Positions 1 to 51,415 of a stretch of DNA of 51,415 bases are shown piece after piece (position 1 is the stretch's first letter; each line of letters opens with the position of its first letter). The stretch is from Bacteroidales bacterium (GTDB lineage: Bacteria; Bacteroidota; Bacteroidia; Bacteroidales; Prolixibacteraceae), in contig JAATGF010000017.1 in assembly GCA_015654795.1 (NCBI GenBank), positions 1 through 51,415 on the forward strand, in the 5' to 3' direction. The translations under genes and the position numbers were made by a program. A model generated the notes under the pieces. That model made no database searches and was not told the DNA's origin. It saw only the letters and a list, made by a program, of their open reading frames with translations.

Positions 1-300
1 ACACAGGTTATAAAGAGCAGTAGAGAACTGCAGAGCGTCTTGCTGAACCCCTGCATTCGAGGTGCCGGTTGTATTGATAATGGCAGCCCCTGATTTTGCA
101 TCCGGAGCTACTACGTTTAATTCCTTCAGGATTTGAGGGCGGCTGGCTGAACAATATGTGACAATAAAACAGGCTTCCGTATGTAATTTAAAGTCACACG
201 ATAATTGCTGATAATCACCGGTGTTACAAGGATATTTGTGATCCCGCACATGCGGGATCACAAAATAAGCAGGTTTCCCGTTATTTTTTTGTGACTTTAA
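1..300 (-). CDS. Partial unidentified ORF running off the left edge
   Basis: The minus strand is open for 100 codons from just below a TAG at 301-303 down to base 1. Its translation is protein-like and contains the stretch APDAKSGAAIINTTGTSNAG near the edge. I do not recognise the family. There is no ATG in the visible part; GTG at 259-261 is a possible start but has no clear ribosome binding site. The 5' part overlaps the 235-264 palindrome and abuts the GTGACTTTAACT array, so this may be the tail of a gene disrupted by a repeat rather than an intact gene. A plus-strand reading at the edge is open for only about 30 codons. Confidence 0.35.
235..264. repeat. Palindrome, 14-bp arms
   Basis: TTTGTGATCCCGCA (235-248) is followed by CA and then its exact reverse complement (251-264). 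It lies inside the partial edge ORF and beside the GTGACTTTAACT array. It could be an extragenic hairpin or an insertion-derived dyad. No T-run immediately follows on the plus strand, so it is not a typical terminator. Confidence 0.6.
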
Positions 301-466
301 CTATGACCTTGTTTATTAAAATATTCATCTGAAATTTGAGAAACAGGTCGATAGTTTGTGACTTTATTGTGACTTTAACTGTGACTTTATTTACTAAAAT
401 ATTTCTATAATATACTGTTTATTAAGCATATATGATAATATAAGTTGTGACTTTAACTGTGACTCC
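291..466. repeat. Degenerate GTGACTTTAACT 12-bp unit array
   Basis: Copies of a GTGACTTTAACT-like unit occur at 291-302, 358-368, 369-380, 381-392 and 447-458. A longer 35-bp direct repeat (291-325 and 369-403) ends in TAAAATATT both times, differing at only a few bases. The same word occurs reversed inside the edge ORF (about 189-198). It resembles the other 11-12 bp unit arrays in this window in design but not in sequence. Confidence 0.65.
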
Positions 467-832
467 AGGAATTAAGGTGGTGAGCTTCCAAAAATTAGTT
501 TTTAGAGATATCATCCTACGGTTTTATTTTTGGACTAAAGTTGCAAATTGTAAATAAGCTGTAAGCGAATAAAAATTCCCCTCAACAATATCATCTGATC
601 CGATTTAATTGGCTTATTTTAACTGTCCCATTTGTATTTTGCATTAAGTAATGCAAATCAATAGATGTCGTGCTCCATCTGAGATTTTTCCTGCCTTTCT
701 TATACCATCCTTATGTCCTGCCTGATCAAAGGTATTTGCATAATGCTAATTGAAAAATTGATTTGGAAAGATCCAATTCTGCTTTTGTAAATACGACATT
801 ATTTCATTTCCTGTACTTTTGTCTGGAACCTG
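467..832. other. Intergenic stretch, no gene seen
   Basis: AT-rich and closed in all frames beyond short runs. No tRNA-like fold, promoter or repeat could be supported. It separates the left repeat array from the terminator of the isomerase-like gene. Confidence 0.5.
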
Positions 833-874
833 GCAGGAGGATGAAGCATATTTATCGGCTCCGATCCTCCCTGC
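833..874 (-). terminator. Hairpin downstream of the isomerase-like gene
   Basis: GCAGGAGGAT (833-842) pairs with ATCCTCCCTGC (864-874) with a one-base bulge. It lies about 30 bp beyond the stop of the 904-1851 gene. No strong T-run follows, so termination is inferred from position and stem strength. Confidence 0.45.
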
Positions 875-903
875 TAATTGTTCCTTAAATTAAAATTTAT
901 CAG

Positions 904-1851
904 TTATTTAACAAACGGCGCATTGATCAAATAATCGTAACATCCTTTAACACCCTCAAATTGAGTCATGCCTGCTTTTACCTTTTCAATTTCGACAAAA
1001 TAGGTGCTTAAGCCATTTGCATAAGCTTTATTGAAGATGTTCTCAAAATTCATCATGCCCGACTGTCCTAAAACCAACCTGTCTTTAATATGTAATAGTG
1101 GAAACCTGGTTGGATATTTCTCAAAATACTCAAGCGGATCTGTCTGTCCCATAACGGTCCAGTAAACATCCATTTCAAAGAACACAAGATTTGGATCTGT
1201 TCCGTCGAGCAACAAATCGTAAATGACATCTCCGGTTGGACGGAAAGTTGCCATAGGGCCAGTCTGAATGGCTTCTCCCGGTTTTGCGATGCGTTTGAAC
1301 TCCATATTGTGATTGTGGTAGCCCCATTTAATGCCTGCCGCTTTTGCAATTTCGCCTGCATTATTATAAACTTCACAAACAAGCCTGGCGTCGTCGTGGG
1401 TTTCAATTGTAGGCAAACCTGGTTGCACAAGGTAGGTGACACCCAATTTTACATGATCTTCAACTGTTTTCTTCCAAAATTCAGCAATCCCGGCAATATT
1501 TTCTTTGGTATATTTCCTTTCAGGTGGGTTCACATGCGAACTTGTTATTTTTAGCCCGGCATCGTCAACAATTTTCTTATAGGCTCCAACTTCATATTCG
1601 CCCATTTTGCGGTCGCGGTAACCGGCTAACTCAATCGTGCTGTAGCCGATCTCTGCAATTTTTTTCATTCCTGCCGGAACATTATCGGTCAGTTCCTTTC
1701 CCAATGAATAGATCTGCAAACCAATCGCTTTTTTTACAGCAGATGCCGGGTTGTTTTTGTTCGAAGCAATTACAGGAGATGTACTTCCGGCTACCATCCC
1801 GCCGACAGTCAGTAAAGACAGTTTTTTCAGAAAATCACGTTTTGTTTCCAT
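904..1851 (-). CDS. Sugar phosphate isomerase/epimerase-like TIM-barrel protein, exported
   Basis: The product is about 315 residues. It begins with a twin-arginine-like or Sec signal (METKRDFLKKLSLLTVGG) followed by a hydrophobic, Ala/Ser-rich segment. The mature part fits the xylose-isomerase-like TIM barrel (AP endonuclease 2 superfamily): GLQIYSLG near the start, ITSSHVNPPERKYT, an HNHNMEFK segment and a FEMDVYWTVMG segment supply the usual metal-binding His, Glu and Asp residues. Many Bacteroidota encode such exported proteins beside glycan-utilisation genes. The upstream ATG at 1875 would add eight residues ahead of the signal, so 1851 is preferred. Substrate is unknown. It stands alone, divergent from the Nudix regulator, with a hairpin after its stop. 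Confidence 0.85.
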   Translation of the reverse strand: METKRDFLKKLSLLTVGGMVAGSTSPVIASNKNNPASAVKKAIGLQIYSLGKELTDNVPAGMKKIAEIGYSTIELAGYRDRKMGEYEVGAYKKIVDDAGLKITSSHVNPPERKYTKENIAGIAEFWKKTVEDHVKLGVTYLVQPGLPTIETHDDARLVCEVYNNAGEIAKAAGIKWGYHNHNMEFKRIAKPGEAIQTGPMATFRPTGDVIYDLLLDGTDPNLVFFEMDVYWTVMGQTDPLEYFEKYPTRFPLLHIKDRLVLGQSGMMNFENIFNKAYANGLSTYFVEIEKVKAGMTQFEGVKGCYDYLINAPFVK

Positions 1852-2043
1852 TTTTTTATTTGATATTAAAGTCAATGTTTTTCAGAATTTATCTGGAGAG
1901 TATATTTCAAAATTGAAAGCTGACTAAAGTCCTGTCGGTCATTTTGACGCAAGCCAACAGTATTGATTTAAAAAGTTTGTGTGTCTTGATGACGCAATGA
2001 TAGTTTTTTTATTTTAGAAATCAAAAAAAGAAAGATAAATTTT

Positions 2044-2052
2044 TACTTTTGT
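2044..2052 (+). promoter_or_regulatory. Bacteroidota -7 box (TACTTTTGT)
   Basis: Matches TAnnTTTGY and ends 17 bp before the GTG at 2070. No clear TTTG -33 element was found at the usual distance, so only the -7 box is supported. Confidence 0.45.
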
Positions 2053-2069
2053 TTAAACATTAAAAGGCT

Positions 2070-2822
2070 GTGACACAAAATTCCAATTTTTATAATCGAC
2101 ATTTTCTTGATCATATCTCTTTGGATTGCGTTGTTTTCGGTTTCCACGACAACCAGTTGAAAGTACTGTTGATCAGGAGAAAATATACAAAAGAATGGGC
2201 ATTGCCGGGAGGGTTTGTCAAGGAAGATGAGTCGATTGAAGTTGCTGCAACACGAGTTCTTCAGGAGCGTACCGGATTAGATGACATCTTCCTCAAGCAG
2301 TTTAATGTATTTAGTGAACCTGGAAGGGCAAATAGGAATCCAACAGTAACAGATTTAGTTGGTTCAGTTGCAAACCCTGATCTTGAATGGTTTAATCAAA
2401 GATTTATCTCGGTGGGCTTTTATGCACTGGTTGATTTTTCAAAAGCTGAGCCTACTCCCGACAGTATTTCTGATCTGTGTATCTGGAAAAACTTAAACGA
2501 AATAAGTTCATTAATTCTTGATCACAATCAAATATTGAATAAAGCGTTAGAAACTTTGAGGTTGCAGTTGAATTATCAACCCCTGGGTTATAACCTGCTG
2601 CCGGATAGATTCACCATGCCCGAACTTCAAAAATTATACGAAACAATTCTTGCAAAAGAATTGGACAGGCGGAATTTTCAACGCAGAATACTTTCGTATG
2701 GAATTCTCAATAAGTTAGAAGAGCGCAAGACCGGTGGCGCTCACAAAGCTCCGTTCTTGTATGAATTTAATCTTGAAAACTATCAAAAAGCCCTTCAAAA
2801 CGGATTGAACGGCGGATGGTGA
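2070..2822 (+). CDS. NrtR/AraR-type regulator: Nudix domain plus winged helix
   Basis: The product is 250 residues. Residues about 15-140 form a Nudix domain (LLIRRKYTKEWALPGGFVKE), and the C-terminal 90 residues form the winged-helix DNA-binding domain (DRFTMPELQKLYETIL, then DRRNFQRRILSYGIL). This is the NrtR/AraR layout, in which the Nudix domain senses a nucleotide sugar or sugar ligand instead of hydrolysing it. The Nudix box is degraded: the expected REUxEE core reads RVLQER, so two conserved acidic positions are lost, which argues against hydrolase activity. The start is GTG at 2070, four to eight bases after an AAAGG. It sits between genes for an isomerase-like protein, hemoglobin and a mannosidase, so a sugar-responsive role is likely but its targets are not visible. 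Confidence 0.85.
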   Translation: MTQNSNFYNRHFLDHISLDCVVFGFHDNQLKVLLIRRKYTKEWALPGGFVKEDESIEVAATRVLQERTGLDDIFLKQFNVFSEPGRANRNPTVTDLVGSVANPDLEWFNQRFISVGFYALVDFSKAEPTPDSISDLCIWKNLNEISSLILDHNQILNKALETLRLQLNYQPLGYNLLPDRFTMPELQKLYETILAKELDRRNFQRRILSYGILNKLEERKTGGAHKAPFLYEFNLENYQKALQNGLNGGW

Positions 2823-2858
2823 CAAACGACGACTACAGATTAATTTGGCGAAGGCTAA

Positions 2859-2902
2859 TTTTGTAAAAGAATAACTGACTAGTCAGTTATTCTTTTACAA
2901 AA
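2859..2902. terminator. Perfect 44-bp palindrome between convergent genes
   Basis: Two 22-bp arms (2859-2880 and 2881-2902) are exact reverse complements with no spacer. The right arm contains the last codons and the TAA of the hemoglobin gene (2887-2889). Flanking T and A runs would let it terminate transcription from both the Nudix gene and the hemoglobin gene. Confidence 0.75.
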
Positions 2903-3345
2903 CGTACGTCGTAATTCTCTTTTGAATTCACCATCCAAAAGGAGAAGACATTCAGATAATTCCAGAACAATTGCAACACATCATCCGGCAGGTTGAGTTT
3001 TGAAAGCACCTGGATGTAACATTTTAGCCAAACGATGCGCGATTCGGGAGTGATTGAACCGGCAGCATGTCTTTTCGCGAGCATGGGTTTGCCCCTGCTC
3101 TCGAGGTAATAAGAGGGACCACCGCAAATCTGGATAAAAAAGTCGGCTGAATTTTTTTTGGCTTTATTCAGGGCCTCTTCATTAGACGGGAAAAGATGCT
3201 TGATTTCACTTTTACTCAACAGATCGTAATGGTCGCTTACCATTTTGCGAATTCCTTCTTCGGTAAGCAATTCCAGAAATTCGGGAGTGGGAATTGTAAC
3301 CGGAGGTCTTTGTCTGTATTCAAACTGGCTGATAGAAAAATCCAT
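2887..3345 (-). CDS. Truncated hemoglobin-like protein
   Basis: The product is 152 residues, in the size range of group II/III truncated hemoglobins with an N-terminal extension. Diagnostic segments are HYDLLSKSEIKHLFP (B/C region, Tyr40), ICGGPSYYLESRGKPMLAKRH with the likely haem-ligating proximal His93, and RIVWLKCYIQVL (G helix). Such proteins bind O2 or NO in the cytoplasm and usually act in NO detoxification or redox reactions. The gene follows a small twin-arginine-like gene by 8 bp on the same strand, so the two are probably co-transcribed. Its 3' end is embedded in a perfect palindrome. Confidence 0.85.
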   Translation of the reverse strand: MDFSISQFEYRQRPPVTIPTPEFLELLTEEGIRKMVSDHYDLLSKSEIKHLFPSNEEALNKAKKNSADFFIQICGGPSYYLESRGKPMLAKRHAAGSITPESRIVWLKCYIQVLSKLNLPDDVLQLFWNYLNVFSFWMVNSKENYDVRFVKE

Positions 3346-3353
3346 TGTCTAAA

Positions 3354-3710
3354 TTAAATTTCTAAGGTCATACGTTCGGTAGCCTTCATAAAATACCTTG
3401 CAAAATTGTCATCTGTCATATACTCATGCAATTTGAGTTGCCATTTTTTGGATCGTTCAGAAAGTAAAACGATGTTCTTGTTATTCTCATAATTTTCCGA
3501 ATCGACCTTTTGTATCCTGATGACTTCGATAAATTCATCCATCCATTTCTCATAATTATACATAAAAGCCTTTTGCTCAGGGCTTATACTCATATCTTTG
3601 TCTGTATCGATGATATTTGCAGAGATCAATGACGATGCTGTTAAGGTCCCGCCAAGTGTGAATCCCAGTTTTCGCAAAAACCATCTCCTGTTATCTTCGT
3701 AACCGTCCAT
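3354..3710 (-). CDS. Small exported protein with twin-arginine-like signal, unknown function
   Basis: The product is 118 residues. The N-terminus reads NRRWFLRKLGFTLGGTLTAS, close to a Tat signal (RR followed by W-F-L and a hydrophobic stretch), so export, possibly with a cofactor, is likely. The remaining part (about residues 40-118) is predicted helical, rich in charged and aromatic residues, with no motif I recognise. It lies 8 bp upstream of the truncated hemoglobin gene on the same strand, and the pair probably forms a two-gene operon. I assign no function. Confidence 0.7.
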   Translation of the reverse strand: MDGYEDNRRWFLRKLGFTLGGTLTASSLISANIIDTDKDMSISPEQKAFMYNYEKWMDEFIEVIRIQKVDSENYENNKNIVLLSERSKKWQLKLHEYMTDDNFARYFMKATERMTLEI

Positions 3711-3824
3711 ATTCCTTCTGTTTTTCGAGCTATAACAACAGAGGTTGTGATTTGGTTGACCACGGACCCTAATTTAGACAGAAGAGGAAAATTGGGATGC
3801 TGAATCTGGTTTTAGGGAATTTAT

Positions 3825-3931
3825 CATTGAAAAGGTCATTGGGAAAGTCATTGGCTTCGCCGTCATTGAAAAGGTCATTAAAAAAGTCATTGGTCATTAA
3901 AAATCTTTTTTTGTGGATTCGATTCTGGTAT
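3825..3931. repeat. CATTGAAAAGGT 12-bp array plus conserved tail, left copy
   Basis: Units: CATTGAAAAGGT (3825-3836), CATTGGGAAAGT (3837-3848), a 15-bp variant CATTGGCTTCGCCGT (3849-3863), CATTGAAAAGGT (3864-3875) and CATTAAAAAAGT (3876-3887). A short CATTGGT and a tail ending GTGGATTCGATTCTGGTAT follow. The same arrangement, including the 15-bp variant and the tail, recurs at 51111-51270 in direct orientation. The surrounding 3711-4091 stretch holds no supportable gene. Open frames across it are short and low-complexity, with repeated Asn-Asp-Leu-Phe on the minus strand. Confidence 0.8.
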
Positions 3932-4091
3932 CTTGATATAGACCAGTGGTATAAGGAAGGGATTCCCACTTTAGAATGTGTTTTTACAAGAAATGATAAT
4001 GGATTTTTGCCTTGTCCCGACGGAAATATAATCATAATATGAATTTGACCGTTGGTATATAATCAGAAGTCCGTCGAAAAAGTATTGAATG

Positions 4092-4132
4092 AAAATCCCC
4101 GTCTGTTTTCTTTTGAAACGGACGGGGATTTT
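4092..4132. terminator. Strong hairpin, likely bidirectional terminator
   Basis: AAAATCCCCGTC (4092-4103) pairs exactly with GACGGGGATTTT (4121-4132), and the inner bases extend the stem with wobble and one bulge. T-runs flank it on both strands. It lies about 80 bp beyond the stop of the GH92 gene. Confidence 0.75.
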
Positions 4133-4210
4133 GTCATTGATGCGCTATCAGACTATAATCAGATTTCGCCTTTGGTCTGTAATATGTCTTATTTCCAGTG
4201 GTTTTCCTGA

Positions 4211-6547
4211 TCAGAGATTCGGTATTGCATTTACTGCCCACTTTTTATTTGGGCGATTACTCATCTCGAAAATAAGTTCTCCTCCATTGGCAATATCGGC
4301 GTGCGTAAAAAAGCTGTTCTTTAACGGCTTTCCATTCAGCGTAACTGAACTGATATAGATGTTTTCGTCCGACAGGTTATTGGCTTTTACGATCAGATTC
4401 TTCCCTGCGCCAAGCTGAATATTTGCCTGTTTTACAGACGGTGCGCCAATGGAATATTGTCCTGATCCTGGGCAAACGGGATAGAATCCCATCGATGAAA
4501 AGACATACCAGGCTGACATTTGTCCGCAATCGTCGTTGCCGCAAAGACCATCGGGCTTGTTCAGATACATTGTATTTACAATCTGGTGAATGCGTTCCTG
4601 TGTTTTCCAGGGTTGTCCCGCCCAATTATACATATATGCCACATGATGACTGGGTTCGTTCCCATGTACATAGCAACCGACCAGACCTTCGCGTGTAATG
4701 TCTTCAGTCTCGGCAAAGTATTTGTCGGGCATATACATTGTGAACAACGAATCGAGGTGCCCCACAAATCGTTTATTTCCGCCCATTTTCCTGATTAACT
4801 CATTTATATCCTGGGGAACATATAACGAATAATTCCAGGCATTTCCTTCGATAAATCCTTCGTTGGCTGTGTGCATAGGGTCGAAAGGCGATTTCCAGTT
4901 TCCTTTTTTATCCTTTGCCCTCACAAAACCTGACTTCTCATCAAACAGGATCTTCCAATTTGATGCGCGTTTCTCAAATTGATTAGCGATTTCGGTTTCG
5001 CCCAGCGATTTGGCCAACTGGAAGATAGCCCAGTCGTCGTAAGCATATTCGAGTGTCATGGATGAACCTACTGCATTCGATTCAAAAGGGACATATCCTA
5101 AATCGATATAGTCGCCCAGGTTGCCATAACTCCGGTGATTTGCCGAAGCCACACAGGCCGCCAATGCACGCTTGCCGTCAAATCCGCGAATTCCATTGAT
5201 CCAGGCATCAGAAATAACTGAAACCGCATGATAACCGATCATACACCAGTTTTCGTTTCCAAAATGGCTCCAAACGGGTAATAATTTATGAACACTCTGA
5301 TCGTAATGAGCGAGCATGGAATTGACCATGTCGGAAGCTCTTTCGGGTTGAGTTAAGATAAACAAAGGGTGAAGCGCCCTGTAAGTATCCCAAAGCGAAA
5401 ACACAGAGTAGTTAACAAAACCGTCGGCCTGGTGGATGTTGTGATCGAGCCCGCGATATTTTCCATCCACATCCATGTACTGAATCGGATTGATAAGTGT
5501 GTGATAGAGCGAAGTATAGAATGTTATTTTTTTGTCGCGTGAAGCATCGATTTTGATTTTGCCCAGTTCATTCTGCCAGTTGTCTTTGGCTTCAGCATGT
5601 ACTCTTTCAAAATCAAAATGTGGTATTTCGGCTTGAAGGTTCTTTAACGCCCCTTCGGTACTGACAGCCGAGATTGCAAATTTGATCTTTATTTTTTCGC
5701 CTTTCGCGGTAGCAAAATCAAAATGAGCTTTTAATTTTTTACCAGCCATTTCGGGGAAATTGTGTTCCTGATCGAATTTACGCCAGAATCCTTTGTAAAC
5801 AAGCTCTTCCTCGTTTTTGCCGCCATAGCTTTTGATCGGTTTCGAAAAGACCATGGCAAAGTAGATATAGTTTGTACGGGCCCAGCCGCTTGTAATCCGA
5901 TAACCTGTAACCAGGGTATCGTTCTCAACACGAATATATGACCATAAAACCTTTCCATCGTAGTTATAGATGCCGTGGTTCATATCAAGTATAATGTGGG
6001 CGGCATCACTTTCGGGAAATGTATATTGATGAAATCCCACGTGTGCTGAAGTCGTCAGCTCGGCTTTAATCTTGTAATCCTCGAGCATAACGCTGTAATA
6101 GCCAGGTTCTGCTTTTTCAGTCTCATGTTTGAAACGTGAGCGGTATCCGGTTTCTGGTTTTTCAGCTGTTCCCGGGTTCAGGTGAATATCGCCAACCGTT
6201 GGCATCACAAGGAAATCGGCCAGATCGGAATGACCTGTTCCACTTAGATGCGTATGACTAAATCCAACGATTGTGGGATCATTATATTGGTAACCTGCGC
6301 AATACCGGTATACCTTTCCGTTGTAAGCACCATTTACGGCATACGGTATTGTATCTGTGTCGGGGCTCAGCTGTACCATTCCGAACGGAACACATGCACC
6401 CGGAAATACATGCCCCATTTCCTTTGTCCCGATCAGCGGATCGACATAGTGCGTAAGGTCTTCCGCCGATTGCTGAGCTGCCATCGATAAGGTTCCCAAA
6501 CAGAAACAAATAATTAGTGTAAGTTCCTCAAATCCAAAAAATCTCAT
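4211..6547 (-). CDS. GH92 family alpha-mannosidase, secreted
   Basis: The product is 778 residues, the normal length for glycoside hydrolase family 92, exo-acting calcium-dependent alpha-mannosidases that trim host or fungal mannans and N-glycans. An N-terminal hydrophobic signal ends near MAAQQ (about residue 24), indicating periplasmic or surface location. Family landmarks are YVDPLIGTKEMGHVFPGACVPFG, VGFSHTHLSGTGHSD, SLWDTYRALHPLF and near residue 670 GNDDCGQMSAWYVFS followed by GFYPVCPGSGQY. The GNDDCG segment is where the family's catalytic acidic residues lie. It is transcribed alone on the minus strand and ends at a strong hairpin. It probably contributes to the glycan utilisation suggested by the neighbouring SusCD and DUF1080 genes. 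Confidence 0.95.
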   Translation of the reverse strand: MRFFGFEELTLIICFCLGTLSMAAQQSAEDLTHYVDPLIGTKEMGHVFPGACVPFGMVQLSPDTDTIPYAVNGAYNGKVYRYCAGYQYNDPTIVGFSHTHLSGTGHSDLADFLVMPTVGDIHLNPGTAEKPETGYRSRFKHETEKAEPGYYSVMLEDYKIKAELTTSAHVGFHQYTFPESDAAHIILDMNHGIYNYDGKVLWSYIRVENDTLVTGYRITSGWARTNYIYFAMVFSKPIKSYGGKNEEELVYKGFWRKFDQEHNFPEMAGKKLKAHFDFATAKGEKIKIKFAISAVSTEGALKNLQAEIPHFDFERVHAEAKDNWQNELGKIKIDASRDKKITFYTSLYHTLINPIQYMDVDGKYRGLDHNIHQADGFVNYSVFSLWDTYRALHPLFILTQPERASDMVNSMLAHYDQSVHKLLPVWSHFGNENWCMIGYHAVSVISDAWINGIRGFDGKRALAACVASANHRSYGNLGDYIDLGYVPFESNAVGSSMTLEYAYDDWAIFQLAKSLGETEIANQFEKRASNWKILFDEKSGFVRAKDKKGNWKSPFDPMHTANEGFIEGNAWNYSLYVPQDINELIRKMGGNKRFVGHLDSLFTMYMPDKYFAETEDITREGLVGCYVHGNEPSHHVAYMYNWAGQPWKTQERIHQIVNTMYLNKPDGLCGNDDCGQMSAWYVFSSMGFYPVCPGSGQYSIGAPSVKQANIQLGAGKNLIVKANNLSDENIYISSVTLNGKPLKNSFFTHADIANGGELIFEMSNRPNKKWAVNAIPNL

Positions 6548-7309
6548 TCTATAAATATTTAATTAGTCATTTGCATTTCCCGTACTGCTTTTTTCATTTC
6601 ACAGGCGACAGGATTTCAATATAATTGACTCTTTACCAGATATATAATTATATTGTATGGTACGATTACAATTTTAACAAAGGTAATTATAATGATGGAA
6701 TTACTTATTCGAATTAATACATTGGACTACTAAATATAAAAGCTGTTGTTTGTATGGCCGATAACGAAAATAAAAAAGTTATTGCGTTACTGATAATTTG
6801 GTAGCGGTTAGATTATCAGCATTATTCTTTAGATACTAAAAATGGACAGCGAAAATATGTATTATCATTATGTAATTTTATTTGTTGCGCAAATTTGTTT
6901 CCGAAATTTCATCCTATATATTTCTCTGTTCAACAAAAAAAGCCTTGTAATGATTAATAATACAACATATTATCACTTTTAAATGATTAATAATATGCAG
7001 GCTTTTTTGTTGCGTGAAAACATATGGTACAGGATCAAAAAGACAATAATTTGTGATGTGTTCCGTCCATAGAGAGGATAAAAGCATAAGTATAAAATAC
7101 TGACGAACTGTATTTATCATCTATTCCCTACTTTTTAATTAAATTGAATTAGTTCTTAAGAAAAATGATCAAACTCTTTCAAAAGAGGTTGTCGTCAATT
7201 AACTAAAGACATAACAATTGTAGCTTAAACAGGAAAAAATGGTTTCTTTACTCTTAGTTTATCACTTTCCTATTATGCTTTATCATGTGAATAATCCGAC
7301 GCAAGGAAA
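6548..7309. other. Long intergenic region
   Basis: AT-rich, with no gene I can support. It contains the structured element at 6932-7012. The short minus-strand frame at 6914-7120 covers that hairpin and has no gene-like composition. The GH92 promoter presumably lies near 6550-6700, but no consensus was clear. Confidence 0.5.
6932..7012. repeat. Long hairpin enclosing two direct repeats
   Basis: AACAAAAAAAGCCT (6932-6945) pairs with AGGCTTTTTTGTT (about 7000-7012) with a one-base bulge. The loop carries two near-identical copies of AATGATTAATAATA (about 6949 and 6982). T-runs on both strands allow it to act as a bidirectional terminator, but no adjacent gene end explains it. Confidence 0.5.
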
Positions 7310-7504
7310 TTATTCATAACTTCCTTGTTTCTTACACAATTCAATAACTTCCAGTGCACGTTCGGGCGAAACATCATTCTGAAGAATGTGTGCAGGAGCG
7401 ATCATGTAACCACCATCTTTGCCCGGAATACTGATCATTTTCAATGATGTTGTGCTCCAATTCTTCATCTGTGCCATTAGGTGACAGGTCGTCTTACTGA
7501 CAGG
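7310..7504 (-). pseudogene. C-terminal remnant of a uroporphyrinogen decarboxylase-like gene
   Basis: The minus strand reads about 65 codons to a TAA at 7310-7312. The translation contains ISIPGKDGGYMIAPAHILQN then DVSPERALEVIELCKKQGSYE, matching the C-terminal GGYILAPAH region of the URO-D / methyltransferase (MtaA-like) superfamily, normally 330-350 residues. An in-frame stop lies just upstream (7505-7507), and the rest of the gene is absent. It follows the DUF1080 gene on the same strand, so it is probably the remains of an operon partner. Confidence 0.65.
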
Positions 7505-7640
7505 TTACTTCCCCGGCAGAACCTGTTCCTCTTTACTACATGTAAAGTTAATGTCTTGGTAATAAAAACAGAAATAAGATAGTCAAAAAAATGCTCTGAA
7601 AATTTGGATTACAACATATGAAGAAATTGTCTGTTAATTG

Positions 7641-8372
7641 TTACAACTCCCGAATCCAGATATTCCTGTAATTCACGGTACACCCGTGATCCTGAAGTCT
7701 TATTGGTCCTCTCAATTTCTCTGCTACCGTATTTTTAACTGTTTCGCCATAAATAATTGCATTGTTCTGAATTAAAACATCGTTCAGCAAAATAGTTACT
7801 CTTGGATTAGTCTTATAGGAACCGTCAGCATTAAATGTAGGTGCCATAAAAATAATATCATACGTATTCCATTCGCCCGGTTTGCGTAACGGATTAACCA
7901 AAGGAGCATGCTGTGTATAAATAGCTCCGGTCTGTCCATTTACATAGGTTTTGTTGTTGTTGTTGTAGGTTTCCAATACCTGAATTTCATAAAGTCCCTG
8001 CAAATAAACTCCGCTGTTGCCTCTCATCTGGCCTTCCCCTGTGATATCTGCCGGATGCATAAATTCGATGTGAAGCTGAAAATCCTCAAATTCTTTTTTT
8101 GTAGTAATATCGCCTGACCCACTTTTGACCATAACCATTCCGTCATGAATAATCCATTCCGGATCACCATTATTGCCTGTCCATTGAGAAAGGTCAGTCC
8201 CGCCAAATAGGGAAATGGCATCTGAAGGGGCCTGCATCCCTTTGCTTTCGGAAACATTGCCCGGCGTAACTACTTTGGGCAGTGGTTCGTTATATCCGCC
8301 TATTGCAGGAATTTGGGCAAAACATTGTGCACTTGTTAAAAAGATCGCAAAAAGTAAATTAATTTTTCTCAT
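7641..8372 (-). CDS. DUF1080 / 3-keto-disaccharide hydrolase domain protein, exported
   Basis: The product is 243 residues with a short Sec signal ending near QCFAQ. The mature part is the concanavalin-like DUF1080 fold: ISLFGGTDLSQWTGNNGDPEW, an EFEDFQLHIEFM strand pair, GNSGVYLQGLYEIQVLETY and the closing GPIRLQDHGCTVNYRNIWIREL. Members act on 3-keto-glycosides or bind glycans in the periplasm and often accompany GMC or Gfo/Idh oxidoreductases. None is visible here, but an isomerase-like gene and a URO-D remnant are close. It is transcribed on the minus strand, with the URO-D remnant beyond its stop. Confidence 0.93.
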   Translation of the reverse strand: MRKINLLFAIFLTSAQCFAQIPAIGGYNEPLPKVVTPGNVSESKGMQAPSDAISLFGGTDLSQWTGNNGDPEWIIHDGMVMVKSGSGDITTKKEFEDFQLHIEFMHPADITGEGQMRGNSGVYLQGLYEIQVLETYNNNNKTYVNGQTGAIYTQHAPLVNPLRKPGEWNTYDIIFMAPTFNADGSYKTNPRVTILLNDVLIQNNAIIYGETVKNTVAEKLRGPIRLQDHGCTVNYRNIWIREL

Positions 8373-8784
8373 CGTTTTATTGATTTAAGTTTATTTAGTG
8401 TTGCGTGTTGACAGCAACAATATTTGCACTATTGAACCTGTTACGTGAAGCTCCTAATGAAACGATTTTCCGGCTTTATTTAGCCTTGTTGAAGTTCGTT
8501 TGACTGAAGCGACAGGAGAGAAACGGGAAAGTTAAAGTTTCTTTTTAGATGCCTGGGTGTAGCGTTAAATTTTGATTTGCCTGTGCTGTTGTGCATTCCA
8601 ACGTAAAAATTAGCTTCTTCTGTTAGACTTTATTTTATGGTATTTTATTGAAATCATGGATAACTTATATCAAGCTACCCACAATTCCAACAAAATATGA
8701 TTAACACGATAAAAAACTGCCTCAAGGTTGCCCTCTATCATAGAGGGCATTCTCTTCAGTCTTGTTACTTGTGCCCATTATTCG
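8373..8784. other. Intergenic region downstream of susD
   Basis: No gene seen. It holds the 8729-8749 hairpin near the susD stop and presumably the promoter of the DUF1080 gene near 8400-8450, for which I see no convincing box. Confidence 0.5.
8729..8749 (-). terminator. Hairpin after susD
   Basis: TGCCCTCTA (8729-8737) and TAGAGGGCA (8741-8749) form a perfect 9-bp stem with a 3-nt loop, about 35 bp past the susD stop. On the minus strand a run of six T follows about 12 nt later, so it is a plausible though not classic terminator of the susC-susD transcript. Confidence 0.55.
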
Positions 8785-10530
8785 CTAATAACCCTGGTTT
8801 TGTTCAATCAATTGGTTACTGGCCATAGCCTGCTCGGGTATCGGAAAACGGTTTTGATACGCTTTGTTTTCTCCGTCGGCAGGGTGATCCCACCACGATT
8901 GGGTAGTATATTTATTCCAGCGCACCAGATCGGTACGGCGGCGGCCTTCACCAATAAATTCAATCATCCATTCGTCCAACATTCGCCACTCGTCGAGATT
9001 GGCTGCTGAAACAGGATCGGGATCAGCCACTGTAAAGTAGCGCTTACGCACATCATTGATAAGTTTAGCTGCGCCAGCTTTGTCATTTGCACGCAGTTTG
9101 CATTCAGCCAACATGTAATATGCTTCGGCCAGACGGAAAACGGGGATATCGGGGTTACCCCTTAGAGTTTGATCGGTAGCCCATGGGATAGGCGAAAACT
9201 TGGCCAGACGAACGCCCGAGTTTTCTTCGCCCCAACGTGCGCCTTCTTTACCATGGTCGGCTTCGGAGCCCTGCATCGGAATGATACGGGCTATCTGGTC
9301 AACAATCACCAGCGTATCGGTCGGCTTAAACTGACGGTTACCGCCGTGGCACACATTTCCAGTAACAGGGTTCACCATTTTGCCAACGTAAAACATGCCG
9401 CGCCATTTACCACTTCCTTCATATACATTTAACTGCTTGCGCACGTCCTGATCTTGGAACTTGGCAAAGGGGCTACCCAGCCGATAGGTTTCCCCCTCCC
9501 TTGCATTGGCGCTCCCTGGCAAATACGACTTGCCGTCTTTGTCGAGCGAAGGAACAAGGCAATAGCCGTTGTTGCGGTTACCTATTGTACCGTTGTCCCA
9601 GTACTCTCCCATACCGTAGTGATTAGAATTAGGTCCTACGCTACGTTCGCTAACAGCATACTGGCTTGGCACAGACCATATAATTTCAGTAGAGCGGTCG
9701 TTATTAAAGCCATAAATATTCGTCCAGTCATCCTCAAGTTTATAGGAGCCATATTTTCCGTCGATAATATTCTGGCAGATCGTTGCACACTGTGAAAACA
9801 TATCCTCCTTGATGTACGACTGTGCGTTAAAATAAAGCCGTGCCTGAAGCAGAGCGGCTGCAGCCTGATTGATAGCCCCGGTTTCCTGTGCTCCCAGGGT
9901 CGTTTTCTTCGGCAGCTTGGGTATTGCCTGGGTAAGCAGGCTGTCGATAAAATTGAATGTCTGCACGTCAGTGGCACGTGGCAGGATATCCCCCTGGGTG
10001 GAGGTGTAAAGCGGTACGCCACCGAACATATCGAGCCCAAACCAGTAAAAGAAGGCCGACAATGTTTGTAGCTGCATCAGCACAGCATCGCGACTGCCTT
10101 CAGGAAAGCCCAGTTTATTAAAATCAACATATTGGTCAATGTCGTCTTTTGCACTCCATGCCTGGGCAACACCCATGGAAAAGGCGCGCCATGCGTCATA
10201 CACGCCAGGAGTAGTAGGCGTATAATCATGATTGTAGCCTCGCAGGTAAGCGCCGCCATCATACCAGTCGTTATAACGCGAGGGTACTAGCATCTCGTCG
10301 GTTGTGAATTCCTGAAGCCGTATAAAATTGGAATGGGCCTGCGCATTGGCCATACACCATGCCCAATGGGTAAAGGCACGCCCCATACGCTGATAGACCT
10401 TCTGCTGGTTGTCGAAAAACAATTCGGGTACCGATTGCGAGTAGTACTCCGGTTCCACCGAACATGATTGGAAAGCTACGGATAACGTGATAACAGCTAT
10501 GGTGGCTGTTAAAAACTTATATATTTTCAT
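8785..10530 (-). CDS. SusD/RagB-family glycan-binding lipoprotein
   Basis: The product is 581 residues. A lipoprotein signal ends at Cys23 (LSVAFQSC), giving an outer-membrane surface lipoprotein. The body has SusD features: TPR-like helices in the N-terminal half (FFYWFGLDMFGGVPLY; ALLQARLYFNAQSYIKEDMF) and the C-terminal ending with PVFRLAEAYYMLAECKLRAND, INDVRKRYF and EWMIEFIGEGRRRTDLVRW, then NRFPIPEQAM. SusD caps the SusC barrel and captures the glycan. It starts 26 bp after the susC stop on the same strand, the usual order and spacing, so the two are co-transcribed. Substrate cannot be read from sequence; the GH92 gene nearby hints at mannose-containing glycans. Confidence 0.95.
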   Translation of the reverse strand: MKIYKFLTATIAVITLSVAFQSCSVEPEYYSQSVPELFFDNQQKVYQRMGRAFTHWAWCMANAQAHSNFIRLQEFTTDEMLVPSRYNDWYDGGAYLRGYNHDYTPTTPGVYDAWRAFSMGVAQAWSAKDDIDQYVDFNKLGFPEGSRDAVLMQLQTLSAFFYWFGLDMFGGVPLYTSTQGDILPRATDVQTFNFIDSLLTQAIPKLPKKTTLGAQETGAINQAAAALLQARLYFNAQSYIKEDMFSQCATICQNIIDGKYGSYKLEDDWTNIYGFNNDRSTEIIWSVPSQYAVSERSVGPNSNHYGMGEYWDNGTIGNRNNGYCLVPSLDKDGKSYLPGSANAREGETYRLGSPFAKFQDQDVRKQLNVYEGSGKWRGMFYVGKMVNPVTGNVCHGGNRQFKPTDTLVIVDQIARIIPMQGSEADHGKEGARWGEENSGVRLAKFSPIPWATDQTLRGNPDIPVFRLAEAYYMLAECKLRANDKAGAAKLINDVRKRYFTVADPDPVSAANLDEWRMLDEWMIEFIGEGRRRTDLVRWNKYTTQSWWDHPADGENKAYQNRFPIPEQAMASNQLIEQNQGY

Positions 10531-10556
10531 ATTCGTACTTTTTAATTGATTTATGG

Positions 10557-13500
10557 TTAAAAATTAAACTGAACACCGAACGTAAAAGTACGGGTCTGAG
10601 GATAAATATCGCCTTTTTTCTCAATACCAGCATCCCAGCCGGTAATATCCACTTCCGGGTTCAGTCCGGGATACTTGGTGAACGTATAGAGGTTATTACC
10701 AGTAAAATAAAACCTGATATTTTCCATTAGGTTTGTATATTTCTTCATAGGCAGGGTATATCCCAGCGAAAGGTTCTGAATTTTGAGGAAAGTGGCATCA
10801 TAGAGAAAATAGTCGCTGGGCGAAGGGCGCCCGGTGATCTGTCCGTTTTTGTTAATGGCGTCGTAGAGCATGTTGCCCTGAACCACGTTTCTCAATCCAT
10901 ATTCCAGTTCTATGGCATTATAGATATCATAATCGATCCAACTGGTAAGGGTCATGTTAAAGTCCCAGTTTTTATAGCTGAGGTTATGCGACCAGCCGGC
11001 AATAAGTGTAGGTATATAACTTTTTTGATAAACGCGGTCATCTACCGATCCCTCGTCGGAGAAAATCACATTATTGTCTTTGTTGTATATCTGGAATCTT
11101 CCTTCGCTGACACCCGCATAGCGGTACATAAAGTAGCTGCCCACTTCTACATTTTCCTCAATACGGTGGGCATATTCAACCCAGTTATTGATGGAGCTGC
11201 CGTTGATATAGGTCTGGTTGCCCCAAAGCGAACCAATGAAGGTTTTATTGTGGCTCAGGTTCAACGATGTGTTGTAGTGCCAGTTTGTTGTGTGTACGAT
11301 GTTGCCGCCAATTTCAAATTCCCATCCCTTGTTTTCCATTGTACCGATGTTTTTGTACATGCTCGATTCGGTGTTAGGCGGTTGTGGAACTTCTACGCTA
11401 TAAATCAGTCCTTTGATGGCGCGGCGGTAGAGGTCAAACTTACCGTACAGGCGGTTTTTGAAAAGCGAATAGTCCAAACCAATATTCCATTCGTGTTTTT
11501 CTTCCCATCCAAGTTCTTTATTAAGGTTTGTGGTGGCGCCATAGCTCATGGCCCAATTCCCATCGGGCAGTAGCCAACGGGTATCAGAACCATACATTCT
11601 GGTGGCATAGTCGGCAGAGAAACCCTCGTTACCCGTCACACCATAGGCGACACGGAGCTTGAGATCGTTCACCCAACTGACATATTTCAGAAAACTTTCG
11701 TTTGAGAGGCGCCATCCTGCCGATGCAGCCCAGAAAGTACCCCAGCGGTTGTTTAGTGCAAATTTGCTTGAACCTTCTCTTCGTATGGACGCAGTGGCCA
11801 TATAGGTATCTTTATATGAATAGTTGGCGCGGGCAAAATAGGCCAGCAGACGTTGGGTGATCCCTTTGCCTGAGCTCATGCTGGCAAGTCCTTCAGTTAG
11901 CCAGGTGCCTTCACCGAGGTTCCAGAATTTGACGAGATCGTTCGTAAAATTGCCGTTAGCCGCCGAGAAATTATCACTGTTTTGTTCGAAATAGCTGTAC
12001 CCTGCCACTGCATTGATGGAATGGTTTCCGAACCCGTTGATGTATGACAAATACCCATCGGTATTTAACAGCTCAGTTTTGCTGAAATCCATCTCGGCCC
12101 AACCTTTACGTCCAGCCTTTATCTCCTCCCGCGTAAACATGGAGCGATAATAATGCCGTTCCCATTGGCGGTTTTCGTAAGCGCCAGATTGACGATACGA
12201 CAATCCTTTTACAGGCTTGATGTTCAATTTTAGTTCTATATCCGGACGAAACCATTTGTCCATGCCTTCGTCGGTGCTAAGAGCTGCTTCAGCAATGTTG
12301 TTCATTTCTGTACCGTCGCCTTGCGTTATCACATTCCAACCGGTTGTGCTGGTAGGGTCATAAACTGACTGCGTGGGGTTGGCGCGCATGACGCCTTCGA
12401 TAGATGGTTTGTTCTGGTTGCGTTTCGCCTGCCGGTAGCTAAGGTGGCTGCTAATATCCAACCATCCGTCGAGCACTTTAAAGTCGCCGTTGATACGTCC
12501 TGAATAATCTTTCCGGGTATCGCCGCGCAACACTCCGCGGTTCTCGTCATACATTATCGTGGTATAGATACGTGCCGCTTCAGAGCCGCCCTGCAAGGTG
12601 AACACGTGGCGGTTCGATGTGGGATTGTCGCTCAATGCTTCGTCCCACCAGTCCGTATCGTACCCGTCGTTGTTTTTCGCTCCGCCATAAGTGGCCACAT
12701 AGTCTGCGGCACTGAGCATGTTGGGCTTGCCAAACGTTTTTTTAAATAATACTTCGCTGGTCAGGCTCATTTTCAGTGCTCCGGACTTGGCCTGTTTGGT
12801 GGTGATAAGAATTACGCCACCAGTAGCGCGGGTACCATAAATTGCACCGGCAGAAGCATCTTTCAGCACGTCGATTGACTGTATGTCTTCCTGCACGAGC
12901 GTTCGGATATCGCCACCCGGCATACCGTCAATAACAATCAGTGGGGCGCGAGAGGTGTTGATCGACGCCATACCTCGCAACTGGAAGGTATTGTCCGAGT
13001 TGGGGCTTGCGGTTCCTGACATTATCAGACCACCTATTTTGCCTTGCAACGCTGTAGCAATGGAAGAACCTCCGACACCCTGAGGCAAATCTTTAACCAT
13101 CAAAGAAGTGATAGAACTCGTTATCTGCTTCTTTTCCATACTACCATAACCAATTGCAACGACCTCTTCGATCCCGATCGTTTCCTCTTCAAGCCTGACA
13201 TTTATAGTCGTATTTCCTTTGACAGCAAGTTCCTCCATCTTCATTCCCACAAATGAAAACTGCAAAGTTGCGTTTTCAGGAATATTGTTTAATGAATAAT
13301 TCCCGCTGGCATCGGTGATGACACCAGTTGTAGTGCCTTTGACTACAATTGCAACACCGGGGAGTGGTATTCCGCTTTTGTCGGTCACTTTACCTGTAAC
13401 TTTTTTCCCCTGCTGCTCACTCATAAAGGGTTCCATTTCATTCTTATCGTATAATGCAATCTGGCGGCCAAGCACTTTGTACTTGATTGACGTGTTTGAC

Positions 13501-13799
13501 AGCACCTTATCGAGGATATCGGTCACCGATTTTTGGGTTGCCTCGACAGATACAGATTTGTTGATATCTACTTTTTCGTTGTAGAAAAATTTGAATTCAC
13601 TCTGTCCTTCGATTGCCCGAAGAACATTTAAAAGTGTCGAGTTCGTCTCTGTGATGGTCAATTTTGTGTTCTGCGAATAGGTTTCGGAAGAGAAACTACT
13701 TAAAATTGACATCGTTACAATCAGAATGGTTAGTTTCATTTTTCTAAAAAATTGATAAAATAATGGCATATTGCCATGTTTTCGTAGCAATTTATTCAT
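10557..13799 (-). CDS. SusC/RagA-family TonB-linked outer-membrane transporter with STN domain
   Basis: The product is 1080 residues. Order of domains: signal to about residue 42 (SFSSETYSQ); an STN secretin/TonB short domain (TLLNVLRAIEGQSEFKFFYN, about 47-115); a carboxypeptidase-regulatory-like beta domain (GKVTDKSGIPLPGVAIVVKG, about 136-220); the plug (VVAIGYGSMEKK, PLIVIDGMPGGDI, DASAGAIYGTRATGGVILITT); then a 22-strand barrel ending in an aromatic residue (FGVQFNF). The STN domain marks it as a TonB-dependent transducer that contacts the FecR anti-sigma factor. FecR and an ECF sigma gene lie directly upstream on the same strand, so ligand binding likely induces its own operon. A hairpin precedes it. 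Confidence 0.95.
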   Translation of the reverse strand: MNKLLRKHGNMPLFYQFFRKMKLTILIVTMSILSSFSSETYSQNTKLTITETNSTLLNVLRAIEGQSEFKFFYNEKVDINKSVSVEATQKSVTDILDKVLSNTSIKYKVLGRQIALYDKNEMEPFMSEQQGKKVTGKVTDKSGIPLPGVAIVVKGTTTGVITDASGNYSLNNIPENATLQFSFVGMKMEELAVKGNTTINVRLEEETIGIEEVVAIGYGSMEKKQITSSITSLMVKDLPQGVGGSSIATALQGKIGGLIMSGTASPNSDNTFQLRGMASINTSRAPLIVIDGMPGGDIRTLVQEDIQSIDVLKDASAGAIYGTRATGGVILITTKQAKSGALKMSLTSEVLFKKTFGKPNMLSAADYVATYGGAKNNDGYDTDWWDEALSDNPTSNRHVFTLQGGSEAARIYTTIMYDENRGVLRGDTRKDYSGRINGDFKVLDGWLDISSHLSYRQAKRNQNKPSIEGVMRANPTQSVYDPTSTTGWNVITQGDGTEMNNIAEAALSTDEGMDKWFRPDIELKLNIKPVKGLSYRQSGAYENRQWERHYYRSMFTREEIKAGRKGWAEMDFSKTELLNTDGYLSYINGFGNHSINAVAGYSYFEQNSDNFSAANGNFTNDLVKFWNLGEGTWLTEGLASMSSGKGITQRLLAYFARANYSYKDTYMATASIRREGSSKFALNNRWGTFWAASAGWRLSNESFLKYVSWVNDLKLRVAYGVTGNEGFSADYATRMYGSDTRWLLPDGNWAMSYGATTNLNKELGWEEKHEWNIGLDYSLFKNRLYGKFDLYRRAIKGLIYSVEVPQPPNTESSMYKNIGTMENKGWEFEIGGNIVHTTNWHYNTSLNLSHNKTFIGSLWGNQTYINGSSINNWVEYAHRIEENVEVGSYFMYRYAGVSEGRFQIYNKDNNVIFSDEGSVDDRVYQKSYIPTLIAGWSHNLSYKNWDFNMTLTSWIDYDIYNAIELEYGLRNVVQGNMLYDAINKNGQITGRPSPSDYFLYDATFLKIQNLSLGYTLPMKKYTNLMENIRFYFTGNNLYTFTKYPGLNPEVDITGWDAGIEKKGDIYPQTRTFTFGVQFNF

Positions 13800-13850
13800 A
13801 ACTTTGTAATTGGTTTAAATAATGTTTGTTTTTTAAATCGAAATCCGGTA

Positions 13851-13878
13851 AAAGGTGGAAACGGCCATTTCCACCTTT
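13851..13878 (-). terminator. Hairpin between fecR and susC
   Basis: AAAGGTGGAAA (13851-13861) and TTTCCACCTTT (13868-13878) form a perfect 11-bp stem with a 6-nt loop. It separates the regulatory pair from susC and may end the fecR transcript or attenuate readthrough into susC. T-runs flank both sides. Confidence 0.65.
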
Positions 13879-13964
13879 ACTTTTTTGAATTTGGTTGTTT
13901 GTTTTTCTCCATTTTAAAAATTTTAGTTTGTAATTAATTTGATTAACTATCTCTTAATCAGACT

Positions 13965-14951
13965 TTATCGTCCTGATATTTTTAATACCCGCGTATTCTT
14001 ATCGAATTTGTATTTTATCGGTGTTGTTGTGTTGATCAGTTCAAGAACTTCGCCAAACGTCTCCATTTCAATTGTTCCTGTGTAACCTAATTTTTTAAGC
14101 TTTTCTCCTTGTAGTTCAATTTTCACATTATACCATCTTTCCAGCGCTTTGGCTACGTTCGCAAAAGGCTCTTTTACAAAAATCAGTTTGCCCTCTTTCC
14201 ACGAAGTGTGTAAATCGGTATTTACTTCCTTCAATAAAAATTCGTTGGCCGGAGTAATGATGGATTGCTGACCTGGCTTTAGAGTTGCTATCCGATTTGC
14301 TTTGTCGCTGATTTTTACGCTTCCTTCAACCAATGTTGTTTCGAAGTTATCATTTGAATAGGCTTTTACATCGAATGATGTCCCCATCACTTCAATAGTT
14401 CCCAAACTGGTCTTTATCAAAAATGGCTTTCCGTCTTTTACTACCTTAAAATAGGCCTGACCAGTTAACTCAACATTACGGATTTCGGCATATTGTTTGG
14501 GAAAGGAGATGCTTGATCCGGAGTTCAACCACACTTCTGAACCGTCCGGGAGTTTAAAACTGGTTCTTGCCCCGTAAGGTGTAGCAATTGTTTCAATGGT
14601 AGAAGTAAAAGTATAAAGATGTTTGTCTGGTTTATTGTAAAATAGTATGGTAGTTGTTATTAATCCTAAAATTAATACCGCAGCAATTTTTAGTAAGTTC
14701 CGGTACAACGAAAACCGTCGGGCAACTGCTTTAGATTCTTCCAATGCAATACGGTGATGAATTTTGTCAAGCAATTGGTTGTTTTCTCTGTTCTCGATAG
14801 TGATGGACTTTAACGTATCCTTCCACAGTTTCAGGATACCATCCGACGTGATATTATTCTTATACTCATCCGAGCATATCGCTTTTACAACCACTGAAAA
14901 TTCATCGGGGCTGGCTGTACCGTTTAAATATTTGCTGAATTGTTTTCCCAT
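13965..14951 (-). CDS. FecR-family anti-sigma factor
   Basis: The product is about 328 residues from the ATG at 14951; an upstream ATG at 14972 would add seven residues. The N-terminal cytoplasmic part (to about residue 80) would bind the sigma factor. One membrane helix follows (LLKIAAVLILGLITTTILFY). The periplasmic FecR domain has TPYGARTSFKLPDGSEVWLN, VELTGQAYFKVVKDGKPFLI and MGTSFDVKAY, and the C-terminal DUF4974 domain has ALERWYNVKIELQGEKLKKL. It transmits the state of the STN-SusC transporter to the ECF sigma factor encoded just upstream. Confidence 0.93.
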   Translation of the reverse strand: MGKQFSKYLNGTASPDEFSVVVKAICSDEYKNNITSDGILKLWKDTLKSITIENRENNQLLDKIHHRIALEESKAVARRFSLYRNLLKIAAVLILGLITTTILFYNKPDKHLYTFTSTIETIATPYGARTSFKLPDGSEVWLNSGSSISFPKQYAEIRNVELTGQAYFKVVKDGKPFLIKTSLGTIEVMGTSFDVKAYSNDNFETTLVEGSVKISDKANRIATLKPGQQSIITPANEFLLKEVNTDLHTSWKEGKLIFVKEPFANVAKALERWYNVKIELQGEKLKKLGYTGTIEMETFGEVLELINTTTPIKYKFDKNTRVLKISGR

Positions 14952-15007
14952 ATTGTATACCGTAATACACAAAAGGGCGGGTTATCCCCTGCTCTGAAAG
15001 CAGAAAA

Positions 15008-15604
15008 TTACAGGAAAAGATAAAAATAAAGGAGGGAGAGAATGCCCATCTCTTTCAGCGAGCTCTTTATATATTTGATAGCGTGCGTGATATGATCTTC
15101 AACGGTTTTTTCGGAAATATTCAGTTGCAGGGCAATTTCTTTATTGGAGAGTCCTTCCATGCGACTTAAAATAAAAACCTGTTGCCTTTTTTCAGGCAGA
15201 CTCGCCACAATCTGGTTAATCCTGGTTTCGATTTCATTGAATTCAACCAGATTTTGAGTCTGATATTCTTCGGCTACCGAACGAAGAAAAAGCTCATCTT
15301 TGAATGTCTGATCTCTTAGGTTTGAACGGATTAAATTGAGAACTTCGTTTTTTGTGATGGTGAAAATATAAGAATTAAACGTTTCCACATTATTGATCTT
15401 TTGCCTGTTAAGCCAGATCTTGACAAATACTTCCTGCAGAATATCGTCAATATCATTTTCAATTTTAAGGATAGATTTGGAGAAATGGTATAGGCGGGGG
15501 TAGTAGTAGCTAAACAGTTCATCCACGGCTGATTTATCATCTTTTTTCAGTCTGCGGATTATTTCTTCAGTATTACTTGAGTTCAATACCCTGCTTTTTT
15601 CCAT
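15008..15604 (-). CDS. ECF RNA polymerase sigma factor, Bacteroidota family
   Basis: The product is about 198 residues from the ATG at 15604; an in-frame ATG at 15661 would add 19 residues of unlikely sequence. Region 2 is seen as YYPRLYHFSKSILKIENDID with DILQEVFVKIWLNRQKI, and region 4 as LPEKRQQVFILSRMEGLSNK followed by the helix-turn-helix EIALQLNISEKTVEDHITHA. It is the first gene of a sigma-fecR-susC-susD series on the minus strand and should drive transport-operon expression when released by FecR. Confidence 0.93.
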   Translation of the reverse strand: MEKSRVLNSSNTEEIIRRLKKDDKSAVDELFSYYYPRLYHFSKSILKIENDIDDILQEVFVKIWLNRQKINNVETFNSYIFTITKNEVLNLIRSNLRDQTFKDELFLRSVAEEYQTQNLVEFNEIETRINQIVASLPEKRQQVFILSRMEGLSNKEIALQLNISEKTVEDHITHAIKYIKSSLKEMGILSLLYFYLFL

Positions 15605-15661
15605 CGTTTGATCAAATACGTATGAAGGATGCCACTTTGGCCCCGTTAGTTGTCCGTCCAA

Positions 15662-16067
15662 AGATAATTATTTATTGCGTTTATCCTATTTGTAGTTAGC
15701 AAATTATTGTTTTATGAAATGGATTAGTCGTTTTTGCAATTTGCAAGTACCATATAGATAATAACATACTGCATTTGTGAGTCAAATTTCAATCAGCATC
15801 AGCGACTGCACCTGGAATTGGCGATCAAAGCGATGGGGAGAGATAGAGAGAGGGAGATGGAGAGAGTGAGGGACTGGAGCTATTTTTACTTATGATGAAT
15901 ATACGTTGAAATTGCACTGTGCTCCAAAAGTTTACAAATCCCGTATTGGCAAAAGGACGACATTTATTTAATTCCTTTACTTACTAAGCGGATCTGCATC
16001 GCAACTATTTAAAATATTCAACACTTTAAATAATGCAGGAAATCTGTAAAGGTTTTTTTATAATCAA
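15662..16067. other. Divergent intergenic region with a GA-rich tract
   Basis: No gene. It holds promoters for the minus-strand sigma gene and the plus-strand hydrolase. A purine tract of GAGA-type repeats lies at about 15838-15874, low-complexity DNA of the kind prone to slippage. No protein-coding potential seen. Confidence 0.55.
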
Positions 16068-16076
16068 TAACTTTGC
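16068..16076 (+). promoter_or_regulatory. Bacteroidota -7 box (TAACTTTGC)
   Basis: Exact TAnnTTTGY match, 33 bp before the ATG at 16109. The -33 position shows only a T-run rather than TTTG. Confidence 0.5.
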
Positions 16077-16108
16077 GGTGTTTAATTTATGAAGTCAGCT
16101 GAATTAAT

Positions 16109-16954
16109 ATGGAGCAGGTAATAAAAGTAGATGGATATCATATTTTTACAAAGGTAGAAGGAGAGGGACAACCACTTTTATTACTGCATAGCTATTGGGG
16201 AAGTCATATTTTGTTCGATCGTCTTGCTACGGCGCTTTCTGCTAAAATGAAGGTCATCCGGATCGATCTTCCCGGGCATGGGAAATCGGGAACTCCGCCT
16301 ATGAATTATACATTTGAACAGTTTTCCGAAATTTTGAATGAGTTGTTAATCAGGATGGACGTATGGGAGAAGGTTTCAATTATTGGTCATTCGATGGGTG
16401 GTTATGTCGCGTTGGCATTTGCTACAAAATATCCGGAGAAGGTAGCGTCGTTGGTATTGATGCATTCTCCTGTTAAATCAGCTGATATTAAGAGTATTAA
16501 ACTTAGGGAACGTGAAGGTCGTCTGTTGCAGAAAGGAAAGAAGGAATTGCTCTTGCAGGTGACTATTCCTTCCAATTTTGCACCCGAAAACATAGGTCTA
16601 ATGGGTAAAGCGATTGCATTGATCAATCATACAAGCGATCAGGTAACCACAGAAGGGGCGCTTCGGTCAATTTATGCCATTAATCATCGGGGCAACTCAT
16701 TGAGCGTTTTGCAAAATGCCCAATATCCCATTTTGATTGTTGTTGGCAAGTACGATAATGTTTACAGCGCCAACGATCAATTGGAGGAGGCCAATAAAAT
16801 CCCCAAGGCAGAAGTGTTGATGCTCAATCATTCGGGGCATCTTGGTTTTTTGGAAGAAGAGGAATTGGTATTGAAAAGACTGGGAACGTTTTTAGAAAAT
16901 GTTTGTTATGAACAAATCAGCCTGTCGCAACCTATAGATTGGGCCCATAAATAA
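16109..16954 (+). CDS. Alpha/beta hydrolase
   Basis: The product is 281 residues with no signal peptide, so it is cytoplasmic. Family features: LLLLHSYWGSHILFD (oxyanion-hole region), DLPGHGKSGTP, the nucleophile elbow GHSMGGYVALAFATKYPEKV with catalytic Ser, ILIVVGKYDNVYSAND with the likely acid, and LNHSGHLGFLEEEE with the catalytic His. This is the carboxylesterase / haloperoxidase-like branch; substrate is not inferable. It is a single-gene unit with a -7 box upstream and the 11-bp repeat element beyond its stop. Confidence 0.9.
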   Translation: MEQVIKVDGYHIFTKVEGEGQPLLLLHSYWGSHILFDRLATALSAKMKVIRIDLPGHGKSGTPPMNYTFEQFSEILNELLIRMDVWEKVSIIGHSMGGYVALAFATKYPEKVASLVLMHSPVKSADIKSIKLREREGRLLQKGKKELLLQVTIPSNFAPENIGLMGKAIALINHTSDQVTTEGALRSIYAINHRGNSLSVLQNAQYPILIVVGKYDNVYSANDQLEEANKIPKAEVLMLNHSGHLGFLEEEELVLKRLGTFLENVCYEQISLSQPIDWAHK

Positions 16955-17175
16955 CAATAGTAATCCCCTGCTTCCCTTATCTCCTAAATCCGTCACACTT
17001 TTTTTGCATTCCGCTTCAACTTATGATTCCTTTGGGATAATTATTGAAAATAGGTATCCCAAATGGTTTTTTTGTACATCCTTTTGTATCACACAAAAAT
17101 ATCCATCAGTTGTTCCGGCTTATATTTTCTCAGAAATTCGTAATTACTGACTCTTATTTTGGTTGGTGTTTCTGC

Positions 17176-17345
17176 CGTATCAAACCTATATCAAGTCCAT
17201 ATTTTCTGTGCAGTATCTGTGCACCATCTGTGCAGTGTCTGTACACTAACTGTGCTAAAATTACACAAATGATACACAGATAATACACAGATAGTACACA
17301 GTTAGTAATATACAGATATTACCCAAACAGGAACGGGAACCAGTG
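17176..17345. repeat. 11-bp phased facing-arm repeat element, copy 1
   Basis: Five units in strict 11-bp register run from 17206 to 17260 (CTGTGCAGTAT, CTGTGCACCAT, CTGTGCAGTGT, CTGTACACTAA, CTGTGCTAAAA). Then come inverted units ATGATACACAG, ATAATACACAG and ATAGTACACAG (17269-17301) and a looser one to 17315. The arms could fold into a long imperfect cruciform or hairpin. Flanks (CGTATCAA... at 17176; CCAAACAGGAACGGGAACC near 17322) are also shared with the copy at 44975-45160, which is inverted. The rest of 16955-17490 holds no gene. Confidence 0.8.
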
Positions 17346-17492
17346 ATGTATTTCCGAGGCAAAAGGGCTAAAAGATAGAAGGGGCGACCTTCATCTGTAA
17401 AATTAAGAGATTAAAAACAGATTATTAAGAGATTCATAAAATCTGAAAATACCTGCTAATCGGTTATTGGTAAACTAATTTATAATCAATGA

Positions 17493-17681
17493 TTTGTCGA
17501 TTTTTCTAAAAGATTTTATGACTGGGAAAAGGAGTTTTATCGAAAATATTTTTATAATTGCATCACGATCAAGCCTAATCGTAATAATTACCCCATAGGT
17601 TCTATTCCTGTAATTCCGGATTCAAAACTTTTGGATGGTTATTGTGTTAGTAAAGTGCCTGAATCAGTTGACGGAGGGTGA
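17493..17681 (+). pseudogene. Short open frame, possible gene remnant
   Basis: An open frame of about 62 codons follows a TGA at 17490-17492 and ends in TGA at 17679-17681. It has no ATG start. The translation is protein-like (FYDWEKEFYRKYFYNCITIK, then SIPVIPDSKLLDGYCVSK). I do not recognise the family. It may be the 3' end of a lost gene; it could also be chance. Confidence 0.3.
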
Positions 17682-17794
17682 GAAAACATTTAATTTGGTT
17701 AATTAACTGATCTATTTTTGAATAGGTTAATTTATCATTTGTTTTATTACGCTGTTTAGAAACATTTTAAATTAGGATTTTGATCAAATTCATG

Positions 17795-17826
17795 TTGTAA
17801 AGCATGAAGGTGTGGGCTACTTTTGC
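17795..17826 (+). promoter_or_regulatory. Bacteroidota promoter of sdhCAB
   Basis: TTG at 17795-17797, 20 bp spacer, TACTTTTGC at 17818-17826, a good fit to the TTTG-N19-21-TAnnTTTG primary sigma consensus. It leaves a leader of about 50 nt before sdhC. Confidence 0.65.
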
Positions 17827-17881
17827 GAAGTATTTTATAAATGAAGTGTTTCATTCAAATAATAATTAAAATCAAGTACTT

Positions 17882-18565
17882 ATGAGCAATTTCCTGAGTG
17901 CCTCGATAGGCCGGAAAGTATTTATGAGCCTCACAGGACTTTTCCTTATCTCATTTTTGTTTGTTCACCTGACGCTGAATCTTTTTCTGATTTTCGACAA
18001 CTCAGGTAATCTGTTTAACCAGGCAGCCCATTTTATGGCGACAAATCCAATTATTAAAATTGTGGAGCCAATTCTTGCGTTAGGCTTCATTATTCACATT
18101 ATTTGGTCGGGATGGATTACCCTCGAGAATATGAAGGCGCGTCCTCAAGGTTATGCATCGGGCGATCAATTACTAAAATGGTGGGCACCTTCCAAAAACA
18201 TGTTTATCCTTGGGGCTATGATTTTGGTTTTCCTGGTTCTTCACCTTTTTAACTTTTGGGTTAAAATAAAATTTACCGGCGATCCGTTGTTGGGTCAGAT
18301 TACAGTAGCAGGTGCTGAAATGGAAAATACCTATGCATTGGTTTCCAATCTATTTATTCATTATCCCCTTTACGATCTTATCTATGTGTTGGGTGGAATT
18401 CTTGTTGGATTGCATATTTCTCATGGCTTCTGGAGTGCATTCCAGACGATTGGATTGAGTAATATCAACTGGATGAAAAGGTTGAAATATATTGCTAACC
18501 TGATTGGAATTGTGTTTGCAGTCGGATTTTCGTCTATTCCGCTCTATTTTCTTATTAAATTCTAA
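17882..18565 (+). CDS. sdhC: Succinate dehydrogenase / fumarate reductase cytochrome b subunit
   Basis: The product is 227 residues, integral membrane, with five hydrophobic helices ([100 protein letters not shown]). His residues in helices (FVHLTLN, FIIHIIW, VLHLFNF, GLHISHG) are candidates for ligating the two haems of the di-haem cytochrome b558 type. It anchors SdhAB and passes electrons between succinate and quinone. It is the first gene of sdhCAB with a clear promoter upstream and a 23-bp gap to sdhA. Confidence 0.95.
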
Positions 18566-18588
18566 TTGAAATAAAAAGATACAACAAT

Positions 18589-20529
18589 ATGAGCATCTTA
18601 AATTCAAATATACCTGAAGGGCCAATTTCACAAAAATGGTCAAATCATAAGGCAAAAATTAAAGTTGTTAGCCCTGCTAACAAGCGTAAACTCGAAATAA
18701 TTGTGATTGGAACGGGATTGGCAGGAGCGTCGGCTGCTGCTTCACTTTCGGAATTGGGTTACAATGTGAAGGCATTTTGCTACCAGGATAGTCCACGTCG
18801 TGCACATTCGATTGCGGCACAAGGTGGGATTAATGCTGCCAAGAATTACCAGAACGATAACGATTCTGTTTACCGTTTATTTTACGATACCGTTAAAGGT
18901 GGAGACTATCGTTCACGCGAGGCAAACGTTCATCGTTTAGCTGAGGTTTCACCAAATATTATAGATCAATGTGTTGCACAGGGAGTTCCGTTTGCACGTG
19001 AGTACGGCGGTTTACTATCGAACCGTTCGTTCGGCGGTGTATTGGTCAGCCGTACGTTTTATGCGCGTGGGCAAACTGGTCAGCAGCTTTTGCTGGGAGC
19101 TTATTCTGCGCTTAACAGACAGATAGGTGCGGGTGGTGTGAAAATGTACACGCGCCATGAAATGCTCGATCTTGTAACAATTGATGGAAAAGCTCGCGGA
19201 ATCATTGCACGTGATATGGTGACCGGAGAGATAAAACGATTTGGAGCACATGCCGTGGTTATTGCTTCGGGGGGATATGGAAATGTATTCTTCCTTTCGA
19301 CCAATGCAATGGGTTGTAATGCTTCTGCTTCGTGGGTATGTTACAAGAAGGGGGCATTTTTTGCCAATCCTTGCTTTGTGCAGATCCACCCAACCTGCAT
19401 CCCGGTTCATGGTTCACAACAGTCGAAACTGACATTGATGTCGGAATCGCTGAGGAATGATGGAAGGGTTTGGACACCAAGAAAGTTGGAAGATGCCGAA
19501 AAATTACGCAAAGGAATTATAGGTCCGAACGACATTGCTGATGCAGATCGTGACTTCTACCTCGAGAGACGTTACCCGTCATACGGAAATCTTGTACCGC
19601 GCGACGTTGCTTCAAGGGCAGCCAAAGAACGATGTGATGCAGGTTTCGGCGTTAATTCTGAAGGAAAAGCAGTTTATCTCGATTTTAAATACTCAATCGA
19701 GCGTTTAGGTCGTAGTACAATCGAAAAAAGATATGGTAATCTTTTCCAGATGTATGAGAAAATTACCGATCATGATCCTTATAAAGAACCGATGCAGATT
19801 TATCCTGCCATCCACTATACGATGGGAGGAACATGGGTTGATTATAATCTGATGACAACTATTCCGGGACTCTATGCTATTGGGGAAGCTAATTTCTCTG
19901 ATCATGGTGCCAACAGACTTGGAGCTTCTGCTCTTATGCAGGGCTTAGCTGACGGATATTTTGTATTGCCTTATACAATTGGTGATTACCTCGCTGGTGA
20001 AATTATGGTACCTAAGATTGACACCAATCTTCCCGAATTTATCGAGGCTGAAAAAGGAGTGACGACCAAGTTGGAGAAGCTTTTCAATATTAAAGGTAAA
20101 ACGCCGGTCGACCATTTCCATAAAAAACTAGGTCATATCATGTGGGAATATGTTGGTATGGCGCGTAATGCCGAGGGGTTGACGAAAGCTATTAAAGAGA
20201 TCCAGGAGTTACGTGTTGAGTTCTATAAAGATCTTCTTGTACCGGGCGAAATGAAAAATGTAAATCCCGAACTTGAAAAAGCAGGCAGGGTTGCAGATTT
20301 TATTGAACTTGGAGAATTACTGGCGCGCGATGCACTCAATCGCAATGAATCGTGTGGCGGTCATTTCCGCGTAGAGTCCTGCACCGAAGATGGTGAAGCT
20401 AAACGTGATGACGAAAACTTCGCTTATGTTGCTGCATGGGAATTCAAAGGCGTTGATTCTGTGCCTGTTCTTCACAAAGAAGACCTGGTTTTTGAGACAA
20501 TTCATTTAACCCAGAGAAGTTATAAATAA
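18589..20529 (+). CDS. sdhA: Succinate dehydrogenase / fumarate reductase flavoprotein subunit
   Basis: The product is 646 residues, the length usual for the Bacteroidota b558-type enzyme. Seen: the FAD dinucleotide fold [20 protein letters not shown], the covalent FAD His segment [18 protein letters not shown], the substrate region QIHPTCIP and [11 protein letters not shown], and the capping [16 protein letters not shown] motif. It oxidises succinate to fumarate (or the reverse under fermentation) at the cytoplasmic face with SdhB and SdhC. Middle gene of sdhCAB. Confidence 0.97.
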
Positions 20530-20569
20530 AAGTCTCCTTTTTAGTAGCTCATATCTAATATCTATAAAA

Positions 20570-21331
20570 ATGGCTGATAAAATTCTCAATAAAATATATG
20601 TAAAGGTCTGGAGGCAAAATAGCCCAAAGGCTAAAGGTCGGTTTGAGACCTACACCGTTGAAAACATTTCTCAGGGAACTTCTTTCCTCGAAATGATCGA
20701 CATTTTGAATGACCAGCTCATTCTCGGTGGAAAAGATCCGATTGCTTTCGATCACGATTGCCGCGAAGGAATTTGCGGAATGTGTTCACTCTATATCAAC
20801 GGCCATGCACATGGCCCTGATACCATGGTAACTACTTGTCAGTTACATATGCGCAGGTTCAACGAAGGACAAACAATTACTGTTGAACCCTGGCGTGTAG
20901 GAGCTTTCCCGGTTATCAAAGATGTGATGGTTGATCGCACTGCTTTCGAAAAGATTCAGCAAGCTGGTGGTTTCGTTTCTGTCAATACTGGTGGTGTTCC
21001 CGATGGAAATACCATTCCTATTTTTCAGGATGATGCCGAAGAGGCAATGGATGCTGCCGCGTGTATCGGATGTGGCGCATGTGCTGCAACCTGCAAAAAT
21101 TCGTCTGCGATGTTGTTTGTAGCGGCTAAAGTTTCGCAGTTTGCCAAATTGCCTCAGGGGCAGGTTGAAGCAAAACGACGTGCAAAAGCGATGGTTGCAA
21201 AGATGGATGAACTCGGATTCGGCGGTTGTACCAACACCGGAGCCTGCGAATTGGCTTGTCCAAAGAGTATTTCAATAGCTCATATTGCCAGATTGAACAG
21301 GGAATATCTTGTAGCAAAACTTTCTGACTAA
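20570..21331 (+). CDS. sdhB: Succinate dehydrogenase / fumarate reductase iron-sulfur subunit
   Basis: The product is 253 residues. The N-terminal ferredoxin domain has the [2Fe-2S] ligands in [20 protein letters not shown] followed by a TTC. The C-terminal domain has the [15 protein letters not shown] and [17 protein letters not shown] cysteine sets for the [4Fe-4S] and [3Fe-4S] clusters. It conducts electrons between SdhA and SdhC. It is the last gene of the operon and is followed by a clear terminator. Confidence 0.97.
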
Positions 21332-21357
21332 TTAAATATCAGCGAGATAAGTTAATT

Positions 21358-21385
21358 AAGGCGGGATCATAAGGTCTCGCCTTTT
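21358..21385 (+). terminator. Intrinsic terminator of sdhCAB
   Basis: AAGGCGGGA (21358-21366) pairs with TCTCGCCTT (21375-21383) with one G-T pair, an 8-nt loop and a short T-run. It starts 27 bp after the sdhB stop. Confidence 0.85.
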
Positions 21386-21501
21386 GTTATTAACTTATTT
21401 TGGTTGATAACTCTTTTGGGTTTTACCACTGCGAAGGACTAAAAAAACAAGTTTATGCATAAATTCGCAGAAGACGGATTAATAGTGTAAAACTTGAGAC
21501 T

Positions 21502-22236
21502 ATGCCATACAGAAGACTCCCGAATACCGATCAGGCAAGATTAAGAGCCCTTCAGACTGCCGTTACCATGGGTCAGAAGAAGGAGATCGATGAACTTGCT
21601 TTTTCTGCAAAGTCCTTGAACCATCTCCGATCATTTTATACGAGTTTTGAAACTACGATTATCCATCATAAATTAGCCAGAACTCAGCAGGAAAAAAGCA
21701 GTAGTTCTTATCTCGAAACAGTAAGGAAAGCACGATTATATCTGTCGCATTTTATTCAGGTTTTGAATTTTGCGATTCAGCGTGGTGATATGAAGGCCAA
21801 TGTCAGAGAATTTTATGGTTTTAGCGAAAAAAAATCACCTTCCTTAATTCTCGATTCTGAGGTGTTGGAGTGGGGTAAGAAGATCATTGAAGGAGAACAC
21901 AAACGCATTAGTAATGGAGGAAACCCGCTTTATAATCCTTCAATAGCTGTGGTAAAAGTGAAATTCGACCAGTTTGCGGATGCCTATCATTTTCAGAAGA
22001 CTTTGCAGAATAATACCGCCCGGTGGACTTCGAAGGTTGCTGAATTACGGAAAGAGGCTGATGAGATTATTCTTGATATCTGGAATGAAGTCGAAGAGAG
22101 TTTTTCTGCATTACCGGATGATTTTAAAAGAGAAAGGGCGTCAGAATATGGTTTGATTTATGTTTATCGTCCTATGGAACGAATTAAAGCAGATCAATCT
22201 GCATTTGTTCGGGGCGATGTATACAGAACTGAATAA
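21502..22236 (+). CDS. Conserved hypothetical protein
   Basis: The product is 244 residues, soluble and mostly helical, with no signal or membrane segment. It starts MPYRRLPNTDQARLRALQTA and contains an ETVRKARLYLSHFIQVLNFA helix and a YGLIYVYRPMERIK ending. I recall such proteins as conserved but uncharacterised in Bacteroidota; no catalytic motif is visible. It stands alone on the plus strand after the sdh terminator and is convergent with the histidine kinase gene, whose stop lies 51 bp away. Confidence 0.75.
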   Translation: MPYRRLPNTDQARLRALQTAVTMGQKKEIDELAFSAKSLNHLRSFYTSFETTIIHHKLARTQQEKSSSSYLETVRKARLYLSHFIQVLNFAIQRGDMKANVREFYGFSEKKSPSLILDSEVLEWGKKIIEGEHKRISNGGNPLYNPSIAVVKVKFDQFADAYHFQKTLQNNTARWTSKVAELRKEADEIILDIWNEVEESFSALPDDFKRERASEYGLIYVYRPMERIKADQSAFVRGDVYRTE

Positions 22237-22287
22237 ATGCGGTTTGTTTTTCAGAAGTGCTTGATTGTGAATCCAGATATTCGATAA

Positions 22288-24060
22288 TCAGGTATTCAGT
22301 GTAAAACTGAAAATGCACCCTTTACCCGGAATATTTTTGCTTGAGACCAGAACTTGTCCTCCTAATTTTTCGATAATTCGCTTTGTAATCGAAAGGCCGA
22401 GACCGTGACCTTCAATATTTTGCTGCCCAAGTCTTTCAAAATCGGCAAACAATTTTTCAAATAATTCGGGAGAAAGTCCATTTCCGTTGTCCTGAATCCA
22501 AAATCGATTCCATCCATTTACCATCTTTTCGGTGCCAATAACAATTCTGGGCGGATTGCCTCCATATTTAATGGCATTGCTGATCAGATTTACCCAAACC
22601 TCCTCAATCCATTGCGGATGCCCCTTTACGGGAGGCCAATTGTCCGGTATTTCAAATGTAGCTCCCCGATCTTCTGCCTGTTTTTTGAGCCTGTTAATTG
22701 CGGCTTCTACAATTGAGCCCATGTCGATTACGGTTGGTCGAACATCTTCTTTTCTGACTCTTGATAATAAGAGCAGATCATCGACAATCTTAAGCATCTT
22801 TTGCCCCTGGTCGTTAAGCATATCAAGTAGTTCAATGGCTTGCTCCTGTTTATGATTCAGGATATCTTCCTTTATAAAATCTGTTAGTCCAATCACGCCG
22901 CTGATCGGATTTTTAAGATCATGGGCCACCGATCGTGCATACGCATCGAGGTCAGTAATCAGTCTTTCCTTTTCCTGTATTTCGTTTTTCAAACGGATAT
23001 TCGATTCAACGGTTGCGTCCAGTGAATTTTTCCTGATCGAAATATCATGAAGGAGGAAGATCCTGCCAATCAGTTGCTGTTTGGTGTTAGTAACGGGACT
23101 ATATTTCACTTCAAAGTGTTTCAATCCGTTGCACGTTCGTATTGTTGTTTCTGTGAGATAATCACTCTCAGATGAATGTTCTTCCGTCTCTTCGTCTAAA
23201 AAAAGCTTACTGAATCGTTTAAAAGGGCGCCCAATCACTTCCGATCTGGTCGTGTTTATTATTTTGACGAAAGCCTGATTTACATCAACAATCCGGTCCT
23301 CCATGTCCACGACAATTATCCCATCGGTTAAATTATTGATAGTTTGTATTCTCGCTACGGGAACTACTTCAAACATTCGCTGGAAATAGATGCCAATGGC
23401 AGAAAGTATTCCCGAGAATATCAATGCTATTGGTGTGAGATCGGCATGGAGAGGGAGTAACTTAAATATATATAATGTGCTGGTAACAAGAGGTATAATG
23501 GATGCAATAATCAGGTAAATTAACTGAGTTTTATAAATTCTGTAAAACCTGAATGTGCTAAAAAGAAGGATAATAATTGCTGTGACTAATACAAAATACT
23601 CGTAAAAAGCAAAAAGCCAAAACCATTTTCCGTAATTGTATATACTATCGTTGGTTATTGGGTAAAAATCAACAGATTCCCATATTAATTGATGATGTGA
23701 ATTAGTGAAAACGAGCAGCGTAGTTACGAATGGAATCAGCATTAATGTTCCAACAGCAACCGGATTGGTGTATTTATTAAACTGTGTATATGAAAGCGTG
23801 AATAGAAGAAAAAAGACTGCGGAAGTGGATGAACCGATATATCCAATCTGCGACCATAATATCTTTGATTGCAAACTTGTTGCCGCATGTTCAAATCCAT
23901 CGGTCATTGCCCACAATGACGTTGCAAATTCAAAGAGAATCAGAAAAATAACCCCGTCAGAATATCTTTTTTTCCAAAGTATAATAACTAAAGCTAAAGC
24001 AAACAATGCGGATAGTAACCGCACATAAAACAGCGAACTAAACTCGGTCGTCAAAATCAT
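22288..24060 (-). CDS. Sensor histidine kinase with N-terminal 7TM domain and PAS domain
   Basis: The product is 590 residues. About residues 1-215 form seven hydrophobic helices of the HisKA_7TM type (FYVRLLSALFALALVIILWK at the start). A PAS domain follows (QTINNLTDGIIVVDMEDRIV, with the YSPVTNTKQQLIGRIFLLHD strand). The HisKA box is SVAHDLKNPISGVIGL with the phosphoacceptor His380. The HATPase domain shows the N box WVNLISNAIKYGG, the G1 box IQDNGNGLSPELFEKLF and GHGLGLSITKRIIEKLGG. No response regulator gene is adjacent, so it is an orphan kinase. Signal unknown. Confidence 0.93.
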   Translation of the reverse strand: MILTTEFSSLFYVRLLSALFALALVIILWKKRYSDGVIFLILFEFATSLWAMTDGFEHAATSLQSKILWSQIGYIGSSTSAVFFLLFTLSYTQFNKYTNPVAVGTLMLIPFVTTLLVFTNSHHQLIWESVDFYPITNDSIYNYGKWFWLFAFYEYFVLVTAIIILLFSTFRFYRIYKTQLIYLIIASIIPLVTSTLYIFKLLPLHADLTPIALIFSGILSAIGIYFQRMFEVVPVARIQTINNLTDGIIVVDMEDRIVDVNQAFVKIINTTRSEVIGRPFKRFSKLFLDEETEEHSSESDYLTETTIRTCNGLKHFEVKYSPVTNTKQQLIGRIFLLHDISIRKNSLDATVESNIRLKNEIQEKERLITDLDAYARSVAHDLKNPISGVIGLTDFIKEDILNHKQEQAIELLDMLNDQGQKMLKIVDDLLLLSRVRKEDVRPTVIDMGSIVEAAINRLKKQAEDRGATFEIPDNWPPVKGHPQWIEEVWVNLISNAIKYGGNPPRIVIGTEKMVNGWNRFWIQDNGNGLSPELFEKLFADFERLGQQNIEGHGLGLSITKRIIEKLGGQVLVSSKNIPGKGCIFSFTLNT

Positions 24061-24096
24061 AATTAAACTACTTTATGATTTGTATAATCCAATAAA

Positions 24097-25386
24097 TCAG
24101 AAAATATCTTTAACTTTTTCAAATACCGATTGCGCATCGGGGTTAAGTGGAAATACAAGCAATGGATCTAAATAGGTTATTTTATTTTCGCGTTTGAATT
24201 TTTCTATTCCGCCGCCAGTAATATTCAACATGATCGTTGCATCTTTATCGATTTTGCCTTCGGTTACTGCCTGAATCAGAGATGCAACTGCCACTGCCGC
24301 TGCTGGTTCTATGTCGTTTCCTTCTGTCTCTGAGAATAGGAGTGCGGCATTTGCTGCTTCGGGATTCGATATTGCAAAAATTTCGCCACCGGCATCCCTC
24401 ATCGCATCATACAATCCGCCAATGAGGCTATAGGGCGGTTTTCTGTTCGATAGTACCTTCGCGACGATCTCCTCAACCTGTTTCCGGGCTTCCTGATCGT
24501 CGATGGGAAGCATCTGTCTTGAGTTTGCTTCCCATGCATCCTTGATCGGAAGAAAAGGGGCGTTCTGCGATAACATGAGCTTCATCTTTGTTGAACCATA
24601 CCTTCCGTCTTCGAGAAACCGCAGATTGGCTTCCCAGGCAGCGATGGCGCCTGTGCCACTTCCGATGGCCTGGAAATAGAAATCAGGAATTTTCCCGATT
24701 GTAGTAACGGCAGATAATACAGTAGTTCCCATTCCGTCGCGACGGGCGACATTTTTTGCGCCCCCTTCGGGATAAAATCCTTCGATATGGCAGGCAAGAT
24801 TCGATAAGTGTATCGCATCAAAATAATCCCCTCCCGATTCGGTAGCGATTAATTTTACACATGGATCGATCTTTTGCGAGAACCACAAAGCATTTAGGTT
24901 ATCCTTCGGAACACATATTAGTACAGGTATTTTATTATCAGAGCAGACTTTCGCAAAAGCCCGGGCTGTGTTTCCGGCCGATGCTACAACCATTACTCCA
25001 TTTGTATTCGCGTTATGGCGGGCACAAACCGAGTAAGCTTCACACTCTTTGAAAGTGCCGGTTTCCATCATTGCTCCTTTTTCGGGCCAGTAACCGTTAA
25101 AAGTAATATAAAGGTTTGTTAACCCTAATTCATCAGCTAAGCCTGTACTTTTATAAGTCACCGGAGTGCCCGATCCTTTCAGTGTTTTAGAAATTGGGAG
25201 CCATGAGGCAAATTTATACAACCCAGGCAATGAATCATTTACAATCAATTGTTTGTCGTCGTATATTGTACGGATGAGGCTTGGTTCGTCGTTTTTGGGG
25301 CAATTCAATTCCCAATTTTCGTCCTCGAAACGCTCTCCGCAACAGAGTGATTGGAGATGGTATTTCGTTTTTCTAAAACCTGTCAT
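24097..25386 (-). CDS. Cysteate synthase-like PLP enzyme (threonine synthase family)
   Basis: The product is 429 residues, cytoplasmic, fold type II PLP enzyme. The PLP Lys is likely K113 in METGTFKECEAYSV, which differs from the SFKDR of threonine synthase and resembles annotated cysteate synthases. Other landmarks: VVASAGNTARAFAKVCSDNKI, FYFQAIGSGTGAIAAWE (phosphate loop) and MLNITGGGIEKFKRE. An N-terminal CCGERFEDENWELNCP segment looks like a small zinc-ribbon-like module. Cysteate synthase makes L-cysteate from phosphoserine and sulfite; in Bacteroidota cysteate feeds capnine and sulfonolipids. Threonine synthase is the main alternative. A good promoter precedes it; it is monocistronic. 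Confidence 0.8.
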   Translation of the reverse strand: MTGFRKTKYHLQSLCCGERFEDENWELNCPKNDEPSLIRTIYDDKQLIVNDSLPGLYKFASWLPISKTLKGSGTPVTYKSTGLADELGLTNLYITFNGYWPEKGAMMETGTFKECEAYSVCARHNANTNGVMVVASAGNTARAFAKVCSDNKIPVLICVPKDNLNALWFSQKIDPCVKLIATESGGDYFDAIHLSNLACHIEGFYPEGGAKNVARRDGMGTTVLSAVTTIGKIPDFYFQAIGSGTGAIAAWEANLRFLEDGRYGSTKMKLMLSQNAPFLPIKDAWEANSRQMLPIDDQEARKQVEEIVAKVLSNRKPPYSLIGGLYDAMRDAGGEIFAISNPEAANAALLFSETEGNDIEPAAAVAVASLIQAVTEGKIDKDATIMLNITGGGIEKFKRENKITYLDPLLVFPLNPDAQSVFEKVKDIF

Positions 25387-25404
25387 GATGATAATTTTAT
25401 TTGC

Positions 25405-25436
25405 TCAAAAGTAGCTTTTTTGAAAGGGAATACAAA
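25405..25436 (-). promoter_or_regulatory. Promoter of the cysteate synthase-like gene
   Basis: On the minus strand, TTTG (25433-25436) and TACTTTTGA (25405-25413) are 19 bp apart, a near-ideal Bacteroidota primary promoter 19 bp upstream of the start codon. Confidence 0.65.
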
Positions 25437-25583
25437 GTCTGGAACAATATCGTTTTTGGGGAAATCTGATTAGATAAGATAGTGGCTCAATTATTTAATT
25501 GGTGACAACAAATTGCCCGAAAATCAAGGGCTGCACAAAACAAATATCAGCAAATTCATTGAACAGGCATATTTTAAAAATTG

Positions 25584-25685
25584 AAAAGGACAGAACCGGG
25601 CGGTTCCATCCTTTTACTAAAACTAACCAAACTAACTAACCTAACTAAACCTAAACTTATGAAAAAAAATGTATTACAAATGTAA
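25584..25685 (+). promoter_or_regulatory. Orphan leader: hairpin, AACT-rich stretch and 8-codon ORF
   Basis: A strong hairpin (AAAAGGA...GAACCG...CGGTTC...TCCTTTT, 25584-25615) is followed by an AACTAAC-type, guanine-free stretch and ATGAAAAAAAATG, an ORF of eight codons (MKKNVLQM) closed by TAA. From recall, such A/C-rich leaders precede susC genes in this phylum, so this looks like the 5' end of a lost transporter gene. It could also be a terminator for an unseen transcript. The rest of 25440-25816 holds nothing else I can support. Confidence 0.5.
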
Positions 25686-25816
25686 GCCTCCTGATACTAT
25701 CCACCAAATCTTTTAAGTTAAAGAATTGTAAAATAATTGTATCGATATGAAGAGGTTTTTTGTGAAATGAAATTGTTTTATTCAATGGAAAACTAAGTAT
25801 CTGATAATAAATGTTT

Positions 25817-26536
25817 TTAGTCCTTGTATGCGAGTATACCGATCTGCGGAGGTTTTTGAAAACCGTTTGCTTCGATCATCTCTTTAATATTCTGGGCGCG
25901 TTGTTCAAACGCCAGTCCGTCGGGAAGATGACTTGCATTACTCACAAGATCATCGAGTTTACGGAAAAACTGCCACATTTTTTCGTGAGAATTGATAATC
26001 GGAGGATCTTCAGATATGATCGTAACGGCAGGCAGAAGAGCGCTTTCCTGAATGATCTCCATCAATTCTTCCCGCGTATAGATTTTACGGTGATAACCTC
26101 CTTCTTCGGTATCAATTTCCGCTTTTAAAGAATGATAATTGAAGTGCACCTGTTGTGCAGGATTCAAATGTTCGTTGACCATTTCATTGATAACCAATAG
26201 TCCGCCGGGAATAAGCACGCGTAACATACTCTGAATTGCCTTTACAGGATTATCAAAGTGATGAAGCGAATTCGAAACGGTGATTGTATTGAAATAGTTA
26301 TCCTCGAAAGGAAGTTTCCTGATATTTCCTTGTATAAAGTCAACTTTCTGTCTGCCAACTCTATTCTTCGCTATCTTAAGGTTTTCAACATTGATGTCAA
26401 GTGCAGTTGCTGAATCAAACGAACTGAACGATTCGAGCAGAAACAGCAGGAAATCGCCTTCGCCTGTTGCTACATCGAGTAAATGTCCGGCATTAATCCG
26501 CTTTAGATATTTTTGCAATTCGGAGAGCTGATACAT
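25817..26536 (-). CDS. Class I SAM-dependent methyltransferase
   Basis: The product is 239 residues. SAM-binding motif I is LLDVATGEGDFLLFLLESF, motif II includes TALDINVENLKIAKN, and motif post-III is FEDNYFNTITVSNSLHHF then IPGGLLVINEMVNE. This is the UbiE/Methyltransf_11 type; the acceptor cannot be deduced. It starts 32 bp after the coiled-coil protein gene on the same strand and is probably its operon partner. Confidence 0.9.
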   Translation of the reverse strand: MYQLSELQKYLKRINAGHLLDVATGEGDFLLFLLESFSSFDSATALDINVENLKIAKNRVGRQKVDFIQGNIRKLPFEDNYFNTITVSNSLHHFDNPVKAIQSMLRVLIPGGLLVINEMVNEHLNPAQQVHFNYHSLKAEIDTEEGGYHRKIYTREELMEIIQESALLPAVTIISEDPPIINSHEKMWQFFRKLDDLVSNASHLPDGLAFEQRAQNIKEMIEANGFQKPPQIGILAYKD

Positions 26537-26568
26537 CCTAAAAAGTGAAAGAAATTAGCCGATAAAAT

Positions 26569-27462
26569 TTATTTCATTTCAAAGACCGTGGTACCAATAT
26601 TTCTGCCATCGGCAAACACATCAACGGTATATTTGCCGGGAATCAACGGTGATTCCCGGGCATTGTCCCAGTAAATGCTGACAGGAAGATCACTTCCTTC
26701 GTATTCTACCTCACGCATTGCTGAAAACGGTATTTTCATATCTTCAAACTTGAATATATCTTTGTCCGACTTCATCAGCAAAATCTGGTCAGGGCGTTGA
26801 ATTCTTACGTAGATATTTTTGGCCCCGCGTTTGGCCGTGAGGTTTTTGCTCAGGATGAAATCAATTTTTATTTTTTCAATTCTGAGGGCCTTGGCCTGCT
26901 CTTTTCCCCTAAGGTTGATTCCGGTCGCTCTAAGATCACTTGCCTCCAGTTGTGCGGCGAGGGTAACCGTCTGCTCCAGTTTTTTCTTATCTTCTGATAA
27001 CTGCTGATTAACTGAACGGACTTCTGTTACCTGCTGCTTAACGTTTAAATTCTCATCCATTAAACGCTGATTTTTCTGATTAAGACTATCAATTTGAATT
27101 ACGTAGTTACGCATGATGTTGCGCAAGGTGGTCACTTCTTGTCTGTACTTGGTGATTTGCTGATAACTGGCATTTTTCACCTGCTCTACTTCTGACAGCA
27201 GCTCTTTTACTTTAGTTTGTGCAAAACTAATCGTCTTGTTTAATGAATCATTTTCTGTATGTATCGCGTCATACCCTTTTGCCATTTTTGATAATTCTGA
27301 CGCGATTGAGTCCTTTTCAGCTCTGATTAAGGCTGCGTCTGTCTGATAAGAGCTTCTTTGCCAGAAAAAAAGACTGGCAAGCACAACTATTACAACAGAT
27401 AATATAATGACAATCAGATTATTCCTTTTGTCTTTTGATGACTTCATTTCCTGATTTTCCAT
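26569..27462 (-). CDS. Membrane-anchored coiled-coil protein, unknown function
   Basis: The product is about 298 residues from the ATG at 27462, preferred because AGAAGGA lies about 10 nt upstream; the frame opens further upstream with no support. One membrane helix lies near residues 15-35 (NLIVIILSVVIVVLASLFFW). A long coiled coil follows (about 45-170; QKNQRLMDENLNVKQQVTEV type heptads), then a C-terminal beta-rich domain (about 185-298; IRIQ/YVRIQRPDQILLM, SPLIPGKYTVDVFADG). It looks like a periplasm-facing structural or cell-envelope protein. No enzyme motif seen. Confidence 0.75.
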   Translation of the reverse strand: MENQEMKSSKDKRNNLIVIILSVVIVVLASLFFWQRSSYQTDAALIRAEKDSIASELSKMAKGYDAIHTENDSLNKTISFAQTKVKELLSEVEQVKNASYQQITKYRQEVTTLRNIMRNYVIQIDSLNQKNQRLMDENLNVKQQVTEVRSVNQQLSEDKKKLEQTVTLAAQLEASDLRATGINLRGKEQAKALRIEKIKIDFILSKNLTAKRGAKNIYVRIQRPDQILLMKSDKDIFKFEDMKIPFSAMREVEYEGSDLPVSIYWDNARESPLIPGKYTVDVFADGRNIGTTVFEMK

Positions 27463-27497
27463 AACAAATATTCCTTCTAAACGCATGATACTACCAC

Positions 27498-27506
27498 ACA
27501 AAGGTA
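27498..27506 (-). promoter_or_regulatory. Bacteroidota -7 box (TACCTTTGT, minus strand)
   Basis: Exact TAnnTTTGY on the minus strand, 36 bp before the ATG at 27462. It supports that start, because the longer upstream frame would place the box within coding DNA. No clear -33 TTTG. Confidence 0.5.
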
Positions 27507-27576
27507 GAGATATTTTTTTGCTTATAAAAAGTGTGGCGCAGATCGGGTTTGTCGAATCCATAAATATAATTTGCAT

Positions 27577-27958
27577 TCAGAACATCTGTTGTGCTGTTTT
27601 ACTGGAGCGATTGCCTTACCATCCTAAAATATTGTTTAAAAACTCAAAGAGCAATCAATATTCCAGGCAAAATCTTTGAAAACTAAATCAGTTTTACGAG
27701 AAATCTAAAAATATAACGCACTATAATTCAAATGTTTAATATGCTATGAAAAATTTATTAAAAAAATACCGAAAATTAGGGTAACAAATCATTATACAAA
27801 CCTATTAATAGAGAAATAAGTACTTATATTTTAGTAAACAATAATATTGATAGGTATTAATATTCAATAGTATTGTTCCCGATGTGTTATTAAACAGTGT
27901 TATATTTGTTTGGATTTTTTTTAATTAAACGTAAAACCTGATTTTAAAATGTAAAACA
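27577..27958. other. AT-rich divergent intergenic region
   Basis: No gene. It is strongly AT-rich. A TAnnTTTGY match (TATATTTGT) at 27901-27909 is the likely -7 box of the LytTR gene, 50 bp from its ATG; the nearest TTG is 25 bp upstream, wider than usual. Confidence 0.45.
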
Positions 27959-28306
27959 ATGCGAACATCCAAGATCCTAACCCTGCGAAATGAAAGCGAA
28001 TTTAAATGTATCGATTTGACAGACCTGCTTTATGTCTATGTTTATGATTATCTGTCGTCTTTTCATTCTTCGAACAACCGGAAATTCACATGTACTAAAT
28101 CACTATTGGAAGTTGTGTCTATTTTGCCTGATAATTTCTTCCGGATTAACCGAAATTGCATTGTGAACATTTATGAAATCGATACCTTTCAACTCAGGAA
28201 CCGGACGATCCATCTTTCAAATTCTGTCGAATTTATTGTTTCTTGCCGACGGATAAAGCAGCTTCAGATTGCACTCACAAGTCATAACCTAACGATCACG
28301 GGTTAA
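27959..28306 (+). CDS. Stand-alone LytTR-type DNA-binding protein
   Basis: The product is 115 residues and consists of just the LytTR beta domain: a short N-terminal strand (ILTLRNESEFKCIDLTDLLY), then TCTKSLLEVVSILPDNFFRI with NRNCIVNIYEIDTF, the recognition region, and VEFIVSCRRIKQLQIAL at the end. There is no receiver domain or membrane segment, so its signal comes from elsewhere. It is encoded upstream of the lanthipeptide block on the same strand and is a candidate local regulator of it. The dyad TCCCTG-T-CAGGGA at 28489-28501 downstream may be an operator. The link is inferred from position. Confidence 0.85.
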   Translation: MRTSKILTLRNESEFKCIDLTDLLYVYVYDYLSSFHSSNNRKFTCTKSLLEVVSILPDNFFRINRNCIVNIYEIDTFQLRNRTIHLSNSVEFIVSCRRIKQLQIALTSHNLTITG

Positions 28307-28653
28307 GCAGTTACGCTCACAAGTTATCACAGATTCAACGCTTATTTTAAATATTTTTTTCATATCATTGTGATTGTGATACTGATTACTTCAACAAAAC
28401 ACTTAGTGGATAGTAATGCAATATAATTCAGTTATAATCAGGTGTTCTTTGAGAGTTATTACATAATGGGTAGATACAGTTCAAATACTCCCTGTCAGGG
28501 ACCATTCAACGAATGTTAATGCTCATTATAGACAATAATACTTACGTTCTGCGTGTGCGGGTGTCCGGAAGGCAGTTGATAAAAGAATTGCAGAGATATA
28601 AAACGATATTAAACCATTTGAAAAGCAATCATTAACTTAAAAAACAGAAAATC
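28307..28653. other. Intergenic region with a short dyad
   Basis: No gene seen. It contains a 13-bp dyad, TCCCTG-T-CAGGGA (28489-28501), and AT-rich DNA. It presumably carries the promoter of the helical-bundle pseudogene. Confidence 0.45.
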
Positions 28654-29337
28654 ATGCAAAAACGACTTGAAAACAAATTGACAATGTTGAACGCTGTGTT
28701 ACATTTTCTGAAACAAAACAGTTCGGCGTGGGGAAGCTCCACCGTAATGGTAGAATTGATTACCAAACTGGAGACATTGATTGGCGAAATTGAATCGATT
28801 CGCCGGATTACAAATAGCAACCTTACAGGTATTACGGACGAAAAACTGGTGCAGCAGGAAGTCTTGATCAGCAAAGCCTACGAGTTTTCATCGATATTGT
28901 AAGCGATGGCTTCGCGGAGCGAAAATAAGGTATTGCAGGGGAAGGTCAATTTTACCGAAAGCGAACTTCAAAATACGCGTGGTGGCGATTTGATTTCTAC
29001 ATGTAAGTCCATCGCAATTTTAGTAAGCGAGAACCTTTCGGCATTGGTGCCTTATGAACTTACTGAAGCCGATGTAACCGTTCTCGGAGAGATGATCAGC
29101 AGCTTTGCAGAAAATCTTCCTACGCACCGCGTATCGTTAGCCGAGCGCAAAGCCGCCAATGAGCGGTTAAAAGAAGCATTCTCCACCGTTGATACATTGG
29201 TTAATGAGCATCGCGACCGCATGATGGTGTGTTGCCGAAGCACTTCGCCCGATTTGTATGCTACCTATATTAATGCCCGTGCGATTGTGCATTATGGCAT
29301 CAGGCACGAAAAGGAGGAGAAGCCGAAAAGTAATTAG
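28654..29337 (+). pseudogene. Helical-bundle protein gene split by an in-frame stop
   Basis: Two open frames, 28654-28902 (82 codons) and 28906-29337 (143 codons), are in the same reading frame and separated only by TAA (28900-28902) and GCG. Together they encode about 226 residues of continuous helix-rich sequence: QKRLENKLTMLNAVLHFLKQ at the start and SRSENKVLQGKVNFTESELQ straight after the stop. I recall intact single-chain proteins of this layout in Bacteroidota, of unknown function. Simplest reading: a nonsense mutation. Readthrough, or re-initiation at the ATG at 28906, are alternatives; no SD precedes it. Confidence 0.7.
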
Positions 29338-29339
29338 GT

Positions 29340-29390
29340 TTCTGTTGTTTGAAGGGTTTCTATTGTCTGGTACGCTCAAAAACAACAGAA
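29340..29390 (+). terminator. Hairpin before the LanC-like gene
   Basis: TTCTGTTGTTT (29340-29350) pairs exactly with AAACAACAGAA (29380-29390) around a 29-nt loop, just after the stop at 29337 and 38 bp before the next start. No T-run follows, so it could be a terminator or a leader structure. Confidence 0.4.
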
Positions 29391-29428
29391 TAGTATGATT
29401 ATAATTATTCAACTACAACTGAACCTAA

Positions 29429-30502
29429 ATGGAACACAATGCAATTGCAAATAGTGAAAGTCGATTTCAGCGCATAATCAATGTGCTACTGCTCAATGCC
29501 AGTTTTATCGACAACCTGGGCTTGATGCATGGCAAGATGGGAATTGCCATTTTCTTCTTCCATCTATCACGTGAAACTCAAAATCAGGTTTATGAAAATT
29601 ATGCAGGAGAACTAATTGATGAAATCTATGAAGAAATCACTATCACCACGCCCTTGGATTTTGAAAATGGTTTGGCGGGTATCGGTTGGGGTATTGAATA
29701 TTTAGCGCAAAATGGTTTTATCGAGGCTGATACAGATGAAGTGCTCGAAGATTTCGATAACCGTTTGCAACCATCCAGAAATCAATTTCATGGAATAGGA
29801 TTATTGAAAGGCCTTATTGGGTTGGGTGCATATTATCTGAAACGGATACAAAAGCCCGCTTCGACTGATGAAGAAGTTTCAACCCTTATAAACAAGCAAA
29901 TGCTGGTTCACCTTATTGATGAACTTGAGTTACGGGTTGAAAACGAAGGAGTAATTAATTTGGTAAATGGCAACGAAACTTTTACCCTGACATGGGATTT
30001 TCCGGTTTTGATTGCATTTATAACTGAAGTCTACCAATTAAACTTGTTAAATTTTAAAATTGAACGAGTACTCCAACAAGTTATTGCTCCACTATTTCAA
30101 TCTGAGAATATTCCAAGGCAACACAGCAAAAGATTATTGCTGGCCTTGGCAATTGAAAAGATGAAAAAATGCGAAATAATACAATATCCGGATGGTTCAA
30201 TCGATGAGTTAATTCAAAATCTCTTGACAGGTATAGATAGAGAGAACATATCTGATGATTTGATTCTTAACTCAGCATTTATGCAAAACGGCACAAGTAG
30301 TATTGCATGGATTTATAAACAATTATTTCGGTTGACTGGTGATGAGTATTATCAAACAGAAGCATTGTATTGGAGTAATCGTAGTTTTGAATTTGACGAA
30401 ACGGATCAAGGTTATGCAGGTTTTAATATGGTAAAAGAAAATGAGGACAAAGCGTTTGGTATCTTGAATGGATTAGCTGGAATAAATCTGATTCATTTAT
30501 GA
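29429..30502 (+). CDS. LanC-like protein lacking zinc ligands
   Basis: The product is 357 residues. It has the repeated helical-barrel hallmarks of LanC cyclases: LGLMHGKMGIAIFFF, ENGLAGIGWGIEYL, FHGIGLLKGLIGLGAYYL and a final GILNGLAGINLIHL. Where LanC enzymes carry the zinc ligands (WCYG and CHG), it reads LTWDFPV (Asp190 in place of Cys) and FMQNGTSSIAWIY (Gln286-Asn287 in place of Cys-His). It therefore cannot bind the catalytic zinc in the known way. Its stop overlaps the start of the next gene by ATGA, implying coupled translation with a glycosyltransferase. It may bind or present the peptide, or be a decaying cyclase. Confidence 0.8.
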   Translation: MEHNAIANSESRFQRIINVLLLNASFIDNLGLMHGKMGIAIFFFHLSRETQNQVYENYAGELIDEIYEEITITTPLDFENGLAGIGWGIEYLAQNGFIEADTDEVLEDFDNRLQPSRNQFHGIGLLKGLIGLGAYYLKRIQKPASTDEEVSTLINKQMLVHLIDELELRVENEGVINLVNGNETFTLTWDFPVLIAFITEVYQLNLLNFKIERVLQQVIAPLFQSENIPRQHSKRLLLALAIEKMKKCEIIQYPDGSIDELIQNLLTGIDRENISDDLILNSAFMQNGTSSIAWIYKQLFRLTGDEYYQTEALYWSNRSFEFDETDQGYAGFNMVKENEDKAFGILNGLAGINLIHL

Positions 30503-31683
30503 AAACAATAAACTGGATCATCCTAAGGAGCAAAGATCGCGGAACTGATTATGGTGTCGGTACTTTTATTAAGCAAATTACTGAAGGTCTTTCGCAACAA
30601 ATGAATATTGAAGTTTTTGTTGTAGAGATTGGCACCGATTCTTTATCAGAATTTACTGTTGAAATGAAATCAGGAGTAACATATTTCAAGTTTCCGCAAT
30701 TCAATCATCCGAAGAATCCGAATACCAAAACAAATCTCTCAAGGTTTGCCAAAAGTTTGGTACGTGTCGTAATCCCTCTTTTACCAAAGACGCGAAAAAC
30801 TGTTGTTCATCTGAACTTTGTATACCAATGCTTTATAGGTGAGGAATTTAAGAAAGCAATTGATTGCTATTTAATTTTCACACAACATTTATTTATTCAA
30901 CAACCATCAGGAATCCAAATTTTATTGGATACCGAAAGCCTGACCTACTCGTTAGTTGATCGAATTATTACCGTGACTAAACATGGTAAAGAACACCTGA
31001 TAAATAAGTTGGTCGATGAAAGGAAAATTATTCCTATTTACAATGGAATTGATCCTTATTTGTTTGGGAAAAAGGACACTGAAATAAATATCAGACGGAA
31101 ATATGGAATAGGTATTGATGAAAAAATAGTTCTGTATAGTGGTAGAATTGAACACATTAAAGGATTAAAATACCTTTCGCGTGCATTCTCTCTTTTATTG
31201 AATAAATTACCTGATTGTCGTCTCGTTATAGCCGGGAACGGAGATTATGAGGAGTTAATTCGGGAATCCAAAGCGTTTTCATCAAACATCAATTATCTGG
31301 GTTTTATTCCATTTGCAGATTTGGTCACGCTATATAAGGAAGCATCAATCGGTGTTATTCCTTCTTTAGAAGAACATTGCAGTTATGTCGCCCTCGAAAT
31401 GCTTTATAGCGGGTTACCAGTTGTAGCGACTTGTCTTGGTGGATTGAAGGAGATTTTTATTCACAATGAAAATGCTTTTTTGGTTGATACGGTATCTGAT
31501 CAGACAAATGCTTTTGGTATTGCTCCGGATATTGATCAGTTGGCAGATTGTATGTATAACTTATTGACTGACGATCAATTACGAAAGAAATTTTCGCAAA
31601 ATGCAGTCATCAGGGCTAATAAGGAATTTACGATGAATATAATGGCAGACAAATATGTAACAACCATAAGAAATTTAAATTAA
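30499..31683 (+). CDS. Glycosyltransferase, GT4 (GT-B fold)
   Basis: The product is 394 residues, cytoplasmic. The N-terminal half has SKDRGTDYGVGTFIKQI (acceptor-side Rossmann start). The C-terminal donor domain shows VLYSGRIEHIKGLKYLSRAF, LVIAGNGDYEELI, YLGFIPFADLVTLYKEASIG and the EX7E-type region PSLEEHCSYVALEMLYSGLP followed by VVATCLGGLKE. It is translationally coupled to the zinc-less LanC-like gene. Glycosyltransferases are known companions of GG-leader peptide systems in Bacteroidota. It could glycosylate the lanthipeptide; no substrate evidence is in the sequence. Confidence 0.9.
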   Translation: MKTINWIILRSKDRGTDYGVGTFIKQITEGLSQQMNIEVFVVEIGTDSLSEFTVEMKSGVTYFKFPQFNHPKNPNTKTNLSRFAKSLVRVVIPLLPKTRKTVVHLNFVYQCFIGEEFKKAIDCYLIFTQHLFIQQPSGIQILLDTESLTYSLVDRIITVTKHGKEHLINKLVDERKIIPIYNGIDPYLFGKKDTEINIRRKYGIGIDEKIVLYSGRIEHIKGLKYLSRAFSLLLNKLPDCRLVIAGNGDYEELIRESKAFSSNINYLGFIPFADLVTLYKEASIGVIPSLEEHCSYVALEMLYSGLPVVATCLGGLKEIFIHNENAFLVDTVSDQTNAFGIAPDIDQLADCMYNLLTDDQLRKKFSQNAVIRANKEFTMNIMADKYVTTIRNLN

Positions 31684-31906
31684 ATGGGAAAAACTACTTA
31701 TGCGCTACATAATAATATGATTAATAATGTAAATTAATAGAAATAGATTCCTAGCATAAACATTAAAGAAATTAGGGATAGAAATTAAGCCCGAAATACC
31801 AGCTTGGCTGATTTGATGAAAAAGCGTCGATCGTCATCGGGAAGATTATTCCGTTCCCAGGATCAGAAAACAGAAAAGTTACTTTATAGACAGACACTAA
31901 ATTAAA

Positions 31907-33631
31907 ATGAAAATATTCATCTTTTTTATCCTGATTATTTGTGCAGGCTGCATGGGAACATCTTCCGATAAATTCAAGGAAGGGACAGCATTTTCGGACA
32001 AAGAATTCGATTCGGGATCCAAAATTAATTTTCCGGCGATTAGGGAAAAGACAATTAAAGATTTGGAATTGTTAGGAAAGATATGGGGATTTTTAAAATA
32101 TCATCATCCGGTAATTGCCAAAGGAAATTACAACTGGGATTATGAACTCTTCCGTATTCTTCCTACATATTTAACAAATAGCTGCAAAGCTGAAAGAGAC
32201 AAAATTCTCTTAAAGTGGATAGATAAATTAGGCTCTATTCACATCTGTAAAGATTGTAAGGAAACTGCATCCAATGCCGTTCTAAAGCCTGATTATTCAT
32301 GGATAAACAATAATTTAGACGACCGGTTAAAAGAAAAGCTGCTTTATATTTATCATAACAGATATCAGGGAGGTCAATTTTATATCCGGCAATTTCAAGA
32401 GGTCGGGAATCCTGAATTTCTCAATGAAAATTCTTATCCGAATATGCCTTATCCAGACGCAGGATTCAGATTACTGGCGCTTTACAGGTATTGGAATATG
32501 ATTCACTATTTTTACCCATACAAACACTTAATGGATAAGCAGTGGAGCGGCACATTAAAAGAATATATACCGTTGTTTATTAATGCAAAAAATGAATTGG
32601 AATATGAATTGGCGGCAGTAAAAATATTCGGTGAGATACAGGACTCTCATGCAAATCTTTGGGGAGGTAATGACAAAATGATTCAATTGAAAGGAACGTT
32701 TTACCCCCCTGTGCATGTACGCTTTATTGAAGATAAGTTGGTTGTGGATGAGTATTATAATGATGAATTGAAAAAGGAAGCAGGTCTCCGGATAGGAGAT
32801 ATTATCACCCATATAAATGGGAAAACGATTGAAGAATTCGTTAAGGATTTGAAGAGCTATTATCCTGCATCAAATGAAGCTGCCAAAATGAGGGATATAT
32901 CTCAGGATATTCTAAGATCGAACGTAAATAGTATTCATATTAAATATATTTCAGAAGACAAGAACCTAGAGAAAGAATTAAAACTATATAATGAAAATAA
33001 ATTAAATCTTTACAGTCATTATAGAAATGATATAAGGAAAAGTTTTAAGCTTTTAGATGATAATATTGGTTATATAACATTAATGAACATTAGGAAAGAT
33101 GATATTGAACCAATTAAAGCGACATTTAAAAATACGAAAGGAATCATTATTGACATTCGTAATTATCCGAATACATTCGTTCCTTTCTTGCTGGGTTCAT
33201 ATTTTGTTTCCTCTTCCTTAACCCCTTTTGTAAAATTTACAACAGGGAATACAGATAATCCCGGAGAATTCACATTTACAGAAACACTGACTATCCCAAA
33301 AGCCAAAGATACGTACAAGGGTAAGCTTATTGTAATTGTCAATGAACTCACCCAAAGCCAGGCTGAATATACAGCGATGGCTTTCCGGGCTGGGGTCAAT
33401 ACTACTATAATTGGGAGCACTACAGCAGGAGCAGATGGAAATGTCTCAACCATTTTGCTGCCGGGAGGATTAAGAACAATGATTTCAGGAATTGGTGTAT
33501 ACTATCCAAATGGAAAAGAAACACAAAGAGTTGGCATTGTACCTGATATTATAGTTAAACCAACTATTGAAGGTATCAAAAAAGGGAAAGATGAACTTAT
33601 TGAAAAAGCAATAGAATTAATCAAAGGTTAA
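31907..33631 (+). CDS. S41-family peptidase lipoprotein
   Basis: The product is 574 residues. A lipoprotein signal ends at Cys15 (LIICAGC), so it is tethered in the periplasm or on the outer membrane. An N-terminal helical region contains MIHYFYPYKHLM; a PDZ-like segment, AGLRIGDIITHINGKTIEEF, lies near residues 288-310; the S41 fold follows with VNELTQSQAEY (Ser484) and IIGSTTAGADG. The GEIQDSHANL segment has the likely catalytic His248, as in the Ser-His tricorn/IRBP-like branch rather than the Ser-Lys CtpA type. Such peptidases recur near lanthipeptide genes in Bacteroidota; processing of leader or product is a possible role. Confidence 0.88.
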   Translation: MKIFIFFILIICAGCMGTSSDKFKEGTAFSDKEFDSGSKINFPAIREKTIKDLELLGKIWGFLKYHHPVIAKGNYNWDYELFRILPTYLTNSCKAERDKILLKWIDKLGSIHICKDCKETASNAVLKPDYSWINNNLDDRLKEKLLYIYHNRYQGGQFYIRQFQEVGNPEFLNENSYPNMPYPDAGFRLLALYRYWNMIHYFYPYKHLMDKQWSGTLKEYIPLFINAKNELEYELAAVKIFGEIQDSHANLWGGNDKMIQLKGTFYPPVHVRFIEDKLVVDEYYNDELKKEAGLRIGDIITHINGKTIEEFVKDLKSYYPASNEAAKMRDISQDILRSNVNSIHIKYISEDKNLEKELKLYNENKLNLYSHYRNDIRKSFKLLDDNIGYITLMNIRKDDIEPIKATFKNTKGIIIDIRNYPNTFVPFLLGSYFVSSSLTPFVKFTTGNTDNPGEFTFTETLTIPKAKDTYKGKLIVIVNELTQSQAEYTAMAFRAGVNTTIIGSTTAGADGNVSTILLPGGLRTMISGIGVYYPNGKETQRVGIVPDIIVKPTIEGIKKGKDELIEKAIELIKG

Positions 33632-34000
33632 TAGGGAAATTTATTCGAGAATGTTATGGAGACGGCGCATACCCAGTCAACACATCGCGAAGATGTGAAG
33701 AGTATTATATGTTAAAAACCTTGAGAAAATGAGCTTTCTATATTTTTAATCAGATAATGAAAAAGAAGAAATGTTTCAAGATTCTTTTCGAGGAATGAAA
33801 GGCAAGATGATTAAGATAAATTGGGGAAAGTTTTAAATCAGGAAAGTGCTTAGAATTTTTTAACGGATACCAGCCAGATTAATCACATTTAAAACAATAA
33901 ATGCAGTTAATGAAAATAGATGAATAGATTTAAAAAGGGAAAGATAATTTTATAGGAGGAAGTCGAAAATCCTATTTAGACTACAATTAAATTAATTATT
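33632..34000. other. Leader region upstream of the precursor genes
   Basis: No gene seen. It is AT-rich and ends with the conserved AGGAGGAAGTCGAAAATCCT element at 33954-33973 and a 27-nt spacer before ATG 34001. The precursor promoter presumably lies here; no clear consensus. Confidence 0.5.
33954..33974 (+). promoter_or_regulatory. Conserved precursor leader element, copy 1
   Basis: AGGAGGAAGTCGAAAATCCT plus A. The same 21 bases occur at 34262-34282 upstream of the second precursor. AGGA and TCCT at its ends can pair. It lies 27 nt before ATG 34001, too far for a simple Shine-Dalgarno, so a structured or protein-bound leader is likely. Confidence 0.6.
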
Positions 34001-34035
34001 ATGAAAATATTAAAAAATTAGTACTGAACAAAAGT

Positions 34036-34257
34036 GTGATTTCGAATTTGAACAAGTCAGAGATGGGTCAATTGAAAGGCGGCACCGGATTATCCGACGA
34101 CTGCTTCACCTTATCCTGTTTAGGAACCTGTGTTGGTGCAACCTGTTTTAATTGCCCCACTCCAACTGAAGAATGTGGTCAGGTCGAAACATGCGTCTAC
34201 GGAACTTGCGATGCTGCACATTATGTGCCGTGCCTTAGTGAGTTGTGGTGCCAATAA
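34036..34257 (+). CDS. Lanthipeptide precursor 1 (Cys-rich core, out of frame with its ATG)
   Basis: From GTG 34036 the frame gives 73 residues. The leader part (ISNLNKSEMGQLKGG) matches precursor 2; GG codons lie at 34078-34083. The core has 57 residues with 10 Cys and 11 Ser/Thr (FTLSCLGTCVGATCFNCP; VETCVYGTC; VPCLSELWCQ). Upstream, the frame continues back as KKLVLNKSV, but the only ATG (34001) is one base out of register: ATGAAAATATTAAAAAATTAG closes after six codons. Precursor 2 has one extra A at this point. A one-base deletion in an A-rich tract, a sequencing error, a non-ATG start, or slippage could each explain this. Class I lanthipeptide type by context. Confidence 0.7.
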   Translation: MISNLNKSEMGQLKGGTGLSDDCFTLSCLGTCVGATCFNCPTPTEECGQVETCVYGTCDAAHYVPCLSELWCQ

Positions 34258-34261
34258 AAAA

Positions 34262-34282
34262 AGGAGGAAGTCGAAAATCCTA
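34262..34282 (+). promoter_or_regulatory. Conserved precursor leader element, copy 2
   Basis: Identical 21-base copy of the element at 33954-33974, 31 nt before the ATG of precursor 2 and directly after the precursor 1 stop. It shows that the duplication unit includes the leader. Confidence 0.6.
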
Positions 34283-34313
34283 ATAAGAGTAGACAATATT
34301 TAAAATAATTGTT

Positions 34314-34526
34314 ATGAAAAAGATTAAAAAATTAGTATTGAACAAAAGTGTGATTTCGAACTTGAACCAGCCAGAAATGGGTCAATTAATGGGGGGGTAT
34401 GGGAATTCTGGTACTTTCTGTACCCTCGGTTGTGCTGGTGACACTTTTTACCATTGTCCTGGTCCTTATCCTCTGAATACACATGAAATTCCATGTGCGA
34501 GTGGCTATGGGTGCGCAACTTGGTAG
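34314..34526 (+). CDS. Lanthipeptide precursor 2, GG leader
   Basis: The product is 70 residues. The leader is 28 residues (MKKIKKLVLNKSVISNLNQP, then EMGQLMGG) and ends in the GG at which C39 peptidases cut; it resembles the GG-leader natural product precursors of Bacteroidota. The core, 42 residues, has 5 Cys and 7 Ser/Thr (FCTLGCAG, HCPGPYP, EIPCASGYGCATW). It aligns with the core of precursor 1 (FTLSCLG / FCTLGCAG; CFNCP / FYHCP; VPCLSELWC / IPCASGYGC), so the two are paralogues. Seven consecutive G encode the GG site. LanB, LanC and LanT are encoded immediately downstream. Confidence 0.88.
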   Translation: MKKIKKLVLNKSVISNLNQPEMGQLMGGYGNSGTFCTLGCAGDTFYHCPGPYPLNTHEIPCASGYGCATW

Positions 34527-34553
34527 TCCTTGCTAACTTTTAATATTCAGTTT

Positions 34554-34589
34554 AGAAATAAATGTCTTATGATAAAGGCATTTATTTCT
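34554..34589 (+). terminator. Hairpin between precursors and lanC
   Basis: AGAAATAAATG (34554-34564) pairs with CATTTATTTCT (34579-34589), and the inner bases extend the stem with wobbles to a small loop. It lies 28 bp after precursor 2 and 124 bp before lanC. It could act as a partial terminator, keeping precursor mRNA above enzyme mRNA, a layout common in RiPP operons. Confidence 0.65.
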
Positions 34590-34713
34590 TATGTGTTGAA
34601 TTGTCTGCACATCGATACTACAACCCGTTTTCAATTATGTTTCATTTTAAAAATATAAAATATATATCCGGATTTAATAAACTTGATTTGTGTAATAATT
34701 ATAAATAATAGCA

Positions 34714-35943
34714 ATGAATAATAAAAATAAATGGTCGCCTATTTCGGAAGAAGTACTTATAAATGATCGTGTACGTCTAATTTCTGATGCTTTGGAAAAA
34801 TTTGCAGATTATAAGTCATATTCTTTATTGGCAGGTAATTCGGGTATTGCTTTATTTTGGTATTATTACTGGTCATTTACAAAAAAAGATAAATATTTTG
34901 AGAAGGGCAATGCTCTCATCTTAAAAAGTTTTGGTTTCACAAATACTAATGTCAAAAATTCTTTATGTGATGGAATTAGTGGTTTTATGTGGGTCGTAAA
35001 TCATCTTGTAAGTAATAATTTTATTGATGGAGATTGCAATGAACTTTTTTATGAAACAGAACCAACCATATGTTCTTCCATGATGGAAGATATTAAAAAA
35101 GGTAATTATGATTATCTGCATAATGCTTTAGGCATAGGTTTGTACTTTTTAAATAGGAATAATAAACAAAGTATCGATTACCTGGAAGCGTTGATTATTG
35201 AGCTTGAAAAAATTGCAGAAAAAGATATTAATGGATTAAAATGGAGATCTACAATACAGACAAATAATGAATCTAAAGAGGTCTATAATTTAAGCCTGTC
35301 TCATGGTATTGCAAGTATTATTGCATTTCTAAGTAAAGCATATAAACAAGATATATTAAAGGTCAAAACAAAGGAGTTGTTAGGTGGTGCTATAACTTAT
35401 CTTTTATCTTTAAAATCAGATATTCCGGATGCATATAGTGGAGCATATTTCCCATCCTGGAAATACGTTAACGAAAATGAGATTGAAACAAAAAGTAGTA
35501 GATTAGCATGGTGTTATGGCGATTTAGGAATTGGCATTATTCTGTGGCAGGCTGCACATATTTTGCAAAACGCTGAGTGGGAAAAGATGGCTATTGATAT
35601 TTTATTACATACCACAACCCGGAAGGACCCGATAAAAGAATACGTTATTGATGCCGGTATTTGTCATGGATCAGCGGGCATAGCACATATTTATAATCGG
35701 ATGTATCACTACACGGGTATTCTTGCGTTTAAAGAATCTGCAATTTACTGGTTAAATGTTACGCTCGATAAGGCAACTTTTTCAGACGGGCTGGCAGGTT
35801 ATAAGACATGGTACACCCCTGAGTATGGTGGATGGAAAAATGCTAAAGGACTATTGGAAGGCATTGCCGGAATTGGATTAGTTTTACTCGCTGCTACCAG
35901 CAATACAGAACCCAAGTGGGATGAATGTCTTTTGTTAAGTTAA
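34714..35943 (+). CDS. lanC: Lanthionine synthetase C (LanC cyclase)
   Basis: The product is 409 residues, close to LanC length. It carries the zinc ligands: Cys267 in LAWCYGDLGIGI and Cys317-His318 in DAGICHGSAGIAHIYNRMY. Other barrel motifs are LAGNSGIALFWYYYW, CDGISGFMWVVNHL, HNALGIGLYFL, SLSHGIASIIAFLSKAY and LLEGIAGIGLVLLAA. It would join Cys thiols to dehydrated Ser/Thr to form (methyl)lanthionine rings in the cytoplasm. It is followed at 19 bp by the LanB glutamylation gene and forms one run with the exporter genes. Confidence 0.93.
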   Translation: MNNKNKWSPISEEVLINDRVRLISDALEKFADYKSYSLLAGNSGIALFWYYYWSFTKKDKYFEKGNALILKSFGFTNTNVKNSLCDGISGFMWVVNHLVSNNFIDGDCNELFYETEPTICSSMMEDIKKGNYDYLHNALGIGLYFLNRNNKQSIDYLEALIIELEKIAEKDINGLKWRSTIQTNNESKEVYNLSLSHGIASIIAFLSKAYKQDILKVKTKELLGGAITYLLSLKSDIPDAYSGAYFPSWKYVNENEIETKSSRLAWCYGDLGIGIILWQAAHILQNAEWEKMAIDILLHTTTRKDPIKEYVIDAGICHGSAGIAHIYNRMYHYTGILAFKESAIYWLNVTLDKATFSDGLAGYKTWYTPEYGGWKNAKGLLEGIAGIGLVLLAATSNTEPKWDECLLLS

Positions 35944-35962
35944 AATCGAAGCTGTTAAAAAA

Positions 35963-38212
35963 ATGAATAATCCTTACATTGCATTCGATCGGTTTGTTAT
36001 TCGAACTCCTTTGTTTTCATTCGATGTATTTATAAAATATCTTTACGAACTTTCGGAATCAAATGATAATTTCAAGAGTCTGCTAACCAATAAAATAATT
36101 CAGGAGGCAGTCTATATTGCAACGCCTGAGCTGTTTAATGAACTATTAAAGTATTTAGAAAAAGGGTTGCCGGTTATAAAAGACGAAGAACGATTCAAAT
36201 ATTCAATTACCCGCTACTTAAGTCGCATGTCAACTCGTTGTACCCCCTTTGGCATTTTTGCCGGATGCTCAACAGGTCAGATAGATGATCGAACCTTTAT
36301 TTCTCTCAGCCAAATACAAAACTATAAACGGCATACACGTTTGGATATGAATTATTTGTGTGCACTGGCACAAGACATTGCCAAGTCAACGGAAGTAAAG
36401 CGCCATATCAAATATTTCTGTAATACCAGTATTTATCAGATAGGAGATAAGATCCGCTATGTTGAGTATTTTTATAAAGTAGTGACGCGTGTCCATTGTA
36501 TTGCTGCTGTTGATTATTCTGAATACCTTAATAAGGTGCTTCAAAAAGCATCGCAGGGAAGTAAATTTAACGAGTTGGTCAATTTAATAGTGGATGAAGA
36601 AATTAGTATTGATGAAGCTTCTGAGTTTATTGATGAACTTATTAGTGCCCAATTATTAGTAAGCGATTTAGAACCTGCAGTTACTGGTCCGGAATTTCTT
36701 AATCAGGCACTACATAAGCTTCAAAATATTTTGAAGGATTCTTGCGAAAACGAATATATATCCAACATCCATTATCAATTACAACAGATTAATGGATTAT
36801 TGGATGATATTGATAAACAACCAATAGGTGACACAATCAATATTTATGATGAAATTATTCAAAAAATTCAAAAATTAGAAACCAGGTTTGAACCTAAATA
36901 CCTTTTTCAAACCGATATGGTCAAGCCTGTTGAAACTGCTGTTTTGAACCGGAAAATTGTAAATGATATTCTTGATGTAATTGAATTTCTTAACAAGATT
37001 ACTTTTCTTTCAGGAGAAACAACTTTGTCAAAATTCAGGAAAGCTTTTCGTGAACGATATGAGGATCGGGAAATGCCGTTGTTGCAGGTTCTTGACAATG
37101 AGTTTGGCATTGGATATAACCAAAGCGAGGGTGTCGGTGATATCAACCCTTTTATTGATGATTTAATATCTCCACAACAAAGTGGCAATATTCATAATAT
37201 ATTATGGGACAAGATCCAATCCATATTAATGGAGAAATTCATAGAGGCAAAAAGTAAAGGAAATTACACAATTGAATTATCCGATAAAGATTTTGGACAG
37301 TTTAAGGTTCGGTGGGACGATTTACCGCTGACCATATCAGTGCTGTGCAGAATATTAGAGGATAACCAAAACAATAGGGAAATATTTCTTAAATCAGCTG
37401 GAGGTTCAAGTGCTGCAAATCTGATCGGACGTTTCTGCCATGCCGATAAACAACTTGAAGATCATGTATTAAATATTACCAGAAAAGAGGAAGAGCTTAA
37501 TCCGGAGGTAATATTTGCAGAAATTGTGCACCTTCCCGAATCGCGTATCGGGAATATCTTATTAAGGCCCGTATTGCGTCCATACGAAATTCCATATCTT
37601 GCCCAATCAGCAGTTGAAATAGAATTTCAGATTGAATTATCCGACTTAGTGATTTCTATACGAAATGGCAAGATCCTGCTTCGTTCAAAAAGGTTAAATA
37701 AAGAAATAATTCCCCGGTTAAGTTCTGCCCATAATTATAGTTTTAAATCCATGCCAGTGTATCATTTCTTATGCGACATGCAAATGCAGGATCAACGTGG
37801 AGGCGTCGGGTTTAATTGGGGCTCAATAGCTAATGAGCAGAACTGGTTGCCGAGAGTAAAATATAAGAATGTCATTTTATCTCCTGCCCGGTGGATCATA
37901 AAATGTGACGAAATTAAGTCTTTAATGGAAATCCATAATAATATTGACTTAGTTGAAGCTGTAAGAATATGGAGGCAAAAATTAAGAATGCCAGAATATG
38001 TAGTATTGGATGACGGAGATAATGAGCTATTTGTAGATATGGGAAATTCATTAAGCATCAGAACATTATTCTCCTTAACTAAAAAAAGGAGTAACTTCAA
38101 ACTTGAAGAATTTCTTTATAAACCGGATAAAGCAATAGTAAAAGGGGGGGAGGGTGCATTCACAAATGAAATATTATTATCTTTTTACAAGAAAAATAAT
38201 CAAAATACTTAG
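35963..38212 (+). CDS. lanB: Lantibiotic dehydratase, N-terminal (glutamylation) protein of split LanB
   Basis: The product is 749 residues, matching the lant_dehydr_N domain that transfers glutamate from glutamyl-tRNA to Ser/Thr of the precursor. Landmarks: FVIRTPLFSFDVFIKYLYEL at the N-terminus, RYLSRMSTRCTPFGIFAG near 84-100, RHTRLDMNYLCALAQ and the C-terminal VHLPESRIGNILLRPVLRPY with YVVLDDGDNELFVDMGNSLS. In single-chain LanB (about 1000 residues) an elimination domain would follow; here it is a separate gene starting 11 bp later. A split dehydratase is known for Bacteroidota lanthipeptides and for thiopeptides. AT-rich relative to the transporter gene downstream. Confidence 0.92.
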   Translation: MNNPYIAFDRFVIRTPLFSFDVFIKYLYELSESNDNFKSLLTNKIIQEAVYIATPELFNELLKYLEKGLPVIKDEERFKYSITRYLSRMSTRCTPFGIFAGCSTGQIDDRTFISLSQIQNYKRHTRLDMNYLCALAQDIAKSTEVKRHIKYFCNTSIYQIGDKIRYVEYFYKVVTRVHCIAAVDYSEYLNKVLQKASQGSKFNELVNLIVDEEISIDEASEFIDELISAQLLVSDLEPAVTGPEFLNQALHKLQNILKDSCENEYISNIHYQLQQINGLLDDIDKQPIGDTINIYDEIIQKIQKLETRFEPKYLFQTDMVKPVETAVLNRKIVNDILDVIEFLNKITFLSGETTLSKFRKAFRERYEDREMPLLQVLDNEFGIGYNQSEGVGDINPFIDDLISPQQSGNIHNILWDKIQSILMEKFIEAKSKGNYTIELSDKDFGQFKVRWDDLPLTISVLCRILEDNQNNREIFLKSAGGSSAANLIGRFCHADKQLEDHVLNITRKEEELNPEVIFAEIVHLPESRIGNILLRPVLRPYEIPYLAQSAVEIEFQIELSDLVISIRNGKILLRSKRLNKEIIPRLSSAHNYSFKSMPVYHFLCDMQMQDQRGGVGFNWGSIANEQNWLPRVKYKNVILSPARWIIKCDEIKSLMEIHNNIDLVEAVRIWRQKLRMPEYVVLDDGDNELFVDMGNSLSIRTLFSLTKKRSNFKLEEFLYKPDKAIVKGGEGAFTNEILLSFYKKNNQNT

Positions 38213-38223
38213 TAATTACTAAA

Positions 38224-39129
38224 ATGATTTCAGATACAAAAAGAACATTTATACCAGGAGACAATTGGCTGTATTTCAAGTTATATACCGGATTTAAAAC
38301 AGCAGATTACATTTTAACAACAGTATTGCCAGATATTATATCACAATTAAGAACCAAACAAATTTTAGAAAAGTGGTTTTATTTGCGTTATTCTGATCCT
38401 AACAATCATTTACGAATACGGTTTTATATAGGAGATATTCAAAATATTTCACTTGCGATATTAATATTTAATCAAGCAATCGAAACTTATGTTTCAAACG
38501 GTTTAATTTGGAAAGTTCAAATAGAAACATACAATAGGGAACTGGAGCGATATGGTATGAATACAATTGTACCAACTGAAACATTGTTCTATCATGATAG
38601 CGAAGCCATAATCCAGATTTTAAGAGTAATAGAAGATAATAGTAAGGATCAGCAAAGATGGATGATAGCTTTCGGAATGATTGATAGGTTATACGATGAT
38701 TTTCGACTTGATACAGATAAAAAATTGGAGATGGCAAGTTCGCAAAGTAAGGGTTATAAAGCAGAGTTCGGATTTATACAAAAATCATCTAAACTGCAGC
38801 TAGATAGCAAATATAGAGATAATCGAAGAGCTGTTGAAAATATCTTAGGCAAATCAACTGATAAAGCGACATGGATACTATCAGCTATAGAAATTATTAA
38901 TGAAAAATCGAATAGATTAACTCCGATTGTCAATGAAATCCTTGAAAAAGAATTCCAACAAACGTTAGAAGTTCCTTTGGAAAAAATATTGAGTAGTTAT
39001 ATTCACATGATGATCAATCGCTTATTCAGATCAAAACAACGACTATATGAAATGGTGATTTATGATATGTTAGAAAGATATTATATTTCGGCAAAAGCTA
39101 AACTTAAATACAATAAAGTTACGCACTAA
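38224..39129 (+). CDS. Thiopeptide-type bacteriocin biosynthesis protein (LanB elimination domain)
   Basis: The product is 301 residues, matching the SpaB C-terminal / lant_dehydr_C domain that removes glutamate to leave dehydro residues. Landmarks: GDNWLYFKLYTGFKTADYIL, EKWFYLRYSDPNNHLRIRFY, YNRELERYGMNTIVPTETLF with the FYHDSEAI following, and SSYIHMMINRLFRSKQRLYE near the end. It pairs with the upstream glutamylation protein to form a functional LanB. No signal or membrane segments; cytoplasmic. Confidence 0.92.
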   Translation: MISDTKRTFIPGDNWLYFKLYTGFKTADYILTTVLPDIISQLRTKQILEKWFYLRYSDPNNHLRIRFYIGDIQNISLAILIFNQAIETYVSNGLIWKVQIETYNRELERYGMNTIVPTETLFYHDSEAIIQILRVIEDNSKDQQRWMIAFGMIDRLYDDFRLDTDKKLEMASSQSKGYKAEFGFIQKSSKLQLDSKYRDNRRAVENILGKSTDKATWILSAIEIINEKSNRLTPIVNEILEKEFQQTLEVPLEKILSSYIHMMINRLFRSKQRLYEMVIYDMLERYYISAKAKLKYNKVTH

Positions 39130-39161
39130 CAGTATTAAATGAACTTTTGCAATTTACTAAT

Positions 39162-41411
39162 ATGTATATGAAATTTCCTTATTACAAACAACTCGATGCC
39201 ATGGACTGCGGCCCTACGTGCCTTCGTATGGTAGCTAAATACTATGGAAAAACATATTCGTTGCAATATCTTCGTAGCTGTTCATCCGTTACACGTGAAG
39301 GGGTTTCCATGCTGGGCATAAGTGATGCTGCCGAGAGTATTGGTTTTCGTACAAAAGGTTATCGTCTTACATGGGAGCAACTTCGCGATGAAGTACCTTT
39401 CCCTTGCATTGTCCATTGGAATCAGCAACATTTTGTAGTGGTTTATGATATTAAAAAGGGAAAATATTCTTCTTTATTTCGTTCCCTATTTCACGGTGGA
39501 GTGGAAAATGACGAGGCTACTATTTTTATTGCCGACCCAGCCATCGGATTATTAACTTACACCAAAGAGGAGTTTCTGAAATGCTGGATTAGTACTAAAA
39601 AAGAAGGGGACAAAGAGGGTACGACCCTTTTGTTTGAACCAACTCCCGATTTCTACAACCGGGAAGATGAGCAAAAAGGGAAACTGAAATTCTTGTATCT
39701 GTTGGGATATTTGCGCCCCTACCAGAAGTTTTTGATACAATTAGGATTGGGAATGCTTACTGGAAGTATCATCAGTTTGATTTTTCCGTTTTTGACTCAG
39801 TCGATTGTTGATTATGGAATTGGCAACAGTGATCTTGCGTTTGTGGGCATGATACTTTTTGCCCAAATGTTACTCACCCTAGGGCAAACGGCCAACGGAA
39901 TGATACGAAGTTGGATTATGCTCCATATTACTTCGCGAGTGAGCATTTCGCTGATCTCCGATTTTCTGATCAAGCTGATGAAACTGCCTATCGCTTTTTT
40001 CGATGCTAAGATGATCGGCGACATTATGCAGCGCATTGGTGACCATAGCCGTATACAGTCATTTTTGACTCAGTCTTTGATTGATATTGTCTTTGCTGTG
40101 ATTACATTGGTGATTTACACCTTTATTATGGCTTCGTACAACATCGGTATTTTAGGCGTCTTTTTTCTGGGAAGTACCTTATATATCGGTTGGGTCTTAC
40201 TATTTATGAAGAAACGCCGGGAGCTGGACTACAAGCGGTTTCAGCAGTCTGCTGCCAATCAAAGTAATGTAGTACAGCTAATTTCAGGCATGCAGGAAAT
40301 TAAGCTCAATGGTTGCGAGAAGCAAAAACGCTGGGAATGGGAACGTATTCAGGCGAGCTTATATAAAGTCAATGTTAAAGGGTTGATGTTGAGTCAAAAC
40401 CAACAGATCGGAGCCACATTTATCAACCAGGCCAAAGATATTTTCATCTCTTTTCTATCGGCCAAGGCGGTAATAACCGGGGATATGACCCTAGGTATGA
40501 TGATGGCTGTACAATACATCATTGGTCAGTTAAATGCACCAATAAATCAATTTATTGGATTCATTCAGTCGGCACAGGATGCCAAAATAAGCCTGGAGCG
40601 TTTGGGCGAAATACACGACAAAGACAACGAAGGAAATTTTGAAGTAAATAAGATAAAAGAAATACCTGCAAACAAAACTATTGAAATTAAAAACCTGACG
40701 TTTCATTACGAGGGACCACATTCACCAAAAGTTTTAAAAAAGATAAACCTTGATATACCAGCCAATAAGATTACAGCCATTGTGGGTACAAGTGGCAGCG
40801 GAAAAACTACACTTGTAAAATTGCTATTGGGCTTCTACAAACTCAACAAGGGAGAAATCAGACTGGGTGATATAAATTTAGACAGTTATAGCCCGGGCCA
40901 GTGGCGTAAACGGTGTGGGGTTGTAATGCAGGAGGGGTATATTTTCTCCGATTCGATCGCAAATAATATTGGGATTATTGATGAAATACCTGATCCTGAA
41001 AAGATAGGCAGGGCAGTTTCGACAGCCAATATAAAAGAATTTGTTGATACTTTACCATTAGGTTACGAAACAAAAATAGGAAATGATGGGCACGGACTAA
41101 GCACAGGGCAAAAACAACGGATTCTGATAGCAAGGGCTGTGTATAAAGATCCAGATTATTTGTTTTTCGATGAGGCAACGAATGCATTGGATGCAAAAAA
41201 TGAACGGATGATTATGGATAACCTGGATCAGTTTTTCAAAGGTCGAACAGTAGTTGTAGTCGCACACCGTCTGAGTACAGTTAAGAAAGCGTATCAGATA
41301 GTGGTGCTGGAGCAGGGTGAGATTGTGGAGAAAGGCACTCATCAGGAGTTAGTAGATAAAAAAGGGGTATATTACCATTTGGTGAAGGACCAACTGGAAC
41401 TTGGAAATTAA
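39162..41411 (+). CDS. lanT: Peptidase-containing ABC exporter (C39, LanT-type)
   Basis: The product is about 749 residues; ATG 39162 or 39168 is preferred to a TTG at 39147. The N-terminal C39 peptidase has YYKQLDAMDCGPTCLRMVAK (catalytic Cys16), CIVHWNQQHFVVVYD (His) and FIADPAIGLL (Asp). Six membrane helices lie at about 190-450. The ABC domain has Walker A AIVGTSGSGKTTLVKLL, the signature HGLSTGQKQRILIARAV and Walker B DYLFFDEATNALD. It should cleave after the GG of both precursors and export the core. It is followed by an HlyD adaptor starting 7 bp later. Confidence 0.95.
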   Translation: MYMKFPYYKQLDAMDCGPTCLRMVAKYYGKTYSLQYLRSCSSVTREGVSMLGISDAAESIGFRTKGYRLTWEQLRDEVPFPCIVHWNQQHFVVVYDIKKGKYSSLFRSLFHGGVENDEATIFIADPAIGLLTYTKEEFLKCWISTKKEGDKEGTTLLFEPTPDFYNREDEQKGKLKFLYLLGYLRPYQKFLIQLGLGMLTGSIISLIFPFLTQSIVDYGIGNSDLAFVGMILFAQMLLTLGQTANGMIRSWIMLHITSRVSISLISDFLIKLMKLPIAFFDAKMIGDIMQRIGDHSRIQSFLTQSLIDIVFAVITLVIYTFIMASYNIGILGVFFLGSTLYIGWVLLFMKKRRELDYKRFQQSAANQSNVVQLISGMQEIKLNGCEKQKRWEWERIQASLYKVNVKGLMLSQNQQIGATFINQAKDIFISFLSAKAVITGDMTLGMMMAVQYIIGQLNAPINQFIGFIQSAQDAKISLERLGEIHDKDNEGNFEVNKIKEIPANKTIEIKNLTFHYEGPHSPKVLKKINLDIPANKITAIVGTSGSGKTTLVKLLLGFYKLNKGEIRLGDINLDSYSPGQWRKRCGVVMQEGYIFSDSIANNIGIIDEIPDPEKIGRAVSTANIKEFVDTLPLGYETKIGNDGHGLSTGQKQRILIARAVYKDPDYLFFDEATNALDAKNERMIMDNLDQFFKGRTVVVVAHRLSTVKKAYQIVVLEQGEIVEKGTHQELVDKKGVYYHLVKDQLELGN

Positions 41412-41418
41412 ATTAGCT

Positions 41419-42717
41419 ATGCATGAAATAAATAAAACAGAAGTACACAGCGACGAAATACAAGAACTCATGGGATTTATCCCCAATGGAGTAGTTAGGT
41501 GGGGACTAGCGGTTCTATTCATAATCCTAATGGGCATCATCGTTGGAAGTTTTTTCTTTAGATCTCCCGAGATCATTATCGCGCCTATGGTATTGACTAC
41601 CAAAAACCCACCGGTAGCACTATTAAGTAAATCCACCGGAAAGATAGATCGTTTGTTCGTTCATGATGGACAGCAGCTTGATGCAGGTACGGTGGTGGCT
41701 TTGATCAACAATCCCACTAATTACCAGGATTACACATTGCTTAAGAAAGGAATTGCTTTGTGTTCAGGAGTTATAACATGGGACGAACAAGTGCTTGAAA
41801 TTGAATTACCTGAACAGCTTACACTGGGAGAATTGCAATCGGGTTACTCCTCATTTCTGAAAAACCGGAATAACTTCAGACATTACCTGAATCAAAATTT
41901 AATCCCGCAGAAGATTGAACTATTGAAGGACCAAATAGCGAAACAGAAAGAGTATTACCAAACACAGTTAAGACAAAGGGATATACAGAACAAAGATCTA
42001 ATCTTGTCGGAAAAATCATTCTTCCGTGATTCTCTTTTATTCAAAAAGAAGGCAATAAGTGAAAGTGATTATGAAAAAGGACGGCAAACCTTGCTGATAA
42101 AAAATTCTGCTTCTGTTGGTTTCGATGCTTCACTTAGAAATACTGAGTCATCAATTCTACAAATACAGGGAAGTAGTTTGGAATTACAAATGCAATATGA
42201 AAAGGAATTGGCCCAATTCCGGCTCGATCTTGATGAATCAAAACAAAACCTTGAAAATCTGGTGAATCAATGGGAGCAAAGGTATTTGGTAATTTGTCCT
42301 GTTAATGGGAAAATTACATATACTACAATTTGGAGCGAAAATCAGGAAGTAAAAACAGGAGAGCTGATTGGAACGGTCATTCCACTTGGCGAGTTGACCA
42401 TTATAGCAAAAGCGATTATCCCAACAACTGGATTTGGTAAAGTGGCGATCGGACAAAAAGTAAATATCAAATTAGCTGGCTTTCCATATATGGAATTCGG
42501 GATGTTGAAAGGTCGAATTCGTTCTATTTCTTTGGTTCCAGATGCAAAAGGTTATATAGCTGAAATCGAACTGGCAAAAGGAATGACTTCTTCCTACAAG
42601 GAAAATTTGAAATTCATTCAGCAAATGGATGGTACAGCCGAAATCGTGACCAAAGATTTACGATTGATCTACCGATTTATTAATCCACTCAGGGCCTTGT
42701 TAGATAATGGACTATAG
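41419..42717 (+). CDS. HlyD-family membrane fusion protein
   Basis: The product is about 432 residues from the ATG at 41419; an upstream TTG at 41401 would overlap lanT. One membrane helix lies near 30-50 (WGLAVLFIILMGIIVGSFFF). A lipoyl-like half (SKSTGKIDRLFVHDGQQLDA), a coiled-coil hairpin (KIELLKDQIAKQKEYYQTQL; LAQFRLDLDESKQNLENLVN) and the second lipoyl half (CPVNGKITYTTIWSENQEVK) follow. It links the LanT exporter to the outer membrane. It is the last firmly assigned export gene. Confidence 0.93.
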   Translation: MHEINKTEVHSDEIQELMGFIPNGVVRWGLAVLFIILMGIIVGSFFFRSPEIIIAPMVLTTKNPPVALLSKSTGKIDRLFVHDGQQLDAGTVVALINNPTNYQDYTLLKKGIALCSGVITWDEQVLEIELPEQLTLGELQSGYSSFLKNRNNFRHYLNQNLIPQKIELLKDQIAKQKEYYQTQLRQRDIQNKDLILSEKSFFRDSLLFKKKAISESDYEKGRQTLLIKNSASVGFDASLRNTESSILQIQGSSLELQMQYEKELAQFRLDLDESKQNLENLVNQWEQRYLVICPVNGKITYTTIWSENQEVKTGELIGTVIPLGELTIIAKAIIPTTGFGKVAIGQKVNIKLAGFPYMEFGMLKGRIRSISLVPDAKGYIAEIELAKGMTSSYKENLKFIQQMDGTAEIVTKDLRLIYRFINPLRALLDNGL

Positions 42718-42748
42718 ATAATACTTTATTTACTTTTAAAGAAGATAA

Positions 42749-42886
42749 ATGAATCCAAAGAACACCAAAATACAAACTTTTCGTCCTATAAACTGGTATG
42801 AATTTGCTTTATCCATATTCAATATCACTTTTCGGTCTTTATTCTGTTTAACAAAAAGTTTCGCAGACTTATGGCGTATAATTTAA
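42749..42886 (+). CDS. Possible 45-residue small protein
   Basis: ATG 42749 to TAA 42884-42886 encodes MNPKNTKIQTFRPINWYEFA then LSIFNITFRSLFCLTKSFADLWRII. It has an aromatic, hydrophobic middle that could touch a membrane and no leader or Cys-rich core, so it is not another lanthipeptide. AAGAAG lies just upstream. It sits between the HlyD gene and the second glycosyltransferase. It may be an immunity peptide or noise; no function is claimed. Confidence 0.35.
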   Translation: MNPKNTKIQTFRPINWYEFALSIFNITFRSLFCLTKSFADLWRII

Positions 42887-42910
42887 TCTGATAATTAAGA
42901 CTCTAATTAA

Positions 42911-43966
42911 ATGAAAACTAATTTATTAAAAAGAATACAACACAAATACAATATTTTCAAAACACGTTTTATCTGTCAAAGAATAGACAAAAACCATATT
43001 CCGAAAAATAAAAAAGAAATAAGGTTATTTGTAATTGCCAGAAATGAATCGTTGAGGTTGCCTTTCTTTTTAAAATACTATTTTGAAAAAGGAGTTGATC
43101 GCATTTTTTTAATTGACAATAATTCAACGGATAATACCAGAGAAGTAGCGCTTTCATTTCAAAATGTTCATGTTTTTAAAATAAATGAAAGCTTTAAAAA
43201 ATTTTGGTATTGGATAGAATTTTTTTTAAATAAATATGGGAAAAACAGGTGGTGCTTAGTTGTTGACATCGATGAATTGTTTTCATATCCTTATGCTGAA
43301 ATAGCACCACTTGAAGTACTGATTGAGTATCTTGAATTTAATCAATACGACGCAATTCGTTCATTCTTACTCGATATTTATTCAGATAAATCAATCATTA
43401 ATACAGGATATAAGGTGAATGATAATCCATTAGAATGTTGTCCTTATTTTGATCCTACTTTTAATTCCGGACAAATACAATTACTTGACAAAAAAAAATG
43501 GAAGCAGTTTGATACCACAATATACTTTGGAGGAATGAGAGAGCGTGTATTTAATAAAATTACAGGAAGTTCATGGAATTATCATTTATCTAAAATTTCA
43601 TTGTTTAAATATACCACAACTATTTACCTAACAGAGGGTATGCATGCTATAAATGGGGCGAATTTGGCAGATATTACAGGTGTAGTCTTTCACACAAAAC
43701 ATTTTCAGGATTTTATTGAAAGAGTAATGTTAGAATCTAAAAGAGAAGTGCATTATGGAAATGCTCTCGAATATAAAATATATAACCAAGCGTGTTCAAT
43801 TGAAAAAGATATTACACTATATTATGAAAAATCAGTTAAATATCAAAATTCCAAACAATTGGTCAAGTTGGGGCTGATGAAAAGTTCAATAAATTACAAT
43901 AATTTTCTGGCACAGCAAGATTTAAATTTCAGCAATCATTCAGGAAAAAACATACTTTATGAATAA
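42911..43966 (+). CDS. Glycosyltransferase family 2-like (GT-A fold)
   Basis: The product is 351 residues with a basic N-terminus. IRLFVIARNESLRLPFFLKY and DRIFLIDNNSTDNTREVALS form the nucleotide-binding start; WCLVVDIDELFSYPYAE carries the DXD-like metal site (DID). This fits the Glyco_tranf_2_4 group. The C-terminal part (TEGMHAINGANLADITGVVF, HTKHFQDFIERVML) is typical of that group. It is very AT-rich like the LanB genes and follows the HlyD gene on the same strand, so it may belong to the lanthipeptide block as a second sugar transferase. Acceptor unknown. Confidence 0.85.
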   Translation: MKTNLLKRIQHKYNIFKTRFICQRIDKNHIPKNKKEIRLFVIARNESLRLPFFLKYYFEKGVDRIFLIDNNSTDNTREVALSFQNVHVFKINESFKKFWYWIEFFLNKYGKNRWCLVVDIDELFSYPYAEIAPLEVLIEYLEFNQYDAIRSFLLDIYSDKSIINTGYKVNDNPLECCPYFDPTFNSGQIQLLDKKKWKQFDTTIYFGGMRERVFNKITGSSWNYHLSKISLFKYTTTIYLTEGMHAINGANLADITGVVFHTKHFQDFIERVMLESKREVHYGNALEYKIYNQACSIEKDITLYYEKSVKYQNSKQLVKLGLMKSSINYNNFLAQQDLNFSNHSGKNILYE

Positions 43967-44313
43967 CAACTCACCAAAATGAATGTAAATATCAATTGTA
44001 GAAATAATTTTATCGATTGTATTACGGATTTTTGAGTCGGATGTGATTATGTTGATGAATAGTTATCAGGGCAAAATATCGTATAATTCAAGTGGAAATT
44101 TTAGGTATATATTGTGCAGTTATTCATCTTTAAACCGCTCTTAGTTCCGACACACCTTTGAAGCCACAAAAAAGCGGCGTCTTATCTTTTCTGTATTTTA
44201 ATTTGGTTTCCTTATTCCAGTTTTGGTACTTGTTTTCTATGTTCCGGTTTCGCTCATATAAACAATCTAAACAATCCGGGCGCAGCATACGTTTTATTCC
44301 AAAATGATTATAA
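43967..44313. other. Intergenic region, end of the lanthipeptide block
   Basis: No gene, repeat or RNA I can support. Composition changes from AT-rich to balanced across it. The pdxH promoter must lie here, but no consensus pair is clear. Confidence 0.5.
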
Positions 44314-44949
44314 ATGGAGTTAGCAAATATTCGAAAGGACTACAGGCTTAAAGTATTGGATGAAAACCAAATCAGTCGCGATCCGCTACAGCAGTTCGAA
44401 ATTTGGCTTAATGAAGCCATTGAAATAAGGGCTAATGAGCCTACAGCAATGGTGCTTGCCACTGCCACGCCTGATGGTGTTCCTTCTTCAAGGATTGTTC
44501 TTTTAAAAGCTTTGTCGGACCATGGATTTGGATTCTTTACCAATTATTCGAGCCGAAAAGGTACAGAGATTGCATTAAATCAGAATGTTGCATTGCTATT
44601 TCACTGGCCTGAACTTGAGAGACAGGTCAGGATTGAAGGGAAGGCGGATAAAACTTCTTACCGCATTTCGGAGGACTATTTTAATACCCGACCATATGAA
44701 AGCCGCCTAAGTGCTGTTATTTCAAATCAAAGTCAGGTAGTGCCTGACAGGAAATTTCTTGAAAAACTTTGGGAAGAACAACAAAACGATTCGGTTGAAA
44801 AGGAGGTTGCCCGTCCATCACATTGGGGTGGTTATATGGTTGAACCATTTCGCATTGAATTCTGGCAGGGTCGTTCCAACCGACTACACGACCGGATTTT
44901 ATTTTACCGGCAAGGAATGGATTGGAATATTACGAGACTTGCACCTTAA
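44314..44949 (+). CDS. pdxH: Pyridoxamine 5'-phosphate oxidase
   Basis: The product is 211 residues, the usual length. Landmarks: ANIRKDYRLKVLDENQISRD at the start, EPTAMVLATATPDGVPSSRI with VLLKALSDHGFGFFTNYSSR (FMN binding), RPYESRLSAVISNQSQVVPD, and the C-terminal PSHWGGYMVEPFRIEFWQGR with SNRLHDRILF and WNITRLAP. It oxidises PNP and PMP to PLP with FMN. A single-gene unit, housekeeping. Confidence 0.97.
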   Translation: MELANIRKDYRLKVLDENQISRDPLQQFEIWLNEAIEIRANEPTAMVLATATPDGVPSSRIVLLKALSDHGFGFFTNYSSRKGTEIALNQNVALLFHWPELERQVRIEGKADKTSYRISEDYFNTRPYESRLSAVISNQSQVVPDRKFLEKLWEEQQNDSVEKEVARPSHWGGYMVEPFRIEFWQGRSNRLHDRILFYRQGMDWNITRLAP

Positions 44950-44969
44950 CTACCTTTCTAATTTTTCTT

Positions 44970-45160
44970 CCCTTTTCCGGTTTCCCTTCCTGTTTGGTTC
45001 ATACCTTCATATTACTATCTGTGAATTATCTGTATATTAACTGTGCACCATCTGTACTATTTTAGCACAAATAGTGCACAGATAGTACACACACAAAATG
45101 CACAGAAGACAGGAGCTTCGTATAGAGTTGATACGACGGGAGCATAAACCAGTTACGCCC
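44970..45160. repeat. 11-bp phased facing-arm repeat element, copy 2 (inverted)
   Basis: Units CTGTGAATTAT, CTGTATATTAA, CTGTGCACCAT and CTGTACTATTT lie in strict 11-bp register (45019-45062), then inverted units ATAGTGCACAG and ATAGTACACAC (45071-45092). CTGTGCACCAT is identical to a unit at 17217-17227. The left flank CCTGTTTGGTTC (44987) and the right flank toward TTGATACGACGG (45130) match the flanks of copy 1 in reverse orientation. It lies between pdxH and the 3' end of the helicase gene; the frame at 45098 across it is not gene-like. Confidence 0.78.
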
Positions 45161-45217
45161 CGGACTTTATTTTACAGTATTGAAAATGACAAGATTATTC
45201 CGGGACAAGGAAATAAA

Positions 45218-46546
45218 TTACCGGCCTCTTTTTCTTCCCTTTGTTTTGCTCTCGCGGACGGCATTACTTTTTTGATTAACGCTGTACGGACTGCTTTTAG
45301 TTTGCCGGGCCTTTTTTTCATGAAATGCTCCTTTGAATTCAGGGTTAACCAATCTTTTCTGGCGGTCGATTTCGCGATCGATGCTCTGTTTCTCAGGACG
45401 GCTTAACGGAACTACATCAATTTCATCGGGGAACGGGAGTTCCTCGATCTTCATCCTGATCAGTTTCTCGATATTTTCGAGATGGAAATCTTCTTCGGGC
45501 CCAATAAAGGAGATGGCGACGCCTTCTGCGTTGGCGCGTGCGGTGCGTCCAATCCGGTGGACGTAATCTTCGTATCTTGGCGGGAGATCAAAATTAATCA
45601 CATGCGATATTTGGCTCACATCGATCCCGCGTGCTGAGACGTCCGTTGATACCAATACCCTTACACCTCCGGCCTTAAATGCTTCAATGGCATTGATCCG
45701 GGAGCTTTGTGCCTTGTTGGAATGAAGAATTCGTACTTCGCCCTCAGTTCTGCGGCTAACGACTTTAAAAACATCTTCCGCATTCTCTTTGGTCCGGCAG
45801 AAAATGATCACCCTTTTAAACTCTTCCTCGTTGAGAAGCAGGTAACTCACGAAATTTAGCTTTGTTCTGAAATTGGGAACATGGTAAAAATACTGTTTTA
45901 CCTTATCGACTGTAGTTGCTGAAGGAGCAACCTCAACGCGTTCGGGAAAAGCGAGGAATTCGTTGCTCATCAATTCGATACTCTCAGAAAAAGTTGCCGA
46001 GAAAAGGAGGTTTTGCCGCCTTGGCGGGATCACTTCGAACAGCTTGTTTAGCTGAGGCATAAATCCCATATCAAGCATACGGTCGGCTTCGTCAACAACG
46101 AGCGTTTTAATATTTTTCATGCCGAAAGCTCCTGCCCTGTATAGTTCCCATAAACGACCGGGAGTTGCAACAAGAATATCGACCCCGGGTTCAAGAAGTG
46201 CGGCGTGTTTTGTCCATCCAACTCCTCCATAAACAGCGGCATGACGGATATCGGTATATTGCGAAAGTTCTTCGATGTCTTCACCCACCTGTATCGCAAG
46301 TTCGCGTGTTGGAACCAGAACAATAGCCCTTGGATCTTTTCCTTCGGCCTTTACGAGTTTCATCAATAGCGGAATGACATAGGCGGCAGTTTTACCGGTT
46401 CCGGTTTGCGCAATCCCTAAAACATCTTTTCCCGACTTGATAACGGGGATTGCTTTTTCCTGAATTGGGGTTGGCGTAATAAATCCAATCTCACCCAGTG
46501 CTTTTAAAATTGATTTACCAATCCCAAATCCTTCAAATGTTGTCAT
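45218..46546 (-). CDS. DEAD-box RNA helicase, RhlE-like
   Basis: The product is about 442 residues from ATG 46546 (MTTFEGFGIGKSIL); the longer frame to 46597 would overlap the promoter. Motifs in order: Q motif GFITPTPIQEKAIPVI, I AQTGTGKTAAY, Ia PTRELAIQ, TPGRL, II VVDEADRMLDMGFMP, III FSATF, then IIFCRTKENAEDVF, VLVSTDVSARGIDVSQISHV and VI YVHRIGRTARA. The C-terminal tail is basic (KKARQTKSSPYS; KTKGRKRGR), for RNA binding. A role in ribosome assembly or RNA decay is typical. Confidence 0.95.
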   Translation of the reverse strand: MTTFEGFGIGKSILKALGEIGFITPTPIQEKAIPVIKSGKDVLGIAQTGTGKTAAYVIPLLMKLVKAEGKDPRAIVLVPTRELAIQVGEDIEELSQYTDIRHAAVYGGVGWTKHAALLEPGVDILVATPGRLWELYRAGAFGMKNIKTLVVDEADRMLDMGFMPQLNKLFEVIPPRRQNLLFSATFSESIELMSNEFLAFPERVEVAPSATTVDKVKQYFYHVPNFRTKLNFVSYLLLNEEEFKRVIIFCRTKENAEDVFKVVSRRTEGEVRILHSNKAQSSRINAIEAFKAGGVRVLVSTDVSARGIDVSQISHVINFDLPPRYEDYVHRIGRTARANAEGVAISFIGPEEDFHLENIEKLIRMKIEELPFPDEIDVVPLSRPEKQSIDREIDRQKRLVNPEFKGAFHEKKARQTKSSPYSVNQKSNAVRESKTKGRKRGR

Positions 46547-46567
46547 TCTCAATCCTTTTAATATGCT

Positions 46568-46597
46568 GCAAAGGTAGCTTTTCTTTGGCAGAACCAA
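46568..46597 (-). promoter_or_regulatory. Promoter of the helicase gene
   Basis: On the minus strand, TTG (46595-46597) and TACCTTTGC (46568-46576) are 18 bp apart. The -7 box lies 21 bp upstream of the ATG at 46546 and supports that start. Confidence 0.65.
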
Positions 46598-46633
46598 TAG
46601 ATGATAGTTGCGAGACAGATAATTACTATACTA

Positions 46634-46667
46634 TTGGCATATCTTAACTGAAAAAACTTAACTTTGC
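46634..46667 (+). promoter_or_regulatory. Promoter of the ABC-F gene
   Basis: TTG (46634-46636), 22 bp spacer, TAACTTTGC (46659-46667); the -7 box is an exact TAnnTTTGY. The spacer is slightly long. It leaves a leader of about 110 nt before ATG 46778, long enough for translational attenuation, though no leader peptide was assigned. Confidence 0.55.
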
Positions 46668-46777
46668 AGGCGAAAATAAAAAAGACGAATTAATGAGGAT
46701 ATAATTTCTTTCAAAGTATAAATAGAGTGCCACAAAAATGGTACGCTATCGGTATTAACTTTTTAAAGAAAGAAATC

Positions 46778-48367
46778 ATGCTTATCCTTCAGAATATTAC
46801 CTATATACATCAGAATAAAGATTTATTGTTCGGCAACATAAGTCTCAATCTCAACAAACAAAATAAAATAGCGCTAATCGGCAACAATGGTGTAGGAAAA
46901 TCTACACTGCTTAAGATTATTGCAGGTATTTTGCAACCATCAGGCGGCATCGTAAGTACCGATACCAAGCCCTATTACATTCCACAGCTCTTCGGTCAGT
47001 TTAATGAATATACCATTGCCCAGGCATTAAAAATTGATGCAAAATTAAATGCTTTTAAAGAAATACTTGATGGCGAAGTAAATGATGTTAATCTCGCTTT
47101 ACTTGATGATGACTGGACGATTGAAGAACGTTACAATGAAGCATTGACTTATTGGAAATTGGATGGTCTGAATTTGACGCAGAAACTGGGAATCTTGAGC
47201 GGGGGGCAAAAAACCAAGATTTTCCTTGCCGGCATTTTCATTCATCAACCTGAAATCATTTTGATGGACGAGCCAAGCAATCACCTCGATACGCAAGGCA
47301 GACGTATATTGTACGATTTTATTCAAGCTACACCAAGTACTGTGGTGGTAGTAAGCCACGACAGAAAATTGTTAAACCTGCTTGATTCAGTTTATGAATT
47401 AAGCAAGCGCGGAATAACAGTCTATGGTGGTAATTACGATTTTTATGTACAGCAAAAAATGATTGAAAGTAATTCACTAATCCAGGATATAAGCAGCAAA
47501 GAGAAAGCATTGCGAAAAGCGAAAGAGATAGAGCGGGAAACGATGGAAAGGCAGCAAAAACTGGATGCCCGTGGTAAAAAAAAGCAAGAAAAAGCGGGAC
47601 TTTCCAAGATATCAATGAAGACTTTTAAGAACAATGCAGAAAAAAGTACAGCCCGTACAAAAGATATTCACGCCGAGAAAGCTGGCAATATTTCCCGGGA
47701 ATTGAGTAATCTGAGAAAAGAGTTGACTGATATGGACAAAATGAAATTTGGTTTTGACAATTCGGCCTTGCACAAAGGGATGGTCCTGATTGCTGCAAAG
47801 AACATCAACTTTGGATATGAACACACACTGCTTTGGAAGCAGCCTTTGAACCTGATAATTACAAGTGGAGAAAGAATGGCAATCAGAGGACTAAATGGCT
47901 CAGGCAAAACTACTTTGATAAAAATAATTTTGGGTGAAACAGAGCCTTTGGCAGGCGTTATTAAAAGAGCTGACACTAAGTCTGTATATATTGATCAGGA
48001 TTATTCATTAGTTGATAACATGCTCACGGTATACGAACAGGCACAACTATTTAATTTAACGGCATTACAAGAACACGAGGTAAAAATTCGCCTGAACAGA
48101 TTTTTGTTTACAAAAGAAGATTGGGACAAACCTTGCAGTGCATTAAGTGGCGGAGAAAAAATGCGATTAATGCTTTGCTGCCTGACTTTAATCAATAAGG
48201 CTCCTGACATGATCATACTTGACGAACCAACCAATAATCTGGACATTCAGAACATAGAAATATTGACGACCGCAATTAACGATTACCAGGGAACGCTAAT
48301 TGTCATTTCGCACGATGAATACTTTTTAGAACAGATAAATGTAAAACAGACGATAAATTTGGATTGA
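46778..48367 (+). CDS. ABC-F family ATPase
   Basis: The product is about 529 residues from ATG 46778 (MLILQNITYIHQNKDLL); the frame from 46727 adds 17 unlikely residues. Two ABC domains without membrane segments: Walker A GNNGVGKST and GLNGSGKTT, signatures LSGGQKTK and LSGGEKMR, Walker B IILMDEPSNHLD and IILDEPTNNLD. A charged linker lies between them (ERETMERQQKLDARGKKKQE). It acts on the ribosome as a translation factor or an antibiotic-protection protein; which of the two cannot be told from sequence. It is about 3 kb beyond the lanthipeptide genes and not obviously linked. Confidence 0.93.
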   Translation: MLILQNITYIHQNKDLLFGNISLNLNKQNKIALIGNNGVGKSTLLKIIAGILQPSGGIVSTDTKPYYIPQLFGQFNEYTIAQALKIDAKLNAFKEILDGEVNDVNLALLDDDWTIEERYNEALTYWKLDGLNLTQKLGILSGGQKTKIFLAGIFIHQPEIILMDEPSNHLDTQGRRILYDFIQATPSTVVVVSHDRKLLNLLDSVYELSKRGITVYGGNYDFYVQQKMIESNSLIQDISSKEKALRKAKEIERETMERQQKLDARGKKKQEKAGLSKISMKTFKNNAEKSTARTKDIHAEKAGNISRELSNLRKELTDMDKMKFGFDNSALHKGMVLIAAKNINFGYEHTLLWKQPLNLIITSGERMAIRGLNGSGKTTLIKIILGETEPLAGVIKRADTKSVYIDQDYSLVDNMLTVYEQAQLFNLTALQEHEVKIRLNRFLFTKEDWDKPCSALSGGEKMRLMLCCLTLINKAPDMIILDEPTNNLDIQNIEILTTAINDYQGTLIVISHDEYFLEQINVKQTINLD

Positions 48368-48463
48368 TTTCGGATCAAAAGAAAATTCGGGAGAAGATAA
48401 GTTGATGAATAACAGATAAATGCCACAGTACTGACAACCTGGAAACTATGTTTGGTAATTTAT

Positions 48464-49573
48464 TTAGAGTGCTTTGAAAACTTTCCCGGGAAGACCTTTT
48501 ACGATTCCGGCAAATTCGAGATTAAGAAGGGTGGGAGATACTTTGTTCATGGGAAGGGTGGTCTTAATGCAAATAAGGTCGATGGCGGTTTCCCCTTCGC
48601 TGCGAAGCATATCTACAATTAGTTTTTCGTCAGGATTAAAGTCGTAAAACAGACAAGGCTGAATCGCATCGGGCTGACTTTTAGCAGCACTCCAGTTCAT
48701 TGTATTTTCCAGATCGGCTACCGTCTCAATCAAATTTGCGCGGTTCGATTTAATCAAGAAATGGCAACCTTCGGAATATGGATCGCCAACTTTTCCAGGA
48801 AAAGCAAACACATCGCGATTGTACGAATTGGCAATATCAGCTGTCACTAATGCACCGCCTTTTTTGGCTGATTCCACAACGAGTGTCGCATCCGATAATC
48901 CGGCAATAATGCGGTTCCTACGCAGGAAATTTGTCCTGTCGATAGGCGAATTACTTAGAAAGTCAGAAACCAGTCCACCCTGACTTTCGATCATTTCCTT
49001 CGCAACGGCGGTATGAAGTGAGGGATAAACTGTTTCGAGTCCATGTCCCATTACTGCTACAGTTGGTATCCCTGTTCGTAGTGCGGATTTATGCGATTGG
49101 ATATCAATACCGTATGCTAAGCCACTTACAATGATGATTTTATATCCCCTATCCGCCAGAACAGAAACGAACTGATCAACTATTTGTCTGCCGTACTCGG
49201 TAGCATGCCGCGTTCCAACAATACTGATTACTTTGGGACAGTTCAGAAACGGATTTCCCTTGACATACAAAATGATCGGTGCGTCAGAACATCCGAGTAA
49301 TCGTTGCGGATAATCTTCATCGAGATAAAACAGGGCACTGACATTGTTTTTCTGCAGAAACTCCACTTCGCGCGCAGCCCTTGACATCACTTCCGAATTG
49401 ATAATATTTTTTGCCAGAATGCTTCCTACTCCGGGAATCTGCCGCAAAGCATTCTCCTTTTCCTGAAATACCTGTTCGGCAGAGCCTGTATATGCAATCA
49501 ATGATTTTGCAGTGATACTTCCGATTCCGGGAATCAGAGATAAGGCAATTTTATGGATAAGGTTATCTGTCAT
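48464..49573 (-). CDS. dprA: DNA-processing protein DprA
   Basis: The product is about 369 residues from ATG 49573 (MTDNLIHKIALSLIPG); the longer frame to 49660 runs into the next gene's 3' end and is rejected. Helix-hairpin-helix motifs at the start (LIPGIGSITAKSLIAYTG; IPGVGSILAKNII). The Rossmann core has SIVGTRHATEYGRQIV, SGLAYGIDIQSHKSALRTG, NRIIAGLSDATLVVESAKKG and VFAFPG. A C-terminal winged helix (EGETAIDLICIKTTLPMNKV) ends it. It loads RecA on incoming single-stranded DNA in natural transformation. Confidence 0.97.
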   Translation of the reverse strand: MTDNLIHKIALSLIPGIGSITAKSLIAYTGSAEQVFQEKENALRQIPGVGSILAKNIINSEVMSRAAREVEFLQKNNVSALFYLDEDYPQRLLGCSDAPIILYVKGNPFLNCPKVISIVGTRHATEYGRQIVDQFVSVLADRGYKIIIVSGLAYGIDIQSHKSALRTGIPTVAVMGHGLETVYPSLHTAVAKEMIESQGGLVSDFLSNSPIDRTNFLRRNRIIAGLSDATLVVESAKKGGALVTADIANSYNRDVFAFPGKVGDPYSEGCHFLIKSNRANLIETVADLENTMNWSAAKSQPDAIQPCLFYDFNPDEKLIVDMLRSEGETAIDLICIKTTLPMNKVSPTLLNLEFAGIVKGLPGKVFKAL

Positions 49574-49605
49574 TAAGCATGATCCGTAAAAAGTCAGTAT
49601 ACAAA

Positions 49606-50424
49606 CTATTTTTTTCCTGCCAATTTGGGAACAGTAATCCGATAGGAAGACGAACCCCAAGCACCAAAAATTCCTAAAGCACCACCAGTGAGGTTAGTAG
49701 GAGGATTGCCCGGAGCCTGCGAATTGACACCTTGCAGAATTGCCTCGCTCAGTCCTTTGAAGTATTTCCATGTGCACTTTTCCAGATTTAATAGTTCCAC
49801 AACAACGGTATCGCCGGGAGCAAAATAACGGTAATAAATTGGAGCTACTATCTTTTCTCCATTCAAAAGGGCATCTGTCATCAGGAAGTAATCATTGACT
49901 GCATAACGACGGTTGCGGTATAGCCTGATGCGATAATAATTTTCTGTTAAGGCCGGATCGCGGAATCCGACAAAAATGTTCAGACTATCGCTGTGGAATA
50001 GTCCGGGCTGAAAGTAGACTGTGTCGATGGGAACAGGATTGGGCAGTTCAACTGTTGCGCCAAAAGTTTCGTCGTCTGCTGTAATTTTAAGCGTATAGGT
50101 TCTTCCCGGTATCCCTATTGTCCTCGAAGAGATGTAATAGCCGCCGCCTTTTTCGATAAGGTTTTCTTTCACAGAAAGATATTCCAGTTGCACCGTAGCG
50201 TTTCTGACTGTTGAAAAATTACTTTGGTTGAAGAAGTCCTGGCTTTTTGTAATTTTCACAATAAACGGATCATCAACATTCGTGATGAAGCTCTCTATGA
50301 CCACTTTGGGGCTTATATTTTTAAGATTCACATCAATCACCTCTTCACATGCACCGCATACTATGATAACAGGAAGAATTGGAAATAATTGTCTGAAAAA
50401 AGCAAAAATCCAATGTCCGGCCAT
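49606..50424 (-). CDS. DUF4249-family lipoprotein
   Basis: The product is about 272 residues from ATG 50424 (MAGHWIFAFFRQLFPILPVI). A lipoprotein signal ends at the Cys of VIIVCGAC, followed by EEVIDVNLKNISPKVVIES, the characteristic opening of DUF4249 proteins of Bacteroidota. The rest is a beta-sandwich: GRTYTLKITADDETFGATVE, FRDPALTENYYRIRLYRNRR and the end GALGIFGAWGSSSYRITVPK. Members usually lie next to TonB-dependent receptor genes, but none is adjacent here. Function unknown; outer-membrane-associated. Confidence 0.9.
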   Translation of the reverse strand: MAGHWIFAFFRQLFPILPVIIVCGACEEVIDVNLKNISPKVVIESFITNVDDPFIVKITKSQDFFNQSNFSTVRNATVQLEYLSVKENLIEKGGGYYISSRTIGIPGRTYTLKITADDETFGATVELPNPVPIDTVYFQPGLFHSDSLNIFVGFRDPALTENYYRIRLYRNRRYAVNDYFLMTDALLNGEKIVAPIYYRYFAPGDTVVVELLNLEKCTWKYFKGLSEAILQGVNSQAPGNPPTNLTGGALGIFGAWGSSSYRITVPKLAGKK

Positions 50425-50541
50425 TTTGATGTTGCAGATATTCACGAATTTGTAATTTTAGTGAATGAGAGAATGTGAAATATGTTTTTAAAGTTCATAT
50501 TCCATATTGCAAGTTTAGTAAAAAAAAGGCAAAAATCAATA

Positions 50542-50964
50542 TTACCTAAACGATCTGTAATCACTTCCACGGTATCCGAAATTTCGGAGAGCGCTATCAT
50601 CCCGCATCGGTTTTTTTGTTAATGATGAATGACGTTTAGTCTGATGGTTGTCGTTATTAACCGGAGTGTTTGCAAAACTCTTTCTGTCCCAATCTCTTGA
50701 TTGACTTTCGGGATTCCGGACATCAGACACTGCCGATTCTTTAACTGAAATAATATTTTCCCTGAAAGAAGAATTGTCCAGTTCTTTTAGTGCCTCATGC
50801 GCTTCGTGATTGTTGGGCATTTCAACAAAACCGTAGCATTTCGACTGACCTGTCGCATGATCGAAGATTACTTTAACGGTAGTGACCAACCCGTAATGCG
50901 AAAAGAGTTTTTGCAAGTCTTTGGTGGTTGTGGAGGGATTTAACCTCGTTACGAATAGATTCAT
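50542..50964 (-). CDS. RRM-domain RNA-binding protein
   Basis: The product is 140 residues. Residues 1-80 form one RNA recognition motif: RNP2 MNLFVTRL, RNP1 KCYGFVEM, with the usual DLQKLFSHYGLVTTVKVIFD linker and a conserved ENIISVKES strand. The C-terminal 60 residues are basic, polar and low complexity (RDWDRKSFANTPVNNDNHQT), typical of bacterial RRM proteins with a disordered tail. It probably binds RNA in the cytoplasm, as do cold-shock-associated RRM proteins. A single gene. Confidence 0.93.
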   Translation of the reverse strand: MNLFVTRLNPSTTTKDLQKLFSHYGLVTTVKVIFDHATGQSKCYGFVEMPNNHEAHEALKELDNSSFRENIISVKESAVSDVRNPESQSRDWDRKSFANTPVNNDNHQTKRHSSLTKKPMRDDSALRNFGYRGSDYRSFR

Positions 50965-51110
50965 AATATGATAATATTTAGGTTTGAAATCGAAGTGTGC
51001 GTGTTAGGATACGGACAACTTTTGAAATTATTTTTCAGTAGAATAATGACTTCGCTGAATTTATTTCTGTATTCCTTGTAAAGTTAAGCAATTAAAATGA
51101 GAAATAAAAG

Positions 51111-51270
51111 GGTTATTAAGGTCATTAAAAAGGTCATTGAAAAGGTTGTTGGCTTCGCTGTCATTGAAAAGGTCATTGAAAGGGGGTCATTGGCTTCACT
51201 GTCATTGAAGAAGTCATTGAAAAGGTCATTAGTCATTAAAAATTTTTGTTTGTGGATGCGATGCTGGTAT
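51111..51270. repeat. CATTGAAAAGGT 12-bp array plus conserved tail, right copy
   Basis: Units at 51123, 51135, 51162, 51203 and 51215 are CATTGAAAAGGT-like. The 15-bp variant GGCTTCGC-type unit occurs at 51147 and 51188, and one irregular 14-bp unit at 51174. It ends CATTAGT, CATTAAAAAT and a tail to GGATGCGATGCTGGTAT that matches 3895-3931 with few mismatches. Orientation is the same as the left copy. It lies between the RRM gene and the window end, with no gene. Confidence 0.8.
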
Positions 51271-51288
51271 AGGACCTGATACCGGACT

Positions 51289-51415
51289 CGATATGAACCA
51301 AACATAGAGCAGGAAAATGGGATGATGGGGCGCAAGGGCGAAAAGGCGATGAGGCGAGTCATTAAAGAATCTTTGATAAACGCGATATGGACCAAACAAG
51401 AACCAAACATAGAGC
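51289..51415. repeat. GAACCAAACATAGAGC direct repeat at the right edge
   Basis: GAACCAAACATAGAGC occurs at 51295-51310 and 51400-51415, preceded by CGATATG-ACCAAACA-like sequence both times. GAACCAAACA also occurs (reverse strand) at the flank of the 11-bp element near 44987. No gene seen in the region. Confidence 0.6.

Follow-up and report, generated by a model that had tools for sequence, protein, structure and literature searches.

Why would a gene cluster that already encodes a zinc lanthionine cyclase carry a second LanC-like protein beside a glycosyltransferase? The question arises in the window, by which we mean the whole 51,415-nucleotide stretch of Bacteroidales DNA that was analysed. 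On balance, we lean towards the view that this stretch carries an acquired island for the production and export of a class I lanthipeptide, which is probably glycosylated. Given its position, a linkage found across its family and several gene fusions, we propose that the second protein, LanC2, serves glycosylation as a substrate adaptor, the product being a glycosylated lanthipeptide.

An acquired island

The block at 27577..44313 (16.7 kb, no strand assigned; its outer limits are two flanking conserved genes) is, judging from its sequence context, a horizontally acquired island in a draft Bacteroidota genome. The equivalents of the flanking genes (26569-27576, minus strand, and 44314-44949, plus strand) are adjacent in all four same-genus genomes examined, lying 166-170 nt apart with the block absent, and the main segments of the island are AT-richer than the flanks (GC 0.28-0.36 versus 0.40-0.41). 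Absence from congeners does not prove arrival in one piece. No convincing direct or inverted repeats were found at the island ends; the exact junctions stay within the limits set by the flanking genes. A scan of genome contigs with LanB found no relative. A LytTR DNA-binding regulator without a receiver domain (27959..28306, +; PF04397, 53.5 bits, residues 16-105 of 115) would control the island. The Bacteroidota -7 promoter motif TANNTTTG gave no signal as promoter evidence (58 matches, 62.65 expected).

A gene at 28654..29337 (+) is broken into two in-frame halves by a TAA at 28900-28902, and its GC content (0.449) lies above that of the main segments. A family search with its 3' half found matches in 13 of 60 genomes, its own included; the four strongest of the others are open frames of 232-281 aa with no stop within the match, and three weaker ones each contain one TAG there. 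The frame at 28906-29337 was considered as a third GG precursor and rejected, being the 3' half of this gene, whose closest relatives are one long frame.

A class I lanthipeptide core of Bacteroidota type

The dehydratase is split. Its glutamylation protein (35963..38212, +; PF04738, Lant_dehydr_N, 513 bits) has RMSTRCTPFG at 88 and RLDM at 126, the former matching R-x3-R-x-TPFG, a motif with a catalytic role in the LanB glutamylation domain, and has a PDB relative, 9g04 (180.5 bits), which we take to be MadB. When the elimination protein (38224..39129, +; PF14028, Lant_dehydr_C, 224 bits) is aligned to NisB and 9g04, it has the Arg and His residues that serve the LanB elimination domain; its motifs are LRYSDPNNHLRIR at 54, ELERYG at 106 and IHMMINR at 260. 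LanC1, a zinc lanthionine cyclase (34714..35943, +; PF05147, 145.6 bits), has a zinc site, Cys267, Cys317 and His318, that is invariant in all ten aligned sequences. Export would be served by a C39-peptidase ABC exporter (39147..41411, +; PF03412, 114.5 bits, plus ABC domains) carrying DCGPTC, QHFVV, Walker A and LSTGQ, and by a HlyD periplasmic adaptor (41401..42717, +) that exceeds the cut-off of PF13437 (30.1 bits) and falls under that of TIGR01843 (91.2 bits against 208.65). The regulator, exporter, adaptor, split LanB and zinc LanC named in the sequence-only reading are thus all confirmed by Pfam and NCBIfam matches and motifs, as are its extra genes: an S41-family peptidase (31907..33631, +; PF03572, 58.7 bits) with a putative lipoprotein signal, the lipobox being judged by eye, and two glycosyltransferases, GT4 (30499..31683, +; PF00534, 108.3 bits) and a GT2-type enzyme (42911..43966, +; PF13704, 66.7 bits). 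A close relative of the S41 peptidase (569 bits) stands between leaders and LanC in another locus, L064. When the cluster proteins were scanned with Pfam and NCBIfam, nothing was recognisable as a dedicated immunity gene.

Precursor A2 (34314..34526, +) is 70 aa long, with a class I leader and a core of 42 aa containing 5 Cys and 7 Ser/Thr, and lies above both NCBIfam cut-offs (TIGR04149, 35.2 versus 25 bits; NF038153, 31.1 versus 22 bits). Precursor A1 (34036..34257, +; core of 57 aa, 10 Cys, 11 Ser/Thr) has such a leader and core only in a frame without ATG: the ATG equivalent to that of A2 is one base out of frame, a one-base gap after the ATG relative to A2, and reading from the in-frame GTG at 34036 loses the LxLxK part of the leader and, with 15.5 bits, misses the cut-off of 22. 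The earlier claim of two GG-leader precursors is therefore only half supported: A2 is complete, but A1 has no in-frame ATG. A1 may be dead, or it may be an assembly error, since a single-base error is possible in a draft of 180 contigs that is 69% complete. As to a rescue of A1 by programmed frameshifting, its run of A occurs in A2 as well, which needs no shift. Neither core had a credible match in the loci compared (best E 0.75), nor did the A2 precursor in the plasmid collection.

The A1 start and the broken gene suggest some decay of the island. That the whole island is decaying and makes nothing would account for both the missing ATG and the in-frame stop at 28654-29337, but we consider it quite improbable: the reading frames for biosynthesis and export run unbroken and keep their motifs, A2 is intact, and the quality of the draft allows for a single-base error. 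The split LanB, the LxLxK...GG leader, the C39 exporter and the intact motifs bear out the class I lanthipeptide cluster that had been claimed, and on its sequence this is a cluster of the Bacteroidota type.

Such clusters have LxLxKx5L...GG leaders and some have a split LanB, as described in the relevant passages of Walker et al. (2020, PMC7268733); pinensins were the only lanthipeptides isolated from the phylum at the date of the cited paper, and structural analyses exist for Pedobacter class I lanthipeptides, PedA15 among them (cited in PMC12328550). The leader motif, the GG site, the C39 exporter and the split LanB are shared between the window and these clusters (PMC7268733; pinensins and Pedobacter by description). 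The best NCBIfam match of LanC1, the class II LanM model TIGR03897 (74.4 bits, under cut-off), is also in keeping with a remark on Bacteroidetes LanCs in the same source. What sets the window apart from these clusters is the additional LanC2, GT4, GT2 and S41 genes, and cores that match nothing among the fetched loci. The class I part is ordinary among such clusters; the unusual part is LanC2.

LanC2 is a LanC-fold protein that has lost its zinc site

LanC2 (29429..30502, +; PF05147, 58.9 bits) is a zinc-less LanC-fold protein and our proposed glycosylation adaptor. The start of the GT4 gene overlaps its end by 4 nt; the best NCBIfam match of GT4, TIGR04157, scores 259.5 bits, too low for membership at the 400-bit cut-off, which weighs against our proposal. 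The predicted structure of LanC2 (pLDDT 82.3, pTM 0.84) retrieved LanC-type chains as all of its top 16 Foldseek matches. A glucanase reading is not supported given this ranking, in which glycosidases come after, at E 0.077 or worse. In a profile alignment, LanC2 shows no conservation at the columns of LanC1 D133, H197, C267, C317 and H318; as modelled, LanC2 thus keeps the LanC fold but not the zinc and acid residues. The matches of this 357-aa protein to LanKC and LanM models cover only the LanC parts of those models, and it is not a class III LanKC, an enzyme in which kinase and lyase domains are joined to a LanC domain without zinc. A second LanC-like protein had been noticed in the sequence-only reading, and its fold is upheld; the zinc loss and the glycosyltransferase-linked family had escaped it. 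Among the cluster proteins scanned with Pfam and NCBIfam, there was no radical SAM or pseudo-rSAM protein. LanB scored 12.4 bits against one rSAM model, which is chance level.

Could LanC2 nonetheless be a cyclase that forms some of the rings, like the zinc-less LanC domain of class III enzymes? LanKC cyclase domains do lack zinc-binding residues, according to the passages on them in PMC7268733. In the one-contig genome G133, a GT2-LanC2 fusion is the sole LANC_like match at E 0.001 (19 bits, under cut-off); next to it are LanB and a small precursor whose leader is LxLxK-like. On two Hymenobacter plasmids (L175, L177), too, LanB stands beside a LanC-like protein that has no zinc motifs and does not match the LanC2 profile. 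Such a cyclase is nevertheless improbable: LanC2 conserves no counterpart of the zinc ligands or of the conserved enolate-protonating His (His219 in LanCL1, according to PMC9934072), most LanC2 units have no LanB nearby, and the window already has a zinc LanC. No glycosyltransferase stands beside the Hymenobacter proteins in the stretch read, and zinc loss alone is thus not supported as a marker of glycosyltransferase linkage, a point against the adaptor proposal.

LanC2 relatives are linked to glycosyltransferases

A glycosyltransferase is fused to, or within 5 kb of, 23 of 26 zinc-less LanC genes, and 14 of 15 genomes have at least one such gene, whereas only 2 of 23 zinc LanC genes have one within 5 kb, both close to a LanC2; in this count, made on LanC-labelled frames of at least 130 aa, "zinc" means a frame containing the string CHG and nothing more, and some of the sequence stretches stop short of 5 kb on a side of the LanC gene. 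Fisher's test gives p 1.1e-8, a value that is too small because several genes share one genome. The glycosyltransferase queries came partly from the same loci, and Pfam scans of neighbours and a plasmid hold-out served as checks. The neighbour scans took in neighbours of at least 150 aa other than those labelled LanC, LanB or C39. For 23 of the 26 zinc-less LanCs (all except those of the window, L072 and L073) there were 119 neighbours, of which 12 match PF00535 (GT2) and 10 match PF00534 (GT4). For 20 of the 23 zinc LanCs (all except those of the window, L073 and L062 10785-11990) there were 55, and no glycosyltransferase family is among the 25 of 58 families listed. In the hold-out on named plasmid records, a glycosyltransferase lies within 5 kb of LanC2 in five of six cases, one being a Parabacteroides plasmid locus (L170) where LanC2 is followed by a TIGR04157 glycosyltransferase in the order seen in the window.

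Gene fusions point the same way. GT2 and LanC2 are fused in L072 and L083, whose LanC2 parts score 110.5 and 39.8 bits with a profile built without them, and LanC2 is fused to a radical SAM protein in L058/L162. The LanC2 of the window falls within this family, with a LanC fold without zinc ligands and an adjacent glycosyltransferase. A class-wide search with the LanC2 profile matched 19 of 395 genomes, its own included, a figure that counts profile matches. Restriction of LanC2 to one order is not supported, one plasmid match being in Chitinophagales.

Does LanC2 belong to the lanthipeptide pathway?

LanC2-glycosyltransferase units mostly stand without LanB, so LanC2 may serve another peptide. 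The lanthipeptide part could then work with LanC2 and the two glycosyltransferases as passengers, or as what is left of some other RiPP or glycan cluster merged into the island, leaving the product sugar-free, a possibility that we take seriously yet find rather doubtful. LanB lies within 5 kb of only 2 of the 26 zinc-less LanC genes (the window's own is just over 5 kb off), scanning the cluster genes of the window turned up no radical SAM partner, and many units of both types, LanC2-glycosyltransferase and LanB, include a C39 or HlyD exporter gene and may therefore gather in the same places. Against this, the window, L072 and L073, which come from three different families, each link LanB with a zinc-less LanC and a glycosyltransferase, and their LanC2s do not group in the LanC2 tree, suggesting that the pairing probably arose more than once, in a tree where 9 of 25 inner branches are well supported and support is weak at many forks. 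That LanB and a zinc-less LanC share a genome in 3 cases versus 0.93 expected (p 0.058; 392 sampled genomes, the window's excluded) counts among the points against a glycosylated product. In 2 of these 3 other genomes the two are linked, for which chance placement gives about 6e-5, and this speaks against passengers.

We return to a glycosylated product. The split LanB would be recruited by the A2 leader, and by that of A1 should A1 be translated; following the established pathway, the glutamylation protein would activate Ser/Thr with glutamate, the elimination protein would make Dha/Dhb, and the zinc LanC1 would add Cys thiols to form (methyl)lanthionine rings. LanC2 may bind the leader or the ringed core and hand the substrate to the overlapping GT4, and possibly to GT2, for sugar attachment. 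As established for such exporters, the C39 protein would cut after Gly-Gly, and the peptide would leave by way of HlyD and an outer-membrane channel whose gene lies elsewhere. Other Bacteroidota peptide clusters show the same pairing of a zinc-less LanC-like protein with an enzyme that attaches sugar, so the peptide may carry one. More tentatively, we hypothesize that the zinc-less LanC family, widespread in Bacteroidota, consists not of cyclases but of adaptors that present the substrate to RiPP glycosyltransferases, in some cases to radical SAM enzymes, and that several LanB clusters, the window included, recruited LanC2 independently and came to make glycosylated class I lanthipeptides. The consistent glycosyltransferase tie and the fusions give zinc-less LanC proteins a testable job, and it can be tested most simply at loci like the window, whose substrate class is known.

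Relation to known systems

To our knowledge, few glycosylated lanthipeptides are known; cacaoidin is one, and we know of no zinc-less stand-alone LanC partner for it or for NAI-112. NAI-112 is a glycosylated class III lanthipeptide (AplG; PMC12328550) and cacaoidin belongs to class V (PMC8068269); like the window, both combine a lanthipeptide with a glycosyltransferase, but with other dehydratases and in another phylum. None of the literature titles seen concerned a glycosylated lanthipeptide from Bacteroidota.

A closer parallel lies in a survey of Bacteroidales (PMC10352776), in whose relevant passages LanC never occurs together with LanB, LanC-like genes without LanB are the second most commonly detected modification enzymes of RiPP areas, and three LanC-like proteins studied closely lack the zinc triad and are likened to endoglucanases. 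That likeness differs from our fold search, which ranks LanC chains above glycosidases, and the three loci described above do bring LanC2 together with LanB. Unlike the survey's radical SAM and LanC clusters (BGC3-5), the window has LanB and a zinc LanC and no radical SAM or pseudo-rSAM among its scanned genes; like them, it combines a LanC without the zinc triad, GG-leader peptides and a glycosyltransferase (named for BGC3). The LanC-then-glycosyltransferase order of the window recurs in plasmid locus L170, which has TIGR04149, TIGR04150 and TIGR04157 parts as these clusters do.

The island and its genomic setting

A LytTR-only regulator opens the plus-strand run that lies between 27577 and 44313. 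Behind it come a broken gene, LanC2 and a GT4 glycosyltransferase, then an S41 peptidase and two precursor frames; LanC1 follows with LanB, which is divided over two proteins, and the run closes with the C39-ABC exporter, HlyD and a second glycosyltransferase, of GT2 type. This run is an acquired island. In all four same-genus genomes within the family sample of 60 (loci L123-L126), both flanking genes are divergent and adjacent, with 166-170 nt between them, and the island genes are absent (4/4). GC is 0.28-0.36 in the main island segments and 0.40-0.41 in the flanks. LanB was found in 27 of 393 genomes of the order, own genome included, with the best relative 50% identical, and in none of the four same-family genomes of that sample. 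The island was likely acquired in one piece. The source genome is a draft (180 contigs, 69% complete), presumably assembled from a metagenome, in which the window is one entire contig (G000:C53). In a search of genome contigs, the closest relatives of a flanking synthase gene came from Mariniphaga sp. MAGs (86-89% identity) and a Bacteroidia MAG (88%); Mariniphaga belongs to Prolixibacteraceae, order Marinilabiliales in NCBI. The broken gene (28654-29337), which resembles a Bacteroidota protein that is common but has no known function, is split by an in-frame TAA where its closest family relatives have a single uninterrupted frame, and its GC (0.449) is above that of the surrounding island.

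The lanthipeptide genes and their precursors

The lanthipeptide part of the island is sound, and its assignment to class I holds: both LanB domains are there with their motifs, LanC1 (34714-35943) has its zinc ligands, and the exporter has the motifs of C39 and of ABC. The order LanC, LanB-N, LanB-C, C39-ABC, HlyD recurs in other genomes (loci L063, L064, L067 and L073), and L064 carries a close S41 relative (569 bits) between leaders and LanC. Excerpts of a published survey describe, for Bacteroidetes, LxLxKx5L leaders with GG together with C39 proteases and, for a number of class I clusters, a split LanB (PMC7268733); the window agrees on each point, so that its lanthipeptide part, taken alone, is an already-known kind of cluster.

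The sequence-only reading had counted two precursors. A2 (34314-34526) clears the curated thresholds for two leader families, but A1 (34036-34257), which has its leader and 5' region in common with A2, carries a one-base gap directly after the ATG. Its in-frame start is thus a GTG, which loses the LxLxK part and lowers the leader score from 31.9 to 15.5 bits. Neither core had a credible match in the loci compared (best E 0.75), nor did A2 match anything in the plasmid collection. A 30-nt repeat beginning AGGAGGAAGTCGAAAATCCT lies upstream of each precursor frame (33954-33983 and 34262-34291, 90% alike) and may be a regulatory or RNA element common to both. Elsewhere, class I-type precursors form tandem arrays, 10 at L070 (4491-7435) and 6 at L071 (6022-7594), in which the leaders hardly differ but the cores do; each array adjoins a single LanC gene and a single LanB pair. 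Locus L062 (564-15326, genome G129) has four zinc LanC genes, several precursors and one 1067-aa LanB frame, long enough for both LanB domains.

LanC2 keeps the LanC fold and has lost the zinc site

The second LanC-like protein, LanC2 (29429-30502), does have a LanC fold in its AlphaFold model (pLDDT 82.3, pTM 0.84), but it lacks the zinc site, a point that the earlier reading had passed over. The model matches MadC (E 1e-5, TM 0.66 by query), and its top 16 structural matches are all LanC, LanCL or LanC domains, a count that takes in Arabidopsis GCR2, which we take to be LanC-like; glycosidases rank below the LanC chains, at E 0.077 or worse. In a significant profile alignment with zinc LanCs (E 1.2e-33), LanC2 does not conserve the aspartate, the acid histidine or the three zinc ligands. 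Its conserved portion is the N-terminal part. The zinc-site motifs CHG and WCxG occur in 0/19 LanC2-type matches; CHG occurs in 18/19 LanC1-type matches, the exception being a 102-aa fragment.

The LanC2 family travels with glycosyltransferases

A glycosyltransferase is fused to or within 5 kb of 23 of the 26 CHG-less LanC genes, which come from 15 genomes counting the window's own, the others being L080 16868, L159 and a 144-aa fragment in L164, whose genome (G359) is the only one of the 15 without any such linked gene. Among zinc LanC genes, here frames with CHG, the count is 2/23 (window and L073, both also holding a LanC2); Fisher's p for the difference, 1.1e-8, is too small because genes share genomes. 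Since the glycosyltransferase queries were partly drawn from the same loci, neighbours were rechecked with Pfam. For 23 of the 26 CHG-less LanCs, 119 neighbouring proteins gave 12 matches to PF00535 (GT2), 10 to PF00534 (GT4) and 4 to PF02709, counts that may overlap on one protein. For 20 of the 23 zinc LanCs, 55 neighbouring proteins matched 58 families, the first 25 of which include no glycosyltransferase family; any in the remaining 33 would have at most one member.

The hold-out consisted of six named plasmid records, each matching LanC2, and five had a glycosyltransferase within 5 kb (L169-L172 by their own annotation, L173 by phmmer label); none was seen in L174, but that record ends 1.9 kb downstream of LanC2. 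In L173 and L174 the open part of the LanC2 frame spans only about 138 aa, too little to judge the zinc site. In Parabacteroides distasonis (L170), a TIGR04149 RiPP, a radical SAM maturase and TIGR04150 precede LanC2 and a TIGR04157 glycosyltransferase, the last two in the same order as in the window. Gene fusions also occur: GT2-LanC2 at L072 and L083, and LanC2-radical SAM domain in genome G337 (L162 4819-6585 / L058 1474-3240). Pfam LANC_like is weak on both GT2 fusions, so a LanC2 profile that excluded them was used to score their C-terminal parts, which gave 110.5 bits for L072 and 39.8 for L083.

Dehydration by LanB and cleavage by C39 are established for these families. Cyclisation by zinc LanC is likewise established (PMC9934072). 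By analogy, LanB would dehydrate the peptide (glutamylation by LanB-N, 35963-38212; elimination by LanB-C, 38224-39129), LanC1 would cyclise it and C39 would cleave it. The enzymes with their motifs, the island, the family linkage and the fusions are all observed. From gene position, family linkage and fusions we infer that LanC2 binds A2 and presents it to GT4 (30499-31683), probably giving a glycosylated product. In the leading alternative, LanC2 and the glycosyltransferases are passengers.

Excerpts of a survey covering 1,136 Bacteroidales genomes (the NCBI order, which may not cover the lineage of the window) report LanB as absent and LanC as never found with it, three inspected LanCs without the zinc triad, and several LanCs near carbohydrate-active enzymes (PMC10352776). 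Among the 393 genomes sampled from the window's own order, zinc-less LanC occurs in 15, LanB in 27 and both in 4 (1.03 expected), or in 3 against 0.93 without the window's own genome (p 0.058). Both share one cluster at three loci (window, L072 in G133, L073 in G093), whose LanC2s do not group in the tree. G133, a one-contig genome, has a LanB cluster (L072 5529-17642) of GT2-LanC2 fusion, GT4, ADH_N-type dehydrogenase, LanB pair, C39-ABC exporter and HlyD, with a small precursor at 8536-8718; the fusion is its sole LANC_like match at E 0.001.

Zinc-less cyclisation beside LanB would be a different role, and we think it improbable, slightly less so in view of two Hymenobacter plasmids (L175 11928-13178, L177 11458-12648) whose LanC-like proteins, without CHG and WCxG, adjoin full-length LanB. 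Neither matches the LanC2 profile or has a glycosyltransferase in the stretch read; in all, three LanB-bearing plasmids of Hymenobacter and Spirosoma were read as controls, and none showed one nearby. At least one further zinc-less LanC type, paired with LanB, therefore goes without glycosyltransferases, and zinc loss alone is not their marker. Longer proteins, of 155-204 aa, with leader-like N-termini adjoin LanC2 genes at L086 (5077-5544), L091 (3516-4130) and L090 (8846-9382 and 10477-11040), with Gly-Gly in the first two and absent from the L090 pair; these are perhaps LanC2 substrates.
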